From Nakamurella alba (GTDB lineage Bacteria; Actinomycetota; Actinomycetes; Mycobacteriales; Nakamurellaceae): a stretch of 64,000 nt of DNA. Positions 1 through 64,000 of the stretch are shown piece by piece. The notes beneath the pieces were generated by a model. It saw only the letters and a list, made by a program, of their open reading frames with translations. It made no database searches and was not told the DNA's origin. The DNA lies in NCBI RefSeq assembly GCF_009707545.1, contig NZ_WLYK01000011.1, positions 1 through 64,000 of the forward strand, read 5' to 3'. Position numbers and translations under genes: made by a program. The first letter of the stretch is position 1; each line of letters begins with the position of its first letter.

Positions 1-2
1 GC

Positions 3-626
3 ACGGTCGGAGTCGACATCCCTTTCCAACAGCGCTCCGTCACCCTGGGCCGCACCACCCCCGCGACCCCCGGCCTGTTCGCCCCGGTGCTGCAGCACTC
101 CGAGTTCACCGCATGGCAACGGGAGGACGGCCGCATCGTCCTGGGCACCGGCCTCATCGGCCGCGACACCGTCCACCTGGCACCCGGCGCGCTGGCCGAC
201 CCCGACGTCCGCCGGCACCTGCGCGCCAACCGGCACGCCACCCGCATCCGCCCCGACCTGACCGGCACCGCCACACACATCCCGGACACCATGCGCTGGT
301 ACCCACCCGATCGCAGCGAACTCACCCGGGCGCTGAAAGCCCTGCACCGTGCGATCCCCGCCACCAGCAGCGTGAAGATCGAACATGCCTGGACCGGCAT
401 CCTGGACACCACCCCCGACGCCCTCCCGGTCCTGGACACCATCGAGGACGTCCCCGGTCTCACTTTCCTGGCCGGCATGTCGGGCCACGGCATGGCCATC
501 GGACCCGTCACCGGCAACATCGGCGCCCACCTCGCCCTCGGCAAGGACACCGGCCACGACCTCACCGCCTTCCGCTACCGGCGCTTCGCCACACGCCGCA
601 AGGCATCTGCATCCCGGCCGGGCTGA
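3..626 (+). CDS. FAD-dependent oxidoreductase of the DAO family, C-terminal part
   Basis: This frame is open from the first bases of the window, so the gene begins upstream and only about 207 C-terminal residues are seen. The end of the protein shows the signature of the glycine/D-amino-acid oxidase (DAO) family: a W-T-G-I-L-D-T-T-P-D-A-L-P-V segment followed by P-G-L-T-F-L-A-G-M-S-G-H-G-M-A-I-G-P. These form the FAD-contacting C-terminal strand and helix. Such enzymes oxidise amines or amino acids with FAD. A GTG at 87 could be read as a start, but the conserved frame clearly runs further upstream. The substrate cannot be told. It ends 24 bases before the conserved palindrome of the first SAM-IV module, so it is not part of that transcription unit. 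Confidence 0.75.
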   Translation, partial: TVGVDIPFQQRSVTLGRTTPATPGLFAPVLQHSEFTAWQREDGRIVLGTGLIGRDTVHLAPGALADPDVRRHLRANRHATRIRPDLTGTATHIPDTMRWYPPDRSELTRALKALHRAIPATSSVKIEHAWTGILDTTPDALPVLDTIEDVPGLTFLAGMSGHGMAIGPVTGNIGAHLALGKDTGHDLTAFRYRRFATRRKASASRPG

Positions 627-649
627 CCGATCCAGCGAGATCCGTTGCC

Positions 650-705
650 GGTGAACCGTTTCAGCGGCCTGCTGGTTGACGATCTTCGCGACACTGTTGT
701 ACGGT
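650..705 (+). promoter_or_regulatory. Promoter of module 1 with upstream palindromic operator
   Basis: A near palindrome GGTGAACCGTTTCAGC (650-665) sits 10 bp upstream of a -35 box TTGACG (676-681). An 18-bp spacer leads to the -10 box TACGGT (700-705). The riboswitch begins about 6 bp later, so transcription probably starts at its first base. The same operator-promoter arrangement is seen in modules 2 and 3. Its position just upstream of -35 suits an activator site, but this is inferred. Confidence 0.6.
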
Positions 706-710
706 CCTGC

Positions 711-824
711 TGTCAAGAGTTCCAGCGACAAGCCCTGGCTTGCTGGACGGCAACCCTCACGCTGTGGCGGGGTGCCCCAGGTGAGGACACGGCCCGGACG
801 GATCGTCAGGGTCAGCACAGCCGA
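711..824 (+). promoter_or_regulatory. SAM-IV riboswitch 1 (orphan copy)
   Basis: The core GAGTTCCAGCGACAAGCC ... GGCAACCCTC ... GGGGTGCCCCAGG matches the SAM-IV aptamer layout known from actinobacteria. A short closing helix is possible between TGTC near 711 and GACA near 786. A 45-base stretch (from about 717) is identical to riboswitch 2 at 2119. The closing stem and 3' part are weaker than in the other copies: the GGCAAGC-like motif reads GTCAGCAC. SAM binding would be expected to turn expression off. No gene follows in this orientation. Confidence 0.75.
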
Positions 825-839
825 TCGAGGGGATCCGAC

Positions 840-938
840 GTGACGCACCAAGTACCGCTGGGCATCTGGGCCTGGTGTGCTGTCCGCCGCCGTCATGTCG
901 ATCTCGGCCGCGTGCACAGCGCCGGCTGTCGGTCCTGA
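840..938 (+). CDS. Cysteine-motif leader peptide 1
   Basis: A 32-residue ORF starts at GTG behind a GAGGGG ribosome site with about 7 bases of spacing. It ends in R-R-R-H-V-D-L-G-R-V-H-S-A-G-C-R-S. The RRHxDL...C ending is shared with four other leaders in this window and with a class of leader peptides known upstream of actinobacterial sulfur genes. There, translation of cysteine codons is thought to sense Cys-tRNA supply. A second Cys lies at residue 13. It is probably a regulatory peptide rather than a functional protein. Confidence 0.7.
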   Translation: MTHQVPLGIWAWCAVRRRHVDLGRVHSAGCRS

Positions 939-944
939 CCCTGC

Positions 945-962
945 CGGGCCCTTTGTGGCCCG
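945..962 (+). terminator. Short hairpin after leader peptide 1
   Basis: CGGGCC, loop CTTTGT, GGCCCG forms a perfect 6-bp stem six bases after the leader stop codon. There is no clear T-tract. It is placed where an attenuator or terminator stem would be expected. From 963 to 1207 I see no convincing gene on either strand. Confidence 0.4.
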
Positions 963-1207
963 AAGCGTTCCGGCCCGTGCGGCATCACGACGGAGCGACG
1001 CCGTCCTGGTGACCTTCCGAACTTGATATCCCCTGTTCTGCATCGGATGTCAGGCCATCCTGCGCACCCGACGGAACACGTCCGGCATCGACTTCGAGTG
1101 CGATGCCGGTCTGCGGCCGCCCAGGGCACAGGCGGGACGGTGGCCGCACGGCGCCGCGGGATCGGCGGAACCCGCGGCGCCCCCGTCCGGCGATCTCCGG
1201 CGGACAC

Positions 1208-2045
1208 CTACCGGAGACCCCGGAGCAAGGGCAGCAGATCACTTCCCTGACGGGTGATCTCGTCACGGTACGGCGTGTCCGAGAGGATGAAGGTGCTGAT
1301 GCCGAGATCGGCGTAGCGGCACAGGGCGCCGGCCACGTCGTCGGGCGACCCGACGAGCCACGAGGCGCCCGCGCCGATGCCGCCGGCCAGCGCGGGCGCG
1401 GTGTACAGGTACTCGTCCACCACCTCCGAGCGGTCGGCGAGCCGGCGGAGCCGCTGCTGGCCAACGGCTTCCGCCCACCCCCCGCTCGAGGTCGGCGACA
1501 GCGCCATCGCCGCCACACGCGCCCGGGCCACCGCCCAGGCCTCCTCCGTCGTGTCGCGCACGACCGTGGTCACGCGCAGGCCGAACGCCAACGGCCGGTG
1601 CACCCGTCCGACATCGACCTGCAGCGAGCGAAGTGTGTCGATCCTGTCCGCCACGGCGGCCAGTGGTTCGCCCCAGAACAACTGCACGTCGGCCTCCGCG
1701 GCGGCGACCCGCGTCGTCCTTGCCGGAGATCACGTTGACCCGGACACGCCCGCCGGTCAGTTCGTCCAACGTGGCTGCGGCAGAGGCGAAGTGAGCCGGT
1801 TGCCAGTATCCCGGTCGGGTGGCGATCAGCGGTTCGAAGGTATCGGTGCGGGCGGCGAGCGCGGTTGCGACCGTGAAGGTGTCCGGGCGCCCCCACCCGG
1901 TCCCGATCAGTGCACCCTGCCAACCGGACCGCTCCACCGCACGTGCCTGGTCGGTCAACACCTCCGTGCTGTTGTGGTCGGCCGACACCGGATCACCGCG
2001 GTGGCCCGGCCGGGCGATGGCCATCGGTGTGGTTCGGCTCGCAAT
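1208..2045 (-). pseudogene. ssuD: Decayed SsuD-like alkanesulfonate monooxygenase
   Basis: Two reading frames on the minus strand together resemble an SsuD-type FMNH2-dependent alkanesulfonate monooxygenase, normally about 360-380 residues. One frame carries the N-side part (E-R-S-G-W-Q-G-A-L-I-G-T-G-W, then R-P-G-Y-W-Q-P-A-H-F-A and G-R-V-R-V-N-V-I-S-G-K-D-D). A second frame, joined near 1700, carries the C-side part (A-D-V-Q-L-F-W-G-E-P-L-A-A-V-A-D to the stop at 1208). About 80 residues that should lie between S-G-K-D-D and the W-G-E-P block are missing, and so is the N-terminus. The gene is therefore frameshifted, internally deleted and 5'-truncated at about 2045, right where the duplicated operator-promoter of module 2 begins. 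It should be non-functional. Before decay it would have released sulfite from alkanesulfonates, in keeping with the neighbouring sulfur genes. Confidence 0.75.
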
Positions 2046-2053
2046 CCCTTGCA

Positions 2054-2111
2054 GGTGAACCGTTTCACCACACGTTGGTACTTGCGCGCCGGAGAAGTAC
2101 TGATATACGGT
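2054..2111 (+). promoter_or_regulatory. Promoter of module 2 with palindromic operator
   Basis: GGTGAACCGTTTCACC (2054-2069) is a palindrome with GGTGAA/TTCACC half-sites separated by four bases. It is followed after 12 bp by a -35 box TTGCGC (2082-2087), an 18-bp spacer and the -10 box TACGGT (2106-2111). The riboswitch starts 8 bp further on. This is the cleanest copy of the operator in the window. Confidence 0.6.
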
Positions 2112-2118
2112 CGATTTC

Positions 2119-2238
2119 GGTCACGAGTTCCAGCGACAAGCCCTGGCTTGCTGGACGGCAACCCTCACGGATGTGGCGGGGTGCTCCAGGTGACGACCGG
2201 GTGCGGACCGGAAGAGCCGGTCCGTGCAAGCACAGCCG
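2119..2238 (+). promoter_or_regulatory. SAM-IV riboswitch 2
   Basis: The element has the SAM-IV core (GAGTTCCAGCGACAAGCC, GGCAACCCTC, GGGGTGCTCCAGG). A GGTC/GACC closing helix joins 2119 to about 2197. A strong hairpin GGACCGG-AAGAG-CCGGTCC follows, then the GTGCAAGCAC tail typical of SAM-IV. SAM binding is expected to reduce expression of the downstream transport and monooxygenase operon. Confidence 0.85.
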
Positions 2239-2273
2239 AGAGCGCCGTACGCCGCGAACCGTCAGGAGTCCTC

Positions 2274-2375
2274 GTGGACGAGCACCGTGCCGCCGCAGGG
2301 CATGTCGCCGGCACCTGGTCCCGCCGCCGCCACATCGACCTGGGACGGACGCAGAGTGCCTTCTGTTGTCGCTGA
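2274..2375 (+). CDS. Cysteine-motif leader peptide 2
   Basis: A 33-residue ORF starts at GTG behind AGGAG with 5 bases of spacing. It ends in S-R-R-R-H-I-D-L-G-R-T-Q-S-A-F-C-C-R, with tandem TGT-TGT cysteine codons just before the stop. The motif is shared with the other four leaders. Tandem Cys codons suit ribosome stalling under cysteine shortage. It lies between the riboswitch and a long hairpin that precedes the first structural ORF. Confidence 0.75.
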   Translation: MDEHRAAAGHVAGTWSRRRHIDLGRTQSAFCCR

Positions 2376-2417
2376 CGAGCACCACTCGTCAGCGCAACCC
2401 CGCACCCCCGGGGAAGC

Positions 2418-2461
2418 GACAGCCCGACGGCGATCCCGTACCAACGGGAGGCGCCGCTGTC
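2418..2461 (+). terminator. Composite hairpin after leader 2 (possible attenuator)
   Basis: Three nested arms pair across this stretch: GACAG (2418)/CTGTC (2457), CGGCG (2428)/CGCCG (2452), and CCCGT (2435)/ACGGG (2444) around an ACCA loop. It lies between leader 2 and the ribosome site of the ORF at 2478. There is no T-tract. It is a candidate attenuator, or a structure hiding that ribosome site. Confidence 0.4.
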
Positions 2462-2477
2462 CCGACCGGAGTCGAAC

Positions 2478-2807
2478 ATGCTGCACAGCAGATCCTTTCA
2501 CGACAGTTTTCCCTACGGCAGTTCCACTGACACGCCCCTGCGCGAGGCGAACCGCCGGTTGACCGGCAGTTCCGGCTACCGACGGCTGCGGCGCCGCTAC
2601 GGGGAAGCGGCATCGCGGTCCCGCAGCGAGTCCGAGAGAGCGCACTGGGTGGACCGCGACCGGCAGCTGCGCGCCTGGGCCGAGCGGGTCGATGCCGGAG
2701 GTCCGGATCTGTCCGGCACTTCGGACGAGGTCCGGCGGTTGCTCGAGTTCGAGCACCGACAGGTGTCCCAGGAGATCGCGCTGCAGATCGCCCGCGACCT
2801 GCACTGA
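2478..2807 (+). CDS. Small charged protein of unknown function
   Basis: A 109-residue protein starts at ATG behind GGAG with 6 bases of spacing. I do not recognise a family. It is rich in Arg, Glu and Ser and looks largely helical, for example the segment from residue 57 with E-R-A-H-W-V-D-R-D-R-Q-L-R-A-W-A-E-R. There is no signal peptide, membrane segment or cysteine. It is the first structural ORF after SAM-IV module 2 and the first candidate target of that control. A strong hairpin follows it, separating it from the ABC transporter genes. It could be a small regulator or a partner protein of the pathway, but that is only a guess from position. Confidence 0.55.
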   Translation: MLHSRSFHDSFPYGSSTDTPLREANRRLTGSSGYRRLRRRYGEAASRSRSESERAHWVDRDRQLRAWAERVDAGGPDLSGTSDEVRRLLEFEHRQVSQEIALQIARDLH

Positions 2808-2832
2808 ACCGGCACACCGCACCACCGCTGCA

Positions 2833-2867
2833 CCGCAGGTGGCGCCCTGCCCGGGCGCTACCTGCGG
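2833..2867 (+). terminator. Strong hairpin between the small ORF and the transporter operon
   Basis: Arms CCGCAGGTGGCGCCC (2833-2847) and GGGCGCTACCTGCGG (2853-2867) pair at 14 of 15 positions around a TGCCC loop. The sequence after it is pyrimidine-rich (CTCTCCTCC) without a pure T run. It may be a terminator or a partial terminator or processing site that lowers transporter expression relative to the first ORF. Confidence 0.55.
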
Positions 2868-2930
2868 GCCGCTCTCCTCCTATCCGAAAGTTGCTGCTGT
2901 GCATCCGATCCCAAGTCTGTTGGCGTTGCC

Positions 2931-3926
2931 ATGACCCGCTACCTGGTGACCAGACTCCTGCAGGCACTGTTCGTGCTGTGGGCCGCCTACACCGTCACCT
3001 TCGTCATCCTTTTCCTGCTGCCGAGTGATCCGGTCGAGATCCGGCTCGCCGCGGGCGGCGACGGGGGAGTGTCGTCCCAGGACGAGCTCGACGCGCTGCG
3101 GGCCGAGTACGGACTGGACCAACCCCTGTGGGTGCAGTACTTCTCGCTGCTGTCCCGGTTCGTTCGGGGTGATCTCGGCAACTCGATCGCCACCGGCACG
3201 CCGGTGAGCGAGTCCCTGCGCCAGGCATTGCCGCAGACCCTGGCCCTGGCCGGGGCGGCCCTGCTGCTGGCCCTGCTGCTCGGGGTGGGTGTGGCCATGC
3301 TGGCCTCCCGGCTGCGTACCCGGTGGCTGCAGCAGGCGCTGCTGTCGCTGCCCTCGCTCGGTGTCGCCGTCCCGACGTTCTGGTCCGGACTGCTGCTGCT
3401 GCAATTGTTCTCCTTCCGACTGGGCTGGTTCCCCTCGCTGGGCAACAAGGGCATCGAGAGCATGGTGCTGCCGGCGATCGCCCTCGCCCTGCCGAATGCG
3501 GCCTACGTCGCACAGGTGCTGGCCCGGAGCCTGCGTCACGCGGTGCGCCAGCCGTACGTCGACACCGCGCGGGCCCGGGGCGCCTCCACCTCCAGGGTGC
3601 TGTTCCGGCACGCGCTGCCCAATGCCGTCATCCCGGCACTCACCATGGTGGGGATCTGCGCCGGCAACCTGCTCGGCGGCGCCGTGGTGGTCGAGACCGT
3701 CTTCTCCCGTGTCGGGATCGGCAAGTTGACCCAGACCGCGGTCGCCGCCCAGGACACCCCGGTGGTGCAGACCCTGGTCGTGCTGGCCGCCGCCATCTTC
3801 GTGGTGGTCAATCTGCTGGTCGACCTGCTCTACCCGCTCATCGACCCACGGATCGCCGTCCGCCGTTCCCGTCGGCGACCTGCGGTGACCACGACCCCGG
3901 AGAAGAAGGAGACCGCAGATGTCTAG
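2931..3926 (+). CDS. ABC transporter permease, DppB/OppB family
   Basis: A 331-residue inner-membrane permease of the peptide/opine/nickel (DppB-OppB-GsiC) family. It begins with the typical R-Y-L-V-T-R-L-L-Q-A-L-F-V-L helix. The periplasmic loop has D-E-L-D-A-L-R-A-E-Y-G-L-D-Q-P-L-W-V-Q-Y. Six membrane segments are visible. The EAA loop that docks the ATPase is seen as Y-V-D-T-A-R-A-R-G-A-S near residue 205. It overlaps the next permease gene by 8 bases, which suggests translational coupling. With the following three genes it forms a complete importer. Sitting behind a SAM-IV riboswitch and before three flavin monooxygenases, it probably imports an organosulfur compound, perhaps a modified cysteine or short peptide. 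The substrate is inferred, not shown. Confidence 0.88.
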   Translation: MTRYLVTRLLQALFVLWAAYTVTFVILFLLPSDPVEIRLAAGGDGGVSSQDELDALRAEYGLDQPLWVQYFSLLSRFVRGDLGNSIATGTPVSESLRQALPQTLALAGAALLLALLLGVGVAMLASRLRTRWLQQALLSLPSLGVAVPTFWSGLLLLQLFSFRLGWFPSLGNKGIESMVLPAIALALPNAAYVAQVLARSLRHAVRQPYVDTARARGASTSRVLFRHALPNAVIPALTMVGICAGNLLGGAVVVETVFSRVGIGKLTQTAVAAQDTPVVQTLVVLAAAIFVVVNLLVDLLYPLIDPRIAVRRSRRRPAVTTTPEKKETADV

Positions 3927-4818
3927 CGTGCTGGCCGTCGAGACGGTCGATCTCGTCGACGGTTCGGCCGTCGGAACCGCACCGCCACGCCGCACCCGGC
4001 CGCGGCGCAGCCGCCGGTGGACGGCGCGGGTGGGGGTCTGGCTGTCCTGGGCCGTGATTGCGCTGGTGGTGGGGTGGGCTTTCCTGCCGGGGGTGTTCGC
4101 CCATCAGGATCCGCTGGCCGGCAATCCCGTCGACAAGTTGCAGGCCCCGTCCGGTGCGCACTGGTTCGGCACCGACTACATCGGCCGCGACCTGTTCGCC
4201 CGGGTGGTGCACGGCTCGGCGCTGTCCTTGCAGGCCACTGTGCTGGCCGTGGCCATCGGCCTGGTGTTCGGCTCGGCCATCGGGCTCTGGGCCGGGTGGG
4301 CCGGCGGCCGCACCGACAGCCTGCTGATGCGGGTCGTCGATGTGCTGCTGGCCGTTCCCGGGCTGCTGCTCTCGTTGACGGTGGTGGTCGCGCTGGGCTT
4401 CGGCACCATCAACGTGGCGATCGCCGTCGGAGTCGGGATCGTCGCCTCGTTCGCCCGCCTGATGCGGTCCGAGGTGCTGCGCATCCGGTCGAGCGAGTTC
4501 GTCGAAGCTGCAGGCGCTCTCGGCCGCAAGTGGTACGGCGTGCTCGGCGAGCACGTGCTGCCGAACGCCGCCGGCCCGGTGCTCGCACTGGCGACCCTGG
4601 AGTTCGGCACCGCGATCCTGTCGATCTCGTCGTTGAGCTTCCTCGGTTTCGGCGCGCAACCACCGGCCCCGGAGTGGGGGCAGCTCGTCTCCGAGGGACG
4701 CAACTACCTGGCCGGGGCCTGGTGGCTGACCACCCTGCCCGGTCTGGTGGTGGTCGCCGTCGTGCTAGCCGCCAACCGCATCGGTCGCGACCTGGAGCGC
4801 CGCGGGGTGCACCGATGA
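3919..4818 (+). CDS. ABC transporter permease, DppC/OppC family
   Basis: A 299-residue partner permease of the DppC-OppC-GsiD family. The N-terminal 35 residues are Arg-rich and cytoplasmic, followed by a first membrane helix. The family motif H-W-F-G-T-D-Y-I-G-R-D-L-F-A-R-V-V-H-G lies near residues 77-95, as expected for DppC. The EAA loop appears as E-F-V-E-A-A-G-A-L-G near residue 194. The C-terminus carries the usual L-S-F-L-G-F-G-A-Q-P-P-A-P-E-W-G segment. The start overlaps the previous gene by 8 bases, and the stop overlaps the ATPase start as ATGA, so the four transporter genes are tightly coupled. Confidence 0.88.
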   Translation: MSSVLAVETVDLVDGSAVGTAPPRRTRPRRSRRWTARVGVWLSWAVIALVVGWAFLPGVFAHQDPLAGNPVDKLQAPSGAHWFGTDYIGRDLFARVVHGSALSLQATVLAVAIGLVFGSAIGLWAGWAGGRTDSLLMRVVDVLLAVPGLLLSLTVVVALGFGTINVAIAVGVGIVASFARLMRSEVLRIRSSEFVEAAGALGRKWYGVLGEHVLPNAAGPVLALATLEFGTAILSISSLSFLGFGAQPPAPEWGQLVSEGRNYLAGAWWLTTLPGLVVVAVVLAANRIGRDLERRGVHR

Positions 4819-6494
4819 GCCGCCCGGTGCTCGAGCTCAAGGACCTGCGGGTCAGCTACGGGGAGGACGACAACAGCGTCGACGCGGTGCGCGGCGTCGA
4901 CATCTCGGTCGCGCCGGGCGAGTTCGTCGCCGTCGTGGGCGAATCGGGATCGGGCAAGTCGACCACCGCGCACGCGGTGCTCGGACTGCTGCCCGAGACC
5001 GGGCGGGTGACCGGCGGGCGGATCGTCCTGGGTGACGACGACATCACCTCGGCCGGCGAACGCCGGCTGCGGGACATCCGTGGCAGCCGGGTGGGGCTGG
5101 TGCCGCAGGATCCGTTGGTCTCGCTGAATCCGGTGATGCGTGTCGGCGCACAGGTGGCGGAGACGTTGCGGCTGCACACCGGGGCCGGTCGGCGGGCGGC
5201 GGCGGCACGCGCGGTCGAGCTGCTGGCCGAGGTCGGACTTCCGGATCCGGCGTCCCGGGCGCAGCAGTACCCGCACGAGCTCTCCGGCGGGATGCGCCAG
5301 CGCGTGCTGCTGGCCAATGCCTGGGCCTGCCTGCCCGAGCTGGTGATCGCCGACGAGCCGACCAGCGCGCTCGACGTCACTGTGCAGCGAAGGGTTCTCG
5401 ACCTGCTCGATGCGATGCGCCGGGAACACGGGACGGCCGTCCTGTTCATCACCCACGACCTCGGCGTCGCCGCGGAGCGGGCCGACCGGATCGTGGTGAT
5501 GCGGCACGGCCGGGTCGTGGAGACCGGTACCCCGGCAGCGCTGCTCGCCGCGCCCGCCGACGAATACACCCGGACGCTGCTCGCGGCGTCGCCGGGTATC
5601 AACCCGACCGTGCTCGCCCCCTCCGCGCGGGTGGTGGAGCGGGCGGCGGGCGACCTGGGCAAGAAGTCCGATCCGCCGGAGATCCTGCTGGCCGGCGAGG
5701 GTCTGACCAAGTCGTTCCCGCTACCTGGTTCACGTCGCGCGCAGCTGGTGGCCGTCGACGGCGTCGACGTCGAGCTGCGTGCCGGTCGGACGACGGCACT
5801 CGTCGGGGAGTCCGGATCCGGGAAGTCGACGACGGCGCGCCTGCTCGGGCGTCTGGCGGACCCGACTGCCGGCACCGTCCGGTACCGCGGCGAGGACATC
5901 ACCCGGGTCCGGGGCGAGAAGTTGCGGGCCTGGCGACGCCAGGTGCAGTTCGTGTACCAGAGCCCCTATGCTTCACTGGATCCCCGGCTCGCGGTGGGCC
6001 GGATCATCTCGGAACCGTTGCGTGCCTTCGAGATCGGCTCGGCCACCAGCCGGGCCGCCGACGTCCGCGATCTGCTCGAGCAGGTCGCTCTGCCCGCGTC
6101 CGTCGCCGAGCGGCTCCCTGCCGCCCTCTCCGGCGGGCAGCGCCAGCGGGTGGCGATCGCCAGAGCACTCGCCCTGCGACCCGAGCTGCTGATCCTGGAC
6201 GAGCCGGTGTCGGCACTGGACGCCTCCATCCAGGCCCAGATCCTCCAGCTGCTGGTGGATCTCCGGGCCGCACACGGGCTCACGTACCTGTTCATCTCGC
6301 ACGATCTCTCGGTCGTCCGGCAACTCGCCGACCAGGTCGCGGTCATGCGGGAGGGGCGCATCGTCGAGCAGGGGCCGACGGAGCAGCTCTTCTCCGCCCC
6401 GCAGCACAGCTACACCCAGGACCTGCTGGCCGCCATCCCGCGCGGCCGGATCTCCACCATCCCTCACCAGCTCACCCGAGAAGGACTCCAGTGA
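4815..6494 (+). CDS. Fused double ATP-binding subunit (DppD-DppF type) of the ABC importer
   Basis: A 559-residue protein with two complete ABC ATPase domains, powering the two permeases encoded just upstream. Domain 1 has Walker A G-E-S-G-S-G-K-S-T at residues 42-50, the signature L-S-G-G-M-R-Q-R near 156 and Walker B L-V-I-A-D-E-P near 176. Domain 2 has Walker A near 331, L-S-G-G-Q-R-Q-R near 438 and L-L-I-L-D-E-P near 458. Both keep a switch histidine (F-I-T-H-D-L and F-I-S-H-D-L). Such DppD-DppF fusions are common in actinobacteria. The ATG start overlaps the previous stop (ATGA). The frame is open far upstream, but homology begins only at this ATG. Confidence 0.9.
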   Translation: MSRPVLELKDLRVSYGEDDNSVDAVRGVDISVAPGEFVAVVGESGSGKSTTAHAVLGLLPETGRVTGGRIVLGDDDITSAGERRLRDIRGSRVGLVPQDPLVSLNPVMRVGAQVAETLRLHTGAGRRAAAARAVELLAEVGLPDPASRAQQYPHELSGGMRQRVLLANAWACLPELVIADEPTSALDVTVQRRVLDLLDAMRREHGTAVLFITHDLGVAAERADRIVVMRHGRVVETGTPAALLAAPADEYTRTLLAASPGINPTVLAPSARVVERAAGDLGKKSDPPEILLAGEGLTKSFPLPGSRRAQLVAVDGVDVELRAGRTTALVGESGSGKSTTARLLGRLADPTAGTVRYRGEDITRVRGEKLRAWRRQVQFVYQSPYASLDPRLAVGRIISEPLRAFEIGSATSRAADVRDLLEQVALPASVAERLPAALSGGQRQRVAIARALALRPELLILDEPVSALDASIQAQILQLLVDLRAAHGLTYLFISHDLSVVRQLADQVAVMREGRIVEQGPTEQLFSAPQHSYTQDLLAAIPRGRISTIPHQLTREGLQ

Positions 6495-8158
6495 ACCCCA
6501 CGCACCACCGACGGCGGCAGCTCCGATCCGTCGGCACGATCACCGCAGGCGCAGCCCTGGCCGCCGTGCTCGCCGCCTGCGGCAGCACCGCCGGTGCCAC
6601 CGCCCAGAACGCCGGTGCCGGAACGAGTTCCGGCTCGTCGGCGGCCGCCGGGCAACCGGTCTCCGGTGGGACGCTGACCCTCGCCCTCGACGGCGATCCG
6701 ACCTGCATCGACCCTGCCCAGACGTCGCTGACCAACACGCTCTCGCTCGGCGCCCAGTTCACCGACACCCTCGTGGACCAGGACTTCGAGACCGGGGAGA
6801 TCGTGCCCGCGCTCGCCGAGAAGTGGGAGATCAGCGACGACGCCACGGAGTTCACCTTCCATCTGCGAGACGGCGTGACCTTCAGTGACGGCACCCCGCT
6901 GGACGCCGCCGCGGTCAAGGCGAACTTCGACGGCATCATCGATCTCGGCGCCGCGTCGTTCCTCGGCTCCAGCTACCTGGCGGACTATGTCGGCACCGAT
7001 GTGGTCGACGACAGCACCGCGAAGGTCACCTTCAAGACCCCGAACGTGCCGTTCCTGCAGGCCGCGGCCACCGCGACGCTGGGCATCCTGTCGCCCGCCA
7101 CCAACAAGCTGACCGCCGACGAGCGGTGCCAGGGCGAGCTCGTCGGGTCCGGACCGTTCGTGCTGTCGAAGTACGATCTGACCTCCCAGGTGGTGCTGAC
7201 CCGGCGCGCCGGCTACGCCTGGCCGTCCGCGGCCGCCGAGCACCAGGGCGAGGCCTATGTCGAGACCGTCGTACTGCCGATCGTCAAGGAGACCGGTGTG
7301 CGCGCCGGCGGACTGCAGTCCGCCGAGTTCGACGGCATCTTCCAGCCCGCGGTGCAGGACCAGGACGCGCTCGAGCAGGCCGGGTTCACCCTGACCTCCC
7401 GTGCGAACCCAGGGAACGTGCAGTCGTTGTTCGCCAACACTTTCCGCCCGCTCGTCGCCGAAGAGGCTGTGCGCCAGGCATTCCAGAAGGCGATCGATCG
7501 GGACGAGTTCAACGCCACCCTTTTCAACGCGCGGTACGCCGTTCCCTCCAGCGTCCTCTCGCCGACCACTCCCGGGTACACCGACCTGAGTGCCGACCTG
7601 GTGTACGACCCCGAGGGTGCCAAGGCCCTGCTGGACGGAGCCGGCTGGACGGTCGGTGCCGACGGCATCCGGGAGAAGGACGGGACGAAGCTGGTGCTCA
7701 AGCTGCTGTCCAGCGAGGCCACCAAGTCTGCGGCCGAGCTGACCCAGAACCAGCTCAAGGAGGTCGGCATCGGGGTCGAGATCGAGATCCCGGAGTCCTC
7801 GCAGTCGTTCAAGGTCCGCTCGGCCGGCGACTGGGACTACACGTTCTCCGGCCTGACCCGGGCGGATCCGGACACACTGCGCCGTGACTTCTGGTCCGGC
7901 GGGCAGCCGAACAGCGCGGCCCACCTGACCGAGAGCCCGCTGGACGACAAGATCCTCGCGCAGAAGGCCGAGGTGGACACCGAGAAGCGTTGGGCGATCG
8001 TGGCGGAGATCCAGAAGGAGATCATCACCCAGGGCTACGACATCCCCTACGGCTCGCAGCTGCAGATCTACGCCACTCGGGACGGGGTTCAGGGGCTACG
8101 GCTCGACGCGTCCTCGCGGCTGCGGCTCTACGACACCTGGGTCCAGGCCTCCTCCTGA
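6491..8158 (+). CDS. Substrate-binding lipoprotein, SBP family 5
   Basis: A 555-residue extracellular solute-binding lipoprotein of the peptide/nickel SBP_bac_5 family. The GTG start overlaps the ATPase stop (GTGA). An Arg-rich n-region and hydrophobic core end in the lipobox A-V-L-A-A-C with Cys30 as the lipidated residue. The linker is Ala/Gly/Ser-rich. The mature protein shows the family pattern L-A-L-D-G-D-P-T, then L-A-E-K-W-E-I-S-D-D-A-T-E-F-T-F-H-L-R-D-G-V-T-F-S-D-G-T-P near residues 103-135. It would present ligand to the permeases encoded upstream. As with the whole operon, an organosulfur ligand is likely from context only. Confidence 0.88.
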   Translation: MNPTHHRRRQLRSVGTITAGAALAAVLAACGSTAGATAQNAGAGTSSGSSAAAGQPVSGGTLTLALDGDPTCIDPAQTSLTNTLSLGAQFTDTLVDQDFETGEIVPALAEKWEISDDATEFTFHLRDGVTFSDGTPLDAAAVKANFDGIIDLGAASFLGSSYLADYVGTDVVDDSTAKVTFKTPNVPFLQAAATATLGILSPATNKLTADERCQGELVGSGPFVLSKYDLTSQVVLTRRAGYAWPSAAAEHQGEAYVETVVLPIVKETGVRAGGLQSAEFDGIFQPAVQDQDALEQAGFTLTSRANPGNVQSLFANTFRPLVAEEAVRQAFQKAIDRDEFNATLFNARYAVPSSVLSPTTPGYTDLSADLVYDPEGAKALLDGAGWTVGADGIREKDGTKLVLKLLSSEATKSAAELTQNQLKEVGIGVEIEIPESSQSFKVRSAGDWDYTFSGLTRADPDTLRRDFWSGGQPNSAAHLTESPLDDKILAQKAEVDTEKRWAIVAEIQKEIITQGYDIPYGSQLQIYATRDGVQGLRLDASSRLRLYDTWVQASS

Positions 8159-8190
8159 TCCGCGTCGCCCAGAAACCGAGGAGATCAGAC

Positions 8191-9543
8191 ATGAAGCCAC
8201 AGGGACGCACGCTGCACTTCGGTGTCAGCGCGGGCGGGGCCGGCCTGCACAAGGGCGCCTGGCGGCGGCCGGACAGCCGGGCCGACGACTACCCGGGCTG
8301 GCAGCCGCTGCTGGAGGTGGCCCGGACCGCGGAGCGCGGGAAGTTCGACGCGTTCTTCCTCGCCGACGGCGTGGCGGTGGACCGCAACGCGCTGGCGGCG
8401 AGTGCGCCTTTCGGCTCCCTGGAACCGCTGGTGTTCCTGGCCGCGGCGTCGCAGGTGACCACGCACATCGGCCTGATCGGCACGGCGTCGACGACCTTCA
8501 GTCTGCCGTACACCCTGGCCCGCCAGCTCGCCACCCTGGACCACGTCAGCGGCGGCCGGGCGGGATGGAACCTGGTCACCTCCAGTGCCGGTGCGCAGAA
8601 CTACGGCGACCAGCCGCTGCCGAACCACTCCGACCGGTACCGCCGGGGCGACGAGTTCGTCACGGTGCTGAAGGCCCTCTGGGACAGCTGGGACCCGGAG
8701 TCGGTGGTGGTGGACCGGGCGTCGGGGCGGTTCGCCGACCCGCACCTGGTACGGCCGGTCGACCACCACGGCGAGTTCTACGATGTCGCCGGCCCGCTGA
8801 ACGTGCCGCGCAGCCCCCAGGGGCGGCCGTTGATCGTGCAGGCCGGATCCTCGGACGAGGGACAGGGGGTGGCCGCCCGGCATGCCGATGCGGTCTTCAC
8901 CGCGCAGCGGGAGCTCGGTCCCGCGCAGGAGTTCTACGCCGGCCTGCGGAAGCAGGTGGCGGCCGCCGGGCGGCACCCGGACGAGATCAAGGTGCTGCCC
9001 GGCCTGGTGCCGATCGTCGGCGACACCGAGCAGGAGGCCCGGCAGATCCAGGCAGACCTGCTCGCACTCGCCGACAGCGATGCCGGGCTGGCCATCCTGT
9101 CCGGTCAGCTGGGCGGTGTCGACCTGACCGGGCTCTCCCTGGACGAGACCGTGCCTCCGGAGCTCCTGCCCGAGGTCGACGAGGTGCAGGGCCGCCGCAG
9201 CCGGTTCGCGGTCTACCGCGAGCTGGCGCTGGAACGCCGCTGGACGGTGCGGCAGATGATGCACCTGGAGGTCGCCACCAACGGCCACCTCTCGCTGATC
9301 GGCAGCGCCGAGCAGATCGCCGATCAGATCGGAACCTGGTTCGTGGAGCGGGCGGTCGACGGTTTCAACGTCATCCCGCCGTACTCCCCGCGCGGCTTCG
9401 GACGCTTCGTGGACGAGGTGATCCCGATCCTGCAGGAGCGCGGGCTGTTCCGGCAGGAGTACGAGACCAGCACCCTGCGCGAACATCTCGGCCTGGTGCC
9501 GCTGCCCGGACTACGGCGTCGCCAGTTGGCGGTGGCACGATGA
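8191..9543 (+). CDS. FMN-dependent monooxygenase, NtaA/SnaA/DszA family (LLM)
   Basis: A 450-residue luciferase-like flavin monooxygenase starting at ATG behind GAGGAG. Family marks include A-R-T-A-E-R-G-K-F-D-A-F-F-L-A-D-G near residues 43-59, the A-S-T-T-F-S-L-P-Y-T-L-A-R-Q-L-A-T-L-D-H-V-S segment near 102, and G-R-A-G-W-N-L-V-T-S near 126. P-R-S-P-Q-G-R-P follows at about 207. These place it with NtaA, SnaA, DszA and Bacillus YxeK/YtnJ, which use FMNH2 supplied by a separate reductase to hydroxylate or cleave C-N or C-S compounds. A reductase candidate is encoded at 23068. It is the first of three monooxygenases that follow the importer without a break, so it probably acts on the imported substrate. 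Confidence 0.87.
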   Translation: MKPQGRTLHFGVSAGGAGLHKGAWRRPDSRADDYPGWQPLLEVARTAERGKFDAFFLADGVAVDRNALAASAPFGSLEPLVFLAAASQVTTHIGLIGTASTTFSLPYTLARQLATLDHVSGGRAGWNLVTSSAGAQNYGDQPLPNHSDRYRRGDEFVTVLKALWDSWDPESVVVDRASGRFADPHLVRPVDHHGEFYDVAGPLNVPRSPQGRPLIVQAGSSDEGQGVAARHADAVFTAQRELGPAQEFYAGLRKQVAAAGRHPDEIKVLPGLVPIVGDTEQEARQIQADLLALADSDAGLAILSGQLGGVDLTGLSLDETVPPELLPEVDEVQGRRSRFAVYRELALERRWTVRQMMHLEVATNGHLSLIGSAEQIADQIGTWFVERAVDGFNVIPPYSPRGFGRFVDEVIPILQERGLFRQEYETSTLREHLGLVPLPGLRRRQLAVAR

Positions 9544-10916
9544 CCCGGCGCCTGCTGCTCAATGCCGTGCTCCGGGGGCAGACCGGCGGGCACACCGCCG
9601 CCTGGCGGACGACGTCGGCCGACGTCCGGGACGTGACCACCCTGGACTACTGGGTCGATCTCGGCCGGACCCTGGAACGAGGGCGCTTCGACACCCTCTT
9701 CCTCGCCGATGCCCTGTCGTTGACCCCGGACCCGGACATGTCGTTGCTGTGGCCCCTCGACCCACTCATCCTGATCACCGCGATCGCGGCGCACACGGAG
9801 CACCTGGGCGTGGTGGCGACCCATTCGACGACCTTCAGCGAGCCCTACACGGTGGCCCGGCAGCTCGCGTCCATCGACCATCTGAGTCGTGGCCGGGCCG
9901 GCTGGAACGTCGTCACCAGCACCTCGCAGGCGGCGGCGGACAACTACGGACGCGAGCTGCCCGAGCACGACCTGCGCTACCGGATGGCGGACGACTACCT
10001 GCAGGCCGTCAAGAAACTCTGGGTGGCCTGGGGGCCGGATGCGGTGGTCGCCGACCGCAGCGCCGACCGGCTGCTGGACCGGGACGCCATCCGGCAGGTC
10101 CGGCACCACGGCGATTTCGTCTCGGTCCGCGGACCGTTGACCATGCCGCGCAGCCCGCAGACCGTTCCGCTGCTCGCGCAGGCCGGTGGGTCCCCGTCCG
10201 GGATCGATCTGGCCGGGCGCCATGCCGACATCGTCTACACCCGGCAGATCGACCTGGACGGCGCGCGGCGTTATCGTGCAGCGGTCCGTGACGCGGCGGT
10301 CAGGTACGGCCGGGAGCCCGATGACGTCCGGGTGCTGCCCGGGTTCGTGCCCGTGGTGGGGGAGAACCGGCAGGATGCGGAGAACCGACTCCGGGACCTG
10401 CAGGCGCTGAACTCGTTGCAGCGCCGCGTCCCCCAGCTGGAGGTGCGGCTGCAGGCGGACCTCGGCGGCGTCGACCTCGACGACCGCTTCCCGGCGGAGC
10501 GCATCGGTGCCGAGGACGAGATGGCCGATTCGTTGCGCGAACTCCCCGGGCCGAGCCTGCGTCAGGTGCTGCATCGTGTGTACGGCCCGGAGACCGAGAG
10601 CTCAGGGCACCGAACGGTGGTCGGCAGCCCGGCGGAGATCGCCGAGGACATCGAGATCTGGTTCCGGGCCGGTGCTCTGGACGGACTCAGCGTCCATCCG
10701 ATGGTGCTGCCGGACGGCCTGCAGGACTTCGTCGACCGAGTGGTGCCGTTGCTGCAGGAGCGTGGTCTGGTGCAGGGCGAGTACGCCGCCGGCACCCTGC
10801 GGGACAAGTTGCAGCTTCCGGTTCCGACCGTCCCTACATACGGTTTCACCCCGGTGTGGGACGACCTCGGCCGGGTACCGGATGTCGCCGTCACCACCGC
10901 GACGGGAGTGGCGTGA
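9540..10916 (+). CDS. FMN-dependent monooxygenase, NtaA/SnaA/DszA family (LLM)
   Basis: A 458-residue relative of the preceding enzyme; its ATG overlaps that gene's stop codon. It has L-E-R-G-R-F-D-T-L-F-L-A-D-A near residue 45, H-S-T-T-F-S-E-P-Y-T-V-A-R-Q-L-A-S-I-D-H near 97, and G-R-A-G-W-N-V-V-T-S near 118. The P-R-S-P-Q flavin-site segment and the C-terminal V-P-L-L-Q-E-R-G-L-V-Q-G-E-Y are also present. The protein is clearly diverged from its neighbours, so the three enzymes likely act on different substrates or steps rather than being simple copies. It needs reduced FMN from a partner reductase. Confidence 0.87.
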   Translation: MTRRLLLNAVLRGQTGGHTAAWRTTSADVRDVTTLDYWVDLGRTLERGRFDTLFLADALSLTPDPDMSLLWPLDPLILITAIAAHTEHLGVVATHSTTFSEPYTVARQLASIDHLSRGRAGWNVVTSTSQAAADNYGRELPEHDLRYRMADDYLQAVKKLWVAWGPDAVVADRSADRLLDRDAIRQVRHHGDFVSVRGPLTMPRSPQTVPLLAQAGGSPSGIDLAGRHADIVYTRQIDLDGARRYRAAVRDAAVRYGREPDDVRVLPGFVPVVGENRQDAENRLRDLQALNSLQRRVPQLEVRLQADLGGVDLDDRFPAERIGAEDEMADSLRELPGPSLRQVLHRVYGPETESSGHRTVVGSPAEIAEDIEIWFRAGALDGLSVHPMVLPDGLQDFVDRVVPLLQERGLVQGEYAAGTLRDKLQLPVPTVPTYGFTPVWDDLGRVPDVAVTTATGVA

Positions 10917-12223
10917 CCGGGCAAACCGGCAGGTCCGGTCTCGCCCTGGGCATCATGCTCGGGGCCGGAACGCCGGTCCACGGCAGCGGTCGTGAACCCC
11001 TGGCCGGCTTCGTCGACGACGCCCGGGCCGCGGAGGAGGCCGGTCTGGACTTCCTGCTGGTGGCCGACAACTACGAGTTCCGGGCGTCCCGCACCACAGG
11101 CACGGCACCGCCTTCCCCGCCCCTGGAACCGCTGACGCTGCTGTCCGCCCTGTCCCGCGAAACGAAGCGGATCGGCCTGGTCGCGACGATCTCGACGACC
11201 TTCACCCACCCGTTCCAGACGGCCCGGCACCTCGCCTCGATGGACCACGTGTCCGGCGGCCGGGCCGGATGGAACATCGTGACCTCGGCCGGGGGTGAGG
11301 AGAAGTTCGGGACATCCCTGCCCGCACACGACGACCGGTACCGGCGGGCAGCGGAGTACGTCGGTCTGGTCACCGAACTCTGGGACTGCTGGGCGGACGA
11401 TGCCCTCACCGCGGGAACACCACCCACCTTCCGGCCGGACCGGATCCGTGAGGTGGCCCACGACGGGGAGTTCTTCTCCGTGCACGGCGCGCTGAGCTTC
11501 CCGCGCTCGCCGCAAGGACATCCGGTGCTGGTGCAGGCCGGATCGTCCCCGGCCGGGCGTGCTCTCGCCTCCCGGTTCGCCGAGGTCGTCTTCACCCCGC
11601 AGCCCACCGAGGACGGATCTCGCGAGATGCGCGAGGACCTGCGGCGTGGCGCGGTCGCGGCGGGCCGTGCCGCGGACGACATCCGGCTGACTCCAGGGGT
11701 GCGCCCCATCATCGGCCGGACGCATGCCGAGGCGGTCGCGCTGGCCGACGAGCTGGACGAGGCGGTGGACGTGGTCCGCGGCCGGGCGATGATCGAGGCC
11801 ATGATGGGTCACATCGACCTCTCCGGTCACGACCTCGCGGATCCTTTCCCGGTGCACCTGCTGCCGGAGGCGGAACAGGTCAAGGGCCGGCGCACACGCT
11901 TCGAACGACTGCGCGAAGTGGCGCTGGCACCGGGGGCCACTGTGCTCTCCGTGCTGCGGGCCGAGGCGCGCAGCGGCGGGAACTGGGTGGTGCCGGGCAC
12001 TGTCGAACAGGTGGCCGACGAACTCGCCGGGCGGTTCCGGCGTGGAGCGGTCGACGGCTACATCCTGCTCGACGGCCGCGGCGACGCCGGCCTGATCGAC
12101 CATCTGCCCGATCTGGTGGCCGCCCTGCGCGACCGCGGCGTGGTGCGGGGACCGGGCGCCGGATCGACCCTGCGCGAGCGCCTGGAGCTGCCCGCCCGAC
12201 CCAACCTGGTGCGCAGCGCCTGA
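10913..12223 (+). CDS. FMN-dependent monooxygenase, NtaA/SnaA/DszA family (LLM)
   Basis: A 436-residue enzyme and the third flavin monooxygenase of the operon. Its GTG start overlaps the previous stop (GTGA). The N-terminus is slightly shorter than in its neighbours, but the core is intact: A-E-E-A-G-L-D-F-L-L-V-A-D-N, I-S-T-T-F-T-H-P-F-Q-T-A-R-H-L-A-S-M-D-H-V-S-G-G-R-A-G-W-N, then F-P-R-S-P-Q-G-H-P. It is the last gene of the operon led by SAM-IV module 2 and ends 11 bases before the convergent AhpD-like gene. The GC-rich junction from 12224 (CCCGGGGGTCAGGCCCGGG) could be a shared terminator. Confidence 0.85.
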   Translation: MTGQTGRSGLALGIMLGAGTPVHGSGREPLAGFVDDARAAEEAGLDFLLVADNYEFRASRTTGTAPPSPPLEPLTLLSALSRETKRIGLVATISTTFTHPFQTARHLASMDHVSGGRAGWNIVTSAGGEEKFGTSLPAHDDRYRRAAEYVGLVTELWDCWADDALTAGTPPTFRPDRIREVAHDGEFFSVHGALSFPRSPQGHPVLVQAGSSPAGRALASRFAEVVFTPQPTEDGSREMREDLRRGAVAAGRAADDIRLTPGVRPIIGRTHAEAVALADELDEAVDVVRGRAMIEAMMGHIDLSGHDLADPFPVHLLPEAEQVKGRRTRFERLREVALAPGATVLSVLRAEARSGGNWVVPGTVEQVADELAGRFRRGAVDGYILLDGRGDAGLIDHLPDLVAALRDRGVVRGPGAGSTLRERLELPARPNLVRSA

Positions 12224-12234
12224 GCTCCCGGGGG

Positions 12235-12639
12235 TCAGGCCCGGGCCGGGTCGATCTGGTCCCGGACGAACGAGACGACGTTCTCGAGGTCTGTCAGGTC
12301 GCGATGGGTGAACCCGTGCTCGACGCGTAGCGCACCGGCGGCGGCGCGGAACCCGTGCCGGGGCGCGTCGGCAACCCCCAGCAGGGCAGTGATGATCGGG
12401 GGTAGGCGGCCGGGGTCGGTGGGTTTCCGGGTGAACGTGGCGGCGAGGGTGTCGTTGATCCGGTCGCGATACGGGCCGGCGAGATCGGGGCGGTCGGCGC
12501 GCAGGGTGATCCGGTAGGCGATCGCCGAGCGGATGGCGGCCGGCAACCGGCCCGGTGTCGACGGCGAAAACAGCTCCTCGGCAGAGGATGCCGGCTCCTC
12601 GGCAATGACGCGGGGATGCAACAGGGGCAGGGCGGGCAT
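12235..12639 (-). CDS. Small AhpD/CMD-like protein (tentative)
   Basis: A 134-residue protein at the end of the minus-strand operon led by SAM-IV module 3, 48 bases after the CBS-like gene. The stretch from residue 25 (F-S-P-S-T-P-G-R-L-P-A-A-I-R-S-A-I-A-Y-R-I) looks like the N-terminal half of CMD-domain proteins of the Avi_7170 type. In other bacteria those proteins accompany luciferase-like monooxygenases and peptide ABC importers. The C-terminal L-T-D-L-E-N-V-V-S-F-V-R-D-Q-I resembles the end of an AhpD-like helix bundle. No CxxC pair is present, so it could not act as a classical AhpD peroxidase. The assignment rests on weak similarity plus context. Confidence 0.4.
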   Translation of the reverse strand: MPALPLLHPRVIAEEPASSAEELFSPSTPGRLPAAIRSAIAYRITLRADRPDLAGPYRDRINDTLAATFTRKPTDPGRLPPIITALLGVADAPRHGFRAAAGALRVEHGFTHRDLTDLENVVSFVRDQIDPARA

Positions 12640-12687
12640 GGTGATGGATCCGTTCGTGAGGTCGTCGGTGCAACGGAGGGGCGCGGA

Positions 12688-14109
12688 TCAGGACAGGTGC
12701 AGGGCGGCGACCGGTCGGTGGGGGACAGGGACTGCGCTGCCGGCCCGGAGCAGGCCCTCGACCGTGACGAGGCCGGCGAAGCGCCCGTCGCGGACGACCA
12801 GGCCATGGTCCTGACCCAGCTCCCGCAGCCTGCGCACCGCGGTTGCCGCGCTCTCCCCGACCCCGAGCGCCGGTGGCACCTGGTCCAGGACGGCGTCGAG
12901 TGTGACGGAGCGATCCGGCAGCAGTAACAGCTGTTCCGCACGGACCGTGCCGAGGATCTCGGCCAGGGCGGGCGCGAGATCATCGGTGGGTCGGGCGAGT
13001 CGCACCGCGGCCGGTCCGGTCCGGTCGGCCAGCCAGAGCAGCGCCTCGCCGACGGTTGAGGTGTGGTCGAGTGCGGGGAACGTCGCCGCGTCGGCCGGAG
13101 CGGCGTCGCACACCAGAGGTCCGGTCCCGTCCTCCAGGAAACCGTTGGTGCGCAACCAGTCGTCCGAGTGGTACTTGGACAGGTACGCCCGGCCGGAATC
13201 GGGCCCCAGTGCGACCACCACGGCGTCACGTGGCAGGTCGCGGGCCACCCGCAGGGCGGCGGCGACGGCGAGGCCGGTCGAACCGCCGACCAGGATGCCC
13301 TCGCGGCGTGCGAGATCCCTGACGGTCAGCACCGACTGGCGGTCACCGATGCGCTCGATCCGGTCCACCACGCCGGTGTCGTACGACAGCGGCCAGACAT
13401 CCTCCGCGGTGTCCGGATGGCGGTAGTGGCCGGACGCCTCGACCAGGAACGGGCTCCCGTCGCCACCGCCGTAGGAGGAGCTGACCGGATCGGCCCCGAT
13501 CACCGTGACCGTCCCGCCGGAGACCTCCCGCAGGTACCCGCCGGCGCCGGTGATGGTACCGCCGGTCCCGATGCCGGCGACGAAATGCGTGACCCTGCCC
13601 TCGGTGTCGTCCCAGATCTCGGGTCCGGTGCGCTCACGGTGCGCCCGCGGGTTGGCCGGATTGTCGTACTGGTCCGCGCGCCACGCGCCGGGGATCTCCG
13701 CGGCCAGTCGCACCGCGGTCGAGTGCACGGAGGTCGGATCCTCCCGGGGCACACCCGCGGTGCCGAACACCACCTCGGCCCCGTAGGCGAGCAGGGTGAG
13801 CCGTTTCTCGACCGAGATCCGGTCGGAGATGACGGCGACGAGCCGGTAGCCGCGGGCGGCGGCCACCTGGGCGAGGCCGATACCGGTGTTGCCGGAGGTT
13901 GCTTCGACGATGGTGCCACCGGGGCCCAGCGCACCGGACCGCACGGCGTCGTCGACCAGCCACAGCGCCGTCCGGTCCTTGACCGACGTGCCCGGGTTGA
14001 ACTGCTCGGCCTTGAGGTACACCTCGGCGTCGATCCCCTCGGTCACCCGCCGGAGCCGGATCAGCGGGGTGCGGCCGATGGTGTCCAGCACGGACCCGTA
14101 CCGGGTCAT
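12688..14109 (-). CDS. cbs: Cystathionine beta-synthase-like PLP enzyme with C-terminal CBS domains
   Basis: A 473-residue fold-type II PLP enzyme. The Schiff-base lysine is Lys44 in N-P-G-T-S-V-K-D-R, the substrate loop is T-S-G-N-T-G at 71-76, and the PLP phosphate loop is G-I-G-T-G-G-T near residue 188. The catalytic domain ends near residue 325 and is followed by a diverged pair of CBS motifs to the end, as in bacterial cystathionine beta-synthases. Family members condense serine or O-acetylserine with homocysteine, sulfide or related thiols. It is third in an operon behind two flavin monooxygenases and under a SAM-IV plus cysteine-leader module, so it plausibly fixes released sulfur into cysteine or cystathionine. 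The choice between CBS and cysteine synthase activity is open. Confidence 0.85.
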   Translation of the reverse strand: MTRYGSVLDTIGRTPLIRLRRVTEGIDAEVYLKAEQFNPGTSVKDRTALWLVDDAVRSGALGPGGTIVEATSGNTGIGLAQVAAARGYRLVAVISDRISVEKRLTLLAYGAEVVFGTAGVPREDPTSVHSTAVRLAAEIPGAWRADQYDNPANPRAHRERTGPEIWDDTEGRVTHFVAGIGTGGTITGAGGYLREVSGGTVTVIGADPVSSSYGGGDGSPFLVEASGHYRHPDTAEDVWPLSYDTGVVDRIERIGDRQSVLTVRDLARREGILVGGSTGLAVAAALRVARDLPRDAVVVALGPDSGRAYLSKYHSDDWLRTNGFLEDGTGPLVCDAAPADAATFPALDHTSTVGEALLWLADRTGPAAVRLARPTDDLAPALAEILGTVRAEQLLLLPDRSVTLDAVLDQVPPALGVGESAATAVRRLRELGQDHGLVVRDGRFAGLVTVEGLLRAGSAVPVPHRPVAALHLS

Positions 14110-14122
14110 CTACCCGACCGCC

Positions 14123-15475
14123 TCAGACCAACTCGGTGGACCGCACCGCGGGCAGTCCCAGGTTGTTCCGGAGGGTGGAGCCGGTGTAGTCCGCACGGAG
14201 CGAACCGCGCTCCTGCAGCAAGGGCACCACCTGATCGACGAAGTCGTCGAGGCCCCACGGCACCAGGTGCGACCCGATGATCAACCCATCCGAACCGTCG
14301 TTCTGCACGAAATCATCAATCTGGGCCGCGATCTCGGAGGCGGTACCGACGAACGGACCGCGCTCGAACTGATCGATGACCAGCTCGCGGAGGTTCAGGT
14401 TCTTCGTCTCGGCCACCTGCCGCCACTTCGCGACGGTCTCGAAGCGATCCTGGAAGGTGAAGGCCTTGCCCTGGATGATCTGTGGGGCGTCCGCGTCCGG
14501 CTCCACGTCCGGCAGCGGGCCTTCCGGGTCGTAGGCGGACAGGTCCCGGTTCCAGACCTGCTCCAGGAGGATCAACGCCGTCTGCCCGGTGACCTGACCG
14601 CGGCGCACCTCCTCGTACTTCTCCCGGGCCTCCGCCGCGGTGTCGCCGATGACGAAGCCGGCCGACGGCAGGATCTTGACATCGTCCGCGCTCCGGCCGG
14701 CGGCGACCACTCGGGCCTTGACGTCCCGGTAGAAGTCGGCCGCCTCCGGCAACTGGCCGTAGGGCGAGAAGATCGCGTCGGCGTTGGCCGCCGCGAAGTC
14801 GCGACCCTGCGGTGACACCCCGGCCTGCAGCAGCACCGGCCGGCCCTGCGGGCTGCGCGGGACGGTGAACCGGCCGTGGATGTCGAACTGCGGGCCGGCG
14901 TGCCGGAAGCTGCCGGCGTCGGACCGGCGCAGGAACGTACCGGTCTCCTTGTCCGCGACCAGGTCGCCCTCGTCCCAGGAGTCCCAGAGCTCCCGCACGG
15001 TGGCGATGAACTCCTCGGCCCGTTCGTACCGCTGCGCACGGTCCAGGAACCCGCCGCGCCGGAAGTTCTGGCCGGTGAACGCGTCGAACGAGGTGACCAC
15101 GTTCCAGGCCGCCCGCCCGCCGGAGAGGTGGTCCAGCGACGCGAACTGCCGGGCGAGCTCGTACGGCTCGTTGAAGGTGGCGTTGATGGTGCCGGCCAGA
15201 CCGAGGTGGGTGGTGACCGCGGCGATCGACGCCAGCACCGGCAGGGTGTCCGGGCGGCCGACGATGTCCTGGTCGAAGACCTGGCCCGCCCGCTCCCGCA
15301 GCGCGAGACCCTCGGCCAGGAAGAAGAAGTCGAACTTGCCGCGCTCGGCGGTGCGTGCGGTGTGCTCGAAGGTGCTGAAGTCGATCTGGCTGCCGGCCCG
15401 CTCGTCCCACCACGCGGTGTGGTGGTTGACGCCGCCCAGGTAGGCGCCCAGGATGATCTGCTTGCGTGTGCTCAT
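14123..15475 (-). CDS. FMN-dependent monooxygenase, NtaA/SnaA/DszA family, long paralogue
   Basis: A 450-residue LLM enzyme with the full-length NtaA/SnaA/DszA layout: T-A-E-R-G-K-F-D-F-F-F-L-A-E-G, D-I-V-G-R-P-D-T-L-P-V-L-A-S-I-A-A-V-T, I-N-A-T-F-N-E-P-Y-E-L-A-R-Q-F-A-S-L-D-H-L-S, and G-R-A-A-W-N-V-V-T-S near residue 124. These match Bacillus YtnJ-type enzymes closely. It is the second gene of the module 3 operon, 15 bases after the short LLM gene and 13 bases before the CBS-like gene. Its closest relative here is the gene at 19807, which sits in the same position of a parallel operon. FMNH2 must come from another protein. Confidence 0.87.
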   Translation of the reverse strand: MSTRKQIILGAYLGGVNHHTAWWDERAGSQIDFSTFEHTARTAERGKFDFFFLAEGLALRERAGQVFDQDIVGRPDTLPVLASIAAVTTHLGLAGTINATFNEPYELARQFASLDHLSGGRAAWNVVTSFDAFTGQNFRRGGFLDRAQRYERAEEFIATVRELWDSWDEGDLVADKETGTFLRRSDAGSFRHAGPQFDIHGRFTVPRSPQGRPVLLQAGVSPQGRDFAAANADAIFSPYGQLPEAADFYRDVKARVVAAGRSADDVKILPSAGFVIGDTAAEAREKYEEVRRGQVTGQTALILLEQVWNRDLSAYDPEGPLPDVEPDADAPQIIQGKAFTFQDRFETVAKWRQVAETKNLNLRELVIDQFERGPFVGTASEIAAQIDDFVQNDGSDGLIIGSHLVPWGLDDFVDQVVPLLQERGSLRADYTGSTLRNNLGLPAVRSTELV

Positions 15476-15490
15476 CGTCAGTGGTCCTTG

Positions 15491-16684
15491 TCAGGCGGTG
15501 GCGTACCGGTTGGGCACGGAGGTGGGCAGGCCGATCAGCCCGCGCAGATTGGTGTCGGGGTAGGTCTCGCGGTGCTGCCCGCGGCGACGCAGCTCGGGCA
15601 CCAGATCGTCCGCGATCCGCGGGACGTCATCGGTGGCGACGCCGGGTCGAAGTCGGAATCCGTGATATCCCAGTGTGTTCCAGCTCTGCAACCGGTCGGC
15701 CAGGTCGGCGGCCGACCCGGCGAACACCAGCGTCTCGGTCTCCAGTGGTACGCGGCCGTCCAGGCGCCGCAGCCGGTCCGCACCCGACTCGTCCGGACCG
15801 TCGAGGAACACCACTACGTCCGCCCAGACCTGCAGCGGCTCGGGCGACTGCCGGGCCTGCACGACCGCGTCGCCGACCTCGGCGAGGATCCCGCGGGCGC
15901 GCTCGTCGTCGGTCGGGGTGACGAACACCAGGTCCGCGTGCGCCGCGGCCAGCAGGTAGGGCACGCGCCGGTGCGCCAGCAGGCTGATCACCGGCTGGCC
16001 CTGCGGCGACCGGGGGGTGATCGACGGTCCCCGGACGCTGAACCCGCTGCCCACGAAATCGATGTGGTGCACCTTCTCGCGGTCGATGAAGCGGCGGTGC
16101 TCGACATCGCGGATCTCGGCGTCGTCCTCCCAGCTGTCCCACAACCGGCGGACCACGTCGATGGCCTCGCCGGCCTCGTCGAACAGGTCGACCAGGAAGG
16201 CGGGCAGCTCGCCGGGCTCCAGTGCCTCCAGGTCCAGCGCCGGGATCTCCCGACGGCCGAACTGGGCGGCCTCACGGCCGAAACCGCCGGTGCGCACCTG
16301 CCATCCCGCCCGGCCCCGGGAGGTGTGGTCGAGGGTGGCGAGGGCCTTGGAGACGTGGAACGGCTCGGTGTGCGTGGTGGTCACCACCGGCACCAGGCCG
16401 ATGTGCCGGGTGACCGGCGCGACGCGGGCCGCGATGAGCAGGGCGTCCAGCCGGCCGCGCACCACGTCGGTCCGGTCGTCCTCCCGGTCGACCCGGTCGT
16501 ACTGCAGGGTCAGTGAGTCCTCGATGGTGACCAGATCCAGCGTTCCGCGTTCCGCGGTGGAGATGAGATCCGTCCAGTAGCCGGCCGAGAAAAGTTCTGC
16601 CGGACGTGATGTCGGCTCACGCCACGCGGCGGGATGCCAACCGGCGCCGTCGAGGGCGAGGCCGAGGTGGATATGGGTGGACAT
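15491..16684 (-). CDS. Luciferase-like flavin monooxygenase, short paralogue
   Basis: A 397-residue LLM-class enzyme. I chose the ATG at 16684 because GGAGG lies 4 bases upstream and similarity to the paralogue at 21174 begins there (G-L-A-L-D-G-A-G-W-H-P-A-A-W-R against S-V-A-L-T-G-A-G-A-H-P-G-A-W-R). Shared marks include A-E-R-G-T-L-D-L-V-T-I-E-D, T-E-P-F-H-V-S-K-A-L-A-T-L-D, S-W-E-D-D-A-E-I-R-D-V, and S-V-R-G-P-S-I-T-P-R-S-P-Q-G-Q-P-V. It is the first structural gene after SAM-IV module 3 and its leader peptide. With the long LLM downstream it may form a two-step oxidative pair. An open frame continues upstream to 16924 but runs through the leader region and is not used. Confidence 0.85.
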   Translation of the reverse strand: MSTHIHLGLALDGAGWHPAAWREPTSRPAELFSAGYWTDLISTAERGTLDLVTIEDSLTLQYDRVDREDDRTDVVRGRLDALLIAARVAPVTRHIGLVPVVTTTHTEPFHVSKALATLDHTSRGRAGWQVRTGGFGREAAQFGRREIPALDLEALEPGELPAFLVDLFDEAGEAIDVVRRLWDSWEDDAEIRDVEHRRFIDREKVHHIDFVGSGFSVRGPSITPRSPQGQPVISLLAHRRVPYLLAAAHADLVFVTPTDDERARGILAEVGDAVVQARQSPEPLQVWADVVVFLDGPDESGADRLRRLDGRVPLETETLVFAGSAADLADRLQSWNTLGYHGFRLRPGVATDDVPRIADDLVPELRRRGQHRETYPDTNLRGLIGLPTSVPNRYATA

Positions 16685-16705
16685 GAGACCTCCGGGGTCG
16701 GTGAT

Positions 16706-16742
16706 CCCGGCCGCGCGGCGACGACAGGTCGCCCCGGCCGGG
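16706..16742 (-). terminator. Hairpin between leader 3 and the monooxygenase operon
   Basis: Read on the minus strand, CCCGGCC pairs with GGCCGGG as the outer stem and GGCGAC with GTCGCC as the inner stem around CTGTC. The structure ends about 13 bases before the GGAGG ribosome site of the gene starting at 16684. No T-tract follows. It is a good candidate for the stem controlled by translation of the leader peptide. Confidence 0.5.
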
Positions 16743-16758
16743 CTGGTGGCTGGGGATG

Positions 16759-16851
16759 TCAGGAGCGACAGAGCGCGCCGGCGGTGACGCAGAGGTCGAT
16801 CTCGCGGCGCAGCACCGCGTGCAGGGTGGTCATCTCCAGCGAACCGGACAC
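16759..16851 (-). CDS. Cysteine-motif leader peptide 3
   Basis: A 30-residue ORF whose GTG at 16851 has GGAAGG about 9 bases upstream. An internal ATG (residue 7) is an alternative start, but its GGAG abuts it directly. The end reads V-L-R-R-E-I-D-L-C-V-T-A-G-A-L-C-R-S, with two cysteines. H is replaced by E in the usual RRHIDL motif. It lies between SAM-IV riboswitch 3 and the attenuator-like hairpin. Confidence 0.72.
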   Translation of the reverse strand: MSGSLEMTTLHAVLRREIDLCVTAGALCRS

Positions 16852-16871
16852 GGTTCGGGTCCTTCCGTCGA

Positions 16872-16984
16872 CGTCGCTTGCCCGGCATCGCTCCGACGCC
16901 GTGCCAGGTGTGATCCCGGGGCACCCCATCGAGTCGAAGGGTTGCCGTCCAGCCTGCCGGGCCAGTGGCTGGAACTCGTCACCT
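16872..16984 (-). promoter_or_regulatory. SAM-IV riboswitch 3
   Basis: On the minus strand the order AGGTGACGAGTTCCAGCC, GGACGGCAACCCTTCG, GATGGGGTGCCCCGGG, ATCACACCT, then GATGCCGGGCAAGCG follows the SAM-IV consensus. The AGGTG/CACCT closing stem is present. The element begins 7 bp after its -10 box. It leads the operon 16684-12235. Confidence 0.85.
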
Positions 16985-16990
16985 ACCCCG

Positions 16991-17045
16991 ACAGTAGGAC
17001 CTGTACCGGGCCCGTGCAAGCATCCGAGGAGTGAATCGGTTCACC
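16991..17045 (-). promoter_or_regulatory. Promoter of module 3 with palindromic operator
   Basis: On the minus strand GGTGAACCGATTCACT (17045-17030) lies 10 bp upstream of the -35 box TTGCAC (17019-17014). A 17-bp spacer leads to the -10 box TACTGT (16996-16991). Operator spacing is the same as in module 1. The region also serves as the upstream region of the divergent M20 gene. Confidence 0.6.
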
Positions 17046-17110
17046 CTGTCACTATGAGATAGGTTGCCAGGTATGTGCTTCCAGGCGCCGAACACTCTCC
17101 CGGTCCCGCA

Positions 17111-18478
17111 ATGACGGACGGCACCGGGGGACCGCGTCCGATCAGCACCGCCTTCCTGGATGCGCTGGGTCGCACGACGGACCGCAAGCGGGCAGCGTTC
17201 ACGCCACTGGATTCCCCGTTCGCCGGGGCCGGAGCCGCAACGGTGGAGGCCGTGCGAGCCGCGACGGAGTCGGGTCGGGAAGAGATCGTGGCACTGGGCC
17301 GGGAGATCCATGCGCATCCCGAGGAGGCGTTCCGGGAGCACCGCTCGGTGGCCATCATCACGGCCCTGCTCGGACGGCACGGCATCCCCGCCGCCGTCGG
17401 ATGGCACGACCTGGACACCGCCTTCCGGGCCGGCCTGACCGCCGAGGGTCCCGACGACGGCGCACCGGACCCGGATCGCGGGCCCACCGTCGCGATCCTG
17501 GCCGAGTACGACGCGCTTCCGCAGATCGGCCACGCCTGCGGTCACAACCTGATCGCCGCTGCCGCGGTCGGTGCGTTCCTCGGGTTGCACCGGGCGGTCG
17601 CCGCCGGGCTGCGTCTGCCCGGGCGTGTGCTGCTGCTGGGCACACCCGCGGAGGAGGGCAACTCCGGCAAGGAGATCCTGGCCCGCACCGGATTCTTCGA
17701 CGCGGTGGACGCCGCAATCATGGTGCACGGCTTCGGGTACGACGTGGTCGACCACCCGTTCCTGGGCCGCCGCCAGCTGCGGGTGACCTACCACGGGACC
17801 GCCGCGCACGCGTCGGCGAGCCCGTTCCTGGGGCGCAACGCACTGGATGCGGTGGTGCTGAACTACCAGGCGATCGGGCTGCTGCGGCAACACATCCCGC
17901 CCAGCGACCGGGTGCACGGCATCGTGCTCGAGGGCGGCGACCGGCCCAGTGTCGTGCCGGAGCGGGCCACGGTGGAGTACTACGTGCGCTCCGCCGATCC
18001 GGCCACCCTGAAGGACCTCTCCGAGCGGCTCGAGGACATCGCCCGCGGTATCGCGCTGGCCACCGGCACCCGCGCCGAACTCACCTGGGACCCGGTGCCG
18101 TTCAGCCTGCCGGTCCGGACGAACGGCCCGCTGGCCGCCCGCTGGGCGGTGCACCAGGAAGCGCTCGGCCGGACCGCCCTGGCGGGTGGCGTGGTGCCGG
18201 AGATCCTCGCCGCATCCACAGATTTCGGCAACGTCAGCGTCCGGATCCCCGGCATCCACCCGATGATCGCGGTCAGCCCGCCGGAGGTTGCCCTGCACAC
18301 CCGCGAGTTCGAGGCGGCGGCGGGATCCGCCGCCGGCGACGCAGCGGCGGTCCACGGCGCGATCGGCCTCGCACTGACCGCACTCGACTACCTGTCCGAT
18401 CCCGCCCTGCGATCCGCCGTCGGCCGGGACTTCGTCGACGCCGGCGGCGCGGTGGACGTGGCGGGGTACTTCGACTGA
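17111..18478 (+). CDS. M20-family amidohydrolase (AbgB/YxeP-like)
   Basis: A 455-residue metal-dependent amidohydrolase of the M20 family. Metal-site segments are visible: R-E-I-H-A-H-P-E, then A-E-Y-D-A-L-P-Q-I-G-H-A-C-G-H-N, in which the usual D of GHACGHD is N as in AbgB-type enzymes, and G-T-P-A-E-E-G. The small dimerisation domain follows (V-T-Y-H-G-T-A-A-H-A-S). Such enzymes remove acyl groups from N-acyl amino acids. In Bacillus, YtnL/YxeP-type members act in salvage of N-acetylated S-alkyl cysteines beside flavin monooxygenases, which fits this location. The ATG at 17111 has a weak ribosome site. A GTG at 17075 is an alternative start that adds 12 residues. It is divergent from the module 3 operon and may share its operator. 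Confidence 0.85.
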   Translation: MTDGTGGPRPISTAFLDALGRTTDRKRAAFTPLDSPFAGAGAATVEAVRAATESGREEIVALGREIHAHPEEAFREHRSVAIITALLGRHGIPAAVGWHDLDTAFRAGLTAEGPDDGAPDPDRGPTVAILAEYDALPQIGHACGHNLIAAAAVGAFLGLHRAVAAGLRLPGRVLLLGTPAEEGNSGKEILARTGFFDAVDAAIMVHGFGYDVVDHPFLGRRQLRVTYHGTAAHASASPFLGRNALDAVVLNYQAIGLLRQHIPPSDRVHGIVLEGGDRPSVVPERATVEYYVRSADPATLKDLSERLEDIARGIALATGTRAELTWDPVPFSLPVRTNGPLAARWAVHQEALGRTALAGGVVPEILAASTDFGNVSVRIPGIHPMIAVSPPEVALHTREFEAAAGSAAGDAAAVHGAIGLALTALDYLSDPALRSAVGRDFVDAGGAVDVAGYFD

Positions 18479-18486
18479 GCCGCGGT

Positions 18487-18894
18487 TCAGCCCTGCGGCG
18501 CGACCGGAGGGTCGGCAGGGAGTCCGGCGTCCTTCCAGGCCGGGAAACCGCCCTCGACGTGCACCACGTCGGTGAAGCCCTTCGCGATCAGGGCCGCGGC
18601 CACCGGGCCGGAGCCGCGGACCGAACCGCAGAGGACCACGATCGGGGTGTCCGGGCCGGTGACCTGGGGGAGACGGGTGGGGGAGTCCGCGTCGAAGAGG
18701 GCGTCGACCTGGAAGCGGTCGATCACGGTCGCGCCGGGGACCTCGCCGTTCGCCGAACGTCCGGCTTCGGAACGAGTGTCGACGAGGAAGGCCCCGGCGG
18801 CGATGCGGTCGGCGGCCTCCTGCGCGGAGACCAGCGGTGCCAGGGCGCCGGCGTCGTCGAGGGAGAGGTCAAGTGCGGGAGCGGTGTCGGACAT
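18487..18894 (-). CDS. Rhodanese-domain sulfurtransferase
   Basis: A 135-residue single-domain rhodanese. The active-site Cys is Cys89 in V-L-C-G-S-V-R-G, which keeps a six-residue loop. The N-terminal L-V-D-T-R-S-E-A-G-R-S and the C-terminal V-V-H-V-E-G-G-F-P-A-W-K motifs are typical. Proteins of this kind carry sulfane sulfur as a persulfide. It converges on the M20 gene and is divergent from the DUF1684 gene, with starts about 22 bases apart. The ATG at 18894 has no strong ribosome site, so the message may have a very short leader. A role in handling sulfur released by the nearby monooxygenases is plausible. Confidence 0.85.
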   Translation of the reverse strand: MSDTAPALDLSLDDAGALAPLVSAQEAADRIAAGAFLVDTRSEAGRSANGEVPGATVIDRFQVDALFDADSPTRLPQVTGPDTPIVVLCGSVRGSGPVAAALIAKGFTDVVHVEGGFPAWKDAGLPADPPVAPQG

Positions 18895-18916
18895 GGCACC
18901 AGCGTAGACTTGCCAC

Positions 18917-19753
18917 ATGAGCAGCACCGCAGTCGGTATCGCCTCGACGGACGACCGGGGCGTCGACGGTTTCACCGCCGCCTGGCAGGAATGGCACGCC
19001 GCACAGGAGGCGCGGTTGGCCGATCCGCACGGGTTCCTGGCCATCACCTCGCTGCACTTCCTCACCGCGGAGCCGGAGCGGTTCGCCGATGCCCCCGGTG
19101 TCTGGTCGACCGCCGCCGAGGGCGTGCTGGTGCGGTTGGACCCGGAGGACCGGCTCGAGGTGGACGGGGTCGTGATCACCGGTGAGCACCGGTTCGATCC
19201 CATCCCGGAGCGCGGCGGGATCAACGCGGTGTGGGGTGATGTCGTGCTGGAGATCGCCAGGCGCGGTGGGTACGACATCCTGCGGCCACGGCATCCCGAC
19301 AACGACCTGCGGGTGGCCTATCACGGCACCCCGGCGTTCGCGCCGGATCCGCGGTGGGCCGTGACCGGGCGGTTCGTGCCCTTCGACGAGCCGCGACCGA
19401 CCACGGTCGGGGCCTCGGTCGAGGGTCTGCAGCACGTGTACGACGCGCCCGGGCGGGTCGAGTTCGAGCTCTCCGGTGAGACTCTCGGGTTGACCGTCTT
19501 CAACGGGGCGACCCCCGGGAGCTTCATGGCCCTGTTCACCGATGCCACCTCCGGCGTGACCACCTACGCGGCGAACCGGTCCGTTCAGATCGCAGCTCCG
19601 GACGAGAACGGCGCCGTGTTGATCGATTTCAACCGGGCGTCCAATCTGCCCTGCGCCTACACCGATCTCGCGACCTGCCCGCTGCCGCCGGCGGGGAACC
19701 GGCTGCCGGTGGCGATCGAGGCCGGGCACAGGATCCCGTACGAGAGGTCCTGA
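18917..19753 (+). CDS. DUF1684 family protein
   Basis: A 278-residue protein of the DUF1684 family, recognised by the C-terminal I-D-F-N-R-A-S-N-L-P-C-A-Y-T-D and A-T-C-P-L-P-P-A-G-N-R-L-P-V segments. A W-x-x-W-H-x-x-x-E-x-x-L region lies near residues 23-34. The family is found in many bacteria and lacks a settled biochemical role. No signal peptide is seen. It is transcribed divergently from the rhodanese gene. Nothing visible ties it to sulfur apart from its position. Confidence 0.85.
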   Translation: MSSTAVGIASTDDRGVDGFTAAWQEWHAAQEARLADPHGFLAITSLHFLTAEPERFADAPGVWSTAAEGVLVRLDPEDRLEVDGVVITGEHRFDPIPERGGINAVWGDVVLEIARRGGYDILRPRHPDNDLRVAYHGTPAFAPDPRWAVTGRFVPFDEPRPTTVGASVEGLQHVYDAPGRVEFELSGETLGLTVFNGATPGSFMALFTDATSGVTTYAANRSVQIAAPDENGAVLIDFNRASNLPCAYTDLATCPLPPAGNRLPVAIEAGHRIPYERS

Positions 19754-19762
19754 GCCCGGCCC

Positions 19763-19816
19763 CGGCGGTCCCAGGACACCCGGCGGTCCTAGGACACCGG
19801 TCGCTCCTACGACACC
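19763..19816. repeat. Three imperfect 18-bp direct repeats
   Basis: Units CGGCGGTCCCAGGACACC (19763), CGGCGGTCCTAGGACACC (19781) and GGTCGCTCCTACGACACC (19799) lie in tandem between the convergent DUF1684 and LLM genes. The third unit overlaps the stop codon region of the LLM gene. Each unit contains a TCC-AGGA dyad. They may form part of a shared terminator. Confidence 0.6.
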
Positions 19817-21177
19817 AGGCTCGCGCCCTCGGACCGCTGCGGCACCGAGATGCCCAGGTGGTCTCGGAGGGTCGTGCCCTCGTACTCGGTCCGGTAGACG
19901 CCACGTTCCTGCAGCAGCGGCACGACGGTGTCCGCGAACTCGGCGAGCCCGCCCGGCACCAGGTGCGGGACCAGGATGAACCCGTCGGAGGCATCGGCCT
20001 GGACGTAGGAGTCGATGGTCTCGGCCACCGACTCCGGGGTGCCGATGAAGTTCTGCCGGGAGCTGGTCTCGATGACCGTCTCCCGCAACGACAGGCCTTT
20101 CGCCTCGGCGAGCGCCCGCCACTGCCGGGAGACCTCGATCGGATCCCGGTTCATCCGCACGCTCGCCCGGCCCTTGGCCAGGGTGTTCTCGCCCGGCACC
20201 GGGTCGAACTCGGGCAGCGGTCCGTCCGGGTCGCGGTCGCTGAGGTCGACGTTCCACAGCTGCTCGGCCAGCCGCAGTGCGCTCTGCCCGCTGACCTGCT
20301 GGCTCCGCACGTGCCGTGCGAGATCCTGCGCCTCGCTCTCGGTCTCGCCGATGGTGAAGGTGGCCGCCGGCAGCACCAGCAGGTCCGCGTGGGCGCGGCC
20401 GTACTTCGCCAGGCGGCCCTTGACGTCGGAGTAGAAGGCCTGCCCGGCCTCGAGGGTGCCGTGCCGGGAGAAGATGGCATCGGCGGAGGCGGCGGCGAAC
20501 TCGCGGCCCGCATCGGAGTCACCGGCCTGGAAGATCACCGGGCGGCCCTGCGGGGAGCGTGGGACGTCGAAGTGTCCGTCGATGTCGAAGAAGTCGTCGT
20601 GGATCGAGAACTCACCCGCCCGGTCGTCGGCCAGGAACCGGCCGGCCGCTGCGTCGGCCACCACGGCGCCGTCCGGCCACGAGTCGAACAGGCGCTGGGT
20701 GGCGTGCAGGAACGACTCCGCCCGCGCGTAGCGGTCACCTTCCGCGAGATAGCCACCACGGCGGAAGTTCTCGCCGGTGAAGGCATCCCAGGAGGTCACC
20801 ACGTTCCACGCGGCGCGACCGTCGGAGAGATGATCGAGAGTGGCGAACTGCCGTGCCACCTCGAACGGTTCGTTGAAGGTGGAGTTGATGGTGCCGGTCA
20901 GGCCGATCCGCTCGGTGACCGCGGCCAGCGCGGACAGGATGGTGAAGGTGTCCGGCCGGCCCACCACGTCCAGGTCGTAGATCTTCCCGTTCTGCTCCCG
21001 CAGCCGCAGACCCTCGGCCAGGAAGAGGAAGTCGAACTTGGCCTGTTCGGCGATCTGGGCGAACCTGACGAAGGAGTCGAACTCGATCTGGCTGCCCGAC
21101 TGGGGATCGCTCCAGACCGTCGTGTTGTTGACTCCGGGGAAGTGCGCGGCCAGGTGGACCTGCTTGCGGGGGGTCAT
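19807..21177 (-). CDS. FMN-dependent monooxygenase, NtaA/SnaA/DszA family, long paralogue
   Basis: A 456-residue LLM enzyme. The ATG at 21177 overlaps the stop of the upstream gene as ATGA; the frame is open further upstream but homology starts here. It carries Q-A-K-F-D-F-L-F-L-A-E-G, D-V-V-G-R-P-D-T-F-T-I-L-S-A-L-A-A-V-T, I-N-S-T-F-N-E-P-F-E-V-A-R-Q-F-A-T-L-D-H-L-S, and G-R-A-A-W-N-V-V-T-S. It is closely similar along its length to the protein of 14123-15475, which holds the same position in a parallel operon. Likely a YtnJ/YxeK-like monooxygenase for an organosulfur substrate, using FMNH2 from a reductase. Confidence 0.87.
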   Translation of the reverse strand: MTPRKQVHLAAHFPGVNNTTVWSDPQSGSQIEFDSFVRFAQIAEQAKFDFLFLAEGLRLREQNGKIYDLDVVGRPDTFTILSALAAVTERIGLTGTINSTFNEPFEVARQFATLDHLSDGRAAWNVVTSWDAFTGENFRRGGYLAEGDRYARAESFLHATQRLFDSWPDGAVVADAAAGRFLADDRAGEFSIHDDFFDIDGHFDVPRSPQGRPVIFQAGDSDAGREFAAASADAIFSRHGTLEAGQAFYSDVKGRLAKYGRAHADLLVLPAATFTIGETESEAQDLARHVRSQQVSGQSALRLAEQLWNVDLSDRDPDGPLPEFDPVPGENTLAKGRASVRMNRDPIEVSRQWRALAEAKGLSLRETVIETSSRQNFIGTPESVAETIDSYVQADASDGFILVPHLVPGGLAEFADTVVPLLQERGVYRTEYEGTTLRDHLGISVPQRSEGASLVS

Positions 21178-22331
21178 GCGAGGGCTCCGATGTCCGAAGA
21201 GACTGCTGCGTAACGGTTGGGGGCGACCGGGAGGTCGAGGCGGTCGCGGAGCGACTCGCTGAGGTACTCGGTCTCGCGCAGGCCGAGTCGGCGCAGTTCC
21301 GGTACCAGGGCGTGCACGATCACCTCGAGATCGGTCGGCAGGACGCCCGGCCACAGCCGGACGCCGTCGTAACCGGCCTGCTGCCGGTGCACCAGCAGGG
21401 CGGCGAGATCCGTTGGAGAGCCGGAGAACACGGCCGTACCGGTCGCGGCGGATGCGCCGTGCCGGTCGTCCAGCTCGGCGAGTCGGTCGGCGCCGGTGGT
21501 GTCCCGGTCGTCGAGGAACACCACCAGATCGGTGAGCCGGCGCTGCGCGGCGCCGCCGGTGGCGGCACGCAACCCGTCCAGTTCGGCGAGCGCCGTGGCG
21601 GCATCCGGGTCCGCGAGCGGATCGGTGAGAATCGCCACATCGGCCTGTGCGGCGGCGACACCGATGGCACCGTCGCCGGCTTCGCGGCCGGCAGCGACCA
21701 CCACCACCGGTTGGCCCTGCGGCGGCCGCGGCGTGATGGAGGGTCCGCGCACGGAGAAGTACGGCCCGGCGAAGTCGACGTAGTGCAGCTTGTCGATGTC
21801 CACGAACCGCCCGGTCGCCACGTCCCGGATCTCGGCGTCGTCCTCCCAGCTGTCCCAGAGCCGGCGCACCACCTCGACCCAGTCGGCGGCCTCCGCCCAG
21901 GCGTCGGCGGGAGGCAGCGGCGCGCGCCGGCCGACCAGGGCGTAGTCCTGGTCGGCGATCGAGATCTGCGGCAGCACACCGGCTCTGCCGCTGGAGACGT
22001 AGTCCAGGGTGGCGATCGCCTTGGACAGGTGGAACGGCTCGGTCTGCGAGGTCACGGCGGCGGGCACGATGCCGATGCGGCCGGTGGACGGAGCGATCCG
22101 GGCCGCCAGCAGTGTGGCGTCCAGGCGCAGTCCGACCTCGGACGGCCGCTGCGGATCGCGGCCGAAACCGTCCTCCAGCGTGACGAAGTCGAGGTGCGCA
22201 CGCTCCGCCGACAGCACCAGATCGGTCCAGTAGCGGGCCGAGGTCAGCTCACCGGGGCGGGCAGCGGGGGAGCGCCAGGCTCCGGGGTGGGCGCCGGCAC
22301 CGGTCAGCGCGACGGACAGGAAGAACGTCAT
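21174..22331 (-). CDS. Luciferase-like flavin monooxygenase, short paralogue
   Basis: A 385-residue LLM-class enzyme and the first gene after SAM-IV module 4. It aligns with the 397-residue protein of 15491-16684: S-W-E-D-D-A-E-I-R-D-V, Y-F-S-V-R-G-P-S-I-T-P-R-P-P-Q-G-Q-P-V and T-E-P-F-H-L-S-K-A-I-A-T-L-D are shared. The central region is shorter and the flavin-site P-R-S-P-Q has become P-R-P-P-Q. Its stop overlaps the start of the long LLM gene. The pair repeats the gene order of the module 3 operon, so one cassette probably arose by duplication of the other. Confidence 0.85.
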   Translation of the reverse strand: MTFFLSVALTGAGAHPGAWRSPAARPGELTSARYWTDLVLSAERAHLDFVTLEDGFGRDPQRPSEVGLRLDATLLAARIAPSTGRIGIVPAAVTSQTEPFHLSKAIATLDYVSSGRAGVLPQISIADQDYALVGRRAPLPPADAWAEAADWVEVVRRLWDSWEDDAEIRDVATGRFVDIDKLHYVDFAGPYFSVRGPSITPRPPQGQPVVVVAAGREAGDGAIGVAAAQADVAILTDPLADPDAATALAELDGLRAATGGAAQRRLTDLVVFLDDRDTTGADRLAELDDRHGASAATGTAVFSGSPTDLAALLVHRQQAGYDGVRLWPGVLPTDLEVIVHALVPELRRLGLRETEYLSESLRDRLDLPVAPNRYAAVSSDIGALA

Positions 22332-22352
22332 GGAGAGGCTTTCTCATCGGGG

Positions 22353-22406
22353 CGCTGCATCCGGGTGCGCGTGAACCCGGAAGCAGCGGAGGGAGTGGCC
22401 GGATGC
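22353..22406 (-). terminator. Switchable hairpin between leader 4 and the monooxygenase operon
   Basis: On the minus strand a two-part hairpin forms from CGCTGC/GCAGCG (outer) and CCGGGT/ACCCGG (inner), spanning 22388-22353. Just after the leader stop lies GCATCCGG (22406-22399), which is perfectly complementary over 8 bp to CCGGATGC (22364-22357) in the 3' arm of that hairpin. The two pairings exclude each other, as in terminator/antiterminator control by a translated leader. No T-tract is seen. Confidence 0.55.
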
Positions 22407-22408
22407 GG

Positions 22409-22495
22409 TCAGGCCGGACAGAGTGCGCTGTGCACTCGCTGCAGGTCGATGTGCCGACGGCTCACCAGGAGCATCGGGGTCACGGAAGTCCGCAC
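22409..22495 (-). CDS. Cysteine-motif leader peptide 4
   Basis: A 28-residue ORF starts at GTG (22495) behind GGAGGAG with about 8 bases of spacing. It ends V-S-R-R-H-I-D-L-Q-R-V-H-S-A-L-C-P-A. It contains one cysteine, three codons before the stop, and the first strand of the alternative pairing begins two bases after the stop. A stalled ribosome at that Cys codon would cover this strand. Confidence 0.75.
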   Translation of the reverse strand: MRTSVTPMLLVSRRHIDLQRVHSALCPA

Positions 22496-22529
22496 GGCGT
22501 GCTCCTCCTCGTGGTGGGCGTCGCCACCT

Positions 22530-22637
22530 GCTGGTTGCCCCGGCACGGTGCCGGGACCTGGTGTTCACCTGGGGCACCCCACAGCATGCGAGGGTTGCCG
22601 GTCAGCACGCCAGGGCCTGTCGCTGACACTCATCACC
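22530..22637 (-). promoter_or_regulatory. SAM-IV riboswitch 4
   Basis: On the minus strand GGTGATGAGTGTCAGCG, GGCAACCCTCG, GTGGGGTGCCCCAGG and AACACC follow the SAM-IV order. A CCCGGCA-CCG-TGCCGGG hairpin and GGCAACCAGC tail follow. The closing stem GGTG/CACC is present. It leads the monooxygenase pair 22331-19807. Confidence 0.85.
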
Positions 22638-22644
22638 TGCGGGC

Positions 22645-22672
22645 AGGGTACACAGGTCGGCCGAGGACCGGG
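22645..22672 (-). promoter_or_regulatory. Probable promoter of module 4
   Basis: A -10 box TACCCT preceded by TGTG (minus strand, 22650-22645) lies 8 bp before the riboswitch. No good -35 box is seen 17-18 bp upstream, and the palindrome of modules 1-3 is absent. An activator or alternative sigma factor may be needed. Confidence 0.4.
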
Positions 22673-22685
22673 GCCGGGAGCCTGC

Positions 22686-22714
22686 TTGACCCTTGTCGGG
22701 CAGCTGGTTACCGT
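22686..22714 (+). promoter_or_regulatory. Promoter of module 5
   Basis: A -35 box TTGACC (22686-22691), a 17-bp spacer and a -10 box TACCGT (22709-22714) lie 7 bp before the riboswitch. It is back to back with the module 4 promoter; the two -10 boxes are about 60 bp apart. Confidence 0.65.
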
Positions 22715-22720
22715 GAGGGA

Positions 22721-22832
22721 AGGTCATGAGTTCCAGCGCGAAGCTCCGGCTCGCTGGGCGGCAACCCTCCTCCGCGGTGGGGTGCTCCGGATGAGGACCT
22801 GGCCCTCCCGATCGGGACGGCAAGTGCGGAGT
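22721..22832 (+). promoter_or_regulatory. SAM-IV riboswitch 5
   Basis: AGGTCATGAGTTCCAGCG, GGCGGCAACCCTCC, CGGTGGGGTGCTCCGG and ATGAGGACCT follow the SAM-IV order. The AGGTC/GACCT closing stem is good, and a TCCCGATCGGGA stem and CGGCAAGTGCGG tail follow. This copy is nearest to the actinobacterial consensus. It leads the reductase-acetyltransferase and FAD-protein genes. Confidence 0.87.
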
Positions 22833-22874
22833 CACGTCGCAGCGACGGCTCCCGGGCAGGGAAGGACGACCGAC

Positions 22875-22958
22875 GTGCACGCACCCTCGGGTAATCGTCC
22901 CTTCCTGCGTCGGCACATCGATCTGCTGCGCACCAGCAGCGATCTCTGTCGTTCCTGA
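22875..22958 (+). CDS. Cysteine-motif leader peptide 5
   Basis: A 27-residue ORF starts at GTG behind AAGGA with about 9 bases of spacing. It ends F-L-R-R-H-I-D-L-L-R-T-S-S-D-L-C-R-S, with one cysteine three codons from the end. From 22959 to 23067 there is a GC-rich untranslated stretch in which I see no clean attenuator stem. Confidence 0.75.
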   Translation: MHAPSGNRPFLRRHIDLLRTSSDLCRS

Positions 22959-23067
22959 CCCGGTCCGGGCGGTCCGTCCCGACCTCCCGGCGTCCCCTCG
23001 TCAGCACCCGTCAGCGATCCGGCCGCAGCACGTGGCACGGATCGACCGCATTCCAGAAGGACCCGTC

Positions 23068-24216
23068 ATGGCCACCGTCGTCGCGATCTCCGGCAGCCCG
23101 TCACCCACTTCCACCTCGCAGGCCCTGCTGCGGCACGTCGAACTCCGGCTCGAGGTCGCCGGGCACACCGTGGTCACGATCCACCCCCGGGACCTGCCCG
23201 CCGACGCCCTGCTGGCCGGCGACAGCAGCGATCCGCAGATCGCGGCCGCGGTCGCGGCCGTCGCGTCCGCCGACGGCATCGTGGTCTCCACCCCGGTGTT
23301 CAAGGCGTCCTTCTCCGGACTGCTGAAGACCTTCCTCGACCTGTTGCCGCAGTTCGCCCTGGCCGGTCGCCCGGTGCTCCCGCTGGTCACCGGTGGTTCG
23401 CCGGCGCACGTGCTGGTTCTGGACTACGCCCTGCGGCCGGTGCTGCAGTCGATGGGCGCCGCGCCCGTGGCCGCCGGTTGGTTCGTGTCGTCGGCGCAGC
23501 TGCGGCGGTACGAGGACGGCGGTCTCGTGCTGGACCCGGCCGCCGCCGGACCGGTGGCGGACGTCACCGACGGCTTCCTGGCCCTGTTGGACGGCCGTCC
23601 GGCGCCCGCGCTGCCGGCACCCCGGGTCGACCGGGCGCGGGTCTCGCCGGTTGCCGGCGCCGCCGATCTGCGGGTGCTGCTGGTCGGGCCGGACGACCCG
23701 AGGCTGGCCGGCCTGCTCGCCGACCTGAAGGTCGAGTACATCACTCGGTACGCCGCGTACACCCCGGAGACCACGCTGGTCGAGGTGCCGCCGGCCGACT
23801 TCGTCCGCCCCCGCGGCACTTTCGTGCTCCTGGCCGAGGGCGACGAGATCATCGCCGGCGGGGCGATCCGGCGGTACGACCCGCGGACCGCGGAGGTGAA
23901 GCGGGTCTGGACCTCGCTGAAGCACCGGCGGCGTGGCCTGGCCGTCCGGTTGATGGCCCAGCTGGAGAAGGCGGCGGCCGACCTGGGCTACGAGCGTGTG
24001 CATCTGACCACCGGGCCCCGCCAGCCGGAGGCGAAGGAGCTGTACCTGGCCGCGGACTACCTGCCGCGGTTCGACCTGGACGCGGAGCCGGAGTCCGTCG
24101 GTGCGCACGCGTTCGGCAAGGAGCTCGTCCCCGGCGCCGGACTGGTCGCCTGGCCGCCGGTCCCCGGCACGGATCCGCATGCCGCGCAGCCGGTGCCGGT
24201 CGGTGCGGCGCGGTGA
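23068..24216 (+). CDS. FMN reductase (SsuE/MsuE-like) fused to a GNAT acetyltransferase
   Basis: A 382-residue two-domain protein starting at ATG behind AGAAGGA. Residues 1 to about 175 are an NADPH-dependent FMN reductase of the SsuE/MsuE flavodoxin-like family: the phosphate loop is S-G-S-P-S-P-T-S-T-S, and T-P-V-F-K-A-S-F-S-G-L-L-K-T-F-L-D follows near residue 83. After a Pro/Ala linker, residues about 205-350 look like a GNAT N-acetyltransferase, with the acetyl-CoA loop R-R-R-G-L-A near residue 290. The first domain can supply FMNH2 to the seven monooxygenases in this region, which have no other reductase here. The second could acylate an amine such as an S-alkyl cysteine. Having both on one chain is unusual. 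The gene is controlled by SAM-IV module 5 and overlaps the next gene by four bases. Confidence 0.82.
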   Translation: MATVVAISGSPSPTSTSQALLRHVELRLEVAGHTVVTIHPRDLPADALLAGDSSDPQIAAAVAAVASADGIVVSTPVFKASFSGLLKTFLDLLPQFALAGRPVLPLVTGGSPAHVLVLDYALRPVLQSMGAAPVAAGWFVSSAQLRRYEDGGLVLDPAAAGPVADVTDGFLALLDGRPAPALPAPRVDRARVSPVAGAADLRVLLVGPDDPRLAGLLADLKVEYITRYAAYTPETTLVEVPPADFVRPRGTFVLLAEGDEIIAGGAIRRYDPRTAEVKRVWTSLKHRRRGLAVRLMAQLEKAAADLGYERVHLTTGPRQPEAKELYLAADYLPRFDLDAEPESVGAHAFGKELVPGAGLVAWPPVPGTDPHAAQPVPVGAAR

Positions 24217-26144
24217 CCGTGTCGCCGGAGGCGAGTGCGTCGATCGTCTTCGTCGGTGGTGGGCCGCGCACGGTCTCGGTGCTGGAGCGGTTGGCCGCCA
24301 ACCTGCCCGGGTTCCCGGGACGACCGATGATCCTGCACGTCGTCGATCCGCACCCGGCGGGCGGCGGACGGATCTGGCGGCAGCACCAGTCGCCGCTGCT
24401 CTGGATGAACTCGATCACCCGGGACGTCACGATGTTCACCGACTCCTCGGTGTCGATGCAGGGGCCGGTGGTCCCAGGGCCGTCGCTCGCCGAGTGGATA
24501 CCCGGATTCGGCCGTGAGTTCGTCGGTGAGCGAACGGATCTCGGCCCGGACGACTTCGCCGGGCGGGACGTGCAGTCGCAGTACCTCGGCTGGGTGCACC
24601 GTGGCGTGATCGCCGGGCTGCCGGGCGACGTCCGGGTCGTCGAGCACCTGACCTCCGCGGTCTCGGTGACCGACCGGTCCGGTGCGCAGGAGGTGGCGCT
24701 CGCCGACGGGACCGTCCTTCGGGCCGACATCGTGGTGCTGGCACAGGGTTTCCTGGATCGTACGGCCACCCCGGCACAGGCCGACCTGCTGGCCGGCGCC
24801 GCCCGGCACGGGCTGACCTGCATCCCGCCGGGGTACACCGCCGACATCGACCTGTCGGGACTGCGGGCCGGCGAGGACGTCGTGGTCCGCGGGTTCGGCC
24901 TGGCGTTCATCGACCTCATGGTGTTGGTGTGCGAGGGGCGTGGTGGGCGGTTCGACCGCACGGAGGAGCGGTTGACGTACCTGCCCAGTGGCCGGGAACC
25001 GGTGCTGCACGTGGGATCCCGCCGCGGGGTGCCCTACCACTCCAAGCTCGGCTACCTGCGTGAGTCCGGCCCGACCCCGACCCGCTACCTCACCACGCCG
25101 GCGCTGGCCGCGCACGGCAGCCCGGTCGACTACCGGACCGTGGTGTGGCCACTGCTGGTCAAGGAGCTGGCGTACGCGCACTACCGCGAGCTGTTCGCGG
25201 CGCACCCGGAGCGGACGTCCGGCACCTGGGACGACTTCCTGCAGTTGGTCGACCGGACGCCCGACGTGCGGGATCCCGGGTTCCTCGCGACTGCAGCGGC
25301 GGTGGTGCCCGAGGAGGAGGACCGGTTCGACATCGACCGGATCGACAGGCCGCTCGGCGCGCTCGGCCGGAGCGGTCCGGTCTCGGACGGGGAGCTGCAG
25401 GACGTGCTCGTCGGGTACATCGAGGCGGACCTGGTGCGCCGCGCCGACGCGCACTTCAGCCAGGACGCGGCGGTGTTCGACGCGCTGCTCTCGGTCTACA
25501 TGGTGCTCGCCGAAGCGGTGGTGTCGCAGCGGATCTCGCCGCAGGACCGGGTGCGCAACGTCGAAGGGACGTTCCACGGCCTGTTCTCGTTCCTGGCCAG
25601 CGGGCCGCCACCGCAACGACTCCGCGAGCTGCTCGCCCTGCACCGGGCCGGGATCGTGCGCTTCCTGGGGCCGGACCTGCAGGTCGAGCTGGACGAGGCG
25701 GACGAGCACAGTGCCGCTTTCGTCGCCCACTCGCCGGCCGGGGGAGCAGTGGTGCGGGCGCGGGCGTTCATCGACGCGTTCCTGCCGGCGCCGGATGTGA
25801 AGGCGGCGTCCGACCCGGTGATCCGGGGCCTGCTCGCCTCCGGCGAGCTGGCCGCGGAGGACCTGCGGGACGAGGACGGCGTACCGCTCGGCAGCGGACA
25901 GCTGCTGGCCGACAAGCACTGTCGGGCGATCCGCGCCGACGGAACGGTCCACCCGCGTCGCTACCTGCTGGGGCCGTCGGTGTCCGGATCCGCGGGTTCG
26001 GCCGGCTTCGCCCGGCCCGGGTACAACAGCCCCGGTTTCCGGCAGAACGATGCCGTGGCCAGGGAGCTGCTCGGTGCGCTCCGGACACCGGAGGCGCCGG
26101 TCCGGTCCCGGGTCCCTGCGCTCGCGCGGCAGTCCGGATCCTGA
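24213..26144 (+). CDS. FAD/NAD(P)-binding protein (NAD_binding_9-like)
   Basis: A 643-residue protein whose GTG start overlaps the previous stop (GTGA). The N-terminus has a dinucleotide-binding motif I-V-F-V-G-G-G-P-R-T at residues 11-20, then V-D-P-H-P-A-G-G-G-R-I-W-R. This matches the FAD-NAD(P)-binding family that includes YdhS-like proteins. A second segment, D-I-V-V-L-A-Q-G-F-L-D near residue 173, fits the family. The C-terminus R-P-G-Y-N-S-P-G-F-R-Q-N-D-A-V-A-R is also typical. Reactions of this family are poorly defined. Paired with the FMN reductase-GNAT fusion under SAM-IV control, it may oxidise or hydroxylate an intermediate of organosulfur salvage. Confidence 0.8.
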   Translation: MTVSPEASASIVFVGGGPRTVSVLERLAANLPGFPGRPMILHVVDPHPAGGGRIWRQHQSPLLWMNSITRDVTMFTDSSVSMQGPVVPGPSLAEWIPGFGREFVGERTDLGPDDFAGRDVQSQYLGWVHRGVIAGLPGDVRVVEHLTSAVSVTDRSGAQEVALADGTVLRADIVVLAQGFLDRTATPAQADLLAGAARHGLTCIPPGYTADIDLSGLRAGEDVVVRGFGLAFIDLMVLVCEGRGGRFDRTEERLTYLPSGREPVLHVGSRRGVPYHSKLGYLRESGPTPTRYLTTPALAAHGSPVDYRTVVWPLLVKELAYAHYRELFAAHPERTSGTWDDFLQLVDRTPDVRDPGFLATAAAVVPEEEDRFDIDRIDRPLGALGRSGPVSDGELQDVLVGYIEADLVRRADAHFSQDAAVFDALLSVYMVLAEAVVSQRISPQDRVRNVEGTFHGLFSFLASGPPPQRLRELLALHRAGIVRFLGPDLQVELDEADEHSAAFVAHSPAGGAVVRARAFIDAFLPAPDVKAASDPVIRGLLASGELAAEDLRDEDGVPLGSGQLLADKHCRAIRADGTVHPRRYLLGPSVSGSAGSAGFARPGYNSPGFRQNDAVARELLGALRTPEAPVRSRVPALARQSGS

Positions 26145-26162
26145 GGGCTCGCCGGCGCGGGC

Positions 26163-26897
26163 TCAGCGTTCCGGCGGGCGGAAGGCCGCGAAGGGGTCGG
26201 TCACCCGCAGATCGGAGATCGTGAAGCGGTGCAGCGCAGCAGGTCTGCCGCCGGACGGGCCCGGTGCGGCTGTCGTGCCGGTGGGCGCGAGCATGCCGCG
26301 CCGGGTGAGCACCCGCTGCAGGTTGGTCGGGTCCACATCGTGCCCGAGGGCCGCGGAGTAGATGCGGCGCAGCTCGGCGACGGTGAACTCGGCCGGCGCC
26401 AGGGCGAAGGCGATGTTGGTATAGGAGAGCTTGGCGCGCAGCCGGTCCGCCGCCCGGCCGACGATCGCTCCGTGGTCCAGCGCGGTGTCCGGCAGCCGGG
26501 ACACCGGGTGCCAGGCGGTGTCCGGCGGCAGCACCGGGTCGGCGTCCAGCGGGACCAGGCCGAGGAAGCCGGTGGCCACCACCCGGGCGTCCGGCACCCG
26601 GTCCGGGTCGGAGAACACGCCGATCTGCTCGAGATGGGCGACCCGGGTGAGATCGACCTTGGCCGCCAGCTGCCGGGCGGCGGAGGAGTCGACGTCCTCG
26701 TCCGGCAGCACCGTCCCGCCGGGCAGCGCCCAGCGGCCGGCGTCCGGGTCCAGCGCCCGCTGCCACAGCAGCACGTGCACCTCCGGCACGCCGCCGGGCG
26801 CGGCGACCGGGGCCCGGACGGTGAACACGGCGGCCAGCACCTCGACCGATGTGTCGGCCGGATGACCACCGGATGACGACCTGCTACGATGGGGCAT
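26163..26897 (-). CDS. nrtR: NrtR-like NUDIX transcriptional regulator of NAD synthesis
   Basis: A 244-residue protein with an N-terminal NUDIX-fold domain, in which the box is degenerate around G-G-T-V-L-P-D-E-D-V-D-S-S-A-A-R-Q-L, and a C-terminal winged-helix domain (Y-T-N-I-A-F-A-L-A-P-A-E-F-T-V-A-E-L-R-R-I-Y). This is the architecture of NrtR repressors, which bind ADP-ribose-type ligands and control NAD genes. Its position supports this: it is divergent from nadABC with a perfect dyad in between, starting next to its own start codon. The ATG at 26897 has AGGA 8 bases upstream. Proteins of this build can also be catalytic NUDIX hydrolases, but the poor NUDIX box argues for a regulator. 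Confidence 0.82.
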   Translation of the reverse strand: MPHRSRSSSGGHPADTSVEVLAAVFTVRAPVAAPGGVPEVHVLLWQRALDPDAGRWALPGGTVLPDEDVDSSAARQLAAKVDLTRVAHLEQIGVFSDPDRVPDARVVATGFLGLVPLDADPVLPPDTAWHPVSRLPDTALDHGAIVGRAADRLRAKLSYTNIAFALAPAEFTVAELRRIYSAALGHDVDPTNLQRVLTRRGMLAPTGTTAAPGPSGGRPAALHRFTISDLRVTDPFAAFRPPER

Positions 26898-26920
26898 GTT
26901 TTCGATCCTAAGTCGAAAAC
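26898..26920. promoter_or_regulatory. Perfect dyad, likely NrtR operator
   Basis: Arms GTTTTCGA (26898-26905) and TCGAAAAC (26913-26920) are exact inverted repeats around TCCTAAG. The site touches the start codon of the NrtR-like gene and lies 51 bp before nadA, so one bound dimer could control both. Binding by this regulator is inferred from position. Confidence 0.7.
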
Positions 26921-26971
26921 CTCGGGGACGCCACCGCCAGGCGAGCGCCCACCCAGCGATCGGAGCGAGTC

Positions 26972-27969
<998 letters not shown>

Positions 27970-27973
<4 letters not shown>

Positions 27974-29616
27974 CCGCCGGCCGGGTGCCGGTGGCCTGGG
28001 AGGCCACCACGGACGTGGTGGTGGTCGGCACCGGTGTGGCAGGGCTGACCGCCGCGCTGGACCTCACCGCGGCCGGCCGGTCGGTGCTGCTGCTGACCAA
28101 GGGCGCCCCGGAGGAGGCCGGGACCCAGTGGGCGCAGGGCGGTGTCGCGGTCGTCACCGACGAGCGCGACCCGGGCGACAGCATCGGCGCGCACATCGAG
28201 GACACCCTGGTCGCCGGCGGTGGCCTGAGTGATCCGGCCGCCGTGGCGATGGTCATCGAGCAGGGACCGGCGGCGATCCGCCGGCTGCGGGCCCGTGGTG
28301 CGACGTTCGACGCCGGGCCGGACGGTCTGCTGCGCACCCGGGAGGGCGGCCACTCCGCCCGCCGGGTCATCCACGCCGGCGGTGACGCCACCGGGGCGGA
28401 GATCGAGCGCGCGCTGCTGGCCGCCGGCGGCCTGCCGACGGTGCTGGCCGACCACGTGGTCCTGGACGTGCTGCGCCGGGCCGACGGCCGGGCCTGCGGG
28501 GTCAGCGTGCTCGGTCCGGACGGCACCGTCGGCGCGGTCCGTGCCGGCTCGGTGGTGCTGGCCACCGGCGGCGCCGGGCACCTCTACGCCGTCACCACCA
28601 ACCCGTCGGTGGCCACCGGCGACGGCCTCGCGGTGGCGCTGCGGGCCGGCGCGGCGCTGGCCGACGTCGAGTTCTTCCAGTTCCACCCGACCGTGCTGTG
28701 GAGCGGCGGGGCCGATCGCGGTCACCGTCCGCTGGTCACCGAGGCGGTGCGCGGCGAGGGTGCGGTGCTGATCGACGGTGCCGGCGCCCGGGTGATGACC
28801 GGGGTGCACCCGATGGAGGACCTCGCCCCGCGGGACGTGGTCTCGCTGGCCGTCACCCGCCGGCTGGCCCAGGCGCCCGGTGGCATCGACGACCACGTCT
28901 TCCTGGACGCCACCCGGATCCCGGCGGCCACCTTCCGCCGCCGCTTCCCGACCGTGTACGCCGCCTGCCTGGCATCCGGGGTGGATCCGACCGCCCAGCC
29001 GATCCCGGTGGCGCCGGCCGCGCACTACCACTGCGGTGGCGTGCTCACCGATCTCGACGGCCGCACGACCGTCCCCGGCCTGTTTGCCGTCGGCGAGGTG
29101 GCCCGGACCGGGCTGCACGGTGCCAACCGGCTCGCCTCCAACTCCCTGCTGGAGGGCCTGGTCCTGGGGGAGCGGGCGGCGGCGGCCATCGGCCGGGACC
29201 CCGCGGGGTCGCCGACCCCGGACGAGAACGACGGGACGGTGCCGGCGCCGACCCTGGTCGACCCGGCCGACCGCGGCCTGCGCCAGCTGGTGATGAGCGC
29301 GCGGGCCGGGATCGGCCGGGACGCCGACGGTCTCGGGCTGGCCACGGCGACCGTGCTGGGCGACCCGACCGGCGACGGCACCGTGCCGGCGGGCCTTGCG
29401 GCGACCCGGGAGACGGTCGAGGCGGCGAACCTGCGGATGGCATCGGCGGCGCTGCTCGCCGCGGCGGCGGCCCGGGAGGAGAGCCGCGGCTGCCACGTGC
29501 GCACCGACTTCCCCGAGCGCAGCGATGCCTGGTCCACCTCGGTGCTGGTCGAGCTGGGTGGGGCCGGGCTCGTCACCCGGGCGAGAGCCGTGCGGCAGCA
29601 GGAGGTCCCGGCATGA
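27970..29616 (+). CDS. nadB: L-aspartate oxidase
   Basis: A 548-residue FAD enzyme that oxidises L-aspartate to iminoaspartate for NadA. The N-terminal dinucleotide fold reads [16 protein letters not shown], followed by Q-W-A-Q-G-G-V-A. Further family marks are the [15 protein letters not shown] segment near residue 127, E-F-F-Q-F-H-P-T near 235, and H-Y-H-C-G-G-V and [11 protein letters not shown] near residue 390. The GTG start overlaps the nadA stop (GTGA), and the stop overlaps nadC. Confidence 0.95.
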
Positions 29617-30545
29617 GCGCCCCGGCACTGGACCGCCCGGTCGCTGATCCGGCGGCCTTCTCCGCGGCCACCGCAGCAGCGCTGCTGGCCGCGGGGCTGG
29701 ACGCCGCCGCGGTCGCCGCGGTGATCGACCGGGCCCTGGCGGAGGACTTCGCCGACGGGCCCGACGTGACCACCACCGCGACGGTGCCGGCCGGCACCCG
29801 CGGCCGGGCGTCGATCACCCCGCGGGTACCCGGCGTGCTGGCGGGCGCCCCGGTGGCACTGGCCGCCCTGGACGCGGTGCTCGGCGACACGCTGGTCGTC
29901 GAGTCGGTGGCCGCCGACGGCTCCGTGCTGCGCCCCGGGGTCCCGGCGCTGGTGGTGTCCGGCCCGGTGCCGGCGCTGCTGTCCGCGGAGCGGACCGCGC
30001 TCAACCTGATCGGGCACCTGTCCGGGATCGCCACCGCCACCCGGACCTGGGTGGATGCGGTGGCGGGCACCGGCACCCGCATCCGGGACACCCGCAAGAC
30101 ACTGCCCGGGCTGCGCGCCCTGGAGAAGTACGCGGTCCGCTGCGGCGGCGGGGTCAACCACCGGATGAGCCTCGGCGACGCAGCGCTGATCAAGGACAAC
30201 CACGTGGAGGCCGCCGGTTCGGTGACCGCCGCGGTGGCCGCGGTGCGCGCGCTGCGGCCGGACATCACCCTCGAGGTCGAGGTGGACACCCCGGACCAGC
30301 TGACCGAGGCGCTGGCCGTCGGCGCGGAACTGATCCTGCTGGACAACTTCTCCGTCGCCGACACCGCGGCCGCGGTGCGACTGGTGCGGTCCGGTCATCC
30401 CGGGGTCCGGCTGGAATCGTCCGGCGGGCTGACCCTGGACGTGGCGGCCGACTACGCCCGGACCGGCGTCGACTTCCTGGCCGTCGGCGGGCTGACGCAC
30501 TCGGCGGCGGTCCTCGATCTCGGGATGGACCTGCAGAAGTTCTGA
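29613..30545 (+). CDS. nadC: Nicotinate-nucleotide pyrophosphorylase (carboxylating)
   Basis: A 310-residue quinolinate phosphoribosyltransferase that makes nicotinate mononucleotide from quinolinate and PRPP. Hallmarks are A-L-A-E-D-F-A-D-G-P-D-V-T-T near residue 47, E-R-T-A-L-N-L-I-G-H-L-S-G-I-A-T-A-T, R-D-T-R-K-T-L-P-G-L-R-A-L-E-K-Y-A-V near residue 161, H-R-M-S-L and K-D-N-H. The N-terminus is about 25 residues longer than usual and Ala-rich. It overlaps nadB by four bases and is followed by a strong hairpin. Confidence 0.95.
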   Translation: MSAPALDRPVADPAAFSAATAAALLAAGLDAAAVAAVIDRALAEDFADGPDVTTTATVPAGTRGRASITPRVPGVLAGAPVALAALDAVLGDTLVVESVAADGSVLRPGVPALVVSGPVPALLSAERTALNLIGHLSGIATATRTWVDAVAGTGTRIRDTRKTLPGLRALEKYAVRCGGGVNHRMSLGDAALIKDNHVEAAGSVTAAVAAVRALRPDITLEVEVDTPDQLTEALAVGAELILLDNFSVADTAAAVRLVRSGHPGVRLESSGGLTLDVAADYARTGVDFLAVGGLTHSAAVLDLGMDLQKF

Positions 30546-30555
30546 TCCCACTGTG

Positions 30556-30582
30556 CCGGTGATCCCACGTGTGGATCACCGG
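30556..30582 (+). terminator. Perfect hairpin after nadC
   Basis: CCGGTGATCC (30556-30565) and GGATCACCGG (30573-30582) form a perfect 10-bp stem around CACGTGT. It lies 11 bases after the nadC stop. Its last bases overlap GGAGG, a possible ribosome site of the next gene, so the structure could both end nadABC transcription and hide that site. No T-tract is present. Confidence 0.65.
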
Positions 30583-30603
30583 AGGGTGCGGTTGGATCAG
30601 GGC

Positions 30604-31368
30604 ATGGCACTCCCGTCCGGCCGCTCTGGTTCCACCGCCGCGCCCGCCCCGTTGACGGTGGCCGCCGCGCAGCTGCACTCGCACGGCGGCGACGTCGCCG
30701 CTGCGGTGGCCGAGCACCGGGAACTGCTGGCCGCCGCCGCCGACCGCGGCGCGCAGCTGGTGGTCTTCCCGGAGCTGTCGCTGACCGGCTACGAGCCGGA
30801 GATCATCGACCTGCACCGGATCCGGGTGGACGCCGACCACCCGGCGCTGGCGCCGCTGGTCGCCGACTGCACCGCGGCGCGACTGCACGCGTTCGTCGGG
30901 GCGCCGGTGTCCGGGCCGGACGGGGCCGCGGGCCTGCCGCAGATCGGCGTGCTGCACATCGACCCGCAGGGCCGGGTCGGCCACGCCTACTCCAAGCAGC
31001 ACCTCACCCCGATGGAACTGGGCCTGTTCGGCACCGGCGGCCCGGCCGGCCGGATCACGATCGGCGGACACCGGCTCGCGCTGTCGGTGTGCGCCGACGC
31101 GGCCGACGAGCGCCACCCGGCCGCCGCCGCGCACGCCGGCGCCGAGGCGTACCTGGTCGGCGCGCTGTTCCTGATCGGCGCGGAGTCGCGGCTGGAGTCC
31201 CAGATGACCACCGCCGCCCGGCTCGGCCTGTGGACGGTGCTGGCCCAGTACTGCGGCGGCACCGGCGGCGGCCCGGCCTGCGGCGGCAGCGGGATCTGGG
31301 CCCCGGGAGGTGAGCCGGTGGAACGGCTGGCCGGGGCAGCCGGGGTGGCCGTCGCCACCATCGGCTGA
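30604..31368 (+). CDS. Carbon-nitrogen hydrolase (nitrilase superfamily)
   Basis: A 254-residue nitrilase-superfamily hydrolase with the complete catalytic triad: Glu57 in F-P-E-L-S-L-T-G-Y-E, Lys131 in Y-S-K-Q-H-L-T and Cys163 in L-S-V-C-A-D-A. Such enzymes hydrolyse amides or nitriles. The exact substrate is not readable; the sequence resembles small amidases rather than NAD synthetase domains. The ATG at 30604 has a poor ribosome site. A TTG at 30592 has GGAGG 6 bases upstream and may be the true start, adding four residues. It is separated from nadC by a perfect hairpin and precedes the his operon. Confidence 0.85.
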   Translation: MALPSGRSGSTAAPAPLTVAAAQLHSHGGDVAAAVAEHRELLAAAADRGAQLVVFPELSLTGYEPEIIDLHRIRVDADHPALAPLVADCTAARLHAFVGAPVSGPDGAAGLPQIGVLHIDPQGRVGHAYSKQHLTPMELGLFGTGGPAGRITIGGHRLALSVCADAADERHPAAAAHAGAEAYLVGALFLIGAESRLESQMTTAARLGLWTVLAQYCGGTGGGPACGGSGIWAPGGEPVERLAGAAGVAVATIG

Positions 31369-31424
31369 GCCCTTCGGGGGCTCGAGCGGTCACCGTGGCG
31401 GAACCGGGTGTGCGGGCGTCCTAG

Positions 31425-33959
<2,535 letters not shown>

Positions 33960-33969
33960 GAGAGAAGCG

Positions 33970-34581
33970 ATGTCGACGCAGAGCAGCAGGCGTGCCCGGA
34001 TCGAGCGGACCACCAGCGAGTCGTCCGTGCTGGTCGACCTGGACCTGGACGGCACCGGCCAGGTGGAGATCTCCACCGGCGTACGGTTCTACGACCACAT
34101 GCTCACGGCGTTCGGCGTGCACGGTGCCTTCGACCTGACCGTCCGGTCCACCGGTGACGTCGACATCGACGCCCACCACACGGTGGAGGACACCGCGATC
34201 GTGCTGGGCCAGGCACTGGGTCAGGCGCTGGGTGACAAGAAGGGCATCCGCCGGTTCGGCGACGCCTTCGTCCCGATGGACGAGACCCTCGCGCACGCCG
34301 CCGTCGACCTGTCCGGGCGCCCGTACTCGGTGCACACCGGCGAGCCGGAGAACATCCTCGGCTTCACCGTCGGGAACAACTACCCGGTGGTGCTGAACCG
34401 GCACGTCTTCGACTCGTTGTCCTTCCATGCCCGGATCAACCTGCACGTCCGGGTGCTGTACGGCCGGGACCCGCACCACATCTGCGAGGCGCAGTACAAG
34501 GCGATCGCCCGCGCGATCCGCGCCGCGGTGGAACCGGACACCCGCCTCACCGGGGTGCCGTCGACCAAGGGTGTGCTGTGA
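33970..34581 (+). CDS. hisB: Imidazoleglycerol-phosphate dehydratase
   Basis: A 203-residue monofunctional HisB, a manganese enzyme removing water from imidazoleglycerol phosphate. The two metal-binding histidine motifs are [10 protein letters not shown] near residue 61 and [12 protein letters not shown] near residue 170, and F-Y-D-H-M-L and H-A-A-V-D-L-S-G-R are present. No phosphatase domain is fused, as is normal in actinobacteria. It starts 10 bases after hisC and overlaps the small membrane protein gene by four bases. Confidence 0.97.
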
Positions 34582-34730
34582 ACTGGCTGCCCATCGCGCT
34601 GATCGCGCTCGGCGGGTTCCTGATCGGCGGCGTGGTGTCGCTGTGGCGGGCCGATGCCCGGCCGCCGGCGGTGTTGTGCGGGGTCTTCGCCGCCGCCGCC
34701 ATCGCCGGAGGCATCCTGTGGATGCTGTGA
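34578..34730 (+). CDS. Small two-helix membrane protein between hisB and hisH
   Basis: A 50-residue ORF starts at GTG overlapping the hisB stop (GTGA) and ends inside the beginning of hisH. It has two hydrophobic segments ([17 protein letters not shown] and [17 protein letters not shown]) with W-R-A-D-A-R-P-P between them. Tight overlaps on both sides argue that it is translated as part of the operon. No function is known to me. It may couple ribosome flow into hisH or be a membrane protein in its own right. Confidence 0.65.
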
Positions 34731-35359
34731 ACGTCGTCGTCCTCGACTACGGCTCCGGCAACCTGGCCTCGGCGGAGCGGGCACTGCGCCGCACCGGCGC
34801 GCAGGTCGAGGTCACGTCCGACTTCGACAAGGCCCTGGCCGCCGACGGTCTCGTCGTCCCCGGGGTCGGCGCGTACGCCGCGTGCATGGCCGGACTGACC
34901 GCGGTGCGCGGCGACCGGATCATCGGCCGGCGGCTGGCCGGGTCCCGGCCGGTGCTGGGCATCTGCGTCGGCATGCAGATCCTGTTCGCCGAGGGCGTCG
35001 AGCACGGCGAGCGCACCGAGGGGGTCGGCGAGTGGCCGGGCACCGTGGAGCGACTGCAGGCCCCGATCGTGCCGCACATGGGCTGGAACACCCTGCAGCC
35101 GGGCGAGAAGAGCGTGCTGTTCGACGGTCTCGACCCGGACACCCGCTTCTACTTCGTCCACTCCTACGGCGTGCGCCGCTGGGAGCTGGAGGTGCACGAG
35201 CCGTTCACCCCGCCCAGCGTGACCTGGGCCGAGCACGGCGGGGACCGGTTCGTCGCAGCGGTGGAGAACGGCCCGCTGTCCGCGACCCAGTTCCACCCGG
35301 AGAAGTCCGGTGACGCCGGTGCCGAGGTGCTGTCCCGCTGGGTCGCCTCGCTCCGCTGA
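34718..35359 (+). CDS. hisH: Imidazole glycerol phosphate synthase, glutaminase subunit
   Basis: A 213-residue class I glutamine amidotransferase that feeds ammonia to HisF. The nucleophile is Cys83 in L-G-I-C-V-G-M-Q, and the His/Glu pair is His193 and Glu195 in Q-F-H-P-E-K-S-G. The N-terminus shows [12 protein letters not shown] chose GTG 34718, which has GGAGG with 6 bases of spacing; GTG 34727 would start three residues later without such a site. It overlaps the preceding small ORF by 13 bases. hisA and hisF do not follow here; an SDR gene does instead. Confidence 0.95.
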
Positions 35360-35397
35360 GCCCGTCGCTGTTGCACTGCCGATCGAGGAGTGTTCGT

Positions 35398-36144
35398 TTG
35401 CCTGTCGAGACACGGGATCTCACCGGGACCGTGGTGCTGGTGACCGGCGCCGGCGCCGGGATCGGCGCCGCGATCACCACCCTGCTGCTGGAGGCCGGCG
35501 CCCGGGTGGTGCTGGTGGATCGTGACCCGGCCGCCGCGGCGGCGGTCGCCGCGACCTGGCCCGCCGACCAGGTGCTGGTGCAGCAGGCCGACGTCCGGGT
35601 GGCCGCGGACCTGGACCGCGCCGTCGACGCGGCGGTGGCCAGGTGGGGGCGGTTCGACTCCGCGGTGTGCAACGCCGGGATCGGCGCCTTCGGCGGGATA
35701 CTCGACGTCGCCGACGAGATGCTGGACGCCATCGTCGATGTCAACCTGATGGGCACCGTGCGGACGGTGCGCGCAGCGGTCCGGCACTTCGACACCCGGC
35801 CCGGTGGCGGTGATCTGGTGATCGTCGCGTCGGTGGCCGGCCTGGGCAGTGCCGGCGGCAACGAGAGCGTCTACGCCGCCGCCAAGCACGGTCAGGTCGG
35901 GCTGGCGATCTCCCTGGACCGGGAGCTGCGGCACCGCGGGATCCGGGTCAGCACCATCGCCCCGGCCGCGGTCAACACCGGGTTCGCCGACGGGCTCGGC
36001 CGGGTCGCCGGCGACCCGGTGAAGGACACCTTCCTGCTGCCGTCCGACGTCGCCGGCGCCGTGGTCACCGTGCTGGCCCAGCCCCGCCGGGTGCGGACCG
36101 CGCTGTGGACGCTGTGGTCGATGGACGAGACCCCCGCCTCCTGA
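35398..36144 (+). CDS. Short-chain dehydrogenase/reductase
   Basis: A 248-residue classical SDR. The cofactor motif T-G-A-G-A-G-I-G lies at residues 16-23, N-A-G at about 92-94, the catalytic Ser at 145 and the Y-x-x-x-K pair at Tyr159 and Lys163. The D in V-L-V-D-R-D after the second strand suggests NAD(H) rather than NADP(H). I prefer TTG 35398, which has GAGGAG with 6 bases of spacing. The substrate is unknown. It follows hisH by about 40 bases and ends at the large inverted repeat. Confidence 0.88.
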   Translation: MPVETRDLTGTVVLVTGAGAGIGAAITTLLLEAGARVVLVDRDPAAAAAVAATWPADQVLVQQADVRVAADLDRAVDAAVARWGRFDSAVCNAGIGAFGGILDVADEMLDAIVDVNLMGTVRTVRAAVRHFDTRPGGGDLVIVASVAGLGSAGGNESVYAAAKHGQVGLAISLDRELRHRGIRVSTIAPAAVNTGFADGLGRVAGDPVKDTFLLPSDVAGAVVTVLAQPRRVRTALWTLWSMDETPAS

Positions 36145-36147
36145 ACC

Positions 36148-36265
36148 CCTCCCCGCGCGAGGATCATCTTCGCCTGCGCGTACGAAGGTGGCGACAACCG
36201 TCCCACCCGTCCCAAAGACGGCAACTTCCTACGCGTCGGCGAAGTTGATCCTCGCGCCGGGAGGG
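36148..36265. repeat. Long imperfect inverted repeat between convergent genes
   Basis: Two arms of about 40 bp (36148-36187 and 36223-36262), with the core CGCGAGGATCA-CTTCGC in the left arm and its complement in the right, match at roughly five of six positions. They are separated by a 35-base loop region. It lies between the SDR gene and the lipoprotein gene, which converge, and could be a two-way terminator or a small palindromic element. Confidence 0.6.
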
Positions 36266-36269
36266 GGGG

Positions 36270-36800
36270 TCAGGAGGCGGAGACGGCGCGGAGGACGCAC
36301 TGGGTCCCGGCGGGCGGCTCGAACTTCTGGGCGGCCTGCCACGACTTCTTCGCGCCCGGCTCGACCTTCACCGTGGTCTCGGCGGAATCGACGACCCGCG
36401 AGTACTTGTCGGTGAAGAAGACCAGGATCGTGTAGTCGGCGGCGGACCGGCCGGGGTTGGCGGCGGTGCCCAGCGCGCGCCACCCCCCGTCCGTCTTCCC
36501 GCAGCCGGTGAGCAGCACCGAGAGCCGGAGCTCCGGGGTGTCGTCGATGTCCTTGTCCGCCGGGATCTCGTGCTGCGCGGTGACCGGCGGGATCGGGGTC
36601 ACCTTGCTGCTCGAGGTCGCATCGCTGCCGCCGGTCGTCGTCGAGGACGACGACGTGGGCGTGGTGGTCCCGGATCCCCCTGACGACGATGCGGTCGTCA
36701 GGGGGGTCGGGGCCGGGCCGGCGGTGCTGGTGGTGCAGGCGGTCAGGACGGCCGCGGCGGCGAGGCCGAGGGCGGCGATCAACGGTCGGGAAGCCGACAT
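36270..36800 (-). CDS. Small secreted lipoprotein of unknown function
   Basis: A 176-residue protein starting at ATG (36800) behind AAGGAG. A signal sequence ends in the lipobox A-V-L-T-A-C with Cys22 as the lipidated residue. A 50-residue Ser/Thr/Gly-rich linker follows, then a compact domain with two further cysteines (L-L-T-G-C-G-K-T-D-G-G-W and G-T-Q-C-V-L-R-A-V) that may form a disulfide. I do not recognise a named family. It lies downstream of the giant surface protein gene on the same strand with a gap of about 54 bases, so the two may be cotranscribed. Confidence 0.75.
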   Translation of the reverse strand: MSASRPLIAALGLAAAAVLTACTTSTAGPAPTPLTTASSSGGSGTTTPTSSSSTTTGGSDATSSSKVTPIPPVTAQHEIPADKDIDDTPELRLSVLLTGCGKTDGGWRALGTAANPGRSAADYTILVFFTDKYSRVVDSAETTVKVEPGAKKSWQAAQKFEPPAGTQCVLRAVSAS

Positions 36801-36853
36801 GCGGTGCTGCTCCTTGTCGCGAGAGAGGTGGTGACGGACCGGGTCTCCCAGGT

Positions 36854-39800
36854 TCAGCCCCCTGCCTGTCCACGGTTCCGGCGACGCCGTCCGATGACCA
36901 GCAGCGGCAGGCCGGCGAGCAGCAGCAGCAGACCGACCCACAGCAGTTCCTGACCGGGCAGGCCGGTGTAGGACAGCGGCGGCTGCGGACCGACCGGCGG
37001 GTTCGGCGCCGGCGGCGTCGGTCCCGGCGGGGCCGGCGGTGCGGTCAGGTCGACCACGGCGGTGACCGTGGGCGAGACCACGTCACCGGACGGGCCGGTG
37101 CCGGAGGCCAGGGCGGTGTTGCCCACCTCGCCCGCCGCCACGTCGACGGCGGTGACCACGTGGTCGGCCACGGTGCAGGTCATCTGCTCGCCGGCGGCCA
37201 GTTCGGTCGCCGGGCAGCTGACGGTGCCGGCCGTCGGGTCGTCCACATCGATGTCGGAGATGGTGGTGTCACCGGCGTTGGTCACCACGATGCTCCAGGA
37301 GACCAGGTCCCCGGGGCTCGCGCCGCCGTCGCCGTCGACATCCGTCCAGCCACCGGACTTGGCGATCGACAGCCGGTCCTGGGTGTTGACCGGCGTGATG
37401 ATCGTGACCGTCCCGGACTGCACACCGGTGCAGTCCTGCGCGCCCGGCGGGCAGACCGGCTGCGCCTGCACCAGAGCGGAGTTCGTGACCCCACCGGCCT
37501 CGGCGTCGGCCGCGGTGATGACGTGGCCGTTGTCGGCGGTGCACTCCATCGTCGCGCCGGCGGCGAGCGCACCGGACGGGCAGCTGACCGTGCCGATCAT
37601 CTCGTCCACCACGGTCACGCCGGTCACCCCCACCTGGCCGGTGTTGGTGACGGCGAAGGTGTAGTCGATGGTGTCGCCCACCGACACCACCCCGTCAGCG
37701 TTGGTGTCGCTCACCGAGGCGGTCTTCACCAGGGACAGCATGGACTCGGCCACCGTGACGGTCACCGTGGTCTCGTCGCAGACCGGGGTCGGCGTCGAGG
37801 TGTCGCAGACCTCGTAGGTGAAGGTGTCCTCACCGGTGAAGCCGGCATCCGGGGTGTAGGTGATGGCACCGGTGTCCGGGTCGACCGTCACCGTGCCGTG
37901 CTCCGGGTCACCGGTGACGGTCACCGATGCCGGGTCCAGCGGCAGACCCGTGGTGGTGGTGTCGTTGCCGAGCACCGGGATCACCACGGCGGTGCCGGGC
38001 AGGGTGGTCGCGGCGTCGGGCGAGGCCGCCACTACGTCCGGTCCGACGGTGATCGAGACCACCGCGGTGTCGCAGACCGGGGTCGGGGTGGAGGTGTCGC
38101 AGACCCGGTAGGTGTAGCTGTCGGGGCCGGTGTACCCCCGGGTCGGGGTGTAGGTGACCACCCCGGTCGTCGGGTTCACCGCGACGGTGCCGTGGGCCGG
38201 GCGCACGGTGATGGTCACCGAGCCCGGGTCCAGCGGCGCGCCGCCGGTCGAGACCGTGTCGTTGACCAGGACGTTCGTCCGGATCGCCGTGTTCTGCGGG
38301 GTGGCGATCGTGTCGTCGATGGCCCGCAGGGTGTTCGGCACGGTGATCGTCACGACCGCAGTGGCGCAGATCGGCGTCGGCGTCGTGGTGTCGCACACCT
38401 GGTAGGTGTACGTGTCCACACCCGAGAAGCCGCTCTCCGGCGTGTACGTGATCGCCCCGGTCGCCGGGTCCACCGACGTGGTGCCGTGCTGCGGCGCCAC
38501 CACCACGGTCACCGACGCCGGGTTCAGCGGGGTGCCGACGATGGTCACGGTGTCGTTGGCCAGCACGTCGGTGACGATCGGCGTCACCGGTGGGGTGGTG
38601 CCGGAGTCGTCGTTCGCGGTCACCGTGTTCGGTCCGACGGTGATGTTCACCGTCGCGGTCGAGCACACCGGGGTCGGCTCCGAGGTGTCGCACACCTCGT
38701 AGTCGAACGAGTCCGGGCCGGAGTAGCCGGCGGTCGGGGTGTAGGTGATCCGGCCGGTGGCCGCCTCCACCTCGATGGAGCCGTGCGCGGGCGCCCGGGT
38801 GACCCGGACCGAGGACGGATCCAGCGGTGCGCCACCGGTCATGTGGGTGTCGTCGGCGAGCACATCGATGACCACGGCGTCGTTCTCGCCGGTGGCGACG
38901 GTGTCGTCGTTCGCCACCACCTGGTTCGGCACGGTCACCGTGACCACGGCGGTGTCGCAGACCGGGGTCGGGGTCGAGCTGTCGCAGACCCGGTAGGTGA
39001 AGGTGTCGGTGCCGGAGAAGTTCGCCTCCGGCGTGTAGGTGATCACACCGGTGGTGGTGTTCACCGAGGTGCTGCCGTGGCCCGGCGGCACCGTGACGGT
39101 CACCGAACCCGGGTTCAGCGGCACGCTGCCCGAGACCGTGTCGTTCGCCAGCACGTCGATCGCCACCGCGGTCATCGGCATGGTGGTCGAGGCGTCGTCC
39201 TGGGCCACGATCCCGTTGCCGGACACCGTCACCGAGACGGTCGCGGTGGAGCAGACCGGGGTCGGCGTGGAGGTGTCGCAGACCCGGTAGGTGAAGCTGT
39301 CCGGACCGCTGTAGTTCGACGCCGGCGTGTAGGTGATCGCGCCGGTGGTCGGGTTCACCGACACGGTGCCGTGCGCCGGGGCCACCGTGACGGTGACCGA
39401 GGCCGGGTTCAGCGGCGCGCCGCTCGGCGAGACGGTGTCGTTGGCCAGCACGTCCACGGTGACCGGTGCGTTCTGCAGGGTGGTCGCCGAGTCACCGCCC
39501 GCCGCAACGACGTTCGGCACGGACACGGTGACCGTGCCGGTGTCGCAGACCGGGGTCGGGGTGCTGGTGTCGCAGACCTGGTAGGTGAAGGTGTCCGTCC
39601 CGGAGAACCCGGCCGCCGGGGTGTAGGTGACCACACCGGTGGTGGGATCGACCGTGGCGGTGCCGTGGGCCGGCGCCACCGTGACGGTCGGGACCTGCAG
39701 CGGCTGCCCGGTCGAGGTGGAGTCGTTCGCCCGGACGTCGATGGTCACCGGGTTGCCCGGGGTGACCGTGGCCGTGTCCGGGTTGGCGACGACCACGTCG

Positions 39801-42800
39801 GTGCCCACCTGGATCGTCACCGTGGCGGTGTCGCACACCGGGGTCGGGTCGGAGGTGTCGCAGACCCGGTAGGTGTAGCTGTCCGCGCCGGTGTAGCCGG
39901 CGGTCGGGGTGTAGGTCACGGCACCCGTGGTCGGGTTGACCGTGGCGGTGCCGTGGGTCGGCGGCACGGTGATCGTCACCGAGGTCGGGTCCAGCGGCGC
40001 GCCGCCGGCGGACACCCGGTCGTTGCCGAGCACCGGGCTGGTGACCGTGCCGTTCTGGGCCACCGCCACCTCGTCGGCCACGGCGTCGACCGTGTTGACC
40101 ACCGTGACGGTGACCACCGCGGTGTCGCAGACCGGCGTCGGGTTGCTGGTGTCGCAGACCCGGTAGGTGAAGGTGTCGCTGCCCGAGAAGCCGTTCGCCG
40201 GCGTGTACGTCACCGCACCGGTGGTGGTGTTCACCGCCACGGTGCCGTGGGTCGGCGTCGAGGTGATGGTGACCGAGGACGGATCCAGCGGCGCACCGTT
40301 CGGGGTGATCGTGTCGTTGGTGAGCACCTGCACCGTGACCGGGGTGACCGGCGTGGTGGTCGCCGAGTCGTCGGTCGCCGTCACCGTGTTCGCGCCGACG
40401 GTGATCGTCACCGCGGCGGTCGAGCAGACCGGGGTCGGGGTGGTGGTGTCGCAGACCCGGTAGGTGAAGGTGTCCGTGCCGCTGTAACCGGCGGCCGGGG
40501 TGTAGGTGATCGCCCCGGTGGTCGGGTCGACCGTGACGGTGCCGTGGGCCGGCGGGGTCGGCACGGTGACGCTCGCCGGGTTCAGCGGCGCGCCGCCGGG
40601 CGCGACGGTGTCGTTGGCCAGCACGTCGATGGTCTTCGGCGTGTTCTGCGGCGTGCTGCCGCCGTTGTCGGGCGCGGCGGTGACCGTGTTGGTGACGGTG
40701 ATCGTCACGATCGCGGTGTCGCAGACGGGGGTCGGGTTGCTGGTGTCGCAGACCCGGTAGGTGTAGCTGTCGGTACCGGAGAACCCGGTCGCCGGCGTGT
40801 ACGTCACCGCGCCGGTCGTGGTGTTGACCGTGGTGGTGCCGTGCGCCGGGGCCGAGGTGACGGTGACCGACGCCGGGTCGAGCGGGGCGCCACCCGGCGG
40901 GGTGGTGTCGTTGGCCAGCACCGGGGTGGTGACGGGGGTCGTCGGGGTGGTGGACGCGGTGTCGGACACCGCGTTCACCGTGTTGGTGCCGACGCTCACC
41001 GTCACCGCCGCGGACCCGCAGACCGGGGTCGGGGTGGAGGTGTCGCAGACCCGGTAGGTGTAGGTGTCCGTGCCCGAGAACCCGGCCGCCGGGGTGTAGG
41101 TGATGGTGCCGGTCGGGTTGACCGTGGTGGTGCCGTGCAGCGGTGCGGTGGTGACCGTCACCGAGGCCGGGTCCAGCGGCTGCCCGCCGGCCGAGACGGT
41201 GTCGTTGGACAGCACGGTCGTGGTCACCGGGGTGTTCTGCGCGGTGCTCGCGGTGTCCGGCCGCGCGGTCACCGCGTTGCCGATCACCAGGACGGAGATC
41301 GTGGCGGTACCGCACACCGGGGTCGGGGTGGAGGTGTCGCACACGGTGTAGGTGAACGAGTCCGGACCGGTGTACCCGGTGGCCGGGGTGTAGGTGATGA
41401 TCCCGGTGGTCGGGTCGACCGTGGCCGCACCGTGCGACGGCGGCGTGAAGGTGACCGACGCCGGGTTCAGCGGGGCACCGTTCGGCGACACCGAGTCGTT
41501 GCCCAGCACGAAGATCTGCACCGGGGTGTTCTGCCGCGGCGAGGCGTTGTCGTTCTCGATGTCGAGGACGTTCGGCACCTGGACGGTGACGGTCGCCGTG
41601 GCGCAGGCCGGGGTCGGGGTGGAGGTGTCGCAGACCCGGTAGGTGTAGCTGTCCGTGCCGGAGAAGCCGGCCGCCGGTGTGTAGGTGATCGCGCCGGTGG
41701 TGGTGTTCACCGAGGTGGTGCCGTGGCCCGGGGCCGCGGTCACGGTGACGCTCGCCGGGTTCAGCGGCTGCCCACCGGTGGCCGCCGAGTCGTTGGCCAG
41801 CACCGGGGTGGTGACGGCCTCACCCGGCGGGGTGTTGGCGTTGTCCGGGTTGGCGGTCACCGTGTTGCCGCTGATGGTGATCACCACGCCGGCGGTGTCG
41901 CACACCGGGGTCGGCGTGGACAGGTCGCAGACCCGGTAGATGTAGTTGTCCGTGCCCGAGTAGCCGCGGTCCGGGGTGTAGGTGATGGTGCCGTTGGTGT
42001 TGACCACCAGCGTGCCGTGCTCGGCCTGCCGGGTGATCACCACCGAGGCGGGATCCAGTGCGGCGCCACCGGTCTGGTGTTCGTCGTTGGACAGCACGGT
42101 CAGCGTGATCGGGGTGTTCTGCGCGGTCGTGCCGGCGTCGTTGATCGCCGTGACCGTGGTGGGCACGGAGATGGTGACCACCGCGGTGTCGCAGACCGGC
42201 GTCGGTTCCGAGGTGTCGCAGACCTGGTAGGTGTAGCTGTCCGTCCCGGAGAAGCCGTTCGCCGGGGTGTACACGATGTTGCCCGCGGCATTCAACGCGG
42301 CGGTGCCGTGGCCCGGCTGCACCGTCACCGTCGGGTTGGCGAGTGGCTGCCCGGTGGAGGAGGTGTCGTTGAGCCGGACGTTGGTGGTGACCGACGTGAT
42401 CGGCTGGGTGATCTCGGTGTCGTCGGTGGCGGTCACCACGTTGCCGCCGACGGTGATGCTCACCGTCGTGGTGTCGCAGACCGGGGTCGGGATGGACCGG
42501 TCGCACACCCGGTAGCCGTAGCTGTCCGGACCGGAGTAGCCGGCCTCCGGGGTGTAGGTGATCGCGCCGGTGGTGGTGTTCACCGACGTGGTGCCGTGGG
42601 CGGCCGGGACCGTCACGGTGACGCTGGCCGGGTTCACCGGCGAGGCGCCGGTCGACACGGTGTCGTTGCCGATGACCGGGGTGGTCACCGCGGTGTTCTG
42701 CGGGGTGGACACGACATCCGGGTTGGCGGTGACGACGTCGACCACGGTGATGGTCACCGTCGAGGTGTCGCAGTAGGGCACCGGGGTCGAGGTGTCGCAG

Positions 42801-45800
42801 ACCTGGTAGCCGAAGGTGTCGACGCCGGAGAAGCCGTTCTCCGGGACGTAGACCAGCACGCCGGTCGCCGCACCGATGGAGGCCGTGCCGTGCGCCGGCT
42901 GGTAGGTGATCGTCGGGAAGGCGAAAGGCTGTCCGGTGGAGGAGGTGTCGTTCGCCCGGCCCTCCGTGCTGATCGAGGTGATCGGCGCGGTCGTGTTGGT
43001 GTCCGGGTTGGCCACGACCACGTTGCCGCCGACCTGCACGGTGACCACGGCGGTGTCGCAGACCGGGGTCGGGGTGGAGGTGTCGCAGACCCGGTAGGTG
43101 AACGTGTCGGTGCCGGAGAAGCCGGTCGCCGGCACGTACCGCACGTTGCCCGTGGAGGTGTCGACCGTGGTGGTGCCGTTCGCCGGGGCCACGGTGACCG
43201 TCACCGAGGCCGGGTTCAGCGGGGCGCCGTTGGCCGCGATCGTGTCGTTGCCCAGCACCGGCGTGATGACGGCGACGTTCTGCGGCGTCGCCACCTCGTC
43301 GTCGACGGCGGTGACGGTGTTCGGCACCTGCACGGTGACGGTCGCGGTGGCGCAGACCGGGGTCGGCCGGGAGGTGTCGCAGACCCGGTAGGTGTAGGTG
43401 TCGGTGCCGGAGAACCCGGAGTTCGGCGTGTAGGTGATGCTGCCGGTGGTCGGGTCGACCGAGGTGGTGCCGTGCCCGGGCGCGACGGAGACCGTCGGGT
43501 TGGCCAGCGGCTGCCCGGTGGAGCTGGAGTCGTTCGCCCGGACGTTGGTGGTCACCGGGTTGCCCGGGGTGGTGGCGGCGTTGTCCGGGGTGGCGGTGAC
43601 GGTGTTGCTGCCGACTGTCACGGTGACCACGGCGGTGTCGCAGACGGGGGTCGGGGTGGAGGTGTCGCAGACCCGGTAGGTGTAGCTGTCGGTGCCGGAG
43701 AACCCGGTCGTTGGGGTGTAGGTGATCGCCCCGGTGGTGGTGTTCACCGCGGTGGTGCCGTTGGCCGGCGGGTTGGTGACGGTCACCGAGGCCGGGGCCA
43801 GCGGCGCCGCACCGGTGGTGACGGTGTCGTTGCCCAGCACCGGGGTGCTGACCGCGGTGTTCTGCGCGGTGGTCGCGCTGTCGTCGACGGCGTTCACCGT
43901 GGTCGGCACCGTGACCGTGACGGTCGCGGTGTCGCAGATCGGCGTCGTCGAGGTGTCACACACCTGGTAGACGAACGTGTCCACGCCGGAGAAGCCGCTC
44001 GCCGGGGTGTAGGTGATCGCCCCGTTGGTCAGGTTGACCGTGGTGGTGCCGTGGCCGGCGGCGGTGGTGACCGTGACGCTCGCCGGGTTCAGCGGGGCGC
44101 CGTCGGTGGAGACGGTGTCGTTGCCCAGCACCGGCACCACGACCGCCGTGATAGGGGAGGCGTCAGCAGTGTCATCAGTGGCCGTCACCACGTTGTCCGC
44201 CACCGTCGCGGTGACGATCGCCGCGGTGGAGCAGGTCGGCGTCGGGGTGGAGCTGTCACACACGGTGTAGGAGAACGAGTCCGGGCCGGAGTAGCCGGGA
44301 TCCGGGGTGTAGGTGATGACGCCGGTGGTGGTGTTGGCCGAGACCGTGCCGTGGGCCGGCGGGGTCGGGATGCTGATCGACGCCGGGTTCAGCGGGGCGC
44401 CGCCCGGGGTCACCGAGTCGTTGTCCAGCACCGGGATCGGCGTGGGCGTGTTCTGCCGGATGGTGGCGGTGTCCGCCCGCGCGGTCACGGTGTTGGGCAC
44501 GGTGATCGTGACGGTGGCGGTGGCGCACAGCGGGGTCGGGGTGGTCCGGTCGCAGACCCGGTAGTCGAAGGTGTCGACCCCGGAGAAGTTGTTGGCCGGG
44601 GTGTAGGTGATGTCGCCGTTGGTGGCGTTCACCGTGGTGGTGCCGTGGCCCGCGGCGCGGGTGACCGCGACGGAGCCCGGGTTCAGCGAGGCGCCGCCGC
44701 CGGCCACCGTGTCGTTGGTCAGCACGTCGACGGTCACCGGTGTGACCGGCTGCGTGGTCCGTGCGTCGTTCACCGCGGTCACCGTGTTGGCGCCGATGGT
44801 GATGGTGACGGTGGTGCTCGGGTCGCAGTTCGGGGTCGGGGTGGAGCCGTCGCAGACCCGGTAGACGTAGGTGTCCGTGCCGGAGTAGTTCGCATCAGGG
44901 GTGTAGGTGATGCTGCCGTTCGGGTTCACCGCCGTGGTGCCGTGGGCCGGCGCGGTGACCACGGTGACCGAGCCCGGGTCGAGCGGGGCGCCGCCGGTGG
45001 TGACGGTGTCGTTGTCCAGGACCGGCGTGGTGACATCCGTGTTCTGCGGGGTGGTGTCGGTGTCGTCGACGCCGGTCACCGTGCTCGGGACGGTGATCGT
45101 GACCAGCGCGATGTCGCAGACCGGCGTCGCCGAGCTGTCACAGACCTGGTACTGGAAGGTGTCGACGCCGGAGAAGTTCGCCGCCGGCGTGTAGGTGATC
45201 GCGCCGTTCGCCGGGTTGACCGAGGTGGTGCCGTGCCCGGGCGCGGTGGTGACGGTGACGCTCGCCGGGTTCAGGGCGGAGCCGCCGGCCGAGATCGTGT
45301 CGTTGGCGAGCACGTTCGTGGTGATGGCGGTGATCGGTGCGGTGGTGTTGGTGTCGTCGACCGCGACCACCGAGTTGGTGCCGACCGACACCGAGACCGG
45401 TGCCGTGGAGCAGACCGGGGTCGGGGTCGAGGAGTCACACACGGTGTAGGAGAACGAGTCCGGGCCGGAGTACCCGGTGGTCGGGGAGTAGGTGATCGCC
45501 CCGGTGGTCGGGTTGACCGTGACCGTGCCGTGCAGCGGGGTGGTCGCGGTGACCGAGCCCGGGTTCAGCGGGGAGCCGTTCGGCGAGACGGTGTCGTTGG
45601 CCAGCACCGGGATCACCACGGAGGTGTTCTGGGCGGTGGTCGCGGCATCGTTCGCCGCCTCCACGTCGTTCGGCACCTGGACGGTGACGGTCGCCGTGGC
45701 ACAGACCGGGGTCGGCGTCGAGGAGTCGCAGACCCGGTAGGTGTAGGTGTCGGTGCCGGAGAACTGGTTCGCCGGCGTGTAGGTGATGGCGCCCGTCGTC

Positions 45801-48800
45801 GTGTTGACCGACGTGGTGCCGTGCGCCGGCGCAGCGGTCACGGTGACGCTCGCCGGGTTCAGCGGAGAACCGTTGGCGGACCGGGTGTCGTTGGCGAGGA
45901 CGTTCGTGGTGACCGCGACACCCGGCTCGGTGGTGGAGTTGTCGGGGTTGGCGACGACGGTGTTGCTGCCGACGGTGACGGTCACCGTCGCGGTGGCGCA
46001 GACCGGTGTCGGGTCCGAGGTGTCGCAGACCCGGTAGGTGTAGTTCACCGTGCCGGAGAACCCGGTCGCCGGGGTGAAGGTGATGGCGCCCGTCGTGGTG
46101 TTGACGCTGGTGGTGCCGGAGGCCGGCGGCACGGTGACGGTCACCGACGCCGGGTTCAGCGGGGCGCCGCCGGCGGTGATGGTGTCGTTGCCGAGCACGT
46201 TGGTGCTCACCGCGGAGTTCTGCGGTGTCGTCGAGGTGTCGTTCACCGCGGTGACGGTGTTGGGCACGGTGACGGTGACGGTGGTCGAGGCGCAGACCGG
46301 GGTCGGGTTCGAGGTGTCACAGACCTGGTAGTTGAAGACGTCGGTGCCGGAGAACCCGGAGGCCGGGGTGTAGGTGATCGTGCCGGTGCCGGCGTTGACC
46401 GTCGCGGTGCCGTGCGCCGGCGGCGTGGTGACCGTCGGGTTGGCGAGAGGCTGTCCGGTGGACGTGGTGTCGTTCGCCCGGACGTTCACCGTGATCGGGG
46501 TGGCCGGCTGCGTGGTGCCGGTGTCCGGGGTCGCGGTGACGGTGTTCGCGCCGACGGTGATGTTCACCGTGGCGGTGCCGCAGACCGGGGTCGGGGTCGA
46601 CCGGTCGCAGACCGTGTAGGTGTAGCTGTCCGGACCGGTGTAGCCGGCGGCCGGCGTGTAGGTGATCGCACCGGTGGTGGTGTTCACCGACGTGGTGCCG
46701 TGGGCCGCGGCGGTCGCCACGACCACCGAGGCCGGGTTGAGCGGGGCGCCGCCGGTGGTGATGGTGTCGTTGGCCAGCACGTTGGTGGTGGTGGCGACGT
46801 TCTGTGCGGTGGCGACGATGTCGTCGTTGACCGTCACCACGTTCGGCACGGTCACCGTGACGGTGGTGCTCGAGCAGACCGGGGTCGGGTTCGAGGTGTC
46901 GCAGATGGTGTAGCCGAAGGTGTCGACCCCGGAGAAGCCCGAGTTCGGGGTGTAGGTGATCGCGCCGGTGGTGCCGTTGACGGAGGTGCTGCCGTTGGGC
47001 GCGGTGGTGGTCACCGTCGGGTTGCCCAGCGGCTGGCCGGTGGACGTGGTGTCGTTGGCCTTCACCGTGATCGAGACCGGGGTGATCGGCTGGGTGGTCG
47101 AGCTGTCCGGGTTGGCGACGACGGTGTTCGCGCCGACGGTGATCCGGACGGTGGCGTTGGCACAGGTCGGCGTCGGGGTCGAGGTGTCACACACCCGGTA
47201 CCGGAACGAATCCGCTCCGGTGTAGCCGCCGGCCGGGGTGTAGGTGGTCACCCCGGTGGTGGTGTTCACCGAGAGCCCGCCGTGCAGGGCGGCGGTCAGG
47301 ATCGTGACGGTGCCCGGGTTCAGCGGCGCGCCGCCGGCGGACACGGTGTCGTTGGCCAGGATGTTCACCGGCACCGCGGTGTTCTGCGCGGTGGTGGCGG
47401 CGTCGTCGTTGGCCCGCACCGTGTTCGGCACGGTGACCGTCACGGTGGCGGTGGCACAGACCGGGGTCGGCGCGGAGGTGTCGCACACGGTGTAGCCGTA
47501 GGTGTCGACGCCGGAGAAGCCGGAGGCCGGCGTGTAGGTGATGTTGCCGGTGGCGCCGTCCACCGAGGTGGTGCCGTGGCCCGGGGCGGTGGTCACCGTC
47601 GGGTTGGCGAGAGGCTGTCCGGTGGAGGAGGAGTCGTTCGCCCGGACGTCGGTGGTGACCGGGGTGATCGGCAGGGTGGTGGCGGTGTCGTTCGCCGCGG
47701 TCACCGTGTTCGCGCCGACGGAGACGTTCACGGTGGCGGTGGCGCAGACCGGGGTCGGCGTCGAGCCGTCGCAGACCCGGTAGGTGAACGAGTCGTTGCC
47801 GGAGAAGCCGGCGTTCGGCGTGTAGGTGATGGCGCCGGTCGTGGTGTTGACCGCGGTGGTGCCGTTGGCCGGCGCCGCGGTGACCGTGACGCTCGCCGGG
47901 TTCAGCGGGGCGCCGCCGTTGGTGATGGTGTCGTTGCCCAGCACCGGGACGGAGACCGGCGTGTTCTGTGCAGTGGTCGAGGTGTCGTTCACCGCGGTGA
48001 CGGTGTTCGGCACGGTGATGGTGACGGTGGCGGTGGCGCACTGCGGGGTCGGCGAGGAGGTGTCACAGACCCGGTAGACGTAGGTGTCGACGCCCGAGAA
48101 GCCGTTCGCCGGCGTGTACGTCACCGATCCGGTGGTGGTGTTGACCGAGGTGGTGCCGTGGCCGGGAGCGGTGATCACGGTGACGCTGGCCGGGTTCAGC
48201 GGGGCGCCGCCGGCGGCCACCGTGTCGTTGGACAGCACGTTGGTGGTGGTCGCGGTGATCGGCTGCGTGGTGCGGGCGTCCGGGTTGGCGGTCACGGTGT
48301 TGTTCCCGATGGTGACCGTGACCGTGGCGGTGGCGCAGACCGGGGTCGGGCTGGAGCTGTCGCACACCCGGTAGGTGAAGGTGTCGGTGCCGGAGTAGCC
48401 GGTGGTCGGGGTGAAGGTGATGGCACCGGTGGTGGTGTTGACCGCGGTGGTGCCGTGCGCCGGAGCGGCGGTGACGGTCACGGAGGCCGGGTTCAGCGGG
48501 GAGCCGCCGGTGGTGATGGTGTCGTTGGTCAGCACCGGGATCGACACCGGCGAGTTCTGTGCGGTGGTCGAGGTGTCGTTCACCGCGGTGACCGTGTTGG
48601 GCACCGTGATGGTGACCAGCGCCGAGGCACAGAGCGGCGTCGGGGTGGAGGTGTCACAGACCTGGTAGCGGTAGGTGTCCACGCCCGAGAACCCGTTCGC
48701 CGGCGTGTAGGTGATGGCGCCGGTCGTGGTGTTGACCGCGGTGGTGCCGCGGCCGGGGGCGGTGGTCACCGCGACACTGGCCGGGTTGAGTGCGGCACCG

Positions 48801-51800
48801 GAGACGGTGTCGTTGGCGAGCACGTTCGTGGTGATCGGGGTGACCGGCGGCGTGGTCCCGGAGTCCGGGTTGGCGGTGATGGTGTTGGCCGGGACGGTGA
48901 TCGTGACCAGGGCGGTGGCACACCGCGGGGTCGGCGTCGAGGTGTCGCAGACCTGGTACCGGAAGGTGTCGGTGCCGGAGAAGTTGGTGTTCGGCGTGTA
49001 GGTGATCGCGCCGGTGGTGGTGTTGACGGTGGTGGTGCCGTTGGTCGCGGCGGTGGTGACCGCCACGGAGGCCGGGTTCAGCGGGGCGCCGCCGGTGGTG
49101 ATGGTGTCGTTGCCCAGCACCGGGACGGAGATCGCGGTGTTCTGCGGGGTGGTGCGGACGTCGTCGTTCGCGGTGACGGTGTTCGGCACGGTGATGGTGA
49201 CGGTCGCGTTCGCGCAGACCGGGGTCGCCGAGGTGTCGCAGACCCGGTACTGGTAGGTGTCCACGCCGGAGAAGCCGGACGCCGGGGTGTAGGTGATGAC
49301 GCCGGTGCCGGCGTTGACCGAGGTGCTGCCGTGGCCCGGTGCGGTGATCACCGTCGGGTTGGCCAGCGGCTGCCCGGTGGCGCTGGAGTCGTTGGCGCGC
49401 ACGTCGTTCGCGACGGCGGTGACCGGCGGGGTGGTGTACGAGTCGTTGACCGCGGTGACCACGTTGGCCGGGATGGTGATGGTGTCGACGGCGGTGGCGC
49501 AGACCGGGGTCGGCGTCGAGGTGTCACAGATCCGGTAGGTGTAGGTGTCCGTGCCCGCGTAGCCGTTGGCCGGGGTGTAGGTGATCGCACCGGTGGTCGC
49601 GTTGACGGCCGTGGTGCCGTGCAGGGCCGGGACGGTGACGGTGACCGACGCCAGGTTCAGCGGCGCGCCGTTGGTCGAGACGGTGTCGTTGGCCGGGGCG
49701 TTCAGCGTCACCGGGGTGTTCTGCGTGGTGGTCGCGGAGTCGGCGACCGCGGTCACCGTGTTCGGCACCTGGACGGTGACGGTGGCCGAGGCACAGACCG
49801 GGGTCGGCGTCGAGGAGTCGCAGACCCGGTAGACGAAGGTGTCCGTGCCGGAGAAGCCGTTCGCCGGCGTGTAGGTGATCGCACCCGTCGTGGTGTTGAC
49901 GGTGGTGGTGCCGTGGCCGGCCGCGGTGGTCACGGTGATGCTCGCCGGGTTCAGCGGCGCGCCGTTGGCCGACCGGGTGTCGTTCGCCAGCACGTTCACG
50001 GTGGTCGCGACACCCGGTGCGGTACTGGCATTGTCGGGGTTCGCCACGACCGTGTTGCCGCCGACGGTGACGGTCACGGTGGCGGTGGCGCAGACCGGGG
50101 TCGGGTCCGAGGTGTCGCAGACCCGGTAGTTGTAGGTGACCGTGCCGGTGAAACCGGCGGCGGGGGTGTAGGTGATGGCGCCGGTGGTGGTGTTGACGCT
50201 CGTCGTGCCGGAGGCCGGCGCGCTGGTGACGGTCACGGACGCCGGGTTCAGCGGGGCGCCACCGGTGGTGATGGTGTCGTTGGCCAGCACGTTGGTGCTG
50301 ACCGCGGTGTTCTGCGGGGTGGTGGAGCTGTCGTTCACCGCGGTGACGGTGTTCGGCACGGTGATGGTGACCGTGGTGCTCGCGCAGACCGGGGTCGGGT
50401 TCGAGGTGTCGCAGACCTGGTAGGTGTACACGTCGGTGCCGGAGAAGCCGGCGGCCGGTGTGTAGGTGATGGTGCCGGTGCCGGCGTTGACCGAGGCGGT
50501 CCCGTGCGCCGGCTGCGCGGTGACCGTCGGGTTGGCGAGAGGCTGCCCGGTGGAGGAGGTGTCGTTCGCCCGGACGTTGGTGGTGATCGGGGTGACCGGC
50601 GGCGTGGTGCCGGTGTCCGGGGTGGCGGTGACGACGTTGCCGCCCACGGTGATGTTGACGGTCGCCGTGCCGCAGACCGGGGTCGGGGTGGAGCGGTCGC
50701 AGACCGTGTAGGTGTAGCTGTCCGGCCCGGTGTAGCCGTTCGCCGGGGTGTACGTGATCGCACCGGTGGTGGCGTTGACGGTGGTGGTGCCGTGCGCGGC
50801 CGCCGTCGCGACGACCACCGAGCCCGGGTTCAGCGACGCGCCGCCGGTGGTCACCGTGTCGTTGGCCAGCACGTTGGTGGTGGTGGCGGTGTTCTGCGGG
50901 GTGGCGACGATGTCGTCGTTGACCGTCACCGTGTTCCGGACGGTGATCGTCACCGTGGTGCTCGAGCAGACCGGGGTCGGGTTCGAGGTGTCACACACGG
51001 TGTAGCCGTAGGTGTCGACCCCGGAGAAGCCGGAGTTGGGCGTGTAGGTGATGGCGCCCGTCGTGCCGTTGACGGCGGTGGTGCCGTTACCGGCGCTCGT
51101 GGTCACCGTGGGGAGGCCGAGAGGCTGTCCGGTGGAGGTGGTGTCGTTGGCCCGGACGTTGGTGGTGATCGCGGTGACCGGGGTGGTGGTGCCGCTGTCC
51201 GGGTTGGCCACCACGGTGTTCGCGCCGACGGTCACGGTGACCGTCGCGTTGGCGCAGAGCGGGGTCGGGGTGGAGGTGTCGCAGGCCCGGTAGGTGTAGA
51301 CGTCGGTGCCGGTGAAGCCGTTGTTCGGCGTGTAGGTGATGGCGCCCGTCGAAGTGTTGACAGCGGTGTTTCCACGTGTCGGGGCGGCGGTGACGGTCAC
51401 GCTCGACGGGTTCAGCGGGGCGGCGCCGGCGGTGATGGTGTCGTTGGCGAGCACCGGCGTGGTGACCGCGGTGTTCTGCGGGGTAGTCGATGTGTCGTTC
51501 ACCGCGGTGACGGTGTTCGGCACGGTGATGGTGACGGTGGCGGTGGCGCAGACCGGGGTCGGGTTCGAGGTGTCGCAGACCCGGTAGGTGTAGACGTCGG
51601 TGCCGGAGAAGCCGGAGGCCGGGGTGTAGGTGATGTTGCCGGTGGTGGCGTTGACCGAGGTGGAACCGCGGGCCGGGGCGACGGTCACCGTCGGGTTGGC
51701 CAGCGGCTGGCCGGTCGAGCTGGAGTCGTTGGCCCGGACGTTGGTGGTGACCGGGGTGACCGGGGCCGTGGTGTCGGTGTCGTTCGACGCGGTGACGGTG

Positions 51801-54800
51801 TTGGCGCCGACGGTGATGTTCACCGTCGCGGTGGAGCAGACCGGGGTCGGGCTGGAGCTGTCGCAGACCCGGTAGGTGTAGGTGTCGGTCCCCGTGTAGC
51901 CGTTGTTGGGCGTGTAGGTGATGGCGCCGGTGGTGGTGTTGACGCTCGTCGTGCCGCGGCTCGGGCCGGTCTGCACGGTGACGCTGGCCGGGTTCAGCGC
52001 GGCGCCGTTGGGCGAGACCGTGTCGTTGGCAAGGACGTTCGTGACGGCGGCGGTGTTCTGCGGGGTGGTCACCGTGTCGTTGACCGCGGTCACCGTGTTC
52101 GGCACCGAGACCGTGACCAGCGCGGTCGAGCAGACCGGGGTCGGGTTCGAGGTGTCGCAGACCTGGTAGCGGAAGGTGTCGGTGCCCGAGAACCCGTTGT
52201 TGGGCGTGTATGTCACCGCGCCGGTACCGGCGTTGACCACCGCGGTGCCGTTGGTCGGGGCGACGGTGATGGTCGGGTTGGCCAGCGGCTGGCCGGTCGA
52301 GGTCGAGTCGTTGGCCCGGACGTTGATGGAGACGGCGGTGCCCGGCGCGGTCGTGGCCGAGTCGTTGACGGCGGTCACGGTGTTCGCGCCGACGGTGACG
52401 GTGACGGTGGCGGTGGCGCAGACCGGGGTGGGGGAGGAGCTGTCGCAGACCCGGTAGGTGTAGGTGTTCGTGCCGGTGAAGCCGTTGTTGGGCGTGTAGG
52501 TGATGGCGCCGGTGCCGGTGTTGACGCTGGTCGTGCCGTTGGCCGGCGCGCTGGTGACGGTGACGCTCGCCGGGTTCAGCGGGGCGCCGTTGGCCGTGCG
52601 GGTGTCGTTGGCCAGCACCGCGGTGGTGACGGCGGTGTTCTGCGGGGTGGTCGCGGTGTCGTTCACCGCGGTGACCGTGCTGGGCACGTTCACGGTGACG
52701 GTCGCGGTGGCGCAGACGGCGGTCGGCGTCGAGTTGTCGCAGACCCGGTAGACGAAGGTGTCGACGCCGGAGAAGTTCGTGTTCGGGGTGTAGGTGATCG
52801 CACCGGTGGTGGCGTTCACCGAGGTGGTGCCGTTGCCCGGGGCGGTGGTGACGGTGACCGTGGACGGCACGAGGGCGTAGCCGCTGCTGGTGGTGTCGTT
52901 CGACAGCACGGCGATCACCACGGCGGTGGCCGGGGCGGTGATCGCGGTGTCGTTGGTGGCGGTGATCAGGTCGATGGTCTGCGCGGCGGCGACGGCGCAC
53001 CCGGCCGGGGTGCCGGTGGCGGTGCAGGTGCCAGGCGCAACCGGCGAGGTGCCGCCGGTCGGGTCGACGGCGGCGCGGTTCTGCAGCGTGGTGCCGGCGG
53101 CGGCGGCCTGCGGGGTGACGTTGATGGTGAACGTCGAGGTCGCGGTGGAGGCGATGCTGCCGGTGAAGTTGCAGGTGACGGTCTGGCCGGCGGCGACGGT
53201 GCCGGCGGCGGAACAGGTCCAGCCGGTGCCGGCCACCGAGTTGTACTGCAGGCCGGCCGGCAGTACGTCGACGACGCGCGCGGTGGTGGCGGTGGTGCCG
53301 CCGTTGTTGGTGACGGCCAGGGTGTAGTTCGCCGCGGTGCCGACCACCAGCTGCGTCGGGTTGGTCTTGGCGAGCGAGAGGTTCACCGCGGTACCGGTGT
53401 TCGTCAAGGTGCAGCTCAGCGCGGCGCCCGCGACCGGGGTGACCGCGATGCCGGTGCCCAGGGCCGCGGCAGTCGGCAGGCCGGAGGTCTGCACCCCGTT
53501 GGTGTCGGTACAGGTGACCAGCGAGTTGTAGTTCGCCGGCGAGGTCTCCGTCAGGTAGTACGTGGTGCCCGCCGTGGCGGTGTAGGTGCCGGTGGTGCCG
53601 GTGCCGGCGGTGACCGTGGAGCCGGTGCCGGTGGTGGTCGAGTTCGCGGTGCTGTTGACCACGGTGCCGGTGACCGAGCCGGTGCGGATGGCGACGGTGA
53701 ACTGGTCACCGGCGACCGCGCGGGGGCCGCCCAGCACCTTGGAGAGCACGATGGTCGGGCTGATCGGGGTGTTGGTGATGACACACGAGATCGCCGCGCC
53801 GGCCACCGGTGTGATGTTCAGTCCGTTCGCCGCGGAGTACGCCTGGTTGGTCGGCAGCCCGGTCTGGAACCCGTTGGCGTCGACACAGGTGATCAGCCGG
53901 GTGTACTGGGCGAAGTTCGTTCCGCCGGAAGCACCCTCGGTGATGGTGTAGGTGGTGCCGACGGCTGCGGTGTACTCACCGGTGGTGCCGGTGCCGGCGG
54001 TGATGGTGCTGCCGGTGCCCGTCGAGGTGGAGTTGGTGGTCGTGTTGACCACGGTGCCGGACACGCCGCCGGTGCGGATCGCGGTGGTGAACTGGTCGCC
54101 GGTGTTGGCCCGGGTGCCGCCGAGGGCGGCGGTGACCGTGATGGTCGGTCTCGGGGTGTTGGTGAACGTACAGGTGACGAACGGACCGGTGGCGTTGGTG
54201 GCCGGGGTCGGGAAGTTCAGGGTGAACGACGACCCGGTCCCGGAGGCCACCACGCGGTTGGACGCGGCGGCGTCGGTACAGCTGTAGGTGGTGATGTAGT
54301 CGGCGAGATTCCCTCCGCCGGAGGCGGTCTGGGCGACGGTGTAGGAGGTGCCGCTGTAACCGATGACCGGGCCGGCGATCTCGTTCTGCAGGCCGGTGGC
54401 GGTGCCGGTGGTGGTCGCCGTGTTGTTGGCGGTGATGCTGCCGCCGGTGATCGAGGTGGAGAACTGGTCCCCGGTGTTGGCGCGGGCGACGACGTTCTCC
54501 GCCACGCTCAGCGTCGGGTTCAGCGAACAGGCCGCGATGTCGGTCCCCAGTGTGCCGGTGATGCTCTCCAGCTTCGGGCCGCCGGTGATCGCGCCGGTGT
54601 TCGGATTGAGGGAGACCAGCGAGGTGGTGATGGCGGTGGTGTCCGCGTACTGCGCGTACAGGTTGCCGACGTTGTCGAAGGCGATGCCGTTGTAGTTGAC
54701 ACCGGTGGCGACCGTGTAGGTCTGCAGCGTGGTGGAGGTGAGCGCGGTGCCGGTGCTGGACCCGGTGGACGGCAGCGGGCCCTTGACCACCGCGACGGCG

Positions 54801-55552
54801 GCGGACGGGGCGATCGACTCGACCAGGTAGAGGTTGCCCGCCTGGTCGAACGCCATGTCGCCGTTGCCGGTGCCGGCGATCGGCAGCGTGATGGTGGCGA
54901 TGATGCCGGGGATCGCGGTGTTGGTGTTGGTGTTGAAGCCGTAGACGGTGGCGACGCCGTTGAGGTACTGGGCGTAGTAGTAGATCCCGCTGAACGGGTC
55001 GACGGCGCCGGCGACGAAGCTCTGCGCCGCGGTACCGGCGGTGGCGGTACCGGTGTAGACGCTCCAGCTCTGGCTGGTGGTGTCGTAGCGGTGCACCGTG
55101 GTGGTGGCCGACCCGACTGCGGTCACCTGGTCGATCACGTAGCCGTAGGAGCCGCCGCGGGTGATGCCGAAGGAGTTGGTCCGGCCGCCCTGCGGGATGG
55201 TGGTGACCGCCGTCGTCGTCACCGTGACCGGGGTGGCACCGGTCAGCGTGCTGGTGGTGATCGCGTTGATCGTCCCGGTGGTGGTGTTGTTCGCCGGGTT
55301 GCCCTGCTGGGTGTTGTAGATGATGCCGCCGTAGCAGTCGAACGGCGTGCCCTGACCGGGGATCGCGGCGTTCGCGGGTGTCGGCGCGACCACCGCGGTG
55401 GCCGTCATGAAGGTGAGCGTGGCGGCGACCAGCACCAGCACCGAGAACAGTGATGTCCCCGCCCTGCCGGCCTGCCCGGTGGAACGCCTGGGCGCCGTCC
55501 CGGAGGTACGAGTACCGAAGAAGAAACCGGCCGCTTTTTGTCCGATTCTCAC
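36854..55552 (-). CDS. Giant surface protein with 52 Ig-like repeats, DUF11 domains and sortase-like tail
   Basis: A 6232-residue predicted cell-surface protein. GTG (55552) follows AGGAG with 6 bases of spacing. A signal peptide ends near residue 62 (P-T-P-A-N-A). Residues about 65-310 look like a beta-propeller (D-P-F-S-G-I-Y-Y-Y, D-Q-A-G-N-L-Y-L-V, D-N-V-G-N-L-Y-A). Residues 315-730 hold three prealbumin-like repeats, and a DUF11 domain follows. From about 857 to 5936 come 52 tandem repeats averaging 97.6 residues of the bacterial Ig-like/cadherin-like type (Big_9). Each has L-A-N-D-T, G-A-P-L-N-P-A-S-V, G-A-I-T-Y-T-P and usually C-D-T-S-T-P-T-P-V-C. Two DUF11-like domains, a Pro-rich stretch, L-S-Y-T-G near 6193, a membrane helix and R-R-R-R-N-R close the protein. 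It probably serves adhesion or as a cell-wall filament. The opposite strand is also open over most of this span, but only this strand has secretion and domain logic. Confidence 0.9.
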   Translation of the reverse strand: MRIGQKAAGFFFGTRTSGTAPRRSTGQAGRAGTSLFSVLVLVAATLTFMTATAVVAPTPANAAIPGQGTPFDCYGGIIYNTQQGNPANNTTTGTINAITTSTLTGATPVTVTTTAVTTIPQGGRTNSFGITRGGSYGYVIDQVTAVGSATTTVHRYDTTSQSWSVYTGTATAGTAAQSFVAGAVDPFSGIYYYAQYLNGVATVYGFNTNTNTAIPGIIATITLPIAGTGNGDMAFDQAGNLYLVESIAPSAAVAVVKGPLPSTGSSTGTALTSTTLQTYTVATGVNYNGIAFDNVGNLYAQYADTTAITTSLVSLNPNTGAITGGPKLESITGTLGTDIAACSLNPTLSVAENVVARANTGDQFSTSITGGSITANNTATTTGTATGLQNEIAGPVIGYSGTSYTVAQTASGGGNLADYITTYSCTDAAASNRVVASGTGSSFTLNFPTPATNATGPFVTCTFTNTPRPTITVTAALGGTRANTGDQFTTAIRTGGVSGTVVNTTTNSTSTGTGSTITAGTGTTGEYTAAVGTTYTITEGASGGTNFAQYTRLITCVDANGFQTGLPTNQAYSAANGLNITPVAGAAISCVITNTPISPTIVLSKVLGGPRAVAGDQFTVAIRTGSVTGTVVNSTANSTTTGTGSTVTAGTGTTGTYTATAGTTYYLTETSPANYNSLVTCTDTNGVQTSGLPTAAALGTGIAVTPVAGAALSCTLTNTGTAVNLSLAKTNPTQLVVGTAANYTLAVTNNGGTTATTARVVDVLPAGLQYNSVAGTGWTCSAAGTVAAGQTVTCNFTGSIASTATSTFTINVTPQAAAAGTTLQNRAAVDPTGGTSPVAPGTCTATGTPAGCAVAAAQTIDLITATNDTAITAPATAVVIAVLSNDTTSSGYALVPSTVTVTTAPGNGTTSVNATTGAITYTPNTNFSGVDTFVYRVCDNSTPTAVCATATVTVNVPSTVTAVNDTATTPQNTAVTTAVLANDTRTANGAPLNPASVTVTSAPANGTTSVNTGTGAITYTPNNGFTGTNTYTYRVCDSSSPTPVCATATVTVTVGANTVTAVNDSATTAPGTAVSINVRANDSTSTGQPLANPTITVAPTNGTAVVNAGTGAVTYTPNNGFSGTDTFRYQVCDTSNPTPVCSTALVTVSVPNTVTAVNDTVTTPQNTAAVTNVLANDTVSPNGAALNPASVTVQTGPSRGTTSVNTTTGAITYTPNNGYTGTDTYTYRVCDSSSPTPVCSTATVNITVGANTVTASNDTDTTAPVTPVTTNVRANDSSSTGQPLANPTVTVAPARGSTSVNATTGNITYTPASGFSGTDVYTYRVCDTSNPTPVCATATVTITVPNTVTAVNDTSTTPQNTAVTTPVLANDTITAGAAPLNPSSVTVTAAPTRGNTAVNTSTGAITYTPNNGFTGTDVYTYRACDTSTPTPLCANATVTVTVGANTVVANPDSGTTTPVTAITTNVRANDTTSTGQPLGLPTVTTSAGNGTTAVNGTTGAITYTPNSGFSGVDTYGYTVCDTSNPTPVCSSTTVTITVRNTVTVNDDIVATPQNTATTTNVLANDTVTTGGASLNPGSVVVATAAAHGTTTVNATTGAITYTPANGYTGPDSYTYTVCDRSTPTPVCGTATVNITVGGNVVTATPDTGTTPPVTPITTNVRANDTSSTGQPLANPTVTAQPAHGTASVNAGTGTITYTPAAGFSGTDVYTYQVCDTSNPTPVCASTTVTITVPNTVTAVNDSSTTPQNTAVSTNVLANDTITTGGAPLNPASVTVTSAPASGTTSVNTTTGAITYTPAAGFTGTVTYNYRVCDTSDPTPVCATATVTVTVGGNTVVANPDNASTAPGVATTVNVLANDTRSANGAPLNPASITVTTAAGHGTTTVNTTTGAITYTPANGFSGTDTFVYRVCDSSTPTPVCASATVTVQVPNTVTAVADSATTTQNTPVTLNAPANDTVSTNGAPLNLASVTVTVPALHGTTAVNATTGAITYTPANGYAGTDTYTYRICDTSTPTPVCATAVDTITIPANVVTAVNDSYTTPPVTAVANDVRANDSSATGQPLANPTVITAPGHGSTSVNAGTGVITYTPASGFSGVDTYQYRVCDTSATPVCANATVTITVPNTVTANDDVRTTPQNTAISVPVLGNDTITTGGAPLNPASVAVTTAATNGTTTVNTTTGAITYTPNTNFSGTDTFRYQVCDTSTPTPRCATALVTITVPANTITANPDSGTTPPVTPITTNVLANDTVSGAALNPASVAVTTAPGRGTTAVNTTTGAITYTPANGFSGVDTYRYQVCDTSTPTPLCASALVTITVPNTVTAVNDTSTTAQNSPVSIPVLTNDTITTGGSPLNPASVTVTAAPAHGTTAVNTTTGAITFTPTTGYSGTDTFTYRVCDSSSPTPVCATATVTVTIGNNTVTANPDARTTQPITATTTNVLSNDTVAAGGAPLNPASVTVITAPGHGTTSVNTTTGSVTYTPANGFSGVDTYVYRVCDTSSPTPQCATATVTITVPNTVTAVNDTSTTAQNTPVSVPVLGNDTITNGGAPLNPASVTVTAAPANGTTAVNTTTGAITYTPNAGFSGNDSFTYRVCDGSTPTPVCATATVNVSVGANTVTAANDTATTLPITPVTTDVRANDSSSTGQPLANPTVTTAPGHGTTSVDGATGNITYTPASGFSGVDTYGYTVCDTSAPTPVCATATVTVTVPNTVRANDDAATTAQNTAVPVNILANDTVSAGGAPLNPGTVTILTAALHGGLSVNTTTGVTTYTPAGGYTGADSFRYRVCDTSTPTPTCANATVRITVGANTVVANPDSSTTQPITPVSITVKANDTTSTGQPLGNPTVTTTAPNGSTSVNGTTGAITYTPNSGFSGVDTFGYTICDTSNPTPVCSSTTVTVTVPNVVTVNDDIVATAQNVATTTNVLANDTITTGGAPLNPASVVVATAAAHGTTSVNTTTGAITYTPAAGYTGPDSYTYTVCDRSTPTPVCGTATVNITVGANTVTATPDTGTTQPATPITVNVRANDTTSTGQPLANPTVTTPPAHGTATVNAGTGTITYTPASGFSGTDVFNYQVCDTSNPTPVCASTTVTVTVPNTVTAVNDTSTTPQNSAVSTNVLGNDTITAGGAPLNPASVTVTVPPASGTTSVNTTTGAITFTPATGFSGTVNYTYRVCDTSDPTPVCATATVTVTVGSNTVVANPDNSTTEPGVAVTTNVLANDTRSANGSPLNPASVTVTAAPAHGTTSVNTTTGAITYTPANQFSGTDTYTYRVCDSSTPTPVCATATVTVQVPNDVEAANDAATTAQNTSVVIPVLANDTVSPNGSPLNPGSVTATTPLHGTVTVNPTTGAITYSPTTGYSGPDSFSYTVCDSSTPTPVCSTAPVSVSVGTNSVVAVDDTNTTAPITAITTNVLANDTISAGGSALNPASVTVTTAPGHGTTSVNPANGAITYTPAANFSGVDTFQYQVCDSSATPVCDIALVTITVPSTVTGVDDTDTTPQNTDVTTPVLDNDTVTTGGAPLDPGSVTVVTAPAHGTTAVNPNGSITYTPDANYSGTDTYVYRVCDGSTPTPNCDPSTTVTITIGANTVTAVNDARTTQPVTPVTVDVLTNDTVAGGGASLNPGSVAVTRAAGHGTTTVNATNGDITYTPANNFSGVDTFDYRVCDRTTPTPLCATATVTITVPNTVTARADTATIRQNTPTPIPVLDNDSVTPGGAPLNPASISIPTPPAHGTVSANTTTGVITYTPDPGYSGPDSFSYTVCDSSTPTPTCSTAAIVTATVADNVVTATDDTADASPITAVVVPVLGNDTVSTDGAPLNPASVTVTTAAGHGTTTVNLTNGAITYTPASGFSGVDTFVYQVCDTSTTPICDTATVTVTVPTTVNAVDDSATTAQNTAVSTPVLGNDTVTTGAAPLAPASVTVTNPPANGTTAVNTTTGAITYTPTTGFSGTDSYTYRVCDTSTPTPVCDTAVVTVTVGSNTVTATPDNAATTPGNPVTTNVRANDSSSTGQPLANPTVSVAPGHGTTSVDPTTGSITYTPNSGFSGTDTYTYRVCDTSRPTPVCATATVTVQVPNTVTAVDDEVATPQNVAVITPVLGNDTIAANGAPLNPASVTVTVAPANGTTTVDTSTGNVRYVPATGFSGTDTFTYRVCDTSTPTPVCDTAVVTVQVGGNVVVANPDTNTTAPITSISTEGRANDTSSTGQPFAFPTITYQPAHGTASIGAATGVLVYVPENGFSGVDTFGYQVCDTSTPVPYCDTSTVTITVVDVVTANPDVVSTPQNTAVTTPVIGNDTVSTGASPVNPASVTVTVPAAHGTTSVNTTTGAITYTPEAGYSGPDSYGYRVCDRSIPTPVCDTTTVSITVGGNVVTATDDTEITQPITSVTTNVRLNDTSSTGQPLANPTVTVQPGHGTAALNAAGNIVYTPANGFSGTDSYTYQVCDTSEPTPVCDTAVVTISVPTTVTAINDAGTTAQNTPITLTVLSNDEHQTGGAALDPASVVITRQAEHGTLVVNTNGTITYTPDRGYSGTDNYIYRVCDLSTPTPVCDTAGVVITISGNTVTANPDNANTPPGEAVTTPVLANDSAATGGQPLNPASVTVTAAPGHGTTSVNTTTGAITYTPAAGFSGTDSYTYRVCDTSTPTPACATATVTVQVPNVLDIENDNASPRQNTPVQIFVLGNDSVSPNGAPLNPASVTFTPPSHGAATVDPTTGIITYTPATGYTGPDSFTYTVCDTSTPTPVCGTATISVLVIGNAVTARPDTASTAQNTPVTTTVLSNDTVSAGGQPLDPASVTVTTAPLHGTTTVNPTGTITYTPAAGFSGTDTYTYRVCDTSTPTPVCGSAAVTVSVGTNTVNAVSDTASTTPTTPVTTPVLANDTTPPGGAPLDPASVTVTSAPAHGTTTVNTTTGAVTYTPATGFSGTDSYTYRVCDTSNPTPVCDTAIVTITVTNTVTAAPDNGGSTPQNTPKTIDVLANDTVAPGGAPLNPASVTVPTPPAHGTVTVDPTTGAITYTPAAGYSGTDTFTYRVCDTTTPTPVCSTAAVTITVGANTVTATDDSATTTPVTPVTVQVLTNDTITPNGAPLDPSSVTITSTPTHGTVAVNTTTGAVTYTPANGFSGSDTFTYRVCDTSNPTPVCDTAVVTVTVVNTVDAVADEVAVAQNGTVTSPVLGNDRVSAGGAPLDPTSVTITVPPTHGTATVNPTTGAVTYTPTAGYTGADSYTYRVCDTSDPTPVCDTATVTIQVGTDVVVANPDTATVTPGNPVTIDVRANDSTSTGQPLQVPTVTVAPAHGTATVDPTTGVVTYTPAAGFSGTDTFTYQVCDTSTPTPVCDTGTVTVSVPNVVAAGGDSATTLQNAPVTVDVLANDTVSPSGAPLNPASVTVTVAPAHGTVSVNPTTGAITYTPASNYSGPDSFTYRVCDTSTPTPVCSTATVSVTVSGNGIVAQDDASTTMPMTAVAIDVLANDTVSGSVPLNPGSVTVTVPPGHGSTSVNTTTGVITYTPEANFSGTDTFTYRVCDSSTPTPVCDTAVVTVTVPNQVVANDDTVATGENDAVVIDVLADDTHMTGGAPLDPSSVRVTRAPAHGSIEVEAATGRITYTPTAGYSGPDSFDYEVCDTSEPTPVCSTATVNITVGPNTVTANDDSGTTPPVTPIVTDVLANDTVTIVGTPLNPASVTVVVAPQHGTTSVDPATGAITYTPESGFSGVDTYTYQVCDTTTPTPICATAVVTITVPNTLRAIDDTIATPQNTAIRTNVLVNDTVSTGGAPLDPGSVTITVRPAHGTVAVNPTTGVVTYTPTRGYTGPDSYTYRVCDTSTPTPVCDTAVVSITVGPDVVAASPDAATTLPGTAVVIPVLGNDTTTTGLPLDPASVTVTGDPEHGTVTVDPDTGAITYTPDAGFTGEDTFTYEVCDTSTPTPVCDETTVTVTVAESMLSLVKTASVSDTNADGVVSVGDTIDYTFAVTNTGQVGVTGVTVVDEMIGTVSCPSGALAAGATMECTADNGHVITAADAEAGGVTNSALVQAQPVCPPGAQDCTGVQSGTVTIITPVNTQDRLSIAKSGGWTDVDGDGGASPGDLVSWSIVVTNAGDTTISDIDVDDPTAGTVSCPATELAAGEQMTCTVADHVVTAVDVAAGEVGNTALASGTGPSGDVVSPTVTAVVDLTAPPAPPGPTPPAPNPPVGPQPPLSYTGLPGQELLWVGLLLLLAGLPLLVIGRRRRNRGQAGG
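37745..52980 (-). repeat. Tandem array of 52 units of about 293 bp
   Basis: The unit recurs with anchors (the I-T-Y-T-P codons) near 52794, 52500, 52212 and so on down to 38154 and 37860, giving 51 steps averaging 292.8 bp. Units alternate in two types. Type A has P-Q-N-T-A and L-N-P-A-S-V and ends in G-x-N-T-V. Type B has P-x-T-P or A-P-G, often R-A-N-D-S-S-S-T-G-Q-P-L-A-N-P-T-V, and ends in V-P-N-T-V. The higher-order unit is therefore about 586 bp. Confidence 0.85.
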
Positions 55553-56043
55553 CAGATGCTCCTGCAGGTCCGCCGCCCATGAATGGTGCTCACGCAGAGT
55601 GCATCCGTGAACACAGCACGGAGTCTTACACAGAGTTCATTCCGGTTGCCTATCGCGAATGGCGGTATTCCCCGTCGTTCCCGCCATTGTTCGGCTACGC
55701 ACCGTCACAGCGTCACGGTTCGTCGTTGTTGCCTGTGAACTGCGGCAACAGGAGAGAACTACACATATGGCCCACGCGGTCCGGCTGATGCGTACCACTT
55801 CGGTGGTTCGCCGATCCACCTCTTTTAGATGACGAGCACAAGCGAAAAGAGTGGTTTCTACAGGTGCGGAGACCATTCGGGCTGTGCCATTTCTTTGCAA
55901 TGCGCTCAACGGGGTGGTCCGGTGGTGTGCCGATCTCAGGCGGCAGGGTTTTTGTTGCTCTGGCGAAGGGGTGACGGCCGATCCGGTTGCCGGTGGCCGG
56001 ACGGGGGTCGACCGGGGGAGGGGTGAGAGCTAGGATCGAACGC
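55553..56043. other. Relatively AT-rich intergenic region upstream of the giant gene
   Basis: About 490 bp with lower GC than its surroundings separates the start of the giant surface-protein gene from the divergent ImuA'-like gene. Short open frames on both strands lack ribosome sites and family features. It must hold the promoters of both genes. I could not pick a convincing -35/-10 pair for either, though TGTGTAAGACT on the minus strand near 55635 is a possible -10 for the giant gene. Confidence 0.4.
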
Positions 56044-56961
56044 GTGTTCGACATGCTGGCCACGCCCGAGGGCGCCGATGGTGCTGTGCGTACCCGCGCG
56101 CAGGTGCTGGACGAGCTGCGCCGCCGGATGACGGCGGTCGGGCCGGGGCGGGAGAAGGTGGGCCCGGCGCTGCGGGCCGAGCCGGATCTCCAGCCGGATC
56201 CGCGGTCGGGGTCGGGGCAGGTGCCGGAACCGCCCGCGCTCGCTGCCGTTCCGGACAGGGATCGCGGGATCCTTGCTGTCGCAGAGGTTCCCGCGGTCGG
56301 TGCTGGTGTGGATCAGGGTGCCGGCAAGGTGTTCGCGGTACCCGGGGCGCTGGCCGGTGTGCTGCCGCGGGGTGGTCTGCCGCGGGGCGGTGTGGTCAGC
56401 CTCTCCGGTGGCCGGGGCACCACCAGCCTGCTGCTGTCCCTGTTGGCCGCCCCGCCGGGCGCCTGGTCGGCGCTGGTCGGGATGCCGGGGATCGGCCTGC
56501 AGGCGGCGGCGGAGTTCGGTGTCGACCTGGACCGGATCGCCCTGGTGCCGGATCCGGGACCGGATGTGCTGCAGGTGCTCTCGGTGCTGGCGGACGGCGT
56601 CGACCTGTTGGCGGTGGCGCCGCCGGAGCGCGGTTTCGGTGGCGCCGCCCGGCTCCGGGTGCTGACCGGCCGGTTGCGTCAGCGCGGCGCCGTACTCCTG
56701 GTGGCCGGACCGTGGCCCGGTGCGGACCTGGTGCTGCGCACCGGGATCGGGCGGTGGGAGGGTGTCGGTACCGGTCACGGCCGGCTGCGCGGGCGGACGA
56801 TGCGGGTCGAGGTCGGCGGTCGTGGTGCCGCCGGTCCGGGCAGGTCGGTCGAGGTGCTGCTGACCGGGGACCGGCGGGGGGTCCGGATGCTGCCGTCGTC
56901 GGGTGCCCCGCTGGTGTCCGAGGTGCCGGTCGAGGACCTCGCCGTCGGTGCGCTATCGTGA
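56044..56961 (+). CDS. imuA': ImuA'-like RecA-fold protein
   Basis: A 305-residue protein resembling the actinobacterial ImuA' family. It shows L-P-R-G-G-V-V-S-L-S-G-G-R-G-T-T-S-L-L-L-S-L-L-A near residue 115, a Walker-A-like loop that lacks the usual Lys-Ser/Thr, then G-M-P-G-I-G-L-Q-A-A-A-E-F-G-V-D-L-D-R and L-V-P-D-P-G-P-D. In mycobacteria ImuA' works with ImuB and DnaE2 in SOS mutagenesis. GTG 56044 has AGGA 8 bases upstream; an upstream GTG is less well placed. Unusually it is about 4.3 kb from imuB, with five unrelated genes in between. I see no LexA box directly before it. Confidence 0.72.
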   Translation: MFDMLATPEGADGAVRTRAQVLDELRRRMTAVGPGREKVGPALRAEPDLQPDPRSGSGQVPEPPALAAVPDRDRGILAVAEVPAVGAGVDQGAGKVFAVPGALAGVLPRGGLPRGGVVSLSGGRGTTSLLLSLLAAPPGAWSALVGMPGIGLQAAAEFGVDLDRIALVPDPGPDVLQVLSVLADGVDLLAVAPPERGFGGAARLRVLTGRLRQRGAVLLVAGPWPGADLVLRTGIGRWEGVGTGHGRLRGRTMRVEVGGRGAAGPGRSVEVLLTGDRRGVRMLPSSGAPLVSEVPVEDLAVGALS

Positions 56962-56969
56962 GTCGGTAA

Positions 56970-56984
56970 CGAGAACAGTTATCA
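56970..56984 (+). promoter_or_regulatory. Zur-like box upstream of the ZnuA-type gene
   Basis: CGAGAACAGTTATCA resembles the actinobacterial Zur/Fur-family pattern TGAnAAC-nn-TTnTCA. It lies 48 bp before the metal-binding lipoprotein gene. Repression by zinc-loaded Zur is inferred from sequence likeness and the product. Confidence 0.5.
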
Positions 56985-57031
56985 ACTTGATCGCGGCGGC
57001 GCCTGCTACCGCACCGAAGGGAACCCCGCAC

Positions 57032-57982
57032 GTGCACGCACCATCCCGACGCTCCGCGCTGACCGCGCTGACGGCTGCCACCCTCCTCGCCCTGACCGCC
57101 TGTGGTTCGTCGGACTCCGGTGGCACGACCTCCGCCGCAGGCAGCGGGACCGGCGGCGCCACCGGCACGACGATCGCCGTGGTGGCCTCCACCAATGTCT
57201 GGGGCGACATCGCGGCGCAGATCGGCGGGGACCACGTCGAGGTCAGCTCGGTGATCAGCGACCCGTCCGCGGACCCGCACTCCTACGAGGCCAGCGCGCA
57301 GACCCAGCTGCAGGTCTCCAAGGCCGCCATCGTCATCGAGAACGGCGGTGGCTACGATGATTTCATGACCAACCTGCTGGCCGCCGCGGGCAGTGACGCC
57401 GAGGTGATCAACGCGGTCGAGGTGTCCGGGAGGACCGCCCCGGCCGGCGGCGAGCTCAACGAGCACGTCTGGTACGACGTGCCCAGCGTGCAGAAGGTGT
57501 CCGCCGCGCTGGTCACCGCACTGTCCGCCGCCGACCCGTCGGCCGCCGCGGACTTCGCGGCCAACGCGAAGACCCTCGACGAAGGGCTGACCGGGCTCCT
57601 CGCGCAGGAGGCATCCATCAAGGCCGAGCACGAGGGCGTCGGCGCGGCCGTCACCGAACCGGTGCCGGTCTACCTGCTGGAGGCCTCCGGACTGGTCAAC
57701 CGCACGCCGGAGGAGTTCAGCGAGGCGGTGGAGGAGGGGACGGACGCCCCCGCCCGGGTGCTGCAGGAGACGTTGGCGCTGTTCACCGACAAGACCGTCG
57801 CGGTGCTGGCCAACAACTCGCAGACCAGTGACAGCCAGACCGAGGAGGTCGCCGCGGCGGCGCAGGCCGCCGGCATCCCGGTCGTGCCGTTCACCGAGAC
57901 CCTGCCCGAGGGCCAGACCTACGTCAGCTGGATGACCGCCAACCTGGATGCGCTGTCCACCGCGCTGGAGGGCTCGTCCTGA
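57032..57982 (+). CDS. Zinc/manganese ABC transporter substrate-binding lipoprotein (ZnuA-like)
   Basis: A 316-residue metal-binding lipoprotein of the cluster A-I (ZnuA/TroA) family. The lipobox is L-L-A-L-T-A-C with Cys24. Metal-ligand regions are D-P-S-A-D-P-H-S-Y-E near residue 85, N-E-H-V-W-Y near residue 146 and P-F-T-E-T-L-P-E-G-Q-T-Y. The family's long His-rich loop is absent. No permease or ATPase gene is adjacent, so it is an orphan that would use an importer encoded elsewhere. A Zur-like box lies upstream and a very strong hairpin follows the gene. Confidence 0.87.
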   Translation: MHAPSRRSALTALTAATLLALTACGSSDSGGTTSAAGSGTGGATGTTIAVVASTNVWGDIAAQIGGDHVEVSSVISDPSADPHSYEASAQTQLQVSKAAIVIENGGGYDDFMTNLLAAAGSDAEVINAVEVSGRTAPAGGELNEHVWYDVPSVQKVSAALVTALSAADPSAAADFAANAKTLDEGLTGLLAQEASIKAEHEGVGAAVTEPVPVYLLEASGLVNRTPEEFSEAVEEGTDAPARVLQETLALFTDKTVAVLANNSQTSDSQTEEVAAAAQAAGIPVVPFTETLPEGQTYVSWMTANLDALSTALEGSS

Positions 57983-58008
57983 TCTGCTGCTCCTGATCTG
58001 TTGATGTA

Positions 58009-58045
58009 GAGGCCCCGCGACTCCACCGATGAGTCGCGGGGCCTC
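58009..58045 (+). terminator. Perfect 15-bp terminator-type hairpin
   Basis: GAGGCCCCGCGACTC (58009-58023) pairs fully with GAGTCGCGGGGCCTC (58031-58045) around CACCGAT. It ends the ZnuA-type transcript. An ATG at 58030 lies inside it, so the next gene more likely starts at 58062. Confidence 0.75.
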
Positions 58046-58216
58046 GGCACGTCCACCCTTCATGCTCATCATCGCCGGACACCTCACCGTCGACCCGAAC
58101 GACCGGGATTCGTACGCCCGGGACAACGTGAAGGTCGTCGAGCTGGCCCGGGTCGCCCCCGGCTGCCTCGACTTCTGCATCACCGCGGACCCTCTCGACC
58201 GCGGCCGCATCAACGT

Positions 58217-59788
<1,572 letters not shown>

Positions 59789-59815
59789 TCCGTGGGAGAA
59801 TCGGTTCAATATCTG

Positions 59816-59834
59816 CCATTGCGGAACGCAATGG
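59816..59834. promoter_or_regulatory. Perfect dyad between the MFS and LysR genes
   Basis: CCATTGCG and CGCAATGG are exact inverted repeats around GAA. The inner T-N11-A spacing is the classic LysR-type binding pattern. It lies 11 bp before the LysR gene and 28 bp before the MFS start, so the regulator could control both. Confidence 0.7.
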
Positions 59835-59844
59835 GTGAGGTGCT

Positions 59845-60720
59845 GTGCATCGGGAAGGGATGGTCGGCGTGTACGACCCGGAACAGCTGCGGACGTTCGT
59901 CGCGGTGGCCGGCTCGCTCAGCTTCACCCGGGCGGCCGCGCAGCTCGGGCTGCGGCAGCCGACCGTCAGTCAGCACATCCGCAAGCTCGAGACAGCCGTC
60001 GGGCGACCACTTCTCGTGCGGGACACGCGCAGCGTCACGCTGACCGCCGACGGCGACGCGCTGCTCGGGTACGCCCGTACCATCCTGGCCGCCCACCAGG
60101 AGGCGGTGGGCTACTTCTCCGGGTCGGGGCTGCGCGGCCGGTTGCGGTTCGGCGTGTCCGACGACCTGGCGCTCACCGCGCTGCCGCGGATCCTGCGCGA
60201 GTTCCGGCGGATCTACCCGCGCATCGACCTCGAGCTCACCGTCGGCCAGAGCTCCGGGATCCACCGCCGGCTCGAGTCCGGGCACCTGGACGTGGCGTTC
60301 GTGAAGCACCAGCCGGGCGACCCGCGGGCGTCCGTGGTGCGGCGGGACCACCTGGTCTGGGCGGCGGCCGAGGGCACCCGGATCGATCCGGACCTGCCGG
60401 TCCCGCTGGTCGTCTACCAGGCGCCGAGCCTCAGCCGGTCGCTCACCGTGCAGGCGCTGGAGCAGCAGGGTCGCAGCTACCGGCTGACCTGTGTGGTGCG
60501 CGGGGTCAACGGCGTGCTGGCGGCGGTGCGGGCCGGGCTCGGGCTCGGCGTGTTCGCCCGCAGCCTCGCCCCCGGCGACCTGGTGGTGCTGCCGGCCAGC
60601 GCCGGGCTGCCGGACCTGGGGGAGATCGACTTCGCCCTGCTCACCGGTCCGCGCGCACCGTCGGAGGCGGCCGAGGCGCTGACCACCGCGATCCTCGGCA
60701 GCACCCGGGCGATCAGCTGA
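59845..60720 (+). CDS. LysR-family transcriptional regulator
   Basis: A 291-residue LysR-type regulator. The N-terminal winged helix-turn-helix shows L-S-F-T-R-A-A-A-Q-L-G-L-R-Q-P-T-V-S-Q-H-I near residues 25-45, then K-L-E-T-A-V-G-R-P-L-L-V-R. A co-inducer domain follows from about residue 95 (G-R-L-R-F-G-V-S-D-D-L). GTG 59845 follows GAGG with 4 bases of spacing. A GTG at 59869 behind GGAAGGG is an alternative that would remove eight residues. Divergence from the MFS exporter across a perfect T-N11-A dyad makes that exporter its likely target. Confidence 0.9.
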   Translation: MHREGMVGVYDPEQLRTFVAVAGSLSFTRAAAQLGLRQPTVSQHIRKLETAVGRPLLVRDTRSVTLTADGDALLGYARTILAAHQEAVGYFSGSGLRGRLRFGVSDDLALTALPRILREFRRIYPRIDLELTVGQSSGIHRRLESGHLDVAFVKHQPGDPRASVVRRDHLVWAAAEGTRIDPDLPVPLVVYQAPSLSRSLTVQALEQQGRSYRLTCVVRGVNGVLAAVRAGLGLGVFARSLAPGDLVVLPASAGLPDLGEIDFALLTGPRAPSEAAEALTTAILGSTRAIS

Positions 60721-61129
60721 CCGCAGGGTCGGGGTCGACGATCTCGACCTCGTAACCGTCGGGGTCGGCGAGGAAGGCGGCGTAGTGGTCCGGCCCGCCG
60801 GCGTGCGGGTGCCGGTCGGCGAAGAGCAGTGTCCAGCCGTGTGCCGGTCCGGTCGCGGCGATTCGGTCGACCTGCTCCCGGCTGCCGTCCAGGGCGAGAT
60901 GGTTCATCCCGGGCGCCGTCCGCTCGTGCCGGGTCCCGGACAGGTCGACGGACTGTTCGACGACCAGGTAGCCGCCGGCCGGTGCGCGCCACGAGTGGCC
61001 GCCGGTGCCACCCGGCCCGGACCAGTCCTGGAAGTCGGTCCAGCCGAGCGTCGTCAGCAGCCAGTCCCAGCGCGGGCGGGCGGATGCCAGGTCGGGCACC
61101 CAGAGCTCGACGTGGTGGAAGCCGTTCAC
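60713..61129 (-). CDS. VOC-family (glyoxalase/dioxygenase-fold) protein
   Basis: A 138-residue protein of the vicinal oxygen chelate superfamily. It begins F-H-H-V-E-L-W-V-P-D-L and contains M-N-H-L-A-L and the C-terminal F-L-A-D-P-D-G-Y-E-V-E-I-V, the usual metal-ligand strands (His, His, Glu). GTG 61129 is the natural start because homology begins there; the frame is open much further upstream only because of the base composition. Its 3' end overlaps the convergent LysR gene by 8 bases. The substrate is unknown. Confidence 0.85.
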   Translation of the reverse strand: MNGFHHVELWVPDLASARPRWDWLLTTLGWTDFQDWSGPGGTGGHSWRAPAGGYLVVEQSVDLSGTRHERTAPGMNHLALDGSREQVDRIAATGPAHGWTLLFADRHPHAGGPDHYAAFLADPDGYEVEIVDPDPAVS

Positions 61130-61165
61130 CCGGCCAGCGTGGCAGACGGATCCACCGTCTGTGGA

Positions 61166-61210
61166 TTGTCCACTGTCGTACATCTGTTCTAGTCTCGAAC
61201 AGAGGTTCGA
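61166..61210 (+). promoter_or_regulatory. SOS promoter of imuB with a perfect LexA box
   Basis: A -35 box TTGTCC (61166-61171), an 18-bp spacer and a -10 box TAGTCT (61190-61195) lead into TCGAACAGAGGTTCGA (61195-61210). That is an exact palindrome matching the actinobacterial LexA consensus TCGAAC-N4-GTTCGA. The box overlaps the end of -10, so LexA would block initiation. A further small dyad, GTGGA-TTG-TCCAC, lies at 61161-61173. Confidence 0.88.
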
Positions 61211-61237
61211 AGGTGGGCGGTGCGGACAGGGGGTGCG

Positions 61238-63184
61238 ATGAGCGGGACGGACGCTCCGGTGCGGACCGAGCGGCACCGCGCCCTGGTGATCTGGTGCCAG
61301 GACTGGCCGGTGGTGGCCGGTGCCCGGTTGCTGGGCGAGCCCGCGGACCGGCCGGCCGCGGTGTTCCGGGCGAACCGGGTGCAGACCTGCAACGCATCGG
61401 CCCGCACGGAGGGGATCCGGCAGGGCATGCGCCGCCGCGACGCCCAGTCCCGGTGCCCGGAGCTGTTGGTGCTCGCCGCCGATCCCGATCGGGACGCCCG
61501 GCTGTTCGAGCCGGTCGCGGCCACCGTCGAGGAGATCGCCCCGGGGATCGAGGTGCTGCGCCCGGGGCTGGTCGCCTGCTCGGCCCGCGGCCCGTCCCGG
61601 TACCTCGGGTCCGAGGAGGCGGCGGCCGAGCGCATCGTCGACCTGGTCGAGTCGCTGGACGTCGAGTGCCGGGTCGGCATCGCCGACAGCCTGGCGGTGG
61701 CGGTGCTGGCCGCCCGGCGGGCCCGGATCGTGCCGCCGGGCGGGTCCGCCGACTTCTGCGCCCCGCTGCCGATCGCCGAGCTGGCGCGGGAGCCGGCGAT
61801 CAGCCCGCCGGAGCGGGCGGAACTGGTCGACCTGCTGGTCCGGCTCGGGATCAGGACGGTCGGCGGGTTCGCGGCGCTGCCGGAGGAGAAGGTGATCACC
61901 CGGTTCGGCGCCGACGGGCTGCTCGCGCACCGGCTGGCCCGCGGGGTGGCCGAGCGCGGGCTGTCCCGGCGGGACGTGCCGGACGACCTCGCGGTCGAGC
62001 AGGCCTGCGACCCACCGCTGGACCGGGTGGACACCGCCGCCTTCCTGGCCCGGGCGCTGGCCGAGCGGTTCCACGCCCGGCTGGCCGACGCCGGGCTGGC
62101 CTGCACCAGACTGGCCATCTCCGCCCGCACGGAGAAGGGGAAGGAGTTCTCCCGGATCTGGCGCTGCGCCCGGCCGCTCACCTCCGCCGCCACCGCCGAC
62201 CGGGTGCGCTGGCAGCTCGACGGGTGGCTCACCGCCGGCCGCACCCTGCAGCGGGACGCCACCGGTGCACTGCACGACGAGGAGGGCACCGGACCCGGCG
62301 CGATCACCCTGCTCCGGCTGGAGCCGGTCGAGGCGCTGGGCGCCGGTCTGGTGCAGTACGGGCTCTGGGGTTCCGACGGCGACGACGACCAGCGGGCCGG
62401 CTGGGCGTTCGCCCGGGTGCAGGGCCTGCTCGGGCCGTCGGCGGTGCTGGCCCCGGTGCGCTCCGGCGGCCGCGGCCCGGCGGAGCGGGTGACGCTGGTG
62501 CCGTGGGGCGAGGAGAAGGTGCCCGCCGCCGACCCGGACGCGCCGTGGCCCGGTGCGCTGCCGGCCCCGTCGCCGACCAGGCTCGCCCTCGACACGCTGC
62601 CGCCGGACGAGGTCGCGGTCCGGCTGCAGGACGCGGCGGGAGAAGAGGTGCAACTGACCGACCGCGGGCTGCTGTCCGCGGACCCGGTGCTGGTCGCCGG
62701 CCGGGCCGTTCCGCCGGCCGCGGTGCTCGGCTGGGCCGGACCGTGGTTGCTGGACGAGCGCTGGTGGTCGGTCCGGCTGCCGGACCCGGCCGTGCCGGTG
62801 ACGGCCGCCGCCGTGGTCGGCGCACCGGTCCGGCACGGGAAGAAGGAGTACGTCCCGGCGCCGGGGGACATCGGCTACCGGCGGCCGAGCCGGGCCCGGC
62901 GGCTGATCAGCCACCAGGACGGTGACGACCGGCGGGACGCCCGGGTCACCGCGGAGCCACCGGTCGCCGTGCCGCCCGGTGGCGACGGTGCGGGGTCGGG
63001 GTCGGGGTCGGGTGCGGGTGCGGGGTCAACGGAAGTGGCCGGGCCGGTCACCGTGGTGACGGCGCCCGCGCTGCGCCGGGCCCGGATGCAGGTGCTGACC
63101 GGGGACGGCGAGGTGCTGCTGCTGGCGGCGGTCACCCTCGGGGACGGCGGCACCGGTTGGCAGCTCGAAGGGACCTACGACTGA
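61238..63184 (+). CDS. imuB: ImuB, Y-family polymerase-like mutasome protein
   Basis: A 648-residue Y-family polymerase homologue of the ImuB type. The N-terminus reads L-V-I-W-C-Q-D-W-P-V-V-A-G where active Y polymerases carry the metal-binding Asp of D-x-D. The second catalytic motif (S-x-D-E) is replaced around A-C-S-A-R-G-P-S-R-Y-L-G. It is therefore probably a non-catalytic scaffold linking DnaE2 to the clamp, as known for mycobacterial ImuB. ATG 61238 has AGGGGG close upstream; GTG 61220 is an alternative. A Gly-Ser/Ala repeat (coded by GGGGTC units near 62993) lies in the C-terminal linker. It is under a perfect SOS box and is followed directly by dnaE2. Confidence 0.9.
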   Translation: MSGTDAPVRTERHRALVIWCQDWPVVAGARLLGEPADRPAAVFRANRVQTCNASARTEGIRQGMRRRDAQSRCPELLVLAADPDRDARLFEPVAATVEEIAPGIEVLRPGLVACSARGPSRYLGSEEAAAERIVDLVESLDVECRVGIADSLAVAVLAARRARIVPPGGSADFCAPLPIAELAREPAISPPERAELVDLLVRLGIRTVGGFAALPEEKVITRFGADGLLAHRLARGVAERGLSRRDVPDDLAVEQACDPPLDRVDTAAFLARALAERFHARLADAGLACTRLAISARTEKGKEFSRIWRCARPLTSAATADRVRWQLDGWLTAGRTLQRDATGALHDEEGTGPGAITLLRLEPVEALGAGLVQYGLWGSDGDDDQRAGWAFARVQGLLGPSAVLAPVRSGGRGPAERVTLVPWGEEKVPAADPDAPWPGALPAPSPTRLALDTLPPDEVAVRLQDAAGEEVQLTDRGLLSADPVLVAGRAVPPAAVLGWAGPWLLDERWWSVRLPDPAVPVTAAAVVGAPVRHGKKEYVPAPGDIGYRRPSRARRLISHQDGDDRRDARVTAEPPVAVPPGGDGAGSGSGSGAGAGSTEVAGPVTVVTAPALRRARMQVLTGDGEVLLLAAVTLGDGGTGWQLEGTYD

Positions 63185-63253
63185 TGTGGATTCAACGGCA
63201 GATGTGTATTCAACGGCAGATGTGGATTCAACGGCTGATGTGGATCAACGGCT
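63183..63253 (+). repeat. Four tandem 18-bp repeats at the imuB-dnaE2 junction
   Basis: Units of GATGTGGATTCAACGGCA start at 63183, 63201, 63219 and 63237. The second has T for G at position 7. The fourth lacks one T and is 17 bp long. In one frame they code a 23-residue peptide (63184-63255), joined by TGATG overlaps to imuB on one side and dnaE2 on the other. In the dnaE2 frame they code a D-S-T-A-D-V repeat that could be an N-terminal extension from GTG 63186. Confidence 0.9.
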
Positions 63254-63254
63254 G

Positions 63255-64000
63255 ATGGGCTGGTCCAACCCGCTGGTGCCGTGGAGCGAGCTGGAACGGG
63301 CGCTGTCCGGGCGGCGGCCGTTGCCGGGCCGCGGACCGGAACACTCCCGGCCGCCGGAGGACCACCGGCGGCGCCGGTCGGTGCCGCCGCCGTCACCGCG
63401 CAGCACCCCGGTGCCGTACACCGAGCTGCACTGCCATTCGGCGTTCAGCTTCCTGGACGGTTCGTCCACCCCGGAGCAGCTGGTGGCGGAGGCGTTGCGG
63501 CTGGGGTTGGAGGGGCTGGCGATCACCGACCACGACGGCTTCTACGGGATCGTCCGGTTCGCCGAGGCGGCGGCGGACACCGGGCTGCGCACGCTGTACG
63601 GGGCGGAGCTGTCCCTCGGGCTGCCGGAGTCGCAGTTGGGGGTGCCGGACCCGGTGGGTGACCACCTGCTGGTGCTGGCCCGCGGGCAGGACGGGTACCG
63701 GCGGCTGGCCGGGCAGATCTCCGCCGCCCAGCTGGCCGGCCGGGAGAAGGGCCGGCCGGTCTACGACGAGGCGGACCTGGCCGGCGCGGCCGGCGATGAG
63801 TGGCTGGTGCTCACCGGGTGCCGCAAGGGCCGGGTACGCCGGGCACTGGCCGCCGGCGGGCCGGACCGGGCCCGGATCGAGATCCTGCGACTGGTCGATC
63901 TTTTCGGACGGCGCAACATCGCCGTCGAACTGACCACCCGGCTGCAGCCCACCGATGACGAGGACAACGACGCGCTCGCCGCGCTGGCCGTCGGACTCGG
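63255..64000 (+). CDS. dnaE2: Error-prone DNA polymerase III alpha subunit DnaE2, N-terminal part
   Basis: The first about 248 residues of a C-family polymerase, running off the window. The start M-G-W-S-N-P-L-V-P-W-S-E-L-E resembles DnaE2 proteins of other actinobacteria. The PHP domain follows, with Y-T-E-L-H-C-H-S-A-F-S-F-L-D-G-S-S near residues 54-70 and L-E-G-L-A-I-T-D-H-D-G-F-Y-G near residue 88. DnaE2 does translesion synthesis with ImuB after SOS induction. The gene is co-oriented with imuB and separated from it only by an 18-bp repeat array. The reading frame is open back to GTG 63186, so translation could begin inside the repeats. Confidence 0.9.
   Translation, partial: MGWSNPLVPWSELERALSGRRPLPGRGPEHSRPPEDHRRRRSVPPPSPRSTPVPYTELHCHSAFSFLDGSSTPEQLVAEALRLGLEGLAITDHDGFYGIVRFAEAAADTGLRTLYGAELSLGLPESQLGVPDPVGDHLLVLARGQDGYRRLAGQISAAQLAGREKGRPVYDEADLAGAAGDEWLVLTGCRKGRVRRALAAGGPDRARIEILRLVDLFGRRNIAVELTTRLQPTDDEDNDALAALAVGL

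What the first reader, a model, noticed from the sequence alone, without database searches (positions are those of the whole stretch)
650..22958. Five composite SAM-IV riboswitch + cysteine-leader-peptide modules in 22 kb
Five regions share one layout: promoter, SAM-IV aptamer starting about +1, a GTG-started leader with good ribosome site ending [LRS]RR[HE][IV]DL...C, then usually a stem before the first gene. The sequence shows both sensors on every transcript. SAM-IV riboswitches and RRHIDL-type Cys leaders are known separately in actinobacteria; their systematic pairing in one island suggests a two-input gate, with expression only when both SAM and cysteine (Cys-tRNA) are low.
Basis: partly seen in the sequence, partly recalled or inferred. 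Interest (0 to 1): 0.85.

Follow-up and report, generated by a model that had tools for sequence, protein, structure and literature searches.

The report
SAM riboswitch gating cysteine leader peptides
Sulfur-scavenging genes in this actinobacterium start with a double RNA sensor, a SAM riboswitch followed by a short leader peptide that probably senses cysteine, which may let them be expressed only when both SAM and cysteine run low.

Summary
Confirmed: five SAM-IV aptamers (82-102 bits; cut-off 38), each followed by a GTG-started leader ending RR[HE][IV]DL-x7-C-x2-stop; the scan found no other such ORF end in 64 kb. The pairing is not confined to the island: 8 of 11 SAM-IV sites in this genome, 36 of 79 in its genus, and cases in five other families. 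A second type pairs SAM-IV with poly-Cys leaders before metY-like genes.

Composite leaders start a median 37.5 nt after the aptamer, close to where most genes without a leader start (83 of 135 within 75 nt). So the riboswitch most likely controls translation of the Cys sensor: a serial NOT-SAM AND NOT-Cys gate. Target genes differ markedly by regulator type, with overlap.

New: the regulatory Cys codon is UGU in 123 of 124 distinct leaders (14% in nearby genes), at fixed distance from RRHxDL, suggesting a nascent-chain-assisted stall. There is no U-tract; SD sequestration and leader-downstream pairing were weak or absent. Gate logic is inferred; nothing was tested in cells. Module 1 lacks a visible target gene.

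The parts
700..705 (+). module 1: -10 box TACGGT
   Evidence: TAnnnT starting 11 nt before the aptamer; across the set 185 of 213 aptamers have TAnnnT at -18..-8, control 2 of 213
711..823 (+). module 1: SAM-IV aptamer
   Evidence: 84.6 bits
840..938 (+). module 1: leader MTHQVPLGIWAWCAVRRRHVDLGRVHSAGCRS (GTG start); no target gene recognised on this strand
   Evidence: (below NF042934 cut-off); orphan status
2106..2111 (+). module 2: -10 box
2119..2238 (+). module 2: SAM-IV aptamer
   Evidence: 91.5 bits
2274..2375 (+). module 2: leader MDEHRAAAGHVAGTWSRRRHIDLGRTQSAFCCR (GTG start)
2478..8158 (+). genes after module 2 (operon inferred): 109-aa ORF without family, two oligopeptide-type ABC permeases (2931-3926, 3919-4818), ABC ATPase ORF with two ABC domains ending 6494, family-5 solute-binding protein ORF ending 8158
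16991..16996 (-). module 3: -10 box
16869..16983 (-). module 3: SAM-IV aptamer
   Evidence: 82.4 bits
16759..16851 (-). module 3: leader MSGSLEMTTLHAVLRREIDLCVTAGALCRS (GTG start)
12688..16684 (-). genes after module 3 (operon inferred): two luciferase-like monooxygenases (best NCBIfam match NtaA/DmoA type, the second over its cut-off) and a PALP enzyme (cystathionine beta-synthase/cysteine synthase-like, below cut-offs)
22645..22650 (-). module 4: -10 box
22526..22637 (-). module 4: SAM-IV aptamer, divergent from module 5 with 84 nt between the two aptamer starts
   Evidence: 87.7 bits
22409..22495 (-). module 4: leader MRTSVTPMLLVSRRHIDLQRVHSALCPA (GTG start); the only one of the five over the NF042934 cut-off
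21174..22331 (-). first gene of module 4: luciferase-like monooxygenase
22709..22714 (+). module 5: -10 box
22722..22832 (+). module 5: SAM-IV aptamer
   Evidence: 101.9 bits
22875..22958 (+). module 5: leader MHAPSGNRPFLRRHIDLLRTSSDLCRS (GTG start)
23068..24216 (+). first gene of module 5: SsuE-type NADPH-dependent FMN reductase joined to a GNAT domain

Best explanation
Each module is a two-step sulfur gate at the 5' end of a sulfur-scavenging transcript. Step 1 (inferred): the SAM-IV aptamer at +1 blocks translation initiation at the start codon about 40 nt downstream when SAM is bound; here that start codon is the leader's, not the gene's. Step 2 (inferred): if the leader is translated, the ribosome reads a UGU cysteine codon at a fixed distance from RRHxDL (in the five window leaders two codons before the stop); with scarce Cys-tRNA it stalls there, and the stalled ribosome lets the downstream gene be expressed, most likely by keeping Rho off the C-rich, G-poor RNA after the leader, or by freeing the gene's translation as reported for related mycobacterial leaders. 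With plentiful cysteine the ribosome leaves; with plentiful SAM it never loads; in both cases the gene stays off. Output = NOT SAM AND NOT Cys. Shown here: layout, family identities, start-codon position, codon invariance, difference in target genes. Not shown: SAM binding, stalling, Rho action, sign of the gate.
For: Position: composite leader start median 37.5 nt after the aptamer (38 of 50 within 30-47), poly-Cys leaders 45 (10 of 12 within 30-47), but the called first gene of composites 288 nt (n 45); genes without a leader, restricted to starts within 120 nt and an SD, 42 (n 87); without that restriction 83 of 135 start within 75 nt. Initiation mode: of 57 leaders without a detected SAM-IV module 29 have a -10 box 5-9 nt before an in-frame start (leaderless type), of 50 composite leaders 0; 41 of 50 composite leaders have an SD. 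Targets: composite RRHxDL first genes (47 scanned): luciferase-like monooxygenase 10, SBP_bac_3 8, BPD_transp_1 7, cysteine dioxygenase 2, and none with class-V aminotransferase, Cys_Met_Meta_PP, sulfite reductase or rhodanese; SAM-IV alone (79): class-V aminotransferase 56, Cys_Met_Meta_PP 14; leader alone (50): nitrite/sulfite reductase 16, rhodanese 12. Codon: Cys14 TGT 104 of 105, 123 of 124 distinct, against 59 of 423 Cys codons in the called genes and 0 of 15 at codon 10 of the composite leaders; one tRNA-Cys, anticodon GCA, among 45 tRNAs. Recurrence: families f1, f3, f5, f68, f69, f80 and a named Streptomyces (L328). Twelve poly-Cys leaders behind SAM-IV; 10 of 10 first genes scanned are Cys_Met_Meta_PP. 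No U-tract: longest T run 3 or less in 48 of 50; C 0.46, G 0.29 in the 80 nt after the stop.
Against: SD accessibility changed only weakly when the aptamer's pseudoknot strand was made unavailable (0.54 to 0.47, n 34; shuffled 0.52 to 0.50), so the expression platform was not demonstrated. Of 135 SAM-IV sites without a leader, 48 have a called gene start more than 120 nt away: some are miscalled, but in f5 and f2 the gap looks real, so the riboswitch does not always sit next to its gene. The C>G bias is not specific: the first 30 nt of directly controlled genes show it. Related mycobacterial leaders are cited as translation attenuation (passage in PMC13236596), against a Rho step; yet the first gene's SD is no more hidden than in shuffles (0.34 vs 0.31, n 35) and the leader's Cys-to-stop stretch shows no excess pairing with the next 150 nt (mean z -0.23). 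Of 210 usable aptamers 135 have no leader and 11 only a chance-level single-Cys ORF, and 43 of 77 genus leaders have no SAM-IV, so either sensor can work alone. Luciferase-like genes occur in all three target classes (10 of 47, 4 of 79, 5 of 50). Module 1 drives no visible gene. Sites were not sampled at random and are related by descent.
Confidence: 0.57

Rival explanations
1. Two sensors in parallel: SAM-IV acts on transcription or RNA decay on its own, and the leader separately controls the downstream gene; they share a transcript without the riboswitch controlling the leader's start.
For: Each sensor occurs alone in many loci; the SD-sequestration test was weak; 48 of 135 SAM-IV sites without a leader have their called gene start beyond 120 nt.
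Against: Leader start sits where most directly controlled start codons sit, and composite leaders show SD-type rather than leaderless-type starts. No U-tract was seen after the leader stop (the aptamer-leader gap was not scanned for one).
Confidence: 0.24
2. Inverted logic: leader translation represses the gene, so SAM binding (no leader translation) raises expression, as translation of the metE uORF lowers MetE in M. tuberculosis (abstract of PMC11260477).
For: Published precedent for a repressive uORF within a riboswitch leader.
Against: Would switch on sulfur scavenging when SAM is plentiful; leaders without SAM-IV often precede sulfur assimilation genes, and related Cys-rich leaders are described as cysteine-responsive attenuators (title and citing passages only).
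Confidence: 0.08
3. The pairing is a by-product of shared context: both elements are common near sulfur genes and come together by chance.
For: Both are frequent in the genus (79 SAM-IV; 86 leader hits at E 0.05 or better).
Against: 36 of 79 aptamers have a leader within 260 nt behind on the same strand and none ahead; clustered spacing.
Confidence: 0.03

Closest known systems
SAM-IV riboswitch (RF00634, clan SAM)
   Same: All five window aptamers pass the curated score over the full model length.
   Different: In most sites examined here without a leader the next start codon within about 75 nt is the gene's (83 of 135); in composites it is a leader peptide's.
NCBIfam NF042934 putative leader peptide (cis_reg_atten); NF042936 Ms4527A and NF042933 Ms5788A Cys-rich leader peptides
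   Same: Same RRHxDL...C pattern; all five match NF042934 at E 3e-8 to 0.009.
   Different: Four of five fall below its curated cut-off. Mycobacterial Cys attenuators are called leaderless in the title of Canestrari et al. 2020 (cited; the paper is not held), whereas composite leaders lie behind an aptamer and mostly have an SD.
ppe2 B12 riboswitch plus uPPE2 uORF of Mycobacterium tuberculosis (PMC11260477; abstract, outline and section 20 read)
   Same: A riboswitch whose first target is a short translated ORF on which the downstream gene depends.
   Different: Different ligand; uPPE2 overlaps the gene and a section title gives termination-reinitiation as the main route; I saw no second metabolite read by the uORF in the parts read.
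mgtA leader of Salmonella (Mg2+ sensing plus proline-rich mgtL) and similar combinations (recalled, no call)
   Same: RNA sensor and amino-acid-reading leader on one transcript.
   Different: Other signals and bacteria; order and mechanism differ.
Tandem riboswitch logic gates (e.g. PMC5912903, title seen in a reference list only)
   Same: Two inputs combined on one RNA.
   Different: Both inputs are aptamers there; here the second is a translating ribosome.
TnaC-type ribosome arrest (PMC10941005, abstract start in a listing) with Rho (suggested for mycobacterial cys leaders in PMC1262725, passages)
   Same: Conserved nascent residues at fixed distance from the control codon; C-rich RNA beyond.
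   Different: Sequence unrelated as recalled; arrest and ligand untested.

Membership tests
SAM-IV riboswitch RF00634 | Covariance score over the gathering threshold, full-length | tested here: met
   82.4-101.9 bits against 38, model 1-116 in all five
SAM-IV riboswitch RF00634 | Transcript position: 5' end behind a promoter, upstream of sulfur genes | tested here: met
   (-10 box starting at -11 or -13); genes; exception: module 1 has no visible gene
SAM-IV riboswitch RF00634 | Binds SAM and represses | not testable with these tools
   needs in-line probing and reporters
NCBIfam NF042934 cis_reg_atten leader peptide | Score over the curated cut-off (27 bits) | tested here: inconclusive
   met by 22495-22412 (32.9); the other four score 22.2, 21.1, 17.5, 15.6, below; a profile of only 19 positions
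NCBIfam NF042934 cis_reg_atten leader peptide | Short ORF ending RRHxDL...C close to the stop | tested here: met
   (module 3 has E for H)
Classical transcription attenuator (trpL type) | Intrinsic terminator with U-tract competing with a control-codon hairpin | tested here: not met
   no U-tract, no excess pairing of the Cys-stop stretch with downstream RNA over the set; module 2 alone has a hairpin over its stop codon, seen by eye
Cysteine-responsive attenuator leader | Response depends on Cys codons and cysteine supply | not testable with these tools
   codon bias is indirect support only
Ribosome arrest peptide with Rho antitermination (TnaC type) | Conserved nascent residues at fixed distance from the presumed arrest codon | tested here: met
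   R1, D5, C14 invariant in alignment A1 (39 rows, chosen by this motif); C at position 14 in 48 of 50 composite leaders
Ribosome arrest peptide with Rho antitermination (TnaC type) | Demonstrated arrest and Rho dependence | not testable with these tools
   needs toeprinting and Rho inhibition

The most novel reading that the evidence does not exclude
The RRHxDL leaders are a widespread actinobacterial ribosome-arrest family in which a conserved nascent segment in the exit tunnel primes the ribosome to pause on one obligatory wobble-read UGU codon, giving a sensitive cysteine read-out; and in several lineages a SAM-IV riboswitch has captured the leader's start codon, so that one metabolite sensor decides whether the other sensor is allowed to run (a serial RNA-then-ribosome logic gate).
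Probability: 0.35. Interest if true: 0.78.

Novelty: new variant of a known kind. Interest (0 to 1): 0.62.

Why it matters
It joins two well-known kinds of RNA control, an aptamer and an amino-acid-reading leader peptide, into what looks like a natural serial gate that recurs across actinobacterial families, and it predicts which sulfur genes listen to SAM, to cysteine, or to both. The near-absolute UGU rule gives a cheap test of how these leaders sense cysteine: Cys leaders of actinobacteria were predicted in 2005 without terminators (PMC1262725, passages) and are cited as translation attenuation in M. smegmatis (PMC13236596, passage). In the listings and passages of ten literature searches I saw no report of SAM-IV paired with a cysteine leader or of the UGU rule; most subscription papers, including the SAM-IV and Cys-attenuator originals, were not held, so this is not proof of absence.

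Tried and rejected
Trp-like attenuation: a hairpin over the module 2 stop codon (seen by eye) suggested competing pairings, but over 50 composite and 56 leader-only loci the Cys-to-stop stretch pairs with downstream RNA no better than with shuffles; rejected as the general mechanism. SD occlusion of the first gene: no signal. SD sequestration of the leader through the pseudoknot strand: weak, inconclusive. A small CAG-N6-CUG hairpin around codons 10-14, suggested by codon bias, shows no covariation beyond independence; rejected. C>G content as a Rho signature: a step at the leader stop but also at ordinary gene starts; kept as compatible only. Poly-Cys and single-Cys calls: 17 and 11 found, against 7 and 32 of 161 on the reverse complement and 1-2 and 9-14 in three shufflings, so single-Cys cases (e.g. 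L006, L102) are not counted and poly-Cys cases rest on their shared short form, position and, for 10 scanned, the metY-like gene. Hand changes: L050, L069, L122 set to no leader, L107 + moved to the RRHxDL class, L128 set apart as uncertain; L070 added. Naming the organism: the genome-contig scan did not list the window's own genome.

Sampling limits: aptamer loci were the best-scoring plus hand-picked lower matches; the order search listed only part of its matches, and not all listed ones were fetched. First genes were called automatically and some are wrong. Into the Pfam comparison went 47 of 51 composite, 79 of 135 no-leader (only starts 15-75 nt away with an SD) and 50 of 57 leader-only loci; of 52 leader-only loci with a called gene I dropped two next to SAM-IV (L080, L132). 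Four of the 57 'leader-only' loci have a GGCAACC motif within 400 nt upstream (L080, L132, L267, L296), so that set is not strictly free of SAM-IV.


Full report
WHAT IS THERE. The window holds five SAM-IV aptamers over the Rfam threshold and no other family over threshold. A six-frame scan of all 64 kb finds exactly five ORF ends of the RRHxDL...C type, one behind each aptamer. All five leaders start with GTG behind a purine-rich site, keep the same distances (R1 to C14, two residues, stop), use TGT for C14, and have a TAnnnT box starting 11 or 13 nt before the aptamer. NCBIfam knows the leader type: NF042934 matches all five and NF042936 or NF042933 also match, though only the leader at 22495-22412 passes a curated cut-off. 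Modules 4 and 5 are divergent, with 84 nt between their aptamer starts.

SURROUNDINGS. The modules lie in what looks like an organosulfur island: an oligopeptide-type ABC transporter with a binding protein, several luciferase-like monooxygenases (best NCBIfam match NtaA/DmoA type where scanned), a cystathionine-beta-synthase/cysteine-synthase-like enzyme and an SsuE-type FMN reductase. Module 1 is an exception: after its leader the same strand has no recognised gene until module 2; the opposite strand holds a luciferase-like gene split over two frames.

BEYOND THE WINDOW. The genome has 11 SAM-IV sites: 8 carry an RRHxDL-type leader, one a poly-Cys leader MSCRMCCRH before a Cys_Met_Meta_PP (metY-like) gene, one only an ORF with a single late Cys (chance level), one nothing. 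Three further leaders have no SAM-IV; they precede a rhodanese, a DUF4395 gene and a nitrite/sulfite reductase. In the family (17 genomes, one genus) 17 of 17 have SAM-IV, 79 sites; 36 of the 79 are followed by a leader hit at E 0.05 or better and none is preceded by one; of 77 leader hits at E 1e-3 or better, 34 have and 43 lack SAM-IV. SAM-IV occurs in 33 of 296 phylum genomes and 125 of 200 order genomes; the leader profile hits 14 of 197 phylum genomes, with 4 to 12 hits in each of seven genomes of family f5. I examined 214 aptamer stretches, 210 with at least 300 nt downstream: 51 RRHxDL-type and 12 poly-Cys leaders after hand curation, 135 without leader, 11 single-Cys, 1 uncertain. RRHxDL composites: f1 36, f3 8, f5 2, f68 2, f69 2, f80 1; poly-Cys: f1 10, f2 2. 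Divergent pairs like 4/5 recur: both composite in L080 and L107, one composite and one without leader in L106; SAM-IV pairs also in L179, L180 and the named L328.

WHY THE RIBOSWITCH PROBABLY ACTS ON THE LEADER. Aptamers sit at the transcript start: TAnnnT at -18..-8 in 185 of 213, control 2 of 213. The leader start lies a median 37.5 nt behind the aptamer and poly-Cys leaders 45, whereas the composite's called first gene is a median 288 nt away. Genes without a leader start at a median 42 nt when starts beyond 120 nt or without an SD are left out (n 87); of all 135 such sites 83 start within 75 nt, 4 at 76-120 and 48 beyond 120. Some of the 48 are miscalled internal starts, others (among 13 in f5 and 14 in f2) look like real gaps and may hide leaders I did not detect. 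Leaders without a SAM-IV module often look leaderless (29 of 57), composite leaders never (0 of 50), and 41 of 50 composite leaders have an SD. A leaderless start cannot be hidden by an upstream aptamer, so this is the change expected if the riboswitch came to control the leader (inference). The direct folding test of SD hiding was weak.

DIVISION OF LABOUR. First genes differ by regulator. SAM-IV alone (79 scanned): class-V aminotransferase 56, Cys_Met_Meta_PP 14, luciferase-like 4, rhodanese 2. Leader alone (50): nitrite/sulfite reductase 16, rhodanese 12, luciferase-like 5. SAM-IV plus RRHxDL (47): luciferase-like 10, SBP_bac_3 8, BPD_transp_1 7, other binding proteins, cysteine dioxygenase 2, and none with class-V aminotransferase, Cys_Met_Meta_PP, sulfite reductase or rhodanese. 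SAM-IV plus poly-Cys: Cys_Met_Meta_PP in 10 of 10 scanned, so metY-like genes are under SAM-IV alone in some genomes and under both sensors in others. Roughly, inorganic-sulfur genes listen to cysteine, methionine-side genes to SAM with or without cysteine, and organic-sulfur scavenging to both, with luciferase-like genes in all three classes. Among 80 named relatives of the module 4 monooxygenase, 22 have an RxHxDL-type leader in the 1.5 kb upstream; one (L328, Streptomyces sp. NBC_00620) is composite, one (L304) has a SAM-IV only on the opposite strand, and 20 showed no SAM-IV (nhmmer); Rfam on 20 of the 22 agreed (L328 sequence). So in this sample the cysteine leader is the commoner control of that gene and SAM-IV the rarer addition.

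THE UGU RULE. In 107 leaders motif codons vary (R1 in four codons, D5 GAC 69/GAT 38) but C14 is TGT in 104 of 105; with the named relatives 123 of 124 distinct leaders. The search motif asked for Cys there but not for a codon. The called genes use TGT for 59 of 423 Cys; in the composite leaders Cys10 is TGC 15 of 15 and Cys upstream of the motif TGT 6 of 23. The genome has one tRNA-Cys, anticodon GCA, among 45 tRNAs, so UGU is presumably read by wobble. Most Cys codons of the poly-Cys leaders are TGT too. Codons 10, 11 and 13 are biased as well (AGC/AGT 84 of 94 Ser at 11), which I could not explain by pairing. Conserved nascent residues at fixed distance plus one obligatory codon look more like an arrest peptide than a plain run of control codons. 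This is an inference; the leaders are related by descent, though synonymous sites elsewhere in the motif do vary.

THE LAST STEP. After the leader stop RNA is somewhat more structured than expected (100-nt windows mean z -0.95, leader-only -0.74; inside genes -0.39; upstream of promoters -0.06; leader stop to gene start mean -1.39, 10 of 35 below -2), has no U-tract (longest T run 3 or less in 48 of 50) and is C-rich and G-poor (0.46/0.29 against 0.38/0.33 in genes). That fits Rho-dependent termination shielded by a stalled ribosome, as suggested in 2005 for mycobacterial cys leaders (PMC1262725, passages), but the composition step also marks ordinary gene starts, and the M. smegmatis leaders are cited as translation attenuation (PMC13236596, passage). 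The Rho step is therefore the least certain part.

KNOWN OR NEW. SAM-IV and the leader family are known; riboswitch-plus-uORF control is known for B12 in M. tuberculosis (PMC11260477: abstract, outline, section 20). The specific SAM-IV plus Cys-leader pairing, the start-codon position, the target difference and the UGU rule were not seen in the listings and passages of ten literature searches; the two most relevant originals are not held. I file it as a new variant of a known kind.

Noticed in passing
window 1208-2024 (-): Luciferase-like monooxygenase split over two frames (ORFs 1263-2024 and 1208-1687), divergent from module 2; broken gene or sequence error.
   Followed up: partly
window 711-938 (+): Module 1 has promoter-like box, aptamer and leader but no visible target gene; it may transcribe toward module 2 and antisense to the broken gene.
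   Followed up: partly
L001, L055, L057, L061, L063, L066-L068, L072, L081, L099, L152: Second composite type: SAM-IV followed by 6- to 11-residue poly-Cys leaders (e.g. MSCRMCCRH, MCCRMCCRS), 9 of 12 GTG-started and TGT-rich; 10 of 10 first genes scanned are Cys_Met_Meta_PP.
   Followed up: yes
L125 (SAM-IV) versus L015 (leader): By eye, the same DUF4395-type gene is directly behind a SAM-IV aptamer in one genome of the genus and behind a leaderless-type Cys leader in this genome: a regulator swap.
   Followed up: no
G303 contig C26 88-107 kb; G304 contig C1 4.81-4.87 Mb: Two other genomes of the genus have similar islands with seven leader hits each (E 0.05 or better) and three SAM-IV sites each.
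   Followed up: no
f5 loci L026-L029, L032, L033, L035, L039, L043, L047, L048 and f2 loci such as L036, L042, L090: SAM-IV sites without a detected leader whose gene starts 130-300 nt away; the gap may hold an undetected leader or other element.
   Followed up: no
leaders, codons 10-13: Third-base C at codons 10 and 13 and AGC at codon 11 are strongly favoured without an explanation by pairing.
   Followed up: partly
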